DNA of 64,000 nt from Protonemura montana (taxonomy: Eukaryota > Arthropoda > Insecta > Plecoptera > Nemouridae). The notes under the pieces are model-generated. The model saw nothing but the letters and a program-made list of their open reading frames with translations. It was not told where the DNA came from and ran no database searches. Within the stretch, counting starts at the first letter, position 1. Each line of letters opens with the position of its first letter. Positions 1-64,000 of this stretch are shown here, piece by piece. A program made the position numbers and the translations under genes. Location: the NCBI GenBank assembly GCA_947568835.1, contig OX387604.1:124001-188000 (forward strand), written 5' to 3'.

Positions 1-2738
1 TTGCAGAAGAGCATGATCGATTGCATGGTTTGGAATGATTACAACTCTTGAATATCATTCTGTAATGTTGTAATGTTACTTTTAAATGCAGATAACCTCC
101 TGATGATGAAAATAATATATCTTTTATGCAGGTTACTCAGAGGAAAATGTTTGAAATGAATGGCAAGCACCAAGATACTGATTCGAATATCAATACAACC
201 AACATTTCCCACACAGTTGTTTCCAGAATTAGTCAAACAGATATGATTTCCTTGGCTTCATGTGAAAGCTGTCAGATGAATGAAGCACTCATGAAGAAAC
301 TAATCACGTGGATAGAAAATACTTGTCATGATATCGACAGAGAATCTTCAGTTACTGCCCAGAGGTACAATAAATACTTATTTACAAACATGTTATTACT
401 AGAGCCAAGATTTTATGGTGTTATGATTTCGTTAATTTCGTGGTAAGCTTTTTGGATTTCGGTGTTATGGCGGTGTTATGGAAAAAGTACAGAATTTCAT
501 GTCTATAGCAGATTTCGGACATAGGTGACGAAAAAAAGAAGAATAGTTAAACATAGTGTTTCTGTTCAATAAGTTCCTTTAAAATGTAGCTTATACCTTT
601 ATGTTTCATAAAATACACTGTTACGCCACAAGGAAACTACAAAACAAATAAGACACAAGAAACATTTATCCGTATCAGCTCCATGTTTTTATTATTATTG
701 ATGCAAAATTAAATTAATTTCAATTAGCTCCTATTTGTAACACTAATTTTCCAAAAAGAGTTTAAAACTAAAAAGTTTGTCAGTGAGGGGTTTGAGATTT
801 TTATGTCCATGATAATTTGAATTAGACCCACTGTCTGGTACTAACAACATACTTTGCAAGATTGTATTTTTTTCTCCCAGACAAGTCTGGTGTTTTAGAT
901 TCCACACATCAAAATATATCCATCACTCACAAAGAGTTGCTTTGTTTGATCCTCAAAAGTCAAAAATGTAATACACGCCATTGAAATTTGAAATCCCTGC
1001 TAATCTCTATGTAGACTGAATGCATGTGATGCTGGTGCTCACATGGCAAGGAGGGGAAGATTCAGCCAACCAATGGCAATAGTTTCCTACAGCAAACATT
1101 TTGCACCACTACTTCTACCCCCTAAGCCTAGGAATGTTGACAGCATTTGATGAGAAACAGACCTGACAACAAGACTGGGGGAAATAATCTGACAAATTCA
1201 TGGAATGTGTGTTTAGAGAGATAAAATAAACATTTAAAATTTTTTGAATGGAAATTAGTGGCTATTTCGCAAAATACACACATTTTAGTGAAATGGGTTA
1301 TTTTGTTTGTTTATTTATTTTCCGTGATATGTGGCTTGATAAAAATGAAAAAAGAACAGATTATCTGAAATTTAAGATACTTGGATGGGAAAAGGCTCAT
1401 TTCGCGATGATTTCGCGGGAAATGGTTGATTTCGGTGTTATGGATGATTTTTCGTGAATTTCGCGTTATGTCGCGATGAGCTTCTTACATATTTGAGATG
1501 GGAATTCAATGAATCGCACTCATTTGTAAGAAAAACAAGAGATAAGAACAATTCGCGATTTCGCGCATCACCATATAATCGTGGCTCTAGTTATTACCTA
1601 TAAGCAAAACCTTCTTGTGTTTTATGACTGCGCATATTATTTCAAATAAAAGTTCTGATTCCACACTTCAAGAAATAAAATTCCGATTCCTTTAATTCAA
1701 GAATGAGAATAAAGGTTCAGATTGGAAAACACAAAGTGTTTATTATTTGTAATTATTACTTCAACTCCAGCAACTGGTTCATATACTTACCTATTTCTAT
1801 TTTCATTTTGTTGCATTGACTTGTTTATATGTTTTACTGACTATGTTTATATCATCTATGTATGATCAACTCAAACAATTAACAACATTTTATTAGTGCC
1901 AAGTTAAATACTAATATCTTTGGGTAGCGCGTAAAGACCAACTACAATTCTACGACACTTTGCATTCGATATTTGAGGTAGTTTACAGTTAGAAAATACT
2001 TTAGCAAGAGCATACAAATTTGATTGTACCCCAATTAAAATGACAGTAATAATCACAGGAAGGTGGCGTCGAAGGAAATAATACAAACAACGCAGTGGCA
2101 TTGTATGGGAAGTTGGGCTGATGCCATCGTTGAAGATCTTACCAACCTCCAAGTCAACTACAAGGAGTTCAGTCTTCAAAACACTCAGCTGATCAAGTTG
2201 GTGAGAGCTACACAAAGCAAATTGGAGAAAAAAACCCAAGGAAACCAGGATTATATCAAGAAGCTAAAAATACAATGCAAAGATTCTAAAGTGAATCTGG
2301 AAGAAAAGCAAAATCAGCTCAGCCAAGTAAACATGAAGTGGCAGCTATTGTTCAGTGATAAAGAAGAAAGTTACAAAATATTAGAAATGGAATTGAAACT
2401 CACTGGTTTGTATAGATAATCGATTATTGTTGAATTACACTGAATCTGTCTGTAAAAGTACTTCTAAAAGTACTTCAATCCTACCTATCAGAATGTTGCA
2501 GCCCACACAAGTTAGTCTTCTATTTCTGCATTTAGATCAACTACTAGCAGAAAGTGTCTGCAAGGAAAAGTGCACACAAAATGCTCTTGAAGAAATGCAC
2601 CAGCAGCTGGAGGTGGTTTCTAATGATAGAAACACACAAGCCAATGAAATTGCAGGATTACATGTCAGACTTCTCCGGGAGCAACAGGATTACCAAACTA
2701 AATGTGCTGAGTTTCAGATGCAAGCTGCAGGTCTTCAG
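1..2738 (+). CDS. CCDC157: CCDC157-like coiled-coil protein, copy A (5' end outside window)
   Basis: Exons seen: 1-27 (end of exon 2, donor GTTTGG), 132-364, 2059-2405 and 2551-2738. Phases join cleanly (0; 2+1; 1+2). Exon 132-364 has a Cys-x-x-Cys patch (SCESCQ) before a helical stretch, like the DACAS region of vertebrate CCDC157. Exon 2059-2405 starts with a G-x-W-A motif (MGSWADA) followed by a Gln/Lys-rich coiled coil. Exon 2551-2738 is also coiled coil. I see no convincing 3' exon; a coding-like stretch at 2755-2860 is open but unassigned. The vertebrate protein is a poorly characterised, mostly coiled-coil protein. The name rests on remembered similarity, strongest in the exons that only copy B contains. 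Confidence 0.65.
399..1590. mobile_element. MITE-like element in CCDC157 intron (copy A)
   Basis: The ends are imperfect inverted repeats of about 22 bp: CTAGAGCCAAGATTTTATGG on the left, and the complement of the right end reads CTAGAGCCACGATTATATGG. Both sides are flanked by TTATTA (393-398 and 1591-1596), a 6-bp candidate target-site duplication; a 3-bp TTA duplication of Harbinger type is the alternative. Subterminal DNA is rich in TTTCGCG and GGTGTTATGG motifs. No transposase is seen, so it is non-autonomous. It occupies most of the 365-2058 intron. Confidence 0.6.
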
Positions 2739-3794
2739 GTAAAGTAATGTTCAACTGTCGGAAACTTATCGGAAAATATTGTTACTTTACAAGTGAAACA
2801 AAGAAGATCTCTAGAAATGCAAAGCTCTGTTATTGCAAGATCTTACCCATGACCAAGGCAATTTTCACAAAGCTTTGCTTCAAGGACCCATAACAAATAA
2901 CAAGTTGCATTGGCAAGTCCAAGCTCCCAAATGTCAAGAAAAGTTGCATAGCATTGTATTGCAAAGATGTAAATGAATAAAGTTAAGCAGTCTTTACACG
3001 TACATTACCTGAGTAATTAGATGGTCCCAGCTGATTGCAAACTCAAACGCATGGCCTCACTTGCAAGTATTCACAATTGCACAAAGCCAAACCTAAAACT
3101 CACTCAAAAACAGGAATGTACCTCGGTCAGTGAGGAACACGAGATATGACTTGAAAGTCAAACTCCATTTAAAACACAACGGTTAAATTCAACTCAAAAA
3201 TTGTCTTTCAATGTTAATAATAGGATAATGTATCAATGGAATGTCATGAGTTTTCACTCCATTTGCTTGTCTATTGCTACTGGCAAACATATCATCAAAT
3301 ATATCATTAAATATATCATTAGAGGTGTAATTTATGTGAAATACTTGTAAGAAGCTTGAAGCTGAAAGAAAGCGGGGAGGAAGACATCCCAACCACTGGC
3401 AACCACGCTGCTCGCTGGCATTCAAGTTCATGGTCGGATAAAACCCAGGCAAGCTCACTCCACTGCACACGTGAAAAGCAAACCCGGCAAACAACACTCG
3501 GTGCATTCCTCGTAAAACTCTCATGTTTTTATTAAATTAGCAATCCACTGTCTTATTTTGTAAACAACAATGTCAGACAAGTGAAACAAATTGAACAATA
3601 CATTATTAGTTTGTAGGTTTATGTACACTCTTGTCCTTCTCTAAATAATTCATTGATTTAACTCCTGATATCAGTCAAATATTATATACTTTTGGTAGAC
3701 AAAAGGAGATTGAAAGCAACAATTCATGAAATCTGGTTGAGAAATGTCTGCTAGGCAAACCAACAGCACGCCACGAGGCCAAGCCAGTACTTAC
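2739..3794. other. Convergent intergenic/3' region, no gene recognised
   Basis: AT-rich DNA between the last recognised CCDC157 exon and the next predicted exon. Short open stretches occur (about 2755-2860 and 2850-2975 on +; 3189-3524 on -), but none resembles a protein I know. A short direct repeat lies at 3291-3325. Confidence 0.4.
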
Positions 3795-3965
3795 GACTTT
3801 GCGGCAATTGTCCACTGAAAACTTCGGCGTTTCCACCGGGAACCGAGGGGTCTGGACCAGGACCAGGATCAGGATCAGGGGTTCTTTTGTCAGGAGCTTT
3901 GTTAGGGAAGACGCAGGACTTTCTGTTGCCAGCCCAAGCTAGCCTAATCTCTGTGTAGCTAATAT
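3795..3965 (-). CDS. Predicted unassigned exon with Asp/Pro/Gly repeat
   Basis: On the minus strand an acceptor (CACACTAG) precedes 171 open bases that end at a strong donor (GTAAGTACT). The translation includes a low-complexity PDPDPGPGPDP tract. It lies about 430 bp downstream of the SERCA stop on the same strand, so it could be an alternative SERCA 3' exon. Known alternative SERCA tails are hydrophobic and this one is not, so a separate gene or a chance ORF is equally possible. Identical copy at 62035-62205. Confidence 0.3.
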
Positions 3966-4394
3966 CTAGTGTGTGAATAAATAGAAAAGAGGTTAATGAA
4001 TGCACATTTTGCCCGGCAAATTACTAGTGGAAAGGTGAGTGAGTCTCCGCTTACGTTCCTGCACTACGTTTAATAATAAATACTCGCTACTAACATATTT
4101 TGTTTGTGTGTAATGAAGGTATACAAGTACGCTACTACGATTATCACCCAGTGGCGCCAACCCCCACGTTGCGGGAATCACTTTCGTGTAAAATTATTGT
4201 CAGGCGAGTAATATTGGGCCGAGGAATCCTCTGCCGGAACGTACTAACTGCTAAAAAAAGAACCGCTTCCTTTCTATATAAAAATAACACCTCGCATACA
4301 AAACAAAAGGCACTTCTCTAAGAATTTAAGTGAACTCCTAGAGTTTGTTGGGCTGGAGGTTAAGTAGGTGCTTGGTTGTGGGTATCCAGGGGGC

Positions 4395-13461
<9,067 letters not shown>

Positions 13462-13469
13462 CTGAAACA

Positions 13470-14085
13470 AAAGAAACAAGTGAATGAAGTACCAAGTGTA
13501 ATAAGAGTTTGTTCTGCTAGGGACCCTAGATTCAGTGTCTAGAAGGGGAGGGGCGTTTAGAAGGCTTCGTTCAACACGCGAGCTCAAGGCGTGTACAGAT
13601 ATCAGTCTACTGTCTGACGTCACCAGCTACTGTCTGACGTCACAGCGACCGAGTTAAGCGACAACGCCGTCATTCAACGTCGATGCACTCGGCGAGAGTC
13701 GGAAATAGCGGCGACTCAAGATCTTGCCTCGGTAAACCAGTTTCCGTTTGAAACAACGCACAAACATCAACCGAAATAGAAGTTAAATAGAAGCCAAAGA
13801 GAAGCCAAAGAGAAGCCTCTATTAAATCTGACAGCAGACAAAAAGCCATCAAATCATAACGGCCATCAAGAATCAACAGATCGATGCAATGTAATGGAAG
13901 CCAGCGAACATCTCTTTAGTCAGAGACAATGGAAGGATTGTTAGATTGTTTACTCTAAGCTTAAAAACTCTAAAGATACAGAACCACAGCATCTTGTAAG
14001 ATCAACCATTTCTAGCAGCACCAGCACCAGCCACGTGGAACAAAACCAAATATTGCTCGGGAAATATTGGTCAAAAGTCCCTCGT
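13470..14085. other. Non-coding region upstream of SERCA exon 2
   Basis: Should be the large first intron of SERCA. A 20-bp direct repeat with a CRE-like TGACGTCA core lies at 13606-13643. No exon 1 (about 39 codons ending ...KYGPN) was found here on the minus strand. Confidence 0.4.
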
Positions 14086-14086
14086 T

Positions 14087-14830
14087 TGGCAAGGCATGGC
14101 ATGGCATGGCAGGGCAAGGCAAGACATGGCATGGCATGGCATGGCATGACATGGCATGGCAGGGCAAGGCAAGACATGGCATGGCATGGCATGGCAAGGC
14201 AAGGCATGGCATGGCAAGGCATGGCATGGCATGGCATGGCATGGCAAGGCATGGCATGGCATGGCATGGCAAGGCATGGCATGGCAAGGCATGGCAAGGC
14301 ATGGCATGGTATGGCATGGCATGGCATGGCATGGCATGGCAAGGCAAGGCATGGCATGACATGGCATGCCATGGCATGGCAAGGCAAGGCATGACATGGC
14401 ATGGCATGGCATGGCATGGCAAGGCATGACATGGCAAGGCAAGGCATGACATGGCATGGCATGGCATGGCATGACATGGCAAGGCATGGCATGGCAAGGC
14501 ATGGCATGGCATGGCAAGGCATGGCATGGCATGGCATGGCAAGGCATGGCATGGCAAGGCAAGGCATGGCAAGGCATGGCATGGCAAGGCATGGCATGGC
14601 ATGGCAAGGCATGACATGGCAAGGCATGGCATCGCATGGCAAGGCATGGCAAGGCATGGCAAGGCATGGCAAGGCATGGCATGGCATGGCATGGCGAGGC
14701 AAGGCATGGCAAGGCATGGCATGGCATGGCATGGCAAGACATGGCATGGCATGGCATGGCATGGCATGGCAAGGCAAGGCATGGCATGGCATGGCATGGC
14801 ATGGCATGGCATGGCATGGCAAGGTATGGT
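14087..14830 (+). repeat. GGCAT/GGCAA pentamer microsatellite, ~745 bp
   Basis: Unbroken pentamer phase of ATGGC and AAGGC with rare GGTAT, GACAT, GCCAT and GCGAG units. A 5-bp period without stop codons makes long ORFs in all frames of both strands (MPCHA, MAWHG repeats). They are compositional artefacts. Confidence 0.95.
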
Positions 14831-15213
14831 ATATCTAATGGTATGGTATGACATGGTTCGTTATGGCATGTTATGGCATAGCAGGAAGCCTTGGTGTTGC
14901 GATAGCAAGATAAAGTATGATTGGAGTTTTAAATCACGTAGAACAAATACAAGGTGGATTAGCGCCAAGTCTTATCAATATTCCTGGCACACAGCGCCGA
15001 CATTAGTAACATCCCTCTTTGCCCCCTCAACAAACCATGATGATATATTTCCACTTTGTATTGCATCTTGAAATATTGAAACCTACCTGTCAAGAGTCAC
15101 TGCTGTAGGATGAGTTGAAGTTGACAGCTCAACTATACGTCCTTCCAGACTTCACTGCAAGCTAGAATCAAACAAACACAAAGTCAGAAGATGGTTGCAT
15201 TGGCCATGTGGCA
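14831..15213 (-). other. Non-coding region with one exon-like segment
   Basis: On the minus strand an acceptor (TAGCTTGCAG) and a donor (GACAGGTAGGT) bracket about 70 bp near 15090-15160 with no long open frame. It could be a 5' UTR exon of SERCA, but nothing else supports it. Confidence 0.2.
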
Positions 15214-15690
15214 GGGTCATTCCATGTGTAATCACTCACTTTTAATTAAATTTCACTTTGACCGACCCAGATTTTGATGAAAATTGGTATACTTGTTAAG
15301 TTTGTTGACTTAGGGGCTATTTTTTTTTTTTTTTTTTTTTGGTCCAACCGTTCGGATATTACAAGGGGGGGAAGTTGGGGTCATTTTGCCCCCCGGGCGT
15401 GTAGTGACCACCCTTTCTACGCAATATCTAGGGTTCTATGGGAGCTACAGAGCTGGGAAAAAAATCATCTGAAAGGTAATTTCATACCCTACCTGAATAT
15501 GGAAACAAAAATGACGATATGTTAATACGAATTTAATTGTGATTTTACACATCTGCATTTTCCAAAATGACCATATCGCTGATGAGTCATTTTTGATTTG
15601 CCTGATTTTTTTTCTATATATACAGAACATACATATGATCATGTGTTCCAAAAATCAAGATGGGTGTTTTACCACTTTCCAAGAAAAAAA
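15214..15690 (+). repeat. Left terminal inverted repeat of Sola-like element
   Basis: Complement of 18850-19324 with scattered differences, including an insertion-like TTTTAATTAAATTTC at 15240 and a homopolymer T-run length change. Both TIRs contain the same 68-codon open frame, simply because they are copies. Confidence 0.9.
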
Positions 15691-16135
15691 ATTTTTTCTA
15701 TAAAAAAGTGCCTTTTTGCCAGTAGAACAGCATTTTGATCACAATTATTGTGATCAGAGCACTGGCATATATTTTATATTAAAGTTGATTTTTGTTTGCA
15801 CAGTTGCATGTTCTTGAAATGTTATTCTCTACAATACAAATCGATTGTTTGCCATATTCCTGTAAATCATGGATCAAGTTGAAACAGTTCATAGAAGTCA
15901 AAAGTTTGTTCATTTCTTGTCTGGACTTGCATCTACAAGAATCTTAAAATGGTATTCCCTAGAATACAACTATAGATTGTTTGTCATGCTCCTGAATCAT
16001 GGATCAAGTTGTAACAGGTTACAAGTAAAAAGTTTGGTAATTTCTTGTCTGGACTAAAGCAATCAGTCTCTGGCCTCATGTTGATGAGGATAGAAGCTAA
16101 TTTGCTCTCAAGCACCTTTTATTTAGAGATTCATA

Positions 16136-18718
16136 ATGTGCTCAATTGGACTGTTCTTTGAAGAAGAATGTGGACCCATCGAAGATCTAGCGATTAAAAG
16201 CATTGAAAGTTTCAATAGTGACCAGCAGTTATCATTAGCTCTGCGTACTAAGTGTGATAATGTGAAGACCGTGTGTCATTTACATGAAAAGAAATTCCTT
16301 CGTCTGTATAGCTGTCACCACAAGTTATGCTGCGATCCGTTTCAGGCTCACTGTGGAATAGTGAAAGTTAATGGGTTAAGAGAAATTAATGCAGCATCCA
16401 GGACGAAATACTTGGAGATTGCCGACCTCATCCCTGGAAAGAAATTATGCTCAACTTGCCGTAAGCTGCTCTCGCTCAGGCTGAAGGAACTAACAACCGT
16501 TTCTGTTCTAACGCCAACTAAATCCACTGAACTTGACCTACCTTTCGTGGACATACCCTGTGAAGCAGATGCCGTGAATCAGTCTTTAGCTGCATTTGGT
16601 GTGTCACCTATTAATACCACCAAACTAAAGGGTAAATCTATGTTTTATTCGAAAAGAAAGTTCAGCGAAATAACACAAGGTGTAAAGAAGAGATTGGAAC
16701 TAGTATCTCCCAGTAATGAAGAAATCAGCAAAGAAGATTTGACATCTTCAGAGGAGTGCAAGGACAGCATCCGTGATGGGTCAGAGATAATAGCACAACT
16801 GAAAGAAAAGTTTAAGACGAGTACCAGAAGCGAGAAAATAACAATTTTATCTGTGCTTCCAAAAAGTTGGAGCATTAAGAGAATAATGCAAGAGTTCAAT
16901 GCATCTAACCATTTGGTACGTAAAACCAAACAACTAGTAAAGGCCCAAGGGATACTGCCATCTGCAAATCAAAAAGCAGGAAAAACTCTTTCCCCTGATT
17001 GCATTCAACTGATTGAAGAGTTTTATGAAAATGATGATGTAAGCCGTGTCATGCCGGGTAAAAAAGATTTTGTCTCGGTTAAAGTGGGTGACAATCGAGT
17101 TCACCGCCAGAAGAGACTAGTGTTAAGCAACTTAAGTGAAGTGTATCGCAGCTTCAAAGATAAATATCCTGACATCAAGGTTGGATTCTCGAAGTTTGCA
17201 GAGCTCAGACCCAAACATTGTGTTCTGGCAGGAGCAGCTGGGACACATTCTGTCTGTGTCTGTACGATACACCAAAACGTTAAGTTGATGGCTTTGGGAG
17301 CAAAGCTGCCTTTGCTTTCAGACGGTACCATCAAATCATACCAACACTGCCTTGCCAGCCTCATGTGCAACCCCCCGCTTCTCAACTGCTTTGTAGGAAA
17401 GTGTGGCAATTGTCCGGGAACCGATGAACTTCGTGAATGGCTAGAAATCTCATTCAGTGAAAATTTCATAGACTCTGTGACTTATAAACAGTGGCTGTCA
17501 ACAGACAGATGTACCCTAGAGACAATTACGAAACCTACAGATGAGTTTGTTGACTGTTTTATTGAAAAATGCATTTTATTAAGAAATCATGATTTTATTG
17601 CACGGCAGCAAGCGGCATTCATGCAGGAGAAGAAAGCCAACCTTAAACCAGGGGAAGTTTTAGTAGTGGGCGACTTCGCTGAGAATTATTCTTTTGTGCT
17701 CCAGGATGCTGCACAAGGTTACCATTGGAATAACAGCCAATGCACCCTTCACCCATTTGTGTGTTACTTTAAGCCTGAAGATCGAGACATACAACATTTA
17801 AGTTACGTTGTCATTTCTGACTCGCTAACTCATGACACCGTTACTGTGCACACTTTCCAAAAGCACCTGATAAGACACCTGAAACAAAACATTTCGGATG
17901 TATCCCATTTAATTTACTTTTCTGATGGAGCGGCAGCCCAATATAAGAATAAGAAGAATTTTTCCAACTTGTGCCATCATGAAGTTGACTTCGAACTAAC
18001 TGCTGAGTGGCATTTTTTTGCCACATCCCACGGTAAAGGACCATGCGATGGAGTTGGTGGGACTGTAAAACGAAATGCAGCACGGGCAAGTTTACAGAAA
18101 CCATATGCCGACCAAATAATGACGCCGATAGACTTTTACCGGTGGGCAACAGAAAATGTGTGGACTGTAAATTTTGTGTTTGTAGCCAATGAAGAGATTA
18201 CAGCAAATGGCATCAAACTTAAAGAACGATTCAAAGAATTAAAAACTATCGTAGGCACAAGAAGCTTTCATGCGTTCTACCCAAAATCGCTAACTTCCTT
18301 ACATGTGAAACACTTTTCTCTTTCTGAAGAAATCAACATTGTGAAGATTGTTGAGAAAAATGAAGAAGGAGAAGAAGAAGAAGAAGAAGAAGAGGAGGAA
18401 GCAACAGCAGCAGAAATACCCGAGTTTGAGTTCAAAGACGTGGGCAGTTTCATCACTGTAGCATACAACGAAGACTGGTGGCTAGCGTGTGTTCTTGAAA
18501 AATCATCACAGTCTCTTGAACTTCAAGTCAACTTTCTACACCCTCATGGACCAGCTCCATCATATTTTTATCCCAGTGTACAAGACAAACTAATTGTAGC
18601 TTTTGCTGATGTTTTAACACTGGCCGACCCCAACACGGCAACTGGTCGAACATACTTTTTGTCGGCTACAGACACCAACAGGGCAACAGCAGGGCTTATA
18701 AAATATGTACCTCAATAA
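16136..18718 (+). CDS. Transposase, Sola-like, 860 aa
   Basis: Single uninterrupted ORF with start at 16136 and TAA stop. The N-terminus (about 40-110) is Cys/His-rich (CHLH, CHHKLCC, CSTCRK), likely a zinc-binding DNA-recognition region. The middle third (240-300) has helix-turn-helix-like charged helices. The core resembles an RNase H-fold transposase: acidic residues at about D513 (VVGDFAENYSF), D597 (YFSDGAAAQYKN) and D638 (SHGKGPCDGVGG), an apparent DDD set. A poly-Glu run at about 741-758 precedes an 80-residue C-terminal domain with GSFITVAYNEDWWLACVLE. Family name from memory of related cnidarian/arthropod proteins; Sola2 is most likely. Intact coding suggests recent activity. Confidence 0.75.
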   Translation: MCSIGLFFEEECGPIEDLAIKSIESFNSDQQLSLALRTKCDNVKTVCHLHEKKFLRLYSCHHKLCCDPFQAHCGIVKVNGLREINAASRTKYLEIADLIPGKKLCSTCRKLLSLRLKELTTVSVLTPTKSTELDLPFVDIPCEADAVNQSLAAFGVSPINTTKLKGKSMFYSKRKFSEITQGVKKRLELVSPSNEEISKEDLTSSEECKDSIRDGSEIIAQLKEKFKTSTRSEKITILSVLPKSWSIKRIMQEFNASNHLVRKTKQLVKAQGILPSANQKAGKTLSPDCIQLIEEFYENDDVSRVMPGKKDFVSVKVGDNRVHRQKRLVLSNLSEVYRSFKDKYPDIKVGFSKFAELRPKHCVLAGAAGTHSVCVCTIHQNVKLMALGAKLPLLSDGTIKSYQHCLASLMCNPPLLNCFVGKCGNCPGTDELREWLEISFSENFIDSVTYKQWLSTDRCTLETITKPTDEFVDCFIEKCILLRNHDFIARQQAAFMQEKKANLKPGEVLVVGDFAENYSFVLQDAAQGYHWNNSQCTLHPFVCYFKPEDRDIQHLSYVVISDSLTHDTVTVHTFQKHLIRHLKQNISDVSHLIYFSDGAAAQYKNKKNFSNLCHHEVDFELTAEWHFFATSHGKGPCDGVGGTVKRNAARASLQKPYADQIMTPIDFYRWATENVWTVNFVFVANEEITANGIKLKERFKELKTIVGTRSFHAFYPKSLTSLHVKHFSLSEEINIVKIVEKNEEGEEEEEEEEEEATAAEIPEFEFKDVGSFITVAYNEDWWLACVLEKSSQSLELQVNFLHPHGPAPSYFYPSVQDKLIVAFADVLTLADPNTATGRTYFLSATDTNRATAGLIKYVPQ

Positions 18719-18849
18719 GGTAAACTACATCTCTCTTAAGATATGCAAATTTGTACTTCATAGTAGCTATGATTGTAAGTAATGATCATTTTCTTGAATG
18801 TTGTCTTAAATTCAGTTCATATTAATTTATATTATGAATGAATTTGCAG

Positions 18850-19324
18850 AAAACATTTTTTTTTCTTGGAAAGTAGTAGAACACCCATCTTGATTTTTGG
18901 AACACATGATCATATGTATGTTCTGTACATATAGAAAAAAAATCAGGCAAATCAAAAATGACTCATCAGCGATATGGTCATTTTGGAAAATGCAGATGTG
19001 TAAAATCACAATTAAATTCGTATTAACATATCGTCATTTTTGTTTCCATATTCAGGTAGGGTATGAAATTACCTTTCAGATGATTTTTTTCCCAGCTCTG
19101 TAGCTCCCATAGAACCCTAGATATTGCGTAGAAAGGGTGGTCACTACACGCGCGGGGGGCAAAATGACCCCAACTTCCCCCCCTTGTAATATCCGAACGG
19201 TTGGACCAAAAAAAAAAAAATTAAAAAATAGCCCCTAAGTCAACAAACTTAACAAGTATACCAATTTTCATCAAAATCTGGGTCGGTCAAAGTTTGAGGT
19301 GAGTGATTACACATGGAATGACCC
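18850..19324 (-). repeat. Right terminal inverted repeat of Sola-like element
   Basis: Mirror of 15214-15690. Its outer tip matches the third copy at 63715-64000 better than the left TIR does: both read CACCTCAAACTTTGACC and both have the GCGCGTG variant. Confidence 0.9.
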
Positions 19325-19649
19325 GGCACTGATCTTTAATGAGGTCTGTGAATGAGGGGATGATGAGGCTGCTTTTCAGACTCTGAGTAAAAGTACAGTG
19401 AATACAACAAAACTGGGAGCCGAGATAATCGCAGTGGTTATTTTTAGCACGCTATTTTTGCTATTTTTCCATAAAAGCGCAATGTTCTGAAAGTTTAGAA
19501 CCAAAAAGTTATTTTATTTGAGCAGGCATACTTCTAATTATTAGTAATACAATAGTTTTCTTGGATCTTGCATAGTATTTTCTTGTTTGACGCGTTTCGC
19601 TGACCAATAAATTCCGCTAAATTACTAAATTGGACCGCCTGAAGCAATA

Positions 19650-20270
19650 ATTTAATCTTACTTTCTCATTTTTCTAGCGATTCCAGCTCGATAAGAAGGG
19701 TTGTCCAAGTTATCTTCCATGTCCTCAAGCTGCCGCTTGCAGTTTCTTCTAGTCTGCCTTGCCTTGCGCTCCTTGCTAATCTTTCGTAGACCATAAACGA
19801 AACGTGTATTCACATCATACCAAAAAAGCTTAACCAGCAGCTGCAATTACTCTTTTCTCTGATGAATCGAAGGCAAACTCAGCTTTACAACGTTCACAAA
19901 AAGTTTCAGTTTTGATGCAAGACTATTATGCACACTGGTCACTGTAGAGATGCAGGATTTGTCGTGGCACTCGCGACAAGCAACGAAGCTCTGCAGAGCA
20001 ACCGTCAAAAGTTCCATGCTGATAATTTCGTTACCACTGTCTGGACTATTCTCACTGATTTCTGAATCTTCAAAGTGTCCTTCCAACTTTTGTCTTGCTG
20101 AACTTGAAAAAGGCGTTATTGAGCGCCTGGTACCAGGCGTATTTAACCCCACTTTTGCTTCTTTTTCACTACAACATCTTGAGGCTTAAAAACTGATTTT
20201 ATCTGAAAGCTTTGCTTCCGCTTCTTCGTTAAACGTAAACAACAAGGCATTATCAAAAATGGGATAAAAA
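19650..20270 (-). pseudogene. Remnant of a Mutator-like/unknown transposon protein
   Basis: Minus-strand open segments: 20250-20150 starting MPCCLRLTKKRKQSF, 20152-19847 containing FVACRECHDKSC...SLASKL, and 19846-19658 ending in a basic KSERKARQTRRNCKR-like tail. The C-x-x-C followed by a 'GLASKL'-like block recalls the N-terminus of animal Mutator-like transposase-domain proteins. The frames are interrupted between segments. Weak identification; another TE family is possible. Confidence 0.35.
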
Positions 20271-20499
20271 CAAAACCATATAAAACGATCGAAGAAAGCG
20301 CTCGAGTAAACTGAACTGATAAAACTCAAATCGGACTAGTGGATACTTAGCTCGCAAAATCTAAAACGCCATCTAAAGGCACCAACTCAACATAGCGCAA
20401 CGAGAAAAAGCCTACAAAACTCATAAGCTTTAGCCTTCAAAAATACGTGATGTACTGAACGAAACAGACATAACAATAAAAAAAATTGGTTTCCATTTA

Positions 20500-20690
20500 T
20501 TTGCGAGAAAATGAAGGGGGGGTTACTCCCTTGAAAGTTTCACAGATGATAGAGTACGTGATAAGCTTTCGATCCGTGATGGTCTAAATTTTTGGCCCAG
20601 CCTTGGACAAAAAAAGGCTAACTTTTACAACATTTTTGTTATCATTTATTAGCGAGAAAATGAAGGGGGGGTACTCCCTGTTTGACGTGT
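20500..20690 (-). repeat. Single copy of the 147-bp repeat family
   Basis: Inverted relative of the 147-bp tandem units at 32157-32560. It shares CATCACGGATCGAAAGC, the poly-C run and the TTTTCTCGCAAAT block. The adjoining 20630-20680 carries a second partial copy. Confidence 0.65.
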
Positions 20691-21298
20691 TGGAAACACC
20701 GGTTCTCGTTAAATCACCGAAGTTAAGCAACACTGCGCTGGGTCAGGTATTGGATGGGTGGCCATCATATACATGACCAGTTCTGTTTGGGAGAGAGGTT
20801 GGAGGGATGAAAGTTAAGCAACACTGCGCTGGGTCAGGTATTGGTTGGGTGACTATCATACACATGACCAGTTCTGTTCGGGAGAGAGGTTGGAGGGATG
20901 AAAGTTAAGCAACACTGCGCTGGGTCAGGTATTGGATGGGTGACCATCATACACATGACCAGTTCTGTTCGGGAGAGAGGTTGGAGGGATTAAAGATAGA
21001 TCAGCAACTTCACTCGCCTTGCTTATCAATTTCTCGACAGCATGGATTTGTGGAGGAATCCTGTTGTTCGCGTTGTACCGTCCTTCGGAAGGGACGTTAA
21101 GCCGGTGGTCCAAGCTTTTCAACAGAAGTAGAGTACGTGCAGTCACCGGGTTTCCCCGCCTCCCTTCTAGGCTAGGTTAGATTAATCATCATCCTCATAA
21201 TCATCCGCTCATTCACCGTCGCCATTAGACCAGTGCCGCATGCCCAGTTGTATAACAGTGCGTCGTTAAACACCAATAATCAATCATTCAATCAATAG
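20690..21298 (+). mobile_element. 5S-rRNA-derived SINE with internally triplicated head
   Basis: The head AACACCGGTTCTCGT...ATCACCGAAGTTAAGCAAC...GGTATTGGATGGGTG matches the middle of 5S rRNA including internal promoter boxes A and C. The AAGTTAAGCAAC-GGATGGGTG part occurs three times (20720, 20811, 20899), about 90 bp apart. The unrelated body ends CGTCGTTAAACACCA followed by an AAT/CAAT-rich tail. A reversed copy is at 24065-24490. Such SINE3-type elements are pol III transcribed and borrow LINE tails. Confidence 0.75.
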
Positions 21299-21299
21299 G

Positions 21300-22730
21300 T
21301 TTTCATTTGGAAGTTGAAGCCGGGTTTAGTTACTCAAGATAGCAAGAAATCGTGTCGTGGATAATTTTAAACCCATTTAGAACATTCGGGCACAAAATTT
21401 CCTTCACCCTCAAGAAACCTCGTTAAGTTGTCATCATTTTACAAGATGTTTCAATTCGACAATCTCAATGGGCTGCTTATTGGGGTCCGGCCCAACCAGC
21501 GGCGCATTCTGATTAAACATGGCTGACATTTAAACACCCCTTAGGAGGCTACTATCATGCCCGCTAAGCCAATCAGAAACCCAGCAATGGACCATGTAAT
21601 TTAAGGCCATTCGCGCAAATTCGAACATAAAGAAATGAAAAATATTGCGAGTAATTAAAAGAAATACAAAAACAATTTAAATCTAGGCTCAAAATAAAAT
21701 AAATCGCATCAAAACAAACAAAAATTACTTATAAAATGAGAATGCACTTAATGGACACAATAACGACTAAAATACTAAACATACCAGAGAAGCGTGAATG
21801 TCTAAATCAGCTGTAATTACCAGACGAAAACCCGGTCTAACTAAACAATCTAGTACAATTAAAAGAACATACAGAAGTACCTAAAGGTACCTTTAGGCAG
21901 AAGGAAAATCTGGGCAGGATTTTCTGAAGGGGTTAAACGGCGTCTAATTCCCAACACACATACGATTTCTTGCTACCTTGAGTAACTTAATGTGTACAAT
22001 AATAATATCATACTGAGGTACCTTAAGGCGGAAGGAAAATTTGGAAGTGGAAGTTACAGGAATTCCAGATTTACAAGCACCGCAAACTCGTGACATTCCT
22101 TTTCATCCAGGGATCCCAATCAAAAGGCTATAGGGTTGTAAATTTTTATATCACAACACAATATATATAATGACATTAACATCGCCATCAAATACAATTC
22201 AAATGTTTTAACAATATCTGAATTACTATTTACGTGTTTGTGTTTACGTAAATCTTGCTAACTGTGAGAGTGATTCATTTGATATTTCCAAGCGTTTGTT
22301 CCGTGAGGTCAGTGGTCATGGCCGATTATAATCTGTGATTTGTGGAGATTATAATCAATCGCCCAGCATTAGCTTAACTTAAGACGCGCGAAAACCATGA
22401 AAAACGAACGTCCGAGGCGGGCCTCACGGGTGCAAACAGGAACATTATGCAGGCGAGCGATAAAGTCCTATGGCTTGTAAATTTGGTCACATGAATCTCA
22501 AAGCATCTGAGGAAACTCTACTCTCCCCTTATGACTCGATCTGCTATGATTTTATGTTGGCTCTATTGACCACAATATTACAAAATGTTCTAGGCGTAAG
22601 GCAAGCTAAGAGAAAAACGCAACATGAGAGAAGAGAACAAAATTGGACATGAAAACTAGAAGAACAAATTAACCTAATTCCAGCGACCCTCAACGATGGA
22701 CAAAGCGACAAAGAAACAACCATTCGACAC
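21300..22730. other. Dispersed repeats of unknown family, no gene
   Basis: 21300-21475 recurs at 31885-32050 (GGGCACAAAATTT, ACCTC, TTTTACAAGAT blocks). 21880-21985 recurs inverted at 31740-31860 (CTGAAG...AAACGGCGTCTAA). So both loci contain the same element in pieces. 22300-22400 has a small palindrome around ATTATAATC. An ORF at 22470-22652 (+) has no recognisable similarity. Confidence 0.45.
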
Positions 22731-22734
22731 CAAA

Positions 22735-22850
22735 ACCGAACAAACCGAACAAACCGAACAAACCTAAAAAACCTAACAAACCTAACCAACCTAACAAACC
22801 TAACAAACATAACAAACCTAACAAACCTAACAAACCTAACAAACCTACTA
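22735..22850 (+). repeat. 10-bp simple repeat (AACAAACCTA)
   Basis: About 11 units of AACAAACCTA with early AACAAACCGA variants. The minus-strand ORF rich in RFVRFVR is a by-product. Confidence 0.85.
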
Positions 22851-23139
22851 CGGTTCGGTACCGAACCTATCTAACCGTGAAGAACGATACACCTCTAGGA
22901 AGAACCTACAACAATCCAAAACTTGGACAGGAAGTCTAACAACAATGGCCTTGTCCCCAAATTTTTCTCAACTTCTCTCATGTCACACAAATTAATCAAT
23001 AATTATGAATATTTCCCGAACTCGAGACTTGAACAGCCTCTGAACTGACGTGACGTTAAGCCCCACAAAGCAAGCAATTAAATATGTTATCTATCTAACA
23101 AAAGTTGCCCCACGTTTCCTCAGAGCCCTGATAAAACTC

Positions 23140-24861
23140 TCACAGCGCGTTCTTGCTAAAATTTCCAGGGCTTGAAGCAAGGTCTCGTAGGTGGAAGCCA
23201 AGATGCATCGGCTTCCAGCAGCGACTAGTGGAGTCCACCTGAAGACAACAGAATAAAGTGACATTAGATTCATTGCCAGGTACATGACGACTCTTGTACT
23301 CAGTAAAAAAAGGTCCGGACAGCGACGTTTACTCGGGAAAAATTGCGCAAAACCAGTTTTCAAACTTGGGAAAACATTAGCTATGTAGAAAAACTATTTC
23401 AACTGGGTTTTGAATGCCAAGTAAAGGACAACTAAATTTCCCAATGTTTCGTAACTTGTACCTGTTACTTCTTCAAGGGTAAGAGCAGTCCTGACAATTT
23501 TCCAATAACAAAAGAACCACACAAAATTATAACAATTTCCTAGTTCAAGCTTCCTAAATGCATCTAAATAAAATAATCAGGGTCAATAACTCAAAAACTA
23601 ATGTATTTTGTATTGTCAGGACTGCTTTACCCTTGATAAAGTAACAGGTACAAGTTACGAAACGTTGGGAAATTCAGTTGTTCTTCACTTAGCATTGAAA
23701 ACCCAGTTGAAATAGTTTTTGTTAAAACTAGTGCTAAGTTTACATCAAGTAGACATGAGTCTAAAAACTATCATTAGCTTTGTTCGTTGGTCATGAACCT
23801 GTGGATTATATCTCTTAGACGGAGACAAAATGTATCCAGTTTTTGACGCGATACGTCTTTGAAAAGCCAATTCTAGGGCGAGAGATTACGGACTTGTATT
23901 GGAAGGCTCGCATGCCGACTTACATCTATCGACGCTGCTGTAGAGACGTCTCGATGTCGCTTCTAGGAGATCGGATTACGTCCCACTGCGGACAGCTTTC
24001 CATCCAAACCAAGGCAGAGTGGAAACCTGCGTGAAAAGAAAGGCCGCAGATTAGGCAACACATCTATGTTATTATTATTATTTGCGGTGTTTAACGACAC
24101 ACTGTTTTGACAACGTGCCATGCAGCACTGGTCTGATGGCGTCGGTGAATGAGTGGATGATGATGATGAACCTAACCTAGCCTAGAAGGCAGGAGGGGAA
24201 ACCCGGTGCCGGCACGTAGCCTACTCCTGTCGAAGACCAAGGGGACCACCGGCTTAACGTCCCTTCCGAAGGACGGTACAACGCGAACAACAGGATTCCT
24301 CCACAAATCCATGCTGTCGAGAGGTTGATAAGCAAGGCGAGTGAAGTTGCTGTACTAACTTTTATCCCTCCAACCTCTCTCCCGAACAGAACTGGTCATG
24401 TGTATAATGGTCACCCATCCAATACCTGGCCCAGCGCAGTGTTGCTTAACTTTGGTGATCTTACGAGAACCGGTGTTTCCAACACGACAAACCGTTCATC
24501 AATTATGTTCCCGCTAGACGGTTGCTAGCAACAACTTTTTGAGGTTAAGTCCATGAGTATGTGCCTCGTAAGCTAACAACTGTGGGTCGATTCCACGAAT
24601 GGGAACAAAGTTTCTAGAGGGTAGTTGTGTACGCTCTCAGTTGATTGCATTCTCACCAATGTACATGTCGAATTAAAATGTCGGCTTACAATCAAAGTTA
24701 CGGTTTGGAGCAGGGAGCTTTACGTCCATGCAGTTGCGTACCTGTAGTTTTGTTGTCGAATATATTCCATCGTACGGCACTTGTCGCGGGGGAAGCCTGG
24801 GGGCTCAGGTTCCTCGAGGTCTTCACCGTCACTTTCTTCAATCGTGAATGACAACCGCCGA
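23140..24861 (-). CDS. Three consecutive exons of an unrecognised gene (3' end)
   Basis: Minus-strand exons 24742-24861, 23924-24026 and 23140-23238 have canonical sites and matching phases (2+1, then 0). Translation: RRLSFTIEESDGEDLEEPEP... (acidic, Pro-rich), then RFPLCLGLDGKLSAVGRNPIS, stop (TAG 23965-23963), KRHRDVSTAASID, then VDSTSRCWKPMHLGFHL to a TGA. The three-way phase agreement and the coding look on both sides of the TAG argue for a real exon set. I do not recognise the protein; RRLS and RDVS suggest kinase-type sites. A PLE fragment and a 5S SINE sit in or near its introns. Confidence 0.45.
23370..23752. mobile_element. Penelope-like element terminal repeats in inverted pair
   Basis: 23379-23500 (minus sense) and 23615-23750 (plus sense) are inverted copies of the sequence that bounds the Penelope-like element at 37523-39127: AACTGGGTTTTGAATGC, the GAAACGTTGGGAAAT-type block and AGTCAGGACTGC. 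About 110 bp lies between them and no reverse transcriptase, so this is a deleted element reduced to its pseudo-LTRs. Both arms carry hammerhead-like motifs. Confidence 0.65.
23630..23676 (+). ncRNA. Degenerate hammerhead-ribozyme-like motif
   Basis: CTTGATAAA, then stem GTAAC...GTTAC, then GAAA-CGTT. Compared with the consensus CUGANGA-stem II-GAAA, the first core is mutated. An opposite-strand partner at 23436-23485 reads TTGAAGA with the same stem. Confidence 0.4.
24065..24490 (-). mobile_element. 5S-rRNA-derived SINE, reversed copy
   Basis: Complement of the 20690-21298 element: tail (ATT)n with GCGGTGTTTAACGACAC, body GGTCCACCGGCTTAACGTCC-like, and a single 5S-like head (CACCCATCCAATACC, GTTGCTTAACTT, GAGAACCGGTGTTTCC) at 24410-24480. 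The head occurs once here but three times in the other copy. Confidence 0.75.
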
Positions 24862-24988
24862 CTGCAGACAAAACCAGAAACACGTTAGTCACGATCGACA
24901 GTGGCTTGCAACGCCACTGGGACGGGTAGACGCGAAATTTAAACGAGCAAAGCACAACGGACGGACTCGTTTAGTGCAAGGTAAGTTG

Positions 24989-25485
24989 CAGTGGTGCAGT
25001 CGAGGGTGTACGCGGGTATTAGCCGTATACCCAAAAAACTTTTAGACACCGAGCGTATACCCAAAAAAATTACAGGGTATACGCCCAGTAAATACACTTT
25101 GCAAAACTTTAAATTGCGTTTTGCAACGACAATTCTTAATCTCCCTACATCCTACATTATAAAAACTTTAAAAGCAAAGTTTATTCTGAAAAGTGGGTAG
25201 TCCGTGTATAGTAGAGGTTCGTATGATCTGGATGGGTATGCAATGGTTTTTCCAAGCAGTCAACGTACTCATTCAACCCACCCCAGGAAAGCGCGATTGC
25301 AGCGACCCCAACACCAAGTAGTAGTTTTAGTGTTGATAGGAATGGACTATCTATGAACTATAACTAGTGAATAGACTAGAAGTACCTAGCCAGTACCTAA
25401 CCTAGTGATGACCACGGCATTTGGAACTCAAGGCCTGATAACCCAGCGTATACCCAAAACAAAATAATGTAGGACTTCACCACTG
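24989..25485. mobile_element. hAT-type MITE with perfect 8-bp TSD
   Basis: Ends CAGTGGTGCAGTCGAG and (complement of right end) CAGTGGTGAAGTCCTAC. Flanked on both sides by GTAAGTTG (24981-24988; 25486-25493). 497 bp, non-coding, with repeated GTATACCC motifs inside. CAGTGGTG termini and an 8-bp duplication are typical of hAT elements. The subterminal GTGTACGCGGG block is shared with the hAT element at 52412-53491. Confidence 0.9.
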
Positions 25486-25552
25486 GTAAGTTGGAAGAAT
25501 CGATTCCTGCAGCGGATTTATTGTGGAAAATGCCGATCAAATCTTGGCTTAC

Positions 25553-25647
25553 CATCGGTCAGTCGAGCATCATGTCGATCTTCATTCTTCGTTTCGGTCT
25601 CGAGCGACAAGTGTTACAGCGCAGATTCTGTAGCCTCGTGCGGTCAG
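25553..25647 (-). CDS. Possible exon, Arg-rich, with near-terminal TGA
   Basis: Acceptor TTTCCAG and donor GTAAGC bracket 95 bases reading DRTRLQNLRCNTCRSRPKRR and on, with one TGA three codons before the donor. The phase does not join the exon at 24742-24861, so it is not simply the next exon upstream. Low confidence. Confidence 0.25.
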
Positions 25648-25837
25648 CTGGAAATCAAAGGACAAAAATAAAACAAACGTTGCTGGCTGACAAATTTCAC
25701 CGGGAAGAGATGCACAGAGTTTCAAAATATTCCCGAAGCAAACAACGGTTATTATGTAAATCTAGTCAAGAGTGCTTCATCGGTCTCGACTCAACTTGTT
25801 AAATAATTTGTAATGTTTATTTGTTGGCTCACCTTTG

Positions 25838-26115
25838 TTGCCACGGCGACTGGCTAGGTACTGGGAGTCGAACCAGAACCCTCTTCTAAACTGCGTTCCA
25901 TCTTTCTTGCCACGGCAACTGGCCAGGTACTGGGAGTCGAACCAGAACCCTCTTCTAAACTCCGTTCCATCTTTGTTGCCACGGCGACTGGCCAGGTACT
26001 GGGAGTCGAACCAGAACCCTCTTCTAAACTGCGTTCCATCTTTGTTGCCACGGCGACTGGCCAGGTACTGGGAGTCGAACCAGAACCCTCTTCTTAACTG
26101 CGTTCCATCTTTGTT
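25838..26115 (-). repeat. 69-bp tandem repeat (4 copies), T-arm-like core
   Basis: CCACGGC recurs at 25841, 25910, 25979 and about 26048. On the minus strand each unit has GGTTCGACTCCC, a box B/T-arm match, but no clear box A. It may be the 3'-half counterpart of the tRNA-derived 52-bp arrays. A partial fifth unit diverges after 26115. Confidence 0.7.
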
Positions 26116-26566
26116 GCCGAGATGATGGTCCAGTTGGTAGCCATGGAGCTGATGCAAAAATCGGCCAGTCGAGTTGGTAGCAGTGTTCACGGAGACACTT
26201 GACGTTCGCAACAATGAAATCAAAAAAGTTTTTGTTATTGCCTGGCATTTGATTATCAGGCGCTGAAAGGTAAAGGCTCCGTCATTAGGTTCCTGCGACA
26301 TGGATTACAAGAACACAAGTTAGTGAAACAGAACGCAATTGTAAAAATAACATCAAACGCAATTAGTGCAGTCAGGTACAAAATCAAAAACATAGTCGCG
26401 AAAATTGACACAAACATTGACACAAACAGGAACATTTAAAGCCACAACATTTGTTACAATCTCACACTTGACAACCACAACAGTTCCTGATTCCAAACTC
26501 TCGTTCCCACCACGATTCCTCCAGTTCAGATCGTGCCAGCTATACGGGCCGGCAGCATAAACGCAG

Positions 26567-27312
26567 TAAAAACGCAGTAAAATCGCAGAGTAAACGCAGA
26601 ATAAACGCAGTAAAAACGCAGAATAAACGCAGAATAAACGCATCAAAAACGCAGAATAAACGCAGTAAAAACGCAGAATAAACGCAGAATAAACGCAGAG
26701 TAAACGCAGAGTAAACGCAGAATAAACGCAGAATAAACGCAGTAAAAACGCATCAAAAACGCAGAATAAACGCAGAATAAACGCAGAACAAACGCAGAAG
26801 AAACGCAGAATAAACGCAGAATAAACGCAGTAAAAACGCAGAATAAACGCAGAATAAACGCAGTAAAAACGCAGAATAAACGCAGAATAAACGCAGAATA
26901 AACGCAGTAAAAACGCATCAAAAACGCAGAATAAACGCAGAATAAACGCATCAAAAACGCAGAATAAACGCAGAATAAACGCAGAATAAACGCAGTAAAA
27001 ACGCAGAATAAACGCAGAATAAACGCAGAATAAACGCAGTAAAAACGCAGAATAAACGCAGAATAAACGCAGTAAAAACGCATCAAAAACGCAGAATAAA
27101 CGCAGAATAAACGCATCAAAAACGCAGAATAAACGCATCAAAAACGCAGAATAAACGCATCAAAAACGCAGAATAAACGCAGAATAAACGCATCAAAAAC
27201 GCATCAAAAATGCAGAATAAACGCAGAATAAACGCATCAAAAACGCAGAATAAACGCAGAATAAACGCGGTAAAAACGCATAAAAAACGCAGAATAAACG
27301 CGGTAAAAACGC
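26567..27312 (+). repeat. 11-bp minisatellite (ACGCAGAATAA and variants), ~745 bp
   Basis: Units of 11 bp alternate among ACGCAGAATAA, ACGCAGTAAAA and ACGCATCAAAA. Three units give 33 bp, so the minus strand shows an 11-residue-periodic ORF. No sign of a real protein. Confidence 0.95.
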
Positions 27313-27344
27313 AAGACTAATCACGGTACCGAAGCGAAATCGTA

Positions 27345-27830
27345 ATGAACGCTGAGGAAAGAGGTCGTAGGATTAGCGCTTCGAGTGTGAGTGTGCATCA
27401 TGCGGTGCCCACATGCCATGCAGAAGATGAAGACTCGTCGGCTCGTGGACCCGTTGGCTCGTGGATGACTGCTACCTGTAGATACCTGTTGCCTAACTGG
27501 TTGTGTGTTTGTGTGTTTGTTTGTGTGAGGCCTTGTAGCGCTAACCCAAGACCACTTAGCTGATGTTGAACGCAAACATCCCGGCCGACCGAGGTGACGG
27601 ATTACGCGCCCGTGTCCCGATTCCGATGACGACGAGAACCGCGGGCGAGTCTCGGCGTCGAAGTCTCGGCGTCGAAGTCTCGGCGTCGGAGTAGACTCAA
27701 TCTCGGCGGGGCCTGCAACGAACAGAGATATACTCGAATCAATAACTAGCTTCAGTTTTAATTTGATTGTGGAATTCAAAATTGATGCAATTGCTCGCAA
27801 TTGGTCCCCGGGGTAGTTTATTGTTAGGAA
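27345..27830. other. GC-rich non-coding segment with small tandem repeat
   Basis: Contains GTCTCGGCGTCGAA repeated about three times at 27649-27690 and a GTGTGTTTGTGTGTTT tract at 27503. A 170-codon minus-strand ORF here overlaps the repeat and has no familiar domain. Confidence 0.4.
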
Positions 27831-27856
27831 CATAATTAACCCAACATAAGTAAGTG

Positions 27857-27930
27857 GCTAGTCGGGGTCTCGAACCCGGTCCGTCTGGTCTTGGTGTTGC
27901 TCAAACATCCAACTGAGCTAATAGGACAAG
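27857..27930 (-). repeat. tRNA-like SINE head (full length)
   Basis: Minus strand: TATTAGCTCAGTTGGATG (box A) and GGGTTCGAGACCCC (box B/T-arm) at the correct distance. Acceptor-stem pairing is poor, so this is a tRNA-derived SINE or pseudogene, not a working tRNA. Confidence 0.6.
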
Positions 27931-28116
27931 AGCTTTTCAAGACGATTTTAATGCGTTGAATACAAATGACGGGTGAATGACCAAGAGGCCATGCATGGTC
28001 ACAGTCACTCTGATTCTATCCACATCCATTCAACCTCGGTGACTCAATGCTTGCGATGGGCAAAGTATTTTTTTATTAAGAACACTAATAACCTCTAAAA
28101 AATGGATGATCCAACG

Positions 28117-28182
28117 GGGACTGGAATCTCGATCTCCACCTGTCACGGGTGTTGCTCTAACCAATTGAGCTACTTGGACAGA
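28117..28182 (-). repeat. tRNA-like full-length relative of the 52-bp units
   Basis: Minus strand: TCCAAGTAGCTCAATTGGTT, anticodon-arm region ACCCGTGACAGGT, T-arm GATTCCAGTCCCC and a 3' TTGGA that pairs with the 5' TCCAA. Position 33 of the anticodon loop is not T, so it is unlikely to work as a tRNA. It appears to be the parental form of the arrays that lost the T-arm. Confidence 0.6.
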
Positions 28183-28936
28183 AGACTTACTTTGGAGAGG
28201 ATTTGAGTGAATTTAATGAGAACGACGAATCTTCAAGGACCAAGATCACCAATTTCTGAGAGGTTTTTTGTGTTTCTAATAATAAAACATGTCATCGTTA
28301 AATGTTGTTCGGCAATATAAAAGGAGAAAACACAATTTAAATTTTGTCAAATTCAGTGGTCGATTGGGGCAGCCCCAGGAATTGAAATGTGACTAAATGA
28401 TGACAAAAAAGCACGCTGGGTCTCGGACTACCTCAACGATACAAACAAGGAGGAGACTGGCAAAGTACTGGAGAGCAAGGCAACAGGTGATGAAGGATGA
28501 TGGAATCTCAATTCATGGAACGAGAGTTCTCAATTGAAAAAAACCTTTCCAAAAATCGGGTCCAAGTCTTGGCTTTTAGGTGCTATGTTTCCTTACGATG
28601 GTAAAAGATACAAGGTCGTGTGTTCAATTGAAATAAGAAATCAAATCTGTTGAAACAGATAGTAAGCCCGGGATGATGCTTAAGGTTTGGCATTACGTGA
28701 CGAATAGTTGTTTTTGAAAACCAAGCATCGAAACAAACTGAACGTTTGCACTCTCAAAAACAAGTTACTTGGGGAAAAACTTCACGGCAAGGGAGGGAAG
28801 TTCTTTATGAAGCAAAAAAACGCTTTTTTATTATTATGAACTCTATAGCCGTCTCAAAATTGATGCAAGTTAAATAATATTTTAACTAAATAAAACGCGT
28901 CCAACGTCAAATTGAAGTTACTCGAGTTTGACAGGT

Positions 28937-29371
28937 TGTGACGTGATATAGCGTCACTAGAATCAGAGTGACTGTGAGTATTTACAGCCTCGTGGTTCTA
29001 CTCCTTGAAGATCTGTCATTCTCATCAAAAACACTGAAATCATCTCAAAAAGCCAGTGCTCAAGTAGCTCAATTGGTTAGAGCAACACCCGCGACAGGTG
29101 GAGATCGGAGTCCAAGTAGCTCAATTGGTTAGAGCAACACCCGCGACAGGTGGAGATCGGGGTCCAAGTAGCTCAATTGGTTAGAGCAACACCCGCGACA
29201 GGTGGAGATCGGGGTCCAAGTAGCTCAATTGGTTAGAGCAACACACGCGACAGGTGGAGATCGGGGTCCAAGTAGCTCAATTGGTTAGAGCAACACCCGC
29301 GACAGGTGGAGATCGGGGTCCAAGTAGCTCAATTGGTTAGAGCAACACCCGCGACAGGTGGAGATCGGATT
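28937..29371 (+). repeat. SINE body plus 52-bp tRNA-derived array (6 copies)
   Basis: 28937-29010 matches the body at 12236-12305 (complement). From 29060 come six 52-bp units AAGTAGCTCAATTGGTTAGA..., about 98% alike, ending in unique DNA at 29372. Composition and order mirror 11205-12385. Confidence 0.85.
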
Positions 29372-29532
29372 GACTAAATGATTGTCTAAACTATTAAGGT
29401 CTAATCTTCTAAAGAAAGAAACGCAGGTAACCAGAAATTAAATAAACTAGGCAACACGCGAGGGTTATAAAACCAATGTTTGTAGCAGGTTTTGCGAAAT
29501 GAAGAGGAATGACAAAGCATTGAAAGACTCAC

Positions 29533-29622
29533 CCAAACAATGAAGCGACGACTCCATCTTGTCTTTCATGGGCGGTCAATGTTCGTCCATGTTGCTGCTC
29601 TCGTGTTGAAGGCGTCCCATGT
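29533..29622 (-). CDS. Possible 90-bp exon, unassigned
   Basis: Acceptor CTGTTTTTCAG and donor GTGAGTC bracket 90 bases open in one frame (HGTPSTREQQHGRTLTAHER...). Splice sites are strong, but no homology is recognised. A 5' exon of SERCA is possible by position but is not supported by sequence. Confidence 0.25.
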
Positions 29623-29639
29623 CTGAAAAACAGACGCCA

Positions 29640-32150
29640 TTATTAGACAATTAAACACATTCTAACCACGACTCCTCGTTGCCTGCAACAAGTGCAATTG
29701 TACGCCATTCGTTCAGCAAAGCTACAACAGCGTTTTGAAGTTAATTGCAAAAATAATGTCAAAATGAAGTGGATATTGAAATAAACGATAGCAGTAAATC
29801 TAATAATGATTGTAATAGCGCCTCTGATATTGCGTCCCCGTATTTTCTCTGCTGTTATAAATTGAAGCCAAATAGATTATTTATAATTAAAAAGGCTGGG
29901 TTAAATGACCTCGGGTAAATTTGAATGCATACTAATAACATAAATGTGGCGACCGAGAGTCGAGCTGCGACGGTTGAATTATTTAGTTGAATTGTAAAAA
30001 ACGTAAAATGTCAACTTATCGAAATAATTTGAGAGACATTTTGAGCCAACAGCAAGCAAGTTGATCTTCCACAGAGTTGTCTTGGCCAAGAGACGAGAAG
30101 ACAGCACAACGTTCTCGTCGGAGAGTTCAGAAGCGAATGCCCGAGCTCCGCTAAAAACAGCCAGTAAACGGTTGGGGCGTGTTGGCGGGAAGTGAACTAC
30201 CTGCTAATTGAACGATGCCACCTGGCTGCATGCAGTGGTACTTAGCCGAACTGCTCGGAAAATATGAACACATTCAAGAGAAAACATATTCCTCGGCACA
30301 AATTTTCCTTGCACGCACGAAACAAATTTATAAACCGTACAATTTCACAAAATAAATATAGTTTGGTAAATATGTGTGTACCCTAGCTACTTACCCAGTT
30401 GCATGCATAGATGGATAGCTCGCTAGGTACATAAATGATGGCGTTTTAATAGCAGTGTTTTATGCGGTTGATCTTTATAATTACAAGAGCATAGCGCTAG
30501 ATTTTATTAGAATCGTAGTGTGCAATGTCATTGCCAACGGTCTTTAAAATTATTATTTAAGAAAAAAATCTGAAAATTAGGAATTCCTTTTTCTCAAAAT
30601 ACTTTTGGTAGCTCTGAAAAAGGCTCGAAGCCTAAGATAAGTGAATATTTGTTGAGTTTTCTTGCTCACTTTCCTATTCTAGTGGATTTATTTGATCGTG
30701 TAGCATTTTGTTAGTTTGGATAAAACTTTGATATCGACGGCCTACATAATTGGTGGATTTATACATAGACAATAGGTCTAACTAAACGAGGCAGTTATTT
30801 TCTATAAATAGCTGAACAACGGTCAATGCGTACCTCAACTATTACCTAATCACATACCTGTCCTTTGTGTGGTAAAAATTCGCTGAGAAATATGTGACCC
30901 TCTCCGCAGAGAGGTATGCCAATATGTCAAAAGTGATTGAAAACGGTCAAAGTTATTTAAAGCTTAATTCGTGATTAGATCGTGAATCAGCAGTGTACAG
31001 GATTTTAGCTCGTCGAAAGATAAAACCAAGAAAGCCAAACAAAATGTGAAAACTGTGTAATTTCATGTAACAATGGTTGTTGGTATGTAAGTACATCGGT
31101 AAGTGGCCTGTCTTTTCCGCGACATTCACTTGGAAATCGACACCCCAAATAGAGATTGTGAAAATTGATTGGAAACAACTGGAAATGGTTTTGAAATGAA
31201 CATTATTTGTAAGCTTCATCCAACGTGACGTTCATACGGCGGTTTGTTGGAGTTACAAAAGAGAGTTTTTGCTCAAACTATCTGTCGAGAAAACATTTAG
31301 AAACATTCAAACGAGATCACACAAATAAATGACAGTAAAATCGTACTTACAATCATTTAAATGAGAAGGCACATAATTAGTTTCAGACCAATCTTTCACA
31401 CCTTGTCCTGGCCGTATCAATGCAGTTCGAATTCTAGTTCTGAATTATAATTTCTGTTGTTACGGTTACGTAAACATTCTCACTAAGTATTCATTGATAA
31501 CTTGTAAAATTATTTAAGTGAATAAACAACCGAAGTCTGATAAATAAATGTGAAATCATTTTCGTTTGCAATAGGTCGATGACATTTCCTCTACAAACGT
31601 AGAGGTTAATATTTCAAAACAGCTGTTCTGGCGCAAGGAACGGTAGAATCGTAGAATCAAACGGGCAATGACAACGCCGTGTCGTAACGCAATTCTGTGT
31701 GCTTGTATGTAGTGTGGGTTGCATACATACAGGCGACAGCAGTGGATAACCCAAGAAATCGTATTGGTGTTGGGTTTAGACGCCGTTTAACCACTTCAGA
31801 AAATCCGGCCCACATTTTCCTTTTGCCTTGAGGTACCTCTGTATGTTCTGATCATTTTACAAAGATTTTTGAGTTGGGCCGGGATTTCGTTTGGTAGTTA
31901 GAGCCGGTTTAGTAACTCAAGGTAACAAGAAATTGTGTCTTTGTTGGGTGTTGGATGATTTAAAACCCATTTTGAAAATTTGGGCACAAAATTTGCGTCT
32001 ACCTCAAGGGACCTCATTATGTTTTTATAATTTTACAAGATTTTGAGTTTCACACGATTTTATTCTGGTAGATGCAGTCGATTTGCCGTTTCATGTTCAA
32101 CTGATCATAGAAATATCGATGCCTCCAGGCTACATCGAGATTTCTTTTGT
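29640..32150. other. AT-rich region without recognised genes
   Basis: No convincing coding sequence. 31740-32080 is the counterpart of repeats at 21300-21475 and 21880-21985. The rest appears unique, and a minus ORF at 30953-31219 has no familiar features. Confidence 0.4.
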
Positions 32151-32560
32151 CCAGGGCTGGGCCAAAAATTAAGACCATCACGGATCGAAAGCCCATCACT
32201 TACTCTATAATCTGTGAAAATTTCAAGGGAGAACCCCCCCTTCATTTTCTCGCAAATAATTGAAAAGCAAATTTTGGTCAAAGTTAGCCTATTTTTTCCT
32301 AGGCTGGGCCAAAAATTAAGACCATCACGGATCGAAAGCCCATCACTTACTCTATCATCTGTGAAAATTTCAAGGGAGAACCCCCCCTTCATTTTCTCGC
32401 AAATAATTGAAAAGCAAATTTTGGTCAAAGTTAGCCTATTTTTTCCTAGGCTGGGCTTAAAATTTAGACCATCACGGATCAAAAGCCCATCACGTGTTCT
32501 ATTTACTGTGAAAAATTCAATGATGTTACTATTTGCTTTCATGCGTTATTAAGGGTGGAA
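32150..32560 (+). repeat. 147-bp tandem repeat (~3 copies)
   Basis: CTGGGCCAAAAATTAAGACC at 32157 and 32304, and a variant at 32451. Each unit ends with a run of seven C, then TTCATTTTCTCGC. Divergence rises in the third copy. Same family as 20500-20690. Confidence 0.9.
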
Positions 32561-33570
32561 TATTTATGTGCTGTTCCTTTTGTACACACTTTTTTTACTG
32601 CGGTTTGTTCACATAGTCTGCTAAGCAATTCCGAGCAATTCCGAGCTTTTAAAGGCGAAGGCTGAGGCTAACTTCCCACGAACAGCAACGGGGTATAGAC
32701 TTTGGTATGAATCATGGACGGCAGGTAAAGACGACCGGCGTTGTCACAAAGCATGGGGACCGTTACAATATTGTACCTGAGCTATTGATGAACATTAAAT
32801 ATTATTATACTGATACGTACTTACTTAATTATTATTTAGTTACTATATAATTGTTCTGAGTTTTAAATTAATAAATAAATAAGATACGAACATTTATAAC
32901 GTATCCCCCCCTTCGTCTACTCATCTGAATTCAACCACGTGCGCCAGACGCATGGCTGGCCCCAGTAATAAAATACTTTGCCCATTGCAAGCATTTGATA
33001 TTGAAATAAGATCTCACAGCATATTATAACGTATCCAACAGGCCAAGACTCATTGAAATCAAACAACCCCAGCTCTTACACCCTTCCTAGGTACACACGG
33101 TAATTATTTCAGCAGCAAAATAACTGACCTCTACACTGTTTGACCGCACGGCTACAATGCGTCACAGCCACGCGTGTCGTTGGCTCGCAAATTTCGAAGA
33201 TAAATTCAAATATTACCGGACTGTACACAAGGATGGCAGCACATTGGTTCTAACAGCTGTAGATCCGTTTGTTTTGAACCTAGATTAACCTATATGAAAC
33301 AATGTGTATTAAGATTAGCTTGTCAATAAACATTTAAACATGTAAATATATCAAATTCTTACAAAAAATGAATAAATGCTGAAGGCTGAAGGCTGAACTG
33401 ATGCTCGAATATCAACTTGTAAATATTTGGCTTCAAATTAGTGAGTTAAAGACATAAATCTGCACGTTCAGTGATTTGCTGCCAATTTCTTTCTTTCCAA
33501 TGCTGATTGGAAACTACACTAAATCCTCTTTCCATGAGCCATGAAGAAAGAAATTATTTAAAATGCTTTA
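32560..33570. other. No feature recognised
   Basis: About 1 kb of AT-rich DNA without coding potential or clear repeats, except AATAAATAAATAAGA near 32870. Confidence 0.3.
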
Positions 33571-33573
33571 TGA

Positions 33574-34085
33574 TGGTTTTTAGACTCATGTCTACTTGAT
33601 TTATCCTTAGCACAAGTTTTTAGAAAAACTATTTCAACTGGGTTTTGAATGCTAAGTAAAGGGCTACTAAATTTCCCGACGTTTTGTAACACATACATAC
33701 TAGTTACTTCTTCAGAGGTTTGAGCAGTTTTGAGAGGTTTGAACTAAACGTAATGAATAAGGAAATTATGATTGTATCACATAACGTTAGGACAACCTCG
33801 AAAAATTGGCGTTTTTTCCATACACATAATTAGTTAGTTAAAAAATGCCAATGTGTTCGAGTTCTTATTTCAGAAAATACATAATACATTAGTTTTTAAG
33901 TTATTGACCCTGATTATTTTGTTTAGATGCATTTAGGAAGCTTGAACTAAGTAATTATTATAATTTTATGTGGTTCTTTTGTTATCGGAAAATTGTCAGG
34001 ACTGCTCAAACCTCTGAAGAAGTAACTAGTATATGTTCCCTTTACTTAGCATTCAAAACCCAGTTCAAATAGTTTTTCTAAAAAT
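33574..34085. mobile_element. Deleted Penelope-like element (inverted terminal repeats only)
   Basis: 33574-33735 is nearly identical to 37523-37650. 33965-34085 is its inverted partner and matches 38985-39120. The spacer lacks any reverse transcriptase. Both arms hold hammerhead-like blocks: the minus one at 33675-33720 has AAAA in place of GAAA, and the plus one is deleted after the stem. Confidence 0.7.
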
Positions 34086-34656
34086 TTAAAATACTTCTTT
34101 GCATAATGCAGGAGTAACAACAGAAACGAAAAGAGGAAAATAAAATGTCCGGGGAAGGAGTCCATGGAGAAAAAGTGAAGCTACTGCAACCAAATTGATA
34201 GAGTTTAAAAATGTAAGGTTCTAATCATTCTTTGTTCTAGTCAAACTTAATAAGCTGTGTAACCATCATAGACTAGTTTCACCAAGCTTGAAACCATTTA
34301 AATCAAGTCTGATTATTTTGCAGATAAATGTGACAATTATAACTGCTACCCTATAAACATTTGTATACTTTGAAAATGTGTACTAACTTGTTACAAGTTA
34401 CAATACTTCTTAACTATTGTAAAAAAATAGTAAGAATTAACGTGAAATATCAAAGCAGATGCTTTCCAAGCGAGAGCGCCTTGCAGCAAAGCCCCACGGT
34501 ATTAAATTAAAATTCTGTCTTTCATGCATATGGTACTTACTATGTTTACTCCAGGATGTGTGATCCTGATTGCCTGGATGTCGACCGTAGGACCTCCATG
34601 AAGTCAAGGATTGTTTGGTTTCAGAAGAAGAGGCTAAGGTGACTTGTCTTCTTCCC

Positions 34657-34735
34657 TGAATAGCTCACTTGTTAGAGCACCAGATCGGCAATCGGAAGGT
34701 CCTGGGTTCATATCCTGGTTCGATCACACTTCTCC
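34657..34735 (+). repeat. tRNA-derived SINE head
   Basis: TAGCTCACTTGTTAGAGCAC (box A) and GGGTTCATATCCTGG (box B) about 40 bp apart. The cloverleaf is plausible from the D-arm to the T-arm, but the acceptor stem is poor. Followed by unrelated sequence. Confidence 0.6.
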
Positions 34736-34759
34736 CAGCCTTTGCTCTCTAAATATTGA

Positions 34760-35160
34760 GTGAAGCGATTGTATAACAACCAGAGTGAGATGTCAGCAAA
34801 ATGCATGCTTCTATTTCTTATTGCCCAGACGGGGGAAATTATTTTAAAAAATACTGAAAAACTTGGATTACATGAGAAGAGTTTCAAGAACATTATCATC
34901 TTGGTCAATCAATATGCTTACTCAACATTAGTTAGATCACATTTTGAGTTCAGGGCAACCATTGAGATGAGTAATTTGTTGCAAAAGAGAAACACAGTTG
35001 TGAAAATATTAGAAGCAGTAACATTAAATAACGCTCAAGATTTAATCAGCAACGAGGGTTAAAAGACAGGCTAGAAACACTATACCAAAAGTCGGCTAGG
35101 AAGGTAATGGCAATTAGTATGAAAGAAGCCACAGCCCTACTGAATGGATGTCTGAATTAG
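34760..35160 (+). pseudogene. Coding-like remnant of unknown identity
   Basis: Open for 100 codons (LKNTEKLGLHEKSFKNIIIL...). After a one-base shift near 35060 it continues as LKDRLETLYQKSARKVMAIS. Amphipathic and LINE-adjacent, so it may be part of the retroelement that follows; no domain recognised. Confidence 0.3.
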
Positions 35161-35179
35161 GATGGGAAACAATATAAAT

Positions 35180-36040
35180 AAGAAGGGCTGATGCTCAACT
35201 TGCGTACAAAATCATTAATGAAGAAGAAGCGTGGAATGAATTGAGATCCCAGATTAATAAATCTGCATTCACAGAGAGCAACAAGAATGAATGTTAGGTA
35301 CATTCACAAAGAAATGAACAAAGTACAATTTCTAGGTCTTAGATTAGACAATCAATTGAACTGGGAAAGCCACATCAAGCACGTGCGCCTGAAAGTGGCT
35401 TCAGGATGCTACCTACCTTTTAAAAAAGATTCTGGACATTTGCAGCACTGATGCAGCTAAACTAGCATATTATGGACACATTCATTCTAGAATTAGCTAT
35501 GGAATTATCATGTGGGGCAACTCAGTTCATGCACCCAGACTATTTGCAATGCAGAAAAAAGCTCTCTGCATTTTAGGTGGAGCAAGCTATGACCCCTGTG
35601 GGGATTTTTATTACAAAGACTCTTGTAAATAACTTTTTAGAAATCTACGAATCAAGACATTGCCCTGCATTTACATTTACTTGACAATATTATTCGTAGT
35701 GGATAACAACTTTCTGGTAATAGAGAATTGTGATGTACATAAGCATTTTACAAGAGGAACTAACAACATTTATGTATCGAAAGATAGATTAAAAATGACA
35801 GACAACTGTCCAATTTATGCAGTCTCATTATTATATAACTAACTGCCAGTGGAGATAAATAACTAAAAGGATACAAATTTAATGATAGTCTAAAACTGCA
35901 TCTGCTGACCAAATGCTACTACAAAGTGAAACAATTCCTATGTGTTTTAGATAATAACTAGCACCATAATAACTGACAAACCAATATCATGTACTGTGAT
36001 CAATTGAGGCTGAATAAATATATTATTATTATTATTATAT
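35180..36040 (+). mobile_element. 3' part of a non-LTR retrotransposon, degenerate
   Basis: Translations across frames read FLGLRLDNQLNWESHIKHV, then DAAKLAYYGHIHSRISYGII-MWG, then MQKKALCILGG. These are the thumb/C-terminal blocks of CR1/Jockey-group LINE proteins. Stops and frameshifts are frequent. It ends with GAATAAATA followed by (TTA)n at 36018-36040, a typical LINE tail. Confidence 0.7.
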
Positions 36041-36488
36041 AAAAGGTTAAAACAGTGACATAGAGATATTATTTTCCAGGCAGTTGCATTACTGACTAAA
36101 ACCAATCTGTATTAGTTTTTAAACACAAAATGTAATTAAAAATGATGCCAAGATATTGAAAGATATATTTAATACATGTAGGCCAAGCACACACAAATAA
36201 TATCTGAAATAGAGAATAAAATAGTTCTAGAAATAAATGTTCTAGCTTTCAATGTTCACTTTCAACATTTAATACAGGGATCAAGCTGTGTGATTTACTG
36301 CCAACAAAGATTGAACATTGTTACAGAGCAATAGAATTTAAGATCAATTGTCAAGAGTGACTGATCAAAATGTATAACAAGTATTTTCTATTTAACATGT
36401 AAAGACTGTTTAGCTAAATAAAACTGATTATAATTTATAGTCAGTGTAATAGTTGGAGAATTGCATTGTTTGCTTTCTGGTTTGCTTG

Positions 36489-36890
36489 CTTTCATAATGA
36501 TTTGATAGCAGCTTATGAAGCAAAGATGACCAAGAACAGGCACGACACTGAATACCTCGATAGACTGAGTCAAGTATTGCAACTTGCTATCCGTGGTCGC
36601 GATGAGACCAAAGATTCATGCAATCAATATTTTGGGGCCTGGTCAACTAATACTGCAGCCATGAATTACAAGAGTACCTTGAATCTACTTGAATATTGAA
36701 ATGTGCATTGAAAGCCAAACAAAATGAGTTACTGGATTGCATGCTTCAAGTTCTAAAAGATATCATGTAACAGGCAAGATTTAAGGAGCTTCATTCCTAC
36801 CACGATGTTACCAACCTGTGCCAAGTGGATTACATTTTCCATCATCATTTTGATGATATCAGTTTTTCAAACATCACTTTCCAAGTGGAT
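36489..36890 (+). pseudogene. Frameshifted coding remnant, unrecognised
   Basis: FHNDLIAAYEAKMTKNRHDT...RGRDETKDSCNQYFGAW is open to 36700. After a frameshift it continues coherently as KCALKAKQNELLDCMLQVLKD, a TAA, then QARFKELHSYHDVTNLCQVD. The retained amino-acid character across both lesions indicates a once-translated sequence. I cannot name it. Confidence 0.4.
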
Positions 36891-36914
36891 ATAAACTACA
36901 ACTCCAGCTAATGT

Positions 36915-37195
36915 TTAAAGTGCAGGTAATACTCGGGGCTGGTAAAGATATGTTTGTGGTAACAATGATGCTCTGTTTAGCACATCAAAGTCAGGTGGTA
37001 CAAGGTGTTCCATCTCTACAATGCTGGTGACATTATTAACCAGACTAGAGACAGAGTAGAAAATGTTGGATCGTGCCTCCTCGTAGCTGTCTATGATATG
37101 TATCTTCCAGCCCATGTTGCTGTGTGTGAAGCTGTTGTAGTAGACAAGGTCTGGTCACGATGAGTTGGGAGTTCCCTCCAACAAAGCTCCGAGGC
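36915..37195 (-). CDS. Probable terminal exon, unrecognised gene, with TGA near start
   Basis: Acceptor TTGCATTGCAG at 37196, then GLGALLEGTPNSS, a TGA, PDLVYYNSFTHSNMGWKIHI...PPDFDVLNRASLLPQTYLYQ and a TAA. The TGA may be a CGA change. The even composition looks like a C-terminal protein segment. Family not recognised; it is not the FBXL4 C-terminus. Confidence 0.4.
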
Positions 37196-37522
37196 CTGCA
37201 ATGCAAATAGAACACAGTTGTCATTTTAGTTGCAACACTTAATATGAACAATAAAGGTCCTACTTAAGCTGGAATTGTATTCTTCAACGCTCTACCAACT
37301 TGGCTTTAAGAAATTTCTTGTATTGTATTGTATTGTATTTATTATCCCGTTGACTAGTACATTGTACATGGTATGGGTATCGTCAATGATTATGATTATG
37401 ATTAGATGACAGTTTTAAAAGTAGTTTGTTTGTGCTTTAGATTGACAGTTACTGCTTTTATCCAGTGAAAGAAATGTTAACTGTCTGACCAATGTTGTTA
37501 TACTGATAAAGAGGATGTATAT

Positions 37523-39127
37523 ATGATAGTTTTTAGACTCATGTCTACTTGATTTATCCTTAGCACAAGTTTTTAGAAAAACTATTTGAACTGGGTTTTG
37601 AATGCTAAGTAAAGGGCTACTAAATTTCCCGACGTTTCGTAACATCTACTAGTTAGATTGTAGCATAGCAGCATTGTAGCATCTACCAGCATAGACTTAG
37701 ATTGTAGATTACATTTTCTGATTCGATGTAGGGATTTAGACGTGATACCGTCGTGGATTAAAATCAAGCATCACTTAAGGGATAAAAACACCGAGTTAAT
37801 TTTTGATAGGGCCAGTAAAGCGTTGTTACGGAAAACCATTCAAGACACAAGAAAGAAAATTTGGGTTTGTAACGAACAAATTTATTTCTGCAGATCGAAG
37901 GTATGTGATTTTATTTCCTTGGATTTATGGGATAGATTTGATTATATCGTTTCCAATCACAACTGTTGGCTTCACCAAATGACTAGTGAGAAACTTAGTA
38001 GAAAGCTAAATAACTTCTGCAGGAAACAACAAAGAAATTGGAGTTCAAGAGGGACATTCATAAAACCTAAGACAGTTTACAATTTATCTAATACCTGTGT
38101 GTCAGAGGCTGGTAATAGAGTTTTAGAAAAGTGATTCAATTTTGCAATAGCTTCAAAAAGTATTCCAGTAGAAACAATAATAGCAGGGGCAGAAGATGCA
38201 GTTAAAAGGTTACCTTTCAAATTAGCAGATGTTATAAGACAGGATGTAGCATACATTTGAAGGAAGGGAAAAACAGAAGAGTTTAAACAAAACACAAAAC
38301 CAGAAGAGACAGAAGCTTTGAGGGAATTGAAGAAAAATAAGAAGGTAGTAATTTTGAAAGCAGACAAAGGGAATTCAACAGTTATTATGAATACAGAAGA
38401 TTACAAGAGGCAAATGGATGAAGTTATACCATCAGAGGATTACGTAAAACTGAATAAAGACCCCACAACAAAATTTGAGAAGAGATAAACAGAATACTTA
38501 GAGAAAGCGCCAGTAGAAGAAAAGTTAATAAGAGAATTAGTTCCAAAAGAATCAATCATTCCAAAAGGTTATGGGTTACCAAAAATTCACAAAATAGATT
38601 GGGAAAAGCAGAGGATAGTTGAGAAGAGATGCAAGTGCCAATGCAACTTGTAACCAGTGTGATAGGTGCACCAGCACATGAAATAGCTAGAACCATAGGA
38701 AAAGTCCAGTAATGAACCAGTAATGAAGGCTAAATTATTTGTAAAGAATTCTCAAGACTTTTTATCAAAGGTAAAACAGGTGCATTTGGAAGAAGGAGAC
38801 ATGCTGGTTAGTTTAGATGTTTTTGGACTATTTAGTAACATTCCATTTAACAAAACAATAGGAATTTTGAAGACAAATAATAGAAAGTTTAGGCTACCAA
38901 TAACGTTGATCAATTTGATAGAAGAATGTTTAAAGTGCAATTATTTCTTATGGGACGGTCATATGAACTTGGGAATTGTTATGATTTTATGTGGTTCTTT
39001 TGTTATCGGAAAATTGTCAGGACTGCTCAAACCTCTGAAGAAGTAACTAGTATATGTTACGAAACGTCGGGAAATTTAGTAGCCCTTTACTTAGCATTCA
39101 AAACCCAGTTGAAATAGTTTTTCTAAC
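37523..39127 (+). mobile_element. Penelope-like element, degenerate
   Basis: Inverted pseudo-LTR at 37523-37650. Then coding remnants: ELIFDRASKALLRKTIQDTR (37800), SRKLNNFCRKQ...FIKPKTVYNLS (38000-38100), VVILKADKGNSTVIMNTEDY (38345-38400), YGLPKIHK (38570) and FVKNSQDFL...DMLVSLDVFGLFSNIPFNKT (38740-38860). These follow the order of the Penelope RT N-terminal region and the first RT motifs. The later RT and GIY-YIG endonuclease are deleted: the frame jumps at 38965 into the 3' terminal repeat (38985-39127). Several stops are present. Confidence 0.85.
39022..39085 (+). ncRNA. Hammerhead-ribozyme-like motif in Penelope terminal repeat
   Basis: CTGAAGA (39035-39041), perfect 5-bp stem II GTAAC/GTTAC (39043-39047, 39056-39060) around an 8-nt loop, GAAA (39061-39064), then CGTC. 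This matches CUGANGA-stem II-GAAA-stem III-UH. Stem III is minimal (C-G), as reported for Penelope-type hammerheads that act as dimers. A short stem I (CCT/GGG) is possible. Confidence 0.55.
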
Positions 39128-39504
39128 AAGGATGTATTGTATTGTATTGTATTGTATTGTATTTTTGTCCCTGACAAGTATAGTGAACCAGTGTGAGCAA
39201 AGTCAGGTCAGCTATAATATAGGCAAATAATATTGATAGGGATAAAGTATAATAGTAAAAACAATAATAACAATTAGTATTGTTCCAAGAGATGAACATA
39301 TTTACAGATGACAGTTTTGCAAATTGTTAGAAAGGTTTTAATGTTCATCAAGGGAGTAGAAGTGGTTGTTGAGAAGGAAGATATGCAGTTTAAAGTCAAA
39401 GCAGCTGAAGGTTGGGGAGTCTTTGACGAGGGCAGGAAGGTGTTTGTAGATGTTGATACAAAGGTATCGGGGGTTGTGTTTGAAAAGTGTGGTTTTATGG
39501 GGGA

Positions 39505-39985
39505 GGGCTCGGATTTCCTGACTTCTACTCGTTGTGTGGGAGTGAACGGAGGAGTCAGGTGGGAATAGGTCAGGGTGGGATCTGACTAGGGTGCTTGCAA
39601 TTTAAACGAGGGTGCAGGTGAGGGTAAGGATTTCCTGACTTCTACTCGTTGTGTGAGAGTGAACGGAGGAGTCAGGTGGGAATAGGTCATGGTGGGATCT
39701 GACTAGGGTGCTTGCAATTTGAACGAGGGTGCAGGTGAGGGCTTGGATTTCCTGACTTCTACTCGTTGCGTGGGAGTGAACGAGTCAGGTGGGAATAGGT
39801 CATGGTGGGATCTGACTAGGGTGCTTGCAATTTGAACGAGGGTGCAGGTGAGGGTAAGGATTTCCTGACTTCTACTCGTTGCGTGAGAGTGAACGGAGGA
39901 GTCAGGTGGGAATAGGTCAGGGTGGGATCTGACTAGGGTGCTTGCAATTTGAACGAGGGTGCAGGTGAGGGTAAGGATTTTGAGA
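39505..39985. repeat. 117-bp tandem repeat in LINE 3' region (~4 copies)
   Basis: GGATTTCCTGACTTCTACTC starts at 39511, 39628, 39745 and 39858 (the third unit has a 4-bp deletion). Each unit contains GGTGGGATCTGACTAGGGTG. Confidence 0.9.
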
Positions 39986-40592
39986 GAGGGGTTTGCATGT
40001 GTTACGGCAGGATGCTCCTGCAATAATGCAGACCGCTTGTTTTTGGGTAGTAAAGATTCTTTTTGCTTGGGGGTAGGTGCCCTAGAAAATGAAGGTTATA
40101 GGATATGTGTGAGTGTAGGTGTGCATGATAAACTACTTTGACAGAGTGGGGGTTGACTACCTTGTCTAGTCAACGGAGGAGCCGGTAGTTTTGATTTTGG
40201 AGAGAGTTTTTTGAACACGAAGTGTCCAGTCTTGGTTAGGGGTGATGTGGATGCCAAGGAATTTAGTCGAGGGGGCACTTGGAGTTACTTTGCAGTTGAC
40301 TCAGATGAGGGGGAAGAAGTCGGGGAGTTTGTTTTAGTGTGGAAGTTGATGAAGGTGGACTTTGCTGGCTGGAGGGCTAGTTGGTTGTTTAGGTAATAGG
40401 AGGAGATAATAATTGTTTGGGAGTTTGCAGCTTGGGTGAGGGAGCTGGTAGGTTGAGATTTCAGGCTGGTGGGAAGGTGGGTCGTGTTGTCTGCAAATTG
40501 GAAGAGGGAGCGGCCAAGTTAAAAGTTGAGGAAGGTCGTTGACGTAGAGGAGGAAAAGGAGAGGGGAAGCACCGAGCCTTGCTTGATAGAGA

Positions 40593-40735
40593 ATACATAC
40601 AGATACAGATACGTAGGGGGGTAGATATGGTGGGGGGTAGATACGGAGGGGGGTAGATACGGAGGGGGGTAGATACGGAGGGAGGTAGATACGTAGGGGG
40701 GTAGATATGTAGGGGGGTTTGCCGGGGGTTGAAGA
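40593..40735. repeat. Short minisatellite inside the LINE RT region
   Basis: Units of about 16-17 bp (GTAGATACGGAGGGGG and variants). Located between the RT blocks SLLSDHTQVV and LLFLLYVNDL, so it expands the interval between conserved RT motifs. Confidence 0.85.
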
Positions 40736-41317
40736 GTTAATACAAACAACTTGGGTGTGGTCGGAGAGTAATGAGGCAATCCACTTGTCATGGGTTCCTC
40801 TGGTTCCTTGAGACTGGATATTGGGGAGGAGGAGGGTGTGGTTGATTGTGTCCAAGACTTTGCTGAGATCACAAGAGTCCCAGTGCCTGATCATCTTTGT
40901 CCAGGGCAGTGTGGATGGTAGAGAGGAATTGCAAGATGGCTGTGATGGTGAATTTATTCTTCTGGAAGCTGTGTTTGCAGTCAGGAAGGATGTTGTGGGT
41001 GTTAAGCAAGTAAAGAAGCCGGGAGAGCATGATTTATTCGATGAGTCTGGACAATGTGGAGAGGTAGGAGATGGGCCTATCGTTGTCAACGATTGGGATG
41101 ATGAGAGCCTGTTTGAGTTTGGTGGGAATATGTTGAGGTAAAGGAGCTATTATTGATGAGGGTGAGGGGGTCGGTTAGGAGGTGCAAGTTGCTGGCTATG
41201 AACTCAGATGGAGAACTCATCTAGTTCGCTCCAGTGTTTGTTTTGGAGGAAGCGGATTCCAAAGGAGATCTCTCCAGGATTGGTAGAGAATAGGAATATT
41301 GACTTTGAGGGTGACTT

Positions 41318-44300
41318 GGCTAGGATTGGCTTGGCTAGGATTGGCTTGGCTAGGATTGGCTTGGCTTGGCTAGGATTGGCTAGGCTTGGCTTGGCTTGGA
41401 TTGGCTAGGATTGGCTTGGCTCGGCTTAGCTTAACTTGGCTTGGCTTGGCTTGGCTTGGCTTGGCTTAGCTAGGATTGGCTAGGCTTGGCTTGGCTTGGA
41501 TTGGCTAGGATTGGCTTGGCTTGGCTTCGATTGGCTAGGATTGGCTTGGCTCGGCTTAGCTTGACTTGGCTTGGCTTGGCTAGGATTGGCTTGGCTTGGC
41601 TAGGATTGGCTTGGCTTGGCTAGAATTGGCCTGGCTTGGCTAGGATTGGCTTGGCTAGGATTGGCTAGGATTGGCTTGGCTTGGCTTGGCTAGGATTGGC
41701 TTGGCTCGGCTTGGCTTGACTTGGCTTGGCTAGGATTGGCTTGGCTTGGCTTGGCTTGGCTAGGATTGGCTTGGCTTGGCTTGGCTTGGCTTAGCTTAGC
41801 TTGGCTAGGATTGGCTTGACTTGGCTTGGCTTGGCTTGGCTAGGATTGGCTTGGCTTGGCTAGGATTGGCTTGGCTAGGATTGGCTTGGCTTGGCTAGGA
41901 TTGGCTTGGCTTGGCTTGGAATGGCTTGGCTTGGCTTGGCTTGGCTAGGATTGGCTTGGCTTGGCTAGGATTGGCTTGACTTGGCTAGGATTGGCTTGAC
42001 TTGGCTTGGCTTGGCTTGGCTTGGATTGGCTTGGCTTGACTTGGCTTGGCTTGACTTGGCTAGGATTGGCTTGGCTTGACTTGGCTAGAATTGGCTTGAC
42101 TTGGCTAGGATTGGCTTGGCTTGGCTAGGATTGGCTTGCCTAGGATTGGCTTGGATTGGCTTGGCTTGGCTTGGCTAGGCTAGGATTGGCTTGACTTGGC
42201 TAGGATTGGCTTGGCTTGACTTGGCTTGGCTTGGCTAGAATTGGCTTGACTTGGCTAGGATTGGCTTGGCTTGGCTAGGATTGGCTTGACTTGGCTAGGA
42301 TTGGCTTGGCTTGGCTTGGCTAGAATTGGCTTGACTTGGCTAGGATTGGCTCGACTTGGCTAGGATTGGCTTGGCATGACTTGGCTTGGCTACAATTGGC
42401 TTGACTTGACTTGGATTGGCTTGGCTTGGCTAGAATTGGCTTGACTTGGCTAGGATTGGCTTGGCTTGGCTTGGCTAGGCTTGGCTTGACTTGGCTAGGA
42501 TTGGCTTGGCTTGGCTAGGATTGGCTTGGCTTCGCTTGGCTAGGATTGGCTTGGCTTGGCTTGGCTTGGCTAGGATTGGCTTGGCTTGGCTTGGCTTGGC
42601 TTGGATTGGCTTGGCTTGGCTTGGCTAGGATTGGCTAGGCTAGGCTTGGCTTGGCTTGGCTTGGCTAGGATTGGCTTGGCTTAGCTTGGCTAGGATTGGC
42701 TTGGCTTGGCTTGGCTTAGCTAGGATTGGCTTGGCTAGGATTGGCTTGGCTTGGCTAGGCTTGGCTTAACTTGGCTAGAATTGGCTTGACTTGGCTTGGA
42801 TTGGCTTGGCTTGGCTAGAATTGGCTTGACTTGGCTAGGATTGGCTTGGCTTGGCTTGGCTAGGCTTGGCTTGACTTGGCTAGGATTGGCTTGGCTTGGC
42901 TAGGATTGGCTTGGCTTCGCTTGGCTAGGATTGGCTTGGCTTGGCTTAGCTTGGCTAGGATTGGCTTGGCTTGGCTAGGCTTGGCTTGGCTTGGCTTGGC
43001 TAGGATTGGCTTGGCTTGGCTTGGCTAGGATTGGCTTGGCTTGGCTTAGCTAGGATTGGCTTGGCTTGGCTAGGCTTGGCTTAACTTGGCTAGGATTGGC
43101 TTGGCTTGGCTAGGATTGGCTTGGCTTGGCTAGGCTTGGCTTGACTTGGCTAGGATTGGCTTGGCTTGGCTAGGATTGGCTTGGCTTGGCTTGGCTTGGC
43201 TTGGCTTGGCTTCGCTTGGCTAGGATTGGCTAGGATTGGCTAGGATTGGCTAGGATTGGCTTGGCTTGGCTTAGCTTGGCTAGGATTGGCTTGGCTTGGC
43301 TTGGCTAGGATTGGCTTGGCTTGGCTTGGCTTGGCTAGGATTGGCTTGGCTTGGCTAGGATTGGCTTGGCTTGGCTAGGATTGGCTAGGATTGGCTTGAC
43401 TTGGCTAGGCTTGGCTTGGCTTGGCTTGGCTAGGATTGGCTTGGCTTGGCTTAACTAGGATTGGCTTGGCTTGGCTAGGATTGGCTTGGCTTGGCTAGGA
43501 TTGGCTTGGCTAGGCTTGGCTTAACTTGGCTAGGATTGGCTTGGCTTGGCTAGGCTTGGCTTGACTTGGCTAGGATTGGCTTGGCTTGGCTAGGATTGGC
43601 TTGGCTTGGCTTGGCTTGGATTGGCTTGGCTTGGCTTCGCTTGGCTAGGATTGGCTAGGATTGGCTTGGCTTGGCTAGGATTGGCTAGGATTGGCTTGGC
43701 TTGGCTTAGCTTGGCTAGGATTGGCTTGGCTTGGCTTGGCTAGGATTGGCTTGGCTTGGCTTGGCTTGGCTTGGCTTGGCTTGGCTTGGCTTGGCTAGGA
43801 TTGGCTTGGCTTGGCTAGGATTGGCTTGGCTTGGCTTGGCTTGGATTGGCTTGGCTTGGCTTGGCTTGGCTTGGCTAGGATTGGCTTGACTTGGCTAGGA
43901 TTGGCTTGGCTTGGCTTGGCTTGGATTGGCTTGGATTGGCTTGGCTTGGCTTGGCTTGGCTTGGCTAGGATTGGCTCGGCTTGGCTTGGCTAGGATTGGC
44001 TTGGCTAGGATTGGCTTGGCTTGGCTTGGCTAGGCTTGGCTTGGCTTGGCTAGGATTGGCTTGGCTTGGCTGGGATTGGCTTGGATTGGCTTGGCTTGGC
44101 TTGGCTAGGATTGGCTTGGCTTGGCTTGGATTGGCTTGGCTTGGATTGGCTTGGCTTGGCTAGGCTTGGCTAGGATTGGCTTGACTTGGCTTGACTTGGC
44201 TTGGCTAGGATTGGCTTGGCTAGGATTGGCTTGGCTTGGATTGGCTTGACTTGGCTTGGATTGGCTTGTCTTGGCTAGGATTGGCTTGGCTTGGCTTGGA

Positions 44301-47300
44301 TTGGCTTGGATTGGCTAGGATTGGCTTGGCTTGGCTTGGCTAGGATTGGCTTGGCTTGGCTAGGATTGGCTTGGCTTGGCTTGGAATGGCTTGGCTTGGC
44401 TTGGCTTGGCTTGACTTGGCATGGCTAGGATTGGCTCGACTTGGCTAGGATTGGCTTGGCTTGGATTGGCTAGGCTAGGATTGGCTTGGCTTGGCTTGGC
44501 TTGGCTAGAATTGGCTTGGCTTGGCTTGGCTAGGATTGGCTTGGCTGGGCTTGGCTTGGCTTGGCTTGGCTAGGATTGGCTTGGATTGGCTTGGCTTGGC
44601 TAGGCTTGGCTAGGCTAGCATTGGCTTGGATTGGCTTGGCTTGGCTAGGATTGGCTTGGCTTGGCTTGGCATGACTTGGCTAGGATTGGCTTGGCTAGGA
44701 TTGGCTTGGCTTGGCTTGGCATGACTTGGCTAGGATTGGCTTGGCTTGGCTTGGCTAGGCTTGGCTTGGCTTGGCTTGGCTTGGCTTGGCTTGGATTGGC
44801 TAGGCTAGCATTGGCTTGGATTGGCTTGGCTTGGCTAGGATTGGCTTGGCTTGGCTTGGCATGACTTGGCTAGGATTGGCTTGGCTAGGATTGGCTTGGC
44901 TTGGCTTGGCATGACTTGGCTAGGATTGGCTTGGCTTGGCTTGGCTAGGCTTGGCTTGGCTTGGCTTGGCTTGGCTTGGCTTGGCTTGGCTAGGATTGGC
45001 TAGGATTGGCTTGGATTGGCTTTGCTTGGCTTGGCTTGGTTTGGCTAGGATTGGCTTGGCTTGGCTTGGCTAGGATTGGCTTGGCTTGGCTAGGATTGGC
45101 TTAACTTGGCTAGGATTGGCTTGGCTTGGCTAGGATTGGCTTGGCTTGGCTAGGCTTGGCTTGACTTGGCTAGGATTGGCTTGGCTTGGCTAGGATTGGC
45201 TTGGCTTGGCTTGGCTTGGCTTGGCTTGGCTTCGCTTGGCTAGGATTGGCTAGGATTGGCTAGGATTGGCTAGGATTGGCTTGGCTTGGCTTAGCTTGGC
45301 TAGGATTGGCTTGGCTTGGCTTGGCTAGGATTGGCTTGGCTTGGCTTGGCTTGGCTAGGATTGGCTTGGCTTGGCTAGGATTGGCTTGGCTTGGCTAGGA
45401 TTGGCTAGGATTGGCTTGACTTGGCTAGGCTTGGCTTGGCTTGGCTTGGCTAGGATTGGCTTGGCTTGGCTTAACTAGGATTGGCTTGGCTTGGCTAGGA
45501 TTGGCTTGGCTTGGCTAGGATTGGCTTGGCTAGGCTTGGCTTAACTTGGCTAGGATTGGCTTGGCTTGGCTAGGCTTGGCTTGACTTGGCTAGGATTGGC
45601 TTGGCTTGGCTAGGATTGGCTTGGCTTGGCTTGGCTTGGATTGGCTTGGCTTGGCTTCGCTTGGCTAGGATTGGCTAGGATTGGCTTGGCTTGGCTAGGA
45701 TTGGCTAGGATTGGCTTGGCTTGGCTTAGCTTGGCTAGGATTGGCTTGGCTTGGCTTGGCTAGGATTGGCTTGGCTTGGCTTGGCTTGGCTTGGCTTGGC
45801 TTGGCTTGGCTTGGCTAGGATTGGCTTGGCTTGGCTAGGATTGGCTTGGCTTGGCTTGGCTTGGATTGGCTTGGCTTGGCTTGGCTTGGCTTGGCTAGGA
45901 TTGGCTTGACTTGGCTAGGATTGGCTTGGCTTGGCTTGGCTTGGATTGGCTTGGATTGGCTTGGCTTGGCTTGGCTTGGCTTGGCTAGGATTGGCTCGGC
46001 TTGGCTTGGCTAGGATTGGCTTGGCTAGGATTGGCTTGGCTTGGCTTGGCTAGGCTTGGCTTGGCTTGGCTAGGATTGGCTTGGCTTGGCTGGGATTGGC
46101 TTGGATTGGCTTGGCTTGGCTTGGCTAGGATTGGCTTGGCTTGGCTTGGATTGGCTTGGCTTGGATTGGCTTGGCTTGGCTAGGCTTGGCTAGGATTGGC
46201 TTGACTTGGCTTGACTTGGCTTGGCTAGGATTGGCTTGGCTAGGATTGGCTTGGCTTGGATTGGCTTGACTTGGCTTGGATTGGCTTGTCTTGGCTAGGA
46301 TTGGCTTGGCTTGGCTTGGATTGGCTTGGATTGGCTAGGATTGGCTTGGCTTGGCTTGGCTAGGATTGGCTTGGCTTGGCTAGGATTGGCTTGGCTTGGC
46401 TTGGAATGGCTTGGCTTGGCTTGGCTTGGCTTGACTTGGCATGGCTAGGATTGGCTCGACTTGGCTAGGATTGGCTTGGCTTGGATTGGCTAGGCTAGGA
46501 TTGGCTTGGCTTGGCTTGGCTAGAATTGGCTTGGCTTGGCTAGGATTGGCTTGGCTGGGCTTGGCTTGGCTTGGCTTGGCTAGGATTGGCTTGGATTGGC
46601 TTGGCTTGGCTAGGCTTGGCTAGGCTAGCATTGGCTTGGATTGGCTTGGCTTGGCTAGGATTGGCTTGGCTTGGCTTGGCATGACTTGGCTAGGATTGGC
46701 TTGGCTAGGATTGGCTTGGCTTGGCTTGGCATGACTTGGCTAGGATTGGCTTGGCTTGGCTTGGCTAGGCTTGGCTTGGCTTGGCTTGGCTTGGCTTGGC
46801 TTGGATTGGCTAGGCTAGCATTGGCTTGGATTGGCTTGGCTTGGCTAGGATTGGCTTGGCTTGGCTTGGCATGACTTGGCTAGGATTGGCTTGGCTAGGA
46901 TTGGCTTGGCTTGGCTTGGCATGACTTGGCTAGGATTGGCTTGGCTTGGCTTGGCTAGGCTTGGCTTGGCTTGGCTTGGCTTGGCTTGGCTTGGCTAGGA
47001 TTGGCTAGGATTGGCTTGGATTGGCTTTGCTTGGCTTGGCTTGGTTTGGCTAGGATTGGCTTGGCTTGGCTTGGCTAGGATTGGCTTGGCTTGGCTAGGA
47101 TTGGCTTGGCTTGGCTTGGAATGGCTTGTATTGGCTAGGATTGGCTTGGCTTGGCTTGGCTAGGATTGGCTTGGCTTGGCTAGGATTGGCTTGGCTTGGC
47201 TTGGATTGGCTTGGATTGGCTAGGATTGGCTTGGCTTGGCTTGGCTAGGATTGGCTTGGCTTGGCTAGGATTGGCTTGGCTTGGCTTGGAATGGCTTGTA

Positions 47301-48282
47301 TTGGCTTGGCTAGGCTTGGCTAGGATTGGCTCGACTTGGCTAGGATTGGCTTGGCTTGGCTTGGCATGGCTAGGATTGGCTCGACTTGGCTAGGATTGGC
47401 TTGGCTTGGCTTGGCTAGGATTGGCTTGGCTTGGCTAGGCTAGGATTGGCTTGGCTTGGCTTGGCTTGGCTAGAATTGGCTTGGCTTGGCTTGGCTAGGA
47501 TTGGCTTGGCTGGGCTTGGCTTGGCTTGGCTTGGCTAGGATTGGCTTGGATTGGCTTGGCTTGGCTAGGCTTGGCTAGGCTAGCATTGGCTTGGATTGGC
47601 TTGGCTTGGCTAGGATTGGCTTGGCTTGGCTTGGCATGACTTGGCTAGGATTGGCTTGGCTTGACCTGGCTTGGCTTGGCTAGGATTGGCTTGGCTTGGC
47701 TTGGCATGACTTGGCTAGGATTGGCTTGGCTTGGCTTGGCTAGGCTTGGCTTGACTTGGCTAGGATTGGCTAGGATTGGCTTGGCTTGGCTTGGCTTGGC
47801 TTGGCTTGGCTTGGCTTGGCTTGGCTTGGCTGGGATTGGCTTGGATTGGCTTGGCTTGGCTTGGCTTGGCTTGGATTGGCTTGGCTTGGCTTGGCTTGGC
47901 TGGGATTGGCTTGGCTTGGTTTGGCTAGGATTGGCTTGGCTTGGCTAGGATTGGCTTGGATTGGCTTGGCTTGGCTTGGCTTGGCTAGGATTGGCTTCGA
48001 TTGGCTTGGCTTGGCTTGGCTTGGCTTGGCTTGGCTTGGCTTGGCTTGGCTTGGCTAGGATTGGCTTGGCTTGGCTTGGCTTGGCTTGGCTTGGCTTGGC
48101 TTGGATTGGCTTGGCTAGGATTGGCTAGGATTGGCTTGGATTGGCTTGGCTTGGCTAGGATTGGCTAGGATTGGCTTGGATTGGCTTGGCTAGGATTGGC
48201 TTGGCTAGGATTGGCTTGGCTTGGCTTGGCTTGGCTTGGCTAGGATTGGCTAGGATTGGCTAGGATTGGCTTGGCTTGGCTT
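41318..48282 (+). repeat. ~7-kb pentamer satellite (TTGGC with TAGGA/TTGGA/TAGGC)
   Basis: Continuous 5-bp phase over nearly 7 kb. TTGGC is the main word; TAGGA, TTGGA, TAGGC, TTGAC, TTAGC, ATGAC and TGGGA are interspersed. Larger segments are duplicated: 43081-45060 is repeated at 45101-47065 (offset 2020, then about 2010/2005, shifting in 5-bp steps). Within it, 44612-44807 recurs at 44808-45003. It lies just downstream of the FBXL4 LRR exon, probably in an FBXL4 intron. ORFs in it are artefacts. Confidence 0.97.
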
Positions 48283-48311
48283 ACACTTACCCCTACCCCT
48301 ACCATTGATAC

Positions 48312-51300
48312 CTGTCAAGTCCAGCTGTTGTAGGGAGGATGCACTTTGGACCAACTGCAGGAGGTCTGCATCATTAGTTCCACGACAAGCAGCCAGGCCC
48401 AGCTTCTTCAGCGAAGAACAAGATTCCACCAACGGAAGAAGATCTCCAACTTCATCTGCCAGACTGGAAAACAAATACAACTGTTACTGTCAAACCCAAA
48501 CATTTCTGAGAGGCTTCATATTGCTACTAGACACATTTATAAAAAGCATTTTTTCATCTTTAAGAACGAGTAGCAAGTCTTAAAGATCAGGAGTTAACAT
48601 TATGTGCTTTTCTGATTTTCAGATGTAATTGAGATAAACCTTTTTTTATCTCATAACTGGCCCAAACTTTATCACAAAACTTTCAGATAAACTTTATCAG
48701 TTCTTTGGCAAAATGCAACTGTAATTTTTTGATAATCTTCACAGTTAAAGCTAACAACAGAAAGAAGATAGTATATATAGATATAGTAGCGCTGCTATAG
48801 CTGAATTCAGCAATGATCAGCAATAACAATACAGCTATGATATGTCAAATACTTGACAGTTAAAGCTAACAACAGAAAGAAGATAGTATATATAGATATA
48901 GTAGCGCTGCTATAGCTGAATTCAGCAATGATCAGCAATAACAATACAGCTATGATATGTCAAATACTTGACAGTTAAAGCTAACAACAGAAAGAAGATA
49001 GTATATATAGATATAGTAGCGCTGCTATAGCTGAATTCAGCAATGATCAGCAATAACAATACAGCTATGATATGTCAAATACTTGACAGTTAAAGCTAAC
49101 AACAGAAAGAAGATAGTATATATAGATATAGTAGCGCTGCTATAGCTGAATTCAGCAATGATCAGCAATAACAATACAGCAATGATATGTCAAACTTGCA
49201 GTACCCGCTGCCTAACGGCCGCTTAAGATTTTGAGGGACTGGGCATTTTGGTTTAAATGTAAAGCCTACCATGCAATACCATACAGTACCCCCATTTATT
49301 TTATTTGAAATTTGCCGCTTATGTCACTTAGGGTCACTGCATTGTGGAAACTCTGTGAATTCTTAAGTGACCACGATGACAATTTCGAAAACAAACGACG
49401 TTGGCTGTCAAAAGATTTCCGTGTATGATTTCTTGAAATATTTCTTAGAGAGTGAAACTTGTGAAATACCTTTTACATCTCCACTAGATCTTACTAAAAA
49501 CATGTTTAAAGAACGGATAAGCACTTAGAATTGACAAAATGTAATTTAAGTTGTTTGACATTGATTGAGAACTGTCAAAATCTTTCCTTGCCACCAAGTT
49601 TTAAATAAAATTTATTATGAAAATCCCAATAAATCATCGTATAAATGTCGCGTAGGGTCGTGCTCTGAAGTCATGTAAAATTTAAAATTATTCCCAGCAA
49701 TGTTTGACCGGTTTCTTAAAAGTATTTGACATTCTAATCCCGTTTGACGTTTGAAAATCCTGAATGCACTGCCGCAAAGATAAGTTCAAGAATTCGTTCA
49801 CCTTGCTGTGGTTAAAAAACCAAACAAATTAATGCATCTGTCAAACTTTTTGCAAATTAATTAATATTTCACGTAAAACGAACTTAAATAACAGTGTTTG
49901 GGCTCAATTTCTTCAACAACTTCCATGGGAATGCATGAAGAGTATTACCGAGATGCTGCAGGTCATTTAAAGGCAAGTTTGAATTAAATAAAAATCGAGC
50001 TGTCAGACATGGCTTTAAATCGCCTCGCCAGCCACGATGCAAACACAATTATCAATATTTCACCAAAAAAATGCTTTCAAATCTCCCTCAAAGTGTCACA
50101 ATAGGAAAAAGATACTTCACCAGAAGAACATGCATTGCATGACATCACGGTATGAGTTGGTGACAGAGAACGGAGGAGGCCGAGCTTGAGAAGAAGTCAC
50201 TGATCCTTGTTCTCTGTTTCATGAATGAATCCAACAGCGACCTGTAAATAAATCAATCAGTAAAGAAGATGATTAATTAAGATCTATTAGGCCCCTGACT
50301 AGGCCAGTGTGTGATCCTTCAAGGGCAGGTCAAAGATTGGGTTGTGACAATATCACAAAGTGTTCAAAATGCAGCTCAGAAAAATACATTTCTAAATTTC
50401 TCATGGCAAAATTAGTTGAGTATAGTTTGTAAAAGATACAGTCTGTCGTGTAGCCACTAGATCGTGGCCCACTAATGCGGTCAGGTGGTGAATAATTAGA
50501 GTGTATGGGACAAAATGGTCATCACAGACATGGAACATCTGAGCTGACAAGATTGTCGGGTCGCTGCCACCAGCCCTGCCTAACAGAGGCCTAACAGGGG
50601 CCTAACAGAGGCCTAACAGAGGCCTAACAGGGGCCTAACAGAGGCCTAACAGGGGCTTAACAGGGGCTTAACAGAGGCCTAACAGGGGCTTAACAGAGGC
50701 CTAACAGGGGCCTAACAGGGGCTTAACAGAGGCCTAACAGGGGCCTAACAGAGGCCTAACAGAGGCCTAACAGGGGCCTAACAGAGGCCTAACAGGGGCT
50801 TAACAGGGGCCTAACAGAGGCCTAACAGGGGCTTAACAGGGGCCTAACAGAGGCCTAACAGGGGCTTAACAGGGGCTTAACAGGGGCGTAACAGAGGCTT
50901 ATTGCCATTATGGAAATTCGGTACGCGCTCTTCAGAAAGTGTGAATTCGCCAAAGCGTGAGCCTTGGTTTCCTGAGTGCAATGGAAATTGAAATCGGCAA
51001 GATTGACTGAATGAATGAACAAGAGACACAAATTTAGGATTGAAATGATGATTTGAATTAAATTATAGAAACAATATGATCTAGACGGTACTACTTACAA
51101 TTCTCTAGTGGATAACCACACACATTGCTCTTTAATATTGCTAACAAAATAATATCTAGTAAAGACGAAGAAAATAGAAAGAACTGGAACATTGAACTTG
51201 AATTACTAACGTAATTTACACTTGAACTTTACAATGAAGCTAAAAGAAGTGACCGCTCACTTGCTAGAGGAACAGAGGGATGGTACAGAGGGAAGTTGCA

Positions 51301-54300
51301 AGTGCTAAAGGTCAGTGGAGGTGGTTTGACGCATACTGTAGGAATGTGAGGCTGGTATATTGAAGAAGGGTTGGGTTTGCTGACCAACGGTAAATGTGGG
51401 TTAAAAGCGTAGAAATGAGGAGACAGTGATGCTATGAGAAAGGAATTGAAATCAGAAATAGAATATGTACATTGGTTTGCTAGCTTGGCTCGACTGGCAT
51501 GACACAGTCCAATCACACTCATTCCGAGATATTCAAAGCAATTTCAGCAAATGTTAGAACATTTTGACAAACATGATCATTTAGGCACAAAAACAACTAC
51601 ATCCAAATAAGACGTCACGGCACAAGTCTCCCGACCCATATCGACTCAAAATTGAACAAGGAATCCAAATATACCAACAAAAAAGCAATCCGACCAGGAT
51701 TATCCGTGCGGCGGTATGGGTATATCATGAATATGAATATCAATATCGGTATGAATATCATGGTGAAATCAGCATGTGAAACAAGTTTCGTGCATTGAAT
51801 CAAGTAGAACATAACCACAAAATGCGCAGAAGAAGTACGTACCTTTGTTTCTTCTCTCGTGTCCTGGTAGAATTATTTTTCGTCCTCTTTCTACTTCCAA
51901 CACTACATTTCCCCACATTTACACCTTCTAGATCCTCTCAAGCCATTAATTAGACAAATAAACGTCTTACCTATCGAATAAACACACGATAAAATGCCAA
52001 CGTGCTGTCAACAGGTTGCACTACTTTGCATAAGAAATGCAGCAGGAATATCGGTCAGAGGCGATAAATCCAGACGAAAAATGGGGCATATTTGAATAGT
52101 ACACAATTTTACATACGCATTGCAGCATAATTCTTGGTCAGAGGCAATGGATCCAGCAGGGTAGGAATATAGTACCGCCAATTAGAAGCTACGTTTGAAC
52201 AGAGGTTTGAACTTACTGACGCTTGCCTTGGAAGTGAAATCAGCTGTTTTGTTGCTTCATTGCCCGTGAACTCGTGTGGATTTCACACCACAAGAGGTGC
52301 TAATTTATCAAAACTGGGGATGTTAATAAAGTTTAAATCAGTGTCGTATTGTAAAAAAGTCTATGCAAGATATTTTAAATATCAGCTTTTTAATTTATTT
52401 TATCTTTTATGCAGTGATGTATTCGTAAAATTTTTAGTGGGGGTACGCAAAAATGACCCATTTTTTTGTGTCGGTGGGGGGGGGGGGGGGGGGAGGAGGA
52501 GACCCAAGGCGAATGCACCGAAAGAGTGGAAATAGGGGGCTTCGGGCGCAGCTACAAGTGAATTTTTATTCTAAGGTTTCTTTTGGAGCCAATCTACGAG
52601 TTTACGATGAAATTGGGCTTGGAATGACATGGTCAGAACTGCATTTTTAATTACGTAATGATTTTGAGAAAATTAAATTAATGCCGCCCTCTCATGTCTA
52701 CACCTTCCCACATTGTTGCAGTCTTGAAATTTGGTGGGGATTCGGGAATCTGGTAAAAGAAAGTCTAATCATTTTAATCGAATACTAGTTTAAATTTTTG
52801 TTGAAACTATCCATAGATACGCGCGTACTTTCGCGTTGAGGAGATTACATCAGTTTCCACAATGACTCTTTTTCATTGAACTCTTCTTCATTCGACGTTG
52901 GTGGTGTCTTCAACTTCTCCCAAACCAAATTTTGGTTTTTTAGGAGGAGCAAGGCCCGAAAGGGAATGCAAATCCACTTGCTTCCTCTTCTGTATCTTGA
53001 ATTGAACTAACTCGTCCAGTGTGGCTCGTATGTGGCAATTTGGTTATTGTTTGTATTTTTGTCTTTCCTGCGAATTCTTATTATTTGAAGCGGGCTTGCT
53101 TCTGAGAGCTTGCCCCGCCGTGCGACGCCGCGAAAGCGGCTACCGACTTCCCTACGTGATAACAGTAATATGGTTCTAACTAACCCCTTTGTTGCAAGTC
53201 GCGACGCCGACATAGTTCCAGCCTACCTACTCTTAGTACGTTCGCATACAGTGGCAATCTTGCTAGGTCTATTTTTAAGTAAGTGGATTATTAGAAATAA
53301 AACCCTTAACTGGGATATTTTCGGCTTTTAAAAAAAGAAGTGCAGGATATTCCGAATAATCATAATTTAATACTGCTTTCCCGTGCATTCACCTGCGTTC
53401 CCTCAAAAATTCAAAGTGGGGGTACGGCCAAAAATAAAATTAATAGTGGGTGGACTGCGTACACCCGCGTGCATTGACCAATACATCACTGCTTTTATGC
53501 CATACAGATAAAATTGCAAATTAAAAATCAACACAGCTGCCTTTTTGATGATTTTTTCTCTAACCATACAAACATTTTTGGGGAAACTTGATTTTCAAAG
53601 CCATAATACCGACTCAACCAGCTTCTTCTCAACAAGCTATGATGAAGTCAACACCCTAATATCATGTACCAAAAAATTTTTTCTAAAGCTCCATCGAGGA
53701 TAAATACTTATCTAAATTTGCTACCTGGAGTTCCGCTGCCACCTGAACCTATCATCACTCGTTGGGGATCACGGATTGAGGCAGCTATATTCTATTGTGA
53801 CCACCTTGAGGAGGTCAAATCAGTGATAGTGTCGTTTGATCCAGAAGAGGCGGCAAGCATAAAAACCCTTCAGAAATTATTCACATCCAAATCAAAAGTT
53901 AGCGATCTGATATATATTAAATCCAATTTTGGTACCATTCCTGGAAAAATAAAATTGCTAGAGACGATTTGAGAACCTTTGACGACATCGCTTCAGATAA
54001 TACAAGATCTCCACTCGGAACTGTCTAAAGCTCCCGGTGGCCGTGCCAAAGTAGCACTTAACAAACTGGACTATGTACTGTAAGGTGAGACCCTGTAAAT
54101 ACCTCTAAACGTCTCGATGCTCGCAAGTGTACGTCGACGCACGCAATGTCGTCCTACGAAGGGGTAGGGTGCGGGGTACAAAGTTTGCCTAATATAAAAC
54201 ACTCTTAAGAAATAACAATTTACTCTCAATGCACGACATCTCTGATAGGTACATGAAAGGTAATATGAAAATAATCCTAATTACAAACTAACAATTTACT

Positions 54301-57295
54301 ATAAGAGTGATAAGATAAAAAATCCCTAAGTCCCTAGCTAGCTGTCATTGGCCAGAATAAAATTATGAAGATTACTTGAATTTGATCGCCGAGGTAGCCG
54401 TGTTTCTCCGTCGATCAGGCGACGACGTTCGCGTTGACTCGTCGAACAGGCGTCGTGTGACTAATGAGGATCGCGACTTAGGCGTCGTGGCTCGGGTTCG
54501 CGTCGCAACTCCGGGCGCAATCAAACAGGCGGCGTGGATCGAGGCCGCGTCGCAACTCGGGCGACGTCGTGGTATCAGGCGACGTCGTGGCTCAGGATTC
54601 GTAGCTCGAGACAGCGTCGCCACTCCAGGCTTCGTACCTCCGCTGACTTGGTGTACTGGTCCCGGTGTACTCTCTCGTCTCCTCTGATCAGCCTTCTCAC
54701 GTTCCCGGTCTCGGGCCTTCTCCCGTTCCTCCCTTGTTCTTCCGCTGGCGTTCCTCACGCTCCCTCTCCAGATTACACCTCGTGACTTCCTCGGCCAATC
54801 ATTTACTCGAATTTATTCTATTGTACATTTTAAGAACTATAACTAATTGGGAGAGGCACTTTGGAAAGGATCATGGGGACTGGACCTCACTGCGAACATC
54901 GACACATTCCTGCGAAGCATGTGGCTACCCAGTCGCCTTTCAACCGATGCCAGAACACTTGTCACCCTTACAAAACTATCGGATATTAAACAGACGCGCG
55001 TGCCTCGAAGATTGTATGCATTATGTGCATCGCGCAAACCGATGCCAGAATACTTGTCACCCTTATTGATGCCTAACAGATATATTATACAGATGGCTCG
55101 ACGCACATGGCTCGAAGATTGTATGCATTATGTGCACCTCACAAACCGATGCCAGAATACTTGTCACCCTTATTGATGCCTAACAGATATATTATACAGA
55201 TGGCTCGACGCACATGGCTAGAAGATTGTATGCAATATGTGCATCGCACAAACCGATGCCAGAATACTTGTCACCCTTATTGATGCCTAACAGATATATT
55301 ATACAGATAGCTCGACGCACATGGCTAGAAGATTGTATGCATTATGTGCATCGCACAAACCGATGCCAGAATACTTGTCACCCTTATTGATGCCTAACAG
55401 ATATATTATGCAGATAGCTCGACGCACATGGCTCGAAGATTGTATGCATTATGTGCATCGCACAAACCGATGCCAGAATACTTGTCACCCTTATTGATGC
55501 CTAACAGATATATTATACAGATGGCTCGACGCACATGGCTAGAAGATTGTACGCATTATGTGCATCGCACAAACCGATGCCAGAATACTTGTCACCCTTA
55601 TTGATGCCTAACAGATATATTATACAGATGGCTCGACGCACATGGCTCGAAGATTGTATGCATTATGTGCACCTCACAATTCGTCCCCATCCCACTTGAG
55701 TGAAGCCCAGCTACGCGAAAAAAAACTAAAAAATACAACAGGCTTCTGGCCGAATCAAAACCCTCGCGAAACGCCGAGACCACGTACTCCATAGACCTCG
55801 CGGCTTCTCCCATGCCTGCACCCGAGAGCAAAAGTTCCGCACGCCACTCCACTGGCTGACGCAATTCATTGGCAAGAGGTAGTAAATGAAAATCGCTAAC
55901 AGCGACTTGCGAGTGCGCATCCCGCGTCTCAATTTACATCCATACAACAACACTTATCAGATTTTAATGCACGACTCCTATGCTATCGACATAATAATAA
56001 AACCTTACGAGAACTTGCTTAACCTAGTAATTTCTTTAGTAAATGAAGCTAAATTGGACCCCGATCTCCATCTGTCGCGGGTGTTGCTCTAACCAATTGA
56101 GCTACTCGAACCCCGATCTCCACCTGTCACGGGTGTTGCTCTAACCAATTGAGCTACTCGAACCCCGATCTCCACCTGTCACGGGTGTTGCTCTAACCAA
56201 TTGAGCTACTTGGACCCCGATCTCCACCTGTCGCGGGTGTTGCTCTTACCTATTGAGCTACTTGGACCCCGATCTCCCCCTGTCGCGGGTGTTGCTCTAA
56301 CCAATTGAGCTACTTGGACCCCGATCTCCACCTGTCGCGGGTGTTGCTCTAACCTATTGAGCTACTTGGACACTAGTTTTTTGAGATGATTTTAGTGTAT
56401 TTGGTGGTCATTTGTTCTACCTTGTGGGAAATGGAATGTTTCTGAGCGGTGGAGAAAAGATGCGAGATTGTTTCTCCGTGGAATGTGGTTCCCCCTCGTA
56501 AAGCAAACGCCAGCGAATGTCTTGTGAGATGTTAGCAGCGTAAGGACACGCCCAGATTCTTACAACGCTGCCTGGGTTGTCTGTCTCATAGACACTGACT
56601 TCACTCGGGAATACAGCCAACTCTAAGCTGACCACTAACAAACAACAATATTTACTTATTTACAAACACTTACATAACATTTGGGTACCAACATCAGATA
56701 CAGATACCCATCTACAGAAGATAAATGGATAAATATACCAGTAAACAATGAAATAACTACATGAATTTAACTACAATTACTTCTTCTGACACTTGTAGCA
56801 CATGGACTACATTGAGGTTAAGTTGCTTACGTCTTTGTTGCTTACCTACAAAATCCTTCGCTTGGATTCGAGCCAAGTTTTGCGTTTGAATGGGTTTGCT
56901 CGCGGAAGGCGCCATATCCCACCACGGGCCATAAGTCCTCTAGAAGATAGACTCTTTAAGCATACTTAACAAGATTAGCGTTGTTGGAAGGCTTCATCAA
57001 ATTTCGGTGACTGCTTGGTCCGACAACTTACAGGAGAATATGCTTCGTGAGAGTCGCCATAACGTGGAAAAACTCTTGGTTTTCCAATCAAATTGACTGC
57101 CGTGAACGAAATACTAGAGCTATTTCCATATTGAGAACTGCACAGTAATATTTCATTAACAAATTGCTCGATTTTGCCCGCGCTGGTCACACTACTAACC
57201 ACAGATTCTTCCATGACAGGCAAGCCAGAGTCGATGAAAGTCAGAGCCGATGGATCTGGCGCCCATCGATGATTTTCAACTTTTGCGCTAAACAT
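48312..57295 (-). CDS. FBXL4: FBXL4-like F-box/LRR protein, partial exon set
   Basis: Minus exons: 57032-57295 (ATG; ends LLCSSQYGNSSSISFTAVNL...FPRYGD), 56846-56939 (RTYGPWWDMAPSAS...AKDFV), 56421-56634 (LAVFPSEVSVYETDNPGSVV...IFSPPLRNIPFPT) and 48312-48463 (LADEVGDLLPLVESCSSLKK...LQQLDLTG). Phases of the first three agree (0; 1+2). The first three match the FBXL4 N-terminal discoidin-like region (SSHYG...[35 protein letters not shown]); the fourth matches its C-terminal LRRs. Human FBXL4 is a mitochondrial SCF-type factor that limits mitophagy. The F-box and middle LRR exons were not found, nor was the last exon. The N-terminus is not clearly mitochondrial. Confidence 0.75.
48741..49195 (+). 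repeat. 115-bp tandem repeat (4 copies, nearly identical)
   Basis: ACAGTTAAAGCTAACAACAG starts at 48741, 48856, 48971 and 49086. Each unit includes TAGTAGCGCTGCTATAGCTG, a near-palindrome. Located in an FBXL4 intron. Confidence 0.95.
49200..50570. other. Intronic region; one possible damaged LRR exon
   Basis: At 50113-50238 (minus), an acceptor ATTTATTTACAG is followed by SLLDSFMKQRTRISDFF; in a shifted frame the text LLLKLGLLRSLSPT follows. This looks vaguely like an FBXL4 LRR with a frameshift. The rest of the region shows nothing recognisable. Confidence 0.3.
50575..50902 (+). repeat. 11-bp minisatellite (AGGCCTAACAG)
   Basis: About 29 units of AGGCCTAACAG, GGGCCTAACAG and GGGCTTAACAG. 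Third 11-bp or 5-bp-family array in the window. Confidence 0.95.
50903..52403. other. Intronic region, no gene recognised
   Basis: A minus-strand 97-codon ORF (51229-51522) is Pro/Ser/Leu-rich without known domains. A hAT MITE starts at 52412. Confidence 0.3.
52412..53491. mobile_element. hAT-type non-autonomous element with 8-bp TSD
   Basis: Ends CAGTGATGTATTCG and (complement of right end) CAGTGATGTATTGG. Flanked by CTTTTATG on both sides (52404-52411, 53492-53499). 1080 bp without transposase. Contains a run of about 19 G at 52475 and GC-rich palindromic DNA at 53110-53150. Subterminal GGGGGTACGC is shared with its other end and with the MITE at 24989. Confidence 0.9.
53640..54082 (+). 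pseudogene. hAT-family transposase C-terminal fragment
   Basis: Reads FLKAPSRINTYLNLLPGVPL-PPEPIITRWGSRIEAAIFYCDHLEEVKS..., a TGA at about 53970, then EPLTTSLQIIQDLHSELSK and NKLDYVL. Similar proteins (KAPSR...LPLPP.P..TRWG.WLEA) are widespread in arthropod genomes as hAT-like transposases. The start is out of frame with the upstream STSYDEVNTLIS. Interrupted, so inactive. It lies 150 bp from the hAT MITE but outside its TSD. Confidence 0.65.
54376..54770. repeat. GC-rich degenerate repeat (GGCGACGTCGTGG...)
   Basis: CpG-rich with repeated GACGTCGTGGCTC and CGCGTCGCAACTC words. Both strands show Arg-rich ORFs (EEREKARDREREKA on minus). No defined family. Confidence 0.45.
54955..55680 (+). 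repeat. 107-bp tandem repeat (~6.5 copies)
   Basis: CCTTATTGATGCCTAACAGA starts at 55061, 55168, 55275 and so on. The unit includes GAAGATTGTATGCATTATGT and CAAACCGATGCCAGAATACT. In an FBXL4 intron. Confidence 0.95.
56053..56372 (-). repeat. 52-bp tRNA-derived array (6 copies)
   Basis: Same unit as 11205-12190 and 29060-29371 on the minus strand, with variants CTACTCGAACC and TAACCTATTGAGC. Sits 50 bp from FBXL4 exon 56421-56634. Confidence 0.9.
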
Positions 57296-57350
57296 GTCAG
57301 TGCTCCTGACTAAGGGAATGATTTACTCATTTACTCTTAATTTTTAAACG
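57296..57350. promoter_or_regulatory. 55-bp divergent gap between FBXL4 and CCDC157 start codons
   Basis: FBXL4 ATG is 57295-57293 (minus) and CCDC157 ATG is 57351-57353 (plus). A shared bidirectional promoter is inferred; transcription starts must overlap the neighbouring coding exon or use very short 5' UTRs. No TATA box; AT-rich TTACTCATTTACTC repeat. Confidence 0.5.
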
Positions 57351-60300
57351 ATGGCACAATTAAATGAAAACTTGATTCGTGCCATGGTGTGGGATCTGAA
57401 AGAAGTAGTCAATATCTCGATTACATTGTCTTCGTGGATGGGCAAGATTGACTGCAAGTCTTGGAGATATCCTTCCAAGCAGTCACAATCTGTAGATGTC
57501 TAGTCTATTTTTAACAAGCTCAATGGATCTGCTGGTGAATACTACATCAATCTTTTAGAATGCATCTATGACAGGTAACTTAACTATTGTACCGAAATCC
57601 ATCCAAATAATTCTGGTATTTGGAATAGAATTTGGGAAAAATTATTTTAGAATTCAGCTGGCTATATTTTTTATTCGGATGTGAGCATGAGTTAGCGTAT
57701 ATGACCCTACCAACTGAATTAAAATTCAGAATCTAATACGTACATTCTACCTTCAACCATGGAATTCACATCAACAACTAAAAGTTGCCTGCAGCACACT
57801 GAAATATAGGTTGAGTCTTGTACTAAAATAATTACTATACGTACCTACTGGGCATCTTATTATTATGGGAATCTTACTGAATCTATTCTGATACCACAAC
57901 AACATACTTTATTGGGTGTTCAGAATCTTAAAGTCACAGCAAAGAAGTTTCCAGGAGTTACTGAGTCTACCAGATAGATTTTACTGAAGCGGTGCGTTTC
58001 GGAAGGCGACAAAACTGGCACAAAAGAGCGATTATTGTTCTGTGCTATTAAATGTGAACATCACTTTTACCTCGTTCTGTTTTTTTTTTCAGACTTTTAT
58101 TGATTCTGAATTTACTGATAAAATTTGTGGACAATTTTCCAAATCCCTCGACCAATTTGTATGCGGCTAAAAATGTGATCCGTCCACAACAGCTCTCACT
58201 TGGAGGTCTACTAAACATATTCTGGTCGAGAATGCAATCTTTGCAGAAGAGCATGATCGATTGCATGGTTTGGAATGATTACAACTCTTGAATATCATTC
58301 TGTAATGTTGTAATGTTACTTTTAAATGCAGATAACCTCCTGATGATGAAAATAATATATCTTTTATGCAGGTTACTCAGAGGAAAATGTTTGAAATGAA
58401 TGGCAAGCACCAAGATACTGATTCGAATATCAATACAACCAACATTTCCCACACAGTTGTTTCCAGAATTAGTCAAACAGATATGATTTCCTTGGCTTCA
58501 TGTGAAAGCTGTCAGATGAATGAAGCACTCATGAAGAAACTAATCACGTGGATAGAAAATACTTGTCATGATATCGACAGAGAATCTTCAGTTACTGCCC
58601 AGAGGTACAATAAATACTTATTTACAAACATGTTATTACTAGAGCCAAGATTTTATGGTGTTATGATTTCGTTAATTTCGTGGTAAGCTTTTTGGATTTC
58701 GGTGTTATGGCGGTGTTATGGAAAAAGTACAGAATTTCATGTCTATAGCAGATTTCGGACATAGGTGACGAAAAAAAGAAGAATAGTTAAACATAGTGTT
58801 TCTGTTCAATAAGTTCCTTTAAAATGTAGCTTATACCTTTATGTTTCATAAAATACACTGTTACGCCACAAGGAAACTACAAAACAAATAAGACACAAGA
58901 AACATTTATCCGTATCAGCTCCATGTTTTTATTATTATTGATGCAAAATTAAATTAATTTCAATTAGCTCCTATTTGTAACACTAATTTTCCAAAAAGAG
59001 TTTAAAACTAAAAAGTTTGTCAGTGAGGGGTTTGAGATTTTTATGTCCATGATAATTTGAATTAGACCCACTGTCTGGTACTAACAACATACTTTGCAAG
59101 ATTGTATTTTTTTCTCCCAGACAAGTCTGGTGTTTTAGATTCCACACATCAAAATATATCCATCACTCACAAAGAGTTGCTTTGTTTGATCCTCAAAAGT
59201 CAAAAATGTAATACACGCCATTGAAATTTGAAATCCCTGCTAATCTCTATGTAGACTGAATGCATGTGATGCTGGTGCTCACATGGCAAGGAGGGGAAGA
59301 TTCAGCCAACCAATGGCAATAGTTTCCTACAGCAAACATTTTGCACCACTACTTCTACCCCCTAAGCCTAGGAATGTTGACAGCATTTGATGAGAAACAG
59401 ACCTGACAACAAGACTGGGGGAAATAATCTGACAAATTCATGGAATGTGTGTTTAGAGAGATAAAATAAACATTTAAAATTTTTTGAATGGAAATTAGTG
59501 GCTATTTCGCAAAATACACACATTTTAGTGAAATGGGTTATTTTGTTTGTTTATTTATTTTCCGTGATATGTGGCTTGATAAAAATGAAAAAAGAACAGA
59601 TTATCTGAAATTTAAGATACTTGGATGGGAAAAGGCTCATTTCGCGATGATTTCGCGGGAAATGGTTGATTTCGGTGTTATGGATGATTTTTCGTGAATT
59701 TCGCGTTATGTCGCGATGAGCTTCTTACATATTTGAGATGGGAATTCAATGAATCGCACTCATTTGTAAGAAAAACAAGAGATAAGAACAATTCGCGATT
59801 TCGCGCATCACCATATAATCGTGGCTCTAGTTATTACCTATAAGCAAAACCTTCTTGTGTTTTATGACTGCGCATATTATTTCAAATAAAAGTTCTGATT
59901 CCACACTTCAAGAAATAAAATTCCGATTCCTTTAATTCAAGAATGAGAATAAAGGTTCAGATTGGAAAACACAAAGTGTTTATTATTTGTAATTATTACT
60001 TCAACTCCAGCAACTGGTTCATATACTTACCTATTTCTATTTTCATTTTGTTGCATTGACTTGTTTATATGTTTTACTGACTATGTTTATATCATCTATG
60101 TATGATCAACTCAAACAATTAACAACATTTTATTAGTGCCAAGTTAAATACTAATATCTTTGGGTAGCGCGTAAAGACCAACTACAATTCTACGACACTT
60201 TGCATTCGATATTTGAGGTAGTTTACAGTTAGAAAATACTTTAGCAAGAGCATACAAATTTGATTGTACCCCAATTAAAATGACAGTAATAATCACAGGA

Positions 60301-60978
60301 AGGTGGCGTCGAAGGAAATAATACAAACAACGCAGTGGCATTGTATGGGAAGTTGGGCTGATGCCATCGTTGAAGATCTTACCAACCTCCAAGTCAACTA
60401 CAAGGAGTTCAGTCTTCAAAACACTCAGCTGATCAAGTTGGTGAGAGCTACACAAAGCAAATTGGAGAAAAAAACCCAAGGAAACCAGGATTATATCAAG
60501 AAGCTAAAAATACAATGCAAAGATTCTAAAGTGAATCTGGAAGAAAAGCAAAATCAGCTCAGCCAAGTAAACATGAAGTGGCAGCTATTGTTCAGTGATA
60601 AAGAAGAAAGTTACAAAATATTAGAAATGGAATTGAAACTCACTGGTTTGTATAGATAATCGATTATTGTTGAATTACACTGAATCTGTCTGTAAAAGTA
60701 CTTCTAAAAGTACTTCAATCCTACCTATCAGAATGTTGCAGCCCACACAAGTTAGTCTTCTATTTCTGCATTTAGATCAACTACTAGCAGAAAGTGTCTG
60801 CAAGGAAAAGTGCACACAAAATGCTCTTGAAGAAATGCACCAGCAGCTGGAGGTGGTTTCTAATGATAGAAACACACAAGCCAATGAAATTGCAGGATTA
60901 CATGTCAGACTTCTCCGGGAGCAACAGGATTACCAAACTAAATGTGCTGAGTTTCAGATGCAAGCTGCAGGTCTTCAG
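57351..60978 (+). CDS. CCDC157: CCDC157-like protein, copy B with 5' end
   Basis: Exons 57351-57574 (ATG), 58093-58267, 58372-58604, 60299-60645 and 60791-60978; all phases agree. Exon 1: MAQLNENLIRAMVWDLKEVV...SWRYPSKQSQSVDV, TAG (57501-57503), SIFNKLN...LLECIYD. It parallels human CCDC157 (SWKFPDRM...DLDMVALLEHY). Exon 2: LLLILNLLIKFVDNFPN...GGLLNIFWSRMQSLQK parallels the vertebrate region that follows. Later exons as in copy A. The TAG at codon 51 would truncate the protein. The start is chosen because it is the first ATG and matches the vertebrate N-terminal length. 3' exons not found. Confidence 0.7.
57501..57503 (+). other. CCDC157: In-frame TAG in CCDC157 exon 1
   Basis: Codon 51 of an exon that otherwise reads through cleanly to its donor (ACAG|GTAACT). 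It is the fourth in-frame TAG in conserved exons of this window. Confidence 0.75.
58639..59830. mobile_element. MITE-like element (copy B)
   Basis: Duplicate of 399-1590 with the same TTATTA flanks; part of the large duplication, not an independent insertion. Confidence 0.6.
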
Positions 60979-62634
60979 GTAAAGTAATGTTCAACTGTCG
61001 GAAACTTATCGGAAAATATTGTTACTTTACAAGTGAAACAAAGAAGATCTCTAGAAATGCAAAGCTCTGTTATTGCAAGATCTTACCCATGACCAAGGCA
61101 ATTTTCACAAAGCTTTGCTTCAAGGACCCATAACAAATAACAAGTTGCATTGGCAAGTCCAAGCTCCCAAATGTCAAGAAAAGTTGCATAGCATTGTATT
61201 GCAAAGATGTAAATGAATAAAGTTAAGCAGTCTTTACACGTACATTACCTGAGTAATTAGATGGTCCCAGCTGATTGCAAACTCAAACGCATGGCCTCAC
61301 TTGCAAGTATTCACAATTGCACAAAGCCAAACCTAAAACTCACTCAAAAACAGGAATGTACCTCGGTCAGTGAGGAACACGAGATATGACTTGAAAGTCA
61401 AACTCCATTTAAAACACAACGGTTAAATTCAACTCAAAAATTGTCTTTCAATGTTAATAATAGGATAATGTATCAATGGAATGTCATGAGTTTTCACTCC
61501 ATTTGCTTGTCTATTGCTACTGGCAAACATATCATCAAATATATCATTAAATATATCATTAGAGGTGTAATTTATGTGAAATACTTGTAAGAAGCTTGAA
61601 GCTGAAAGAAAGCGGGGAGGAAGACATCCCAACCACTGGCAACCACGCTGCTCGCTGGCATTCAAGTTCATGGTCGGATAAAACCCAGGCAAGCTCACTC
61701 CACTGCACACGTGAAAAGCAAACCCGGCAAACAACACTCGGTGCATTCCTCGTAAAACTCTCATGTTTTTATTAAATTAGCAATCCACTGTCTTATTTTG
61801 TAAACAACAATGTCAGACAAGTGAAACAAATTGAACAATACATTATTAGTTTGTAGGTTTATGTACACTCTTGTCCTTCTCTAAATAATTCATTGATTTA
61901 ACTCCTGATATCAGTCAAATATTACATACTTTTGGTAGACAAAAGGAGATTGAAAGCAACAATTCATGAAATCTGGTTGAGAAATGTCTGCTAGGCAAAC
62001 CAACAGCACGCCACGAGGCCAAGCCAGTACTTACGACTTTGCGGCAATTGTCCACTGAAAACTTCGGCGTTTCCACCGGGAACCGAGGGGTCTGGACCAG
62101 GACCAGGATCAGGATCAGGGGTTCTTTTGTCAGGAGCTTTGTTAGGGAAGACGCAGGACTTTCTGTTGCCAGCCCAAGCTAGCCTAATCTCTGTGTAGCT
62201 AATATCTAGTGTGTGAATAAATAGAAAAGAGGTTAATGAATGCACATTTTGCCCGGCAAATTACTAGTGGAAAGGTGAGTGAGTCTCCGCTTACGTTCCT
62301 GCACTACGTTTAATAATAAATACTCGCTACTAACATATTTTGTTTGTGTGTAATGAAGGTATACAAGTACGCTACTACGATTATCACCCAGTGGCGCCAA
62401 CCCCCACGTTGCGGGAATCACTTTCGTGTAAAATTATTGTCAGGCGAGTAATATTGGGCCGAGGAATCCTCTGCCGGAACGTACTAACTGCTAAAAAAAG
62501 AACCGCTTCCTTTCTATATAAAAATAACACCTCGCATACAAAACAAAAGGCACTTCTCTAAGAATTTAAGTGAACTCCTAGAGTTTGTTGGGCTGGAGGT
62601 TAAGTAGGTGCTTGGTTGTGGGTATCCAGGGGGC

Positions 62635-63467
<833 letters not shown>

Positions 63468-63714
63468 CTAGAAACAAAACAAACAAAACAATTGAAATTA
63501 CTTGGCTACTGTCACATCATTGCAAACTTTGATAGGATGATGAACCTACATCATCAAAAGTTAATATAAAATCTCTAAATATTCCTATATTTTGAGTCGT
63601 TATGAAACTACCAGACCGATATTTCTAAAAACCGCGTGGGGTCGAAGTTGGGAACACTGGAATGTGCTCTGCAAATTTGATTGCAATCGGAGCAGGTGAA
63701 AATTGAAAGGTTAA

Positions 63715-64000
63715 GGGTCATTCCATGTGTAATCACTCACCTCAAACTTTGACCGACCCAGATTTTGATGAAAATTGGTATACTTGTTAAGTTTGTTGAC
63801 TTAGGGGCTATTTTTTAATTTTTTTTTTTTTGGTCCAACCGTTCGGATATTACAAGGGGGGGAAGTTGGGGTCATTTTGCCCCCCGCGCGTGTAGTGACC
63901 ACCCTTTCTACGCAATATCTAGGGTTCTATGGGAGCTACAGAGCTGGGAAAAAAATCATCTGAAAGGTAATTTCATACCCTACCTGAATATGGAAACAAA
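63715..64000 (-). mobile_element. Sola-like element, second insertion, cut by window end
   Basis: GGGTCATTCCATGTGTAATC begins at 63715 after TTAA (63711-63714). Copy A reads GGTTAAGTCAAC uninterrupted, so TTAA is the expected 4-bp target. The visible 286 bp match the right TIR of the 15214-19324 element (same CACCTC and GCGCGTG variants), so it is probably in the opposite orientation with its transposase on minus. Confidence 0.85.

Follow-up and report, generated by a model that had tools for sequence, protein, structure and literature searches.

Two neighbouring stretches of nearly identical DNA close to a contig end raise the question whether they represent a recent local duplication, an artefact of assembly or a part of something larger. 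We addressed this question for a stretch of 64,000 nt from the stonefly Protonemura montana (the window, on contig OX387604.1, here C16), for which an earlier note had offered two readings, an isolated recent 58.24-kb direct duplication or two haplotypes placed end to end. This choice proved too narrow: tandem duplication is supported, but the unit is part of a multi-chromosome family. Copies A and B (Table 1) are very probably neighbouring units of a subtelomeric family of segmental duplications, in which a SERCA gene is carried as a mostly dead passenger.

Table 1. Features of the window and of the adjoining chromosome; positions are those of the window unless preceded by C16.
Feature	Position	Strand	Remarks
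Window	C16:124001-188000		0.1-0.2 Mb off a contig end
Copy A, whole	C16:~98477-156393	+	collinear chain of matching blocks
Copy A, window share	1..32393	+	collinear chain
Copy B, whole	C16:~156.7-214.9 kb	+	ends at 214915
Copy B, window share	32683..64000	+	continues to C16:214915
Near-identical segment, copy A	1..5475	+	one mismatch to 58241-63715
Near-identical segment, copy B	58241..63714	+
A/B junction	32521..33094	+	~163 bp dispersed repeat, 404-bp unit head (32683-33086), unit B proper from 33087
DNA transposon, copy A	15214..19324	+	4,111 bp; open frame 16127-18718 (863 aa)
Same transposon, copy B, start	63715..64000	-	whole C16:187715-191825, 4,111 bp
SERCA-type calcium ATPase pseudogene, copy A	4488..13354	-	12 exon matches
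Copy A exon matches	13268-13354, 13084-13194, 12464-12607, 10931-11179, 9911-10144, 9151-9468	-
Copy A exon matches, continued	8203-8916, 6730-6957, ~5514-5996, 5045-5227, 4670-4801, 4488-4592	-
SERCA pseudogene, copy B, last three recognisable exons	62728..63467	-	62728-62832, 62910-63041, 63285-63467
SERCA pseudogene, copy B, remainder	C16:191806-199396		outside window
Divergence jump zone, 0.09% to 1.38%	19325..21000	no strand	putative breakpoint of last exchange
91-bp array resembling 5S rRNA	20720-20995		inside divergence jump zone

The near-identity of positions 1-5475 and 58241-63715 could be confirmed by an ungapped alignment of 5,475 bp with a single mismatch (3685/61925), and with the flanking chromosome included the ungapped match extends 2,806 bp further left without any mismatch. 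It breaks off at 5475/63715 at the transposon of copy B, whose first base, 63715, matches copy A by chance. A collinear chain of matches, C16:99663-156393 against 157087-214915 with flanking chromosome included, shows that the duplication takes in nearly the whole window and more. The 58.24-kb duplication of the earlier note is thus real, bigger than claimed and not isolated, while its spacing holds only locally: matching blocks lie 54.8-62.4 kb apart, since arrays and insertions differ between the copies. A and B are neighbouring units without a gap between them, each with one SERCA calcium-ATPase gene. A tRNA search of the window returned none, and Rfam gave no rRNA in the window except 5S-like matches.

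Searched across the assembly, a first SERCA exon is found at 49 loci with 97-100% amino-acid identity and in one fragment, on all 11 contigs longer than 12 Mb (55 of 55 candidates scored). All 49 loci lie no more than about 1.0 Mb from an end, a single end per contig, and all read towards it, on the minus strand at the left ends of C2, C5, C12, C13 and C16 and on the plus strand at the right ends of C1, C3, C4, C11, C14 and C15. Among these 55 candidates no SERCA locus lies beyond the arrays, the sole other match reaching 55% over 49 aa. A second SERCA exon has 42 copies at 95-100% and four other matches at 34-46% (50 of 50 scored), and segment 2700-4780 gives 40 scored matches of 98-100%, A and B included and some of them partial, close to contig ends. 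The unit head also has relatives of 87-97% identity well away from chromosome ends (C11:2.28 and 17.41 Mb, C12:16.98 Mb, C16:21.28 and 21.44 Mb), so that some portions of the unit belong to dispersed repeats. SERCA exons differ on average at 4.8 positions within chromosomes (86 pairs) and at 4.4 between them (655 pairs), and identical 723-bp exons occur on up to four chromosomes. Subtelomeric duplications are known from primates, yeasts, Plasmodium and Schistosoma, and the location near the ends, high identity across non-homologous chromosomes and constant orientation to the end observed here place the family among them.

Copy number and order at the chromosome ends rest on one assembly, and haplotigs of a few real ends scaffolded onto several chromosomes would inflate such a family. 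C5 and C12 are indeed identical at all three places compared (0/2,601, and 0 in two 723-bp exons), which could mean that they exchanged sequence very recently or that a single end was placed on both. Five pairs were compared between C2 and C13, of which four show a difference of 0-1 base and the fifth a difference of 5. In addition, five smaller contigs have sizes in round thousands, as scaffolder breaks produce. Set against these points are the 26 distinct sequences among 38 compared 723-bp exons (a set that leaves out exon C1:32943207, which the 39-exon set used below includes), a unit-head spacing that differs among ends, about 43-75 kb, and the extension of C1, C11, C13 and C16 to terminal pentamer arrays. 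We consider false duplication between chromosome ends unlikely; it can hold partly alongside a genuine subtelomeric family. Apart from these four, the 11 tips that bear the SERCA arrays either read N (C2, C12) or are without a pentamer array (C3, C4, C5, C14, C15), and the satellite adjoining the array of C16 is also present at C4 and C15. The TTAGG pattern gave 6,445 exact matches, among the matches listed all on C1 and many interior; with tips free of pentamer arrays and interstitial TTAGG arrays, the term telomere rests partly on position. The left end of C15 reads N, and the ends opposite the arrays may be incompletely assembled.

Less probable again is a reading in which the array is a shared recombination module at one end of every chromosome, acting in end repair or pairing, and thus more than debris, with selection on the array and SERCA, its sole working copies included, carried along. 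If this doubtful reading were true, an essential gene would live in a chromosome-end recycling system and be repeatedly overwritten by dead copies.

Divergence between A and B is bimodal. Sums over 1-kb bins gave 24/26,068 differences (0.09%) in the first ~44 kb of the unit, where the near-zero divergence stated earlier applies, but 140/10,141 (1.38%) in the last ~12 kb, and across the bins the values are heterogeneous (chi-square 408.7 on 46 df), in contrast to the uniform divergence of a simple tandem duplication. A very recent 58-kb tandem duplication confined to C16 would account for the one mismatch in 5,475 bp, for the low divergence of the first ~44 kb and for a 723-bp SERCA exon that is identical in A and B and absent from the other exons among the 38 compared, yet not for a last ~12 kb that is 15 times more divergent, nor for the same junction on five other chromosomes, nor for the 47 of 49 SERCA exon loci outside the two copies. 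The shared junction refutes such a duplication in its simple form, unless an assembly error was repeated at five ends, and we consider it very improbable. A recent event on C16 is nevertheless likely as an exchange within the existing subtelomeric family. The bimodal divergence agrees with a single recent event inside this older family, either an unequal crossover or a long copying tract, that ended near window 20 kb.

The junction also bears on the second proposal of the earlier note, that the assembler lined up both parental versions of a single region one after the other on C16. A divergence of 0-1.4% with presence and absence of insertions is what two haplotypes would be expected to display. 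However, the 2,601-bp stretch across the A/B junction recurs over its whole length at 99.4-99.7% on C1, C2, C5, C12 and C13, and not just at the assembler's join, which is a strong argument against this proposal; the 566-bp piece 32521-33086 has matches of ~100% on the same five and on C16, and C16:4001-268000 holds no run of at least five N. Over the first 640 bp of the compared tail, tail A differs at 2, 2, 3, 3 and 5 sites from C12, C5, C13, C2 and C1 (with 12 gap columns in addition against C12 and C5) but at 6 sites from tail B, and thus lies closer to the junction tails of other chromosomes, by small counts. It is therefore very unlikely that the repeated DNA consists of two parental copies glued together, and other chromosome ends should be searched before near-identical neighbours in an assembly are called haplotypes.

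The gene within the subtelomeric unit is an animal-type SERCA with introns: the 12 exon matches span residues ~46-989 of a SERCA2 sequence, and one exon matches SERCA1 in the PDB with E 2.5e-86. Neither window copy has an open reading frame, both being interrupted by a TAG after WWFM (in copy A at a Tyr codon, ~5552), with a further in-frame TAG in exon 12464-12607 of copy A that copy B lacks. An in-frame TAG is found in 39 of 42 SERCA copies, both window copies included (50 of 50 scored), and in the copies read it follows WWFM and removes the last transmembrane part. Replacement and silent variants stand at 21:9 among 39 exons, as compared with 2.71:1 expected without selection (p 0.68) and with tenfold constraint (p 1.5e-8), so that purifying selection went undetected by this ratio in the exons compared. 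Although 39 of the 40 copies that are nearly full have no stop in the 723-bp exon and the remaining one is frameshifted, amplification selected for more calcium pump is hardly credible in view of the prevalent TAG, a replacement-to-silent ratio as without selection and the in-frame loss of 76 residues at nine loci. The few TAG-free copies, chiefly at the right end of C1, are likely to be the working genes.

As previously claimed, copy B holds an insertion that copy A lacks, a 4,111-bp element from 63715 with a TTAA target duplication on either side and an intact empty site in A. It sits in the intron of the SERCA pseudogene that follows the exon with the TAG after WWFM. The same element is inserted in copy A as well, which the earlier note had missed, with the target duplication GGCA at 15210-15213 and 19325-19328, and the corresponding site in copy B is empty. 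Over 4,112 bases compared, 2 differences separate the elements, whose terminal inverted repeats of ~480 bp are 96% identical. Separate insertions, each with its site empty in the other copy, uphold the view that the element moved after the tandem copies had separated. Sola-type DNA transposons are characterised by a 4-bp target duplication, terminal inverted repeats and one long open frame, all of which are present here. The 863-aa frame had no match in Pfam above the cut-off, nor a significant one in the PDB, and the likeness of the element to Sola is one of structure (target duplication, repeats).

From the observed location and orientation of the loci, the junction common to several chromosome ends, the bimodal divergence, the TAG counts and the empty sites, we propose a model in which the order of events and the type of recombination are conjectural. 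Ectopic recombination, through either non-allelic crossover or break-induced replication, would have carried a chromosome-end piece with the SERCA gene to all 11 large chromosomes, to a single end of each and with unchanged orientation towards it. Tandem units at the ends would then have been amplified by unequal crossover and held similar by exchange inside and across chromosomes, while one SERCA copy with the TAG codon may have travelled with the block and become the majority. The last event on C16, an unequal crossover or long copying tract, would have made A and B nearly identical over their first ~44 kb. It would have ended close to window 20 kb, so that older tails with ~1.4% divergence remained. 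Of five later insertions, A would have received four and B one, with the 4.1-kb transposon once in each. All copies that were found of this normally essential pump lie inside subtelomeric arrays at one end of all large chromosomes, and the TAG in most of them offers a chance to watch a dead allele spread between chromosomes.

A literature search for SERCA with subtelomeric copies or pseudogenes yielded no such report among the matches listed. Several related systems have been described. Plasmodium falciparum likewise has a conserved subtelomeric duplication of varying copy number, but in a distant organism and with different gene content (PMC2279139). Exchange between human acrocentric short arms (PMC10172130) similarly involves long homologous regions at one end each of non-homologous chromosomes, whereas the rRNA of our window is confined to 5S-like matches by Rfam. 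Human subtelomeric duplicons (Ambrosini et al. 2007, PMC2323237) are, as here, blocks that chromosome ends have in common, variable in their divergence and order, with some blocks only near ends; in the stonefly, by contrast, a single block family is present on each large chromosome, at one end and on several of them in tandem, and all the copies detected of a housekeeping gene lie within it. The subtelomeric segmental duplications of Schistosoma mansoni (PMC10900676) are likewise inter-chromosomal, near the ends and in an animal, and likewise include a 49-copy gene family, yet the median nucleotide distance there is 17.33 and the gene families are discussed as functional, while the stonefly arrays combine 0-2% divergence with mostly broken copies of one pump gene.

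In this study, we followed the repeated block on C16 (contig OX387604.1, 29.6 Mb) through the Protonemura montana assembly (258.5 Mb in 34 contigs, denoted by C numbers), starting from a self-comparison of 264 kb in which the window, C16:124001–188000, was joined to its flanks C16:4001–124000 and C16:188001–268000; no run of ≥5 N occurs in this sequence. The earlier note had claimed near-identity of window 1–5475 and 58241–63715, and these stretches indeed differ by one base only (3685/61925). They belong to two adjacent units, copies A and B, which form a collinear chain of 12 blocks with identities of 89.7–100%. A second direct tandem duplication, of 12,093 bp and 100% identity, lies nearer the contig start and represents either an extremely recent event or an assembly overlap.

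Positions of units and associated features (plain numbers are window positions)
Feature	Position	Remark
Copy A	C16:98477-156393	404-bp head, then 774-bp insertion, then from C16:99663
Copy B	C16:156683-214915	
404-bp head of copy B	32683-33086	
4,111-bp transposon in A	15214-19324	target duplication GGCA; empty in B
12,093-bp tandem duplication	C16:26440-50623	26440-38532 / 38531-50623
SERCA copy without the TAG	C1:32899941	
SERCA copy without the TAG	C1:33004112	
SERCA copy without the TAG	C13:223013	
Long arrays of differing pentamers	41315-48282, 14087-14829, 12707-13063	CTTGG/TTGGC, TGGCA, TTAGG
Tandem arrays, tRNA-/5S-like units	11204-12210, 29061-29368, 56054-56371, 25833-26118, 20720-20995	
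Rfam 5S matches	20676-20792, 24380-24500	

After masking of tandem arrays, which make up 24% of the stretch, 164 differences between A and B were counted over 36,209 positions. Summed over 1-kb bins, divergence is 0.09% (24/26,068) at C16:99.6–144.0 kb and 1.38% (140/10,141) at C16:144.0–156.4 kb, and a uniform rate is rejected (chi-square 408.7, 46 df). A single event fits this bimodal pattern: either older units underwent unequal crossover or a long tract was copied, the edge falling between window 19.3 and 21 kb. Over the first 640 bp compared of the tail, the last ~12 kb of the unit, A differs from other chromosomes at 2–5 sites and from tail B at 6, which is what older tails would predict; these are small counts. 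Copy A additionally carries insertions of 774 bp (8-bp target duplication), 1,370 bp (9-bp target duplication) and 1,284 bp (without clear target duplication), all empty in B, besides a 4,111-bp Sola-like transposon. The insertion that had been reported in B and lacking in A is a copy of the same transposon, here with a TTAA target duplication. We place these A-only and B-only insertions after the exchange. Of 434 candidate transposon copies genome-wide, 36 were scored; all 36 have full length and an identity given as 100%, so the element was active very recently, in a very recent burst; neither Pfam nor PDB gave a name for its transposase family. Array lengths are also unequal between A and B, including that of the CTTGG array. 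By eye, array units of 52 and 69 bp resemble tRNA pieces and a 91-bp unit a 5S rRNA piece; ARAGORN found no tRNA in the window.

The 566 bp preceding copy B have ~100% matches on C13, C2, C1, C12 and C5, while the 404-bp head alone recurs at 98–100% at eleven further sites near the ends of ten contigs, including C16:98477, with relatives at 87–97% at a few sites farther from ends. Taking 2,601 bp around each of six sites, we found that the C16 junction aligns end to end with five of them at 99.42–99.69% (C5 and C12 from base 4); the sixth, C13:192756, has only the head side in common. An assembler join confined to C16 cannot account for the same junction at five other sites. The main doubt concerns the assembly: no difference separates C5 from C12 at any of the three places compared, which could reflect either exchange in the very recent past or a single chromosome end that entered the assembly twice. 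Several markers are similarly spaced between C5:~0–110 kb and C12:~123–238 kb, with zero differences at those places.

The C16 pair very probably represents two tandem units of a subtelomeric family of segmental duplications. The region of the calcium ATPase gene SERCA at window 8204–11200 has at least 46 matches, all close to contig ends (40 of 2,040 candidates scored). A genome-wide protein search with the SERCA exon at window 8197–8919 (minus strand; 55 of 55 candidates scored) gave 61 matches, including one 41-residue fragment and one paralogue at C2:16.09 Mb (55% over 49 residues). Excluding these two, we count 49 loci, 39 of them full or nearly full, one split by a frameshift and nine with 76 residues lost in frame. 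They are distributed over C1–C5 and C11–C16, the 11 contigs >12 Mb (lengths given for C1–C20; the other 14 together ~1.0 Mb), and are confined to one end of each, left on C2, C5, C12, C13 and C16 and right on C1, C3, C4, C11, C14 and C15. All 49 read towards the array-bearing end, from which the farthest lies ~1.0 Mb away (C11). A second SERCA exon has 42 copies at ≥95% and four other matches at 34–46% (50 of 50 candidates scored); within reach of the two exon searches, no SERCA gene was found outside the arrays. The 76-residue loss occurs at four chromosome ends (C5, C11, C12, C15; e.g. C5:105089–105583), and two such exons compared as DNA are identical. Window 21000–25700 also matches interior chromosome sites at 93–95%, and this part of the unit is therefore an interspersed repeat in its own right, ~5 kb long.

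Copies A and B each show twelve exon matches spanning SERCA residues ~46–989; residues 1–45 were found in no copy. For one exon, the assignment to SERCA is confirmed by a PDB match. A and B both have TAG as the codon that follows WWFM, which is Tyr in SERCA1, and exon 12464–12607 holds an extra TAG in A where B has Lys. Read as DNA, 22 copies (A and B included) show 19 TAG and 3 TAT, and a genome-wide search over this exon gave one TAG in 39 of 42 copies and none in three. With the second-exon query ending at the M of WWFM, 41 of 42 copies lack a stop, so the TAG lies at or just after that codon, except possibly at C13:491676, where a stop also falls within the shorter search. Two of 39 copies carry a stop in the exon for residues 107–154, and that search gave no match in the C13:223 kb copy. 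In the copy at C1:32.89–32.90 Mb, none of the exon stretches covered contains a stop; these comprise ten tblastn segments, the exon for residues 107–154 and the TAG stretch, but not the exon for residues 153–235 or most of that for 74–110. One tblastn alignment extends back past a stop, ahead of where the A/B exon matches start. This C1 copy agrees with SERCA2 at two A/B departures (R in RVEPSHK, F before VAR), and at two further sites that distinguish it from A, neither copy agrees with SERCA2.

Across 39 exons (37 from other loci and the two of C16, the frameshifted C15:12755902 being dropped from the 40 nearly full loci), replacement and silent variants stand at 21:9 against an expected 2.71:1 (p 0.68), and none is a stop. 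A tenfold constraint, tested likewise, gives p 1.5e-8, which excludes strong constraint on most copies; weak constraint remains compatible. Two exons of one chromosome show 4.8 differences on average (86 pairs), no fewer than two exons of separate chromosomes do (4.4; 655 pairs), and identical exons are found on up to four chromosomes. Exchange between ends thus seems to matter as much as exchange inside a single end.

At the array-bearing tips, C1, C11 and C13 carry GGTTT/AAACC arrays and C16 shifts from CCTAA to a few AAACC; the ends of C4, C15 and C16 have a satellite in common, C3 stops inside a unit, C2 and C12 read N, and no pentamer array was seen on C5 and C14. Among the 11 opposite tips, a TTAGG array occurs at C12 right only, and C15 left reads N. 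The two pentamers (GGTTT on C1, C11 and C13, TTAGG on C16 and C12), together with the shift on C16, suggest variant telomere repeats. TTAGG arrays also occur in chromosome interiors, and the motif alone is therefore weak proof of a chromosome end.

Subtelomeric segmental duplication is an already known kind of structure (PMC2323237, PMC10900676, PMC10172130). What is unusual here is that the family occupies one end of every large chromosome in a single orientation, and that every copy found of an essential pump sits within it, mostly dead.
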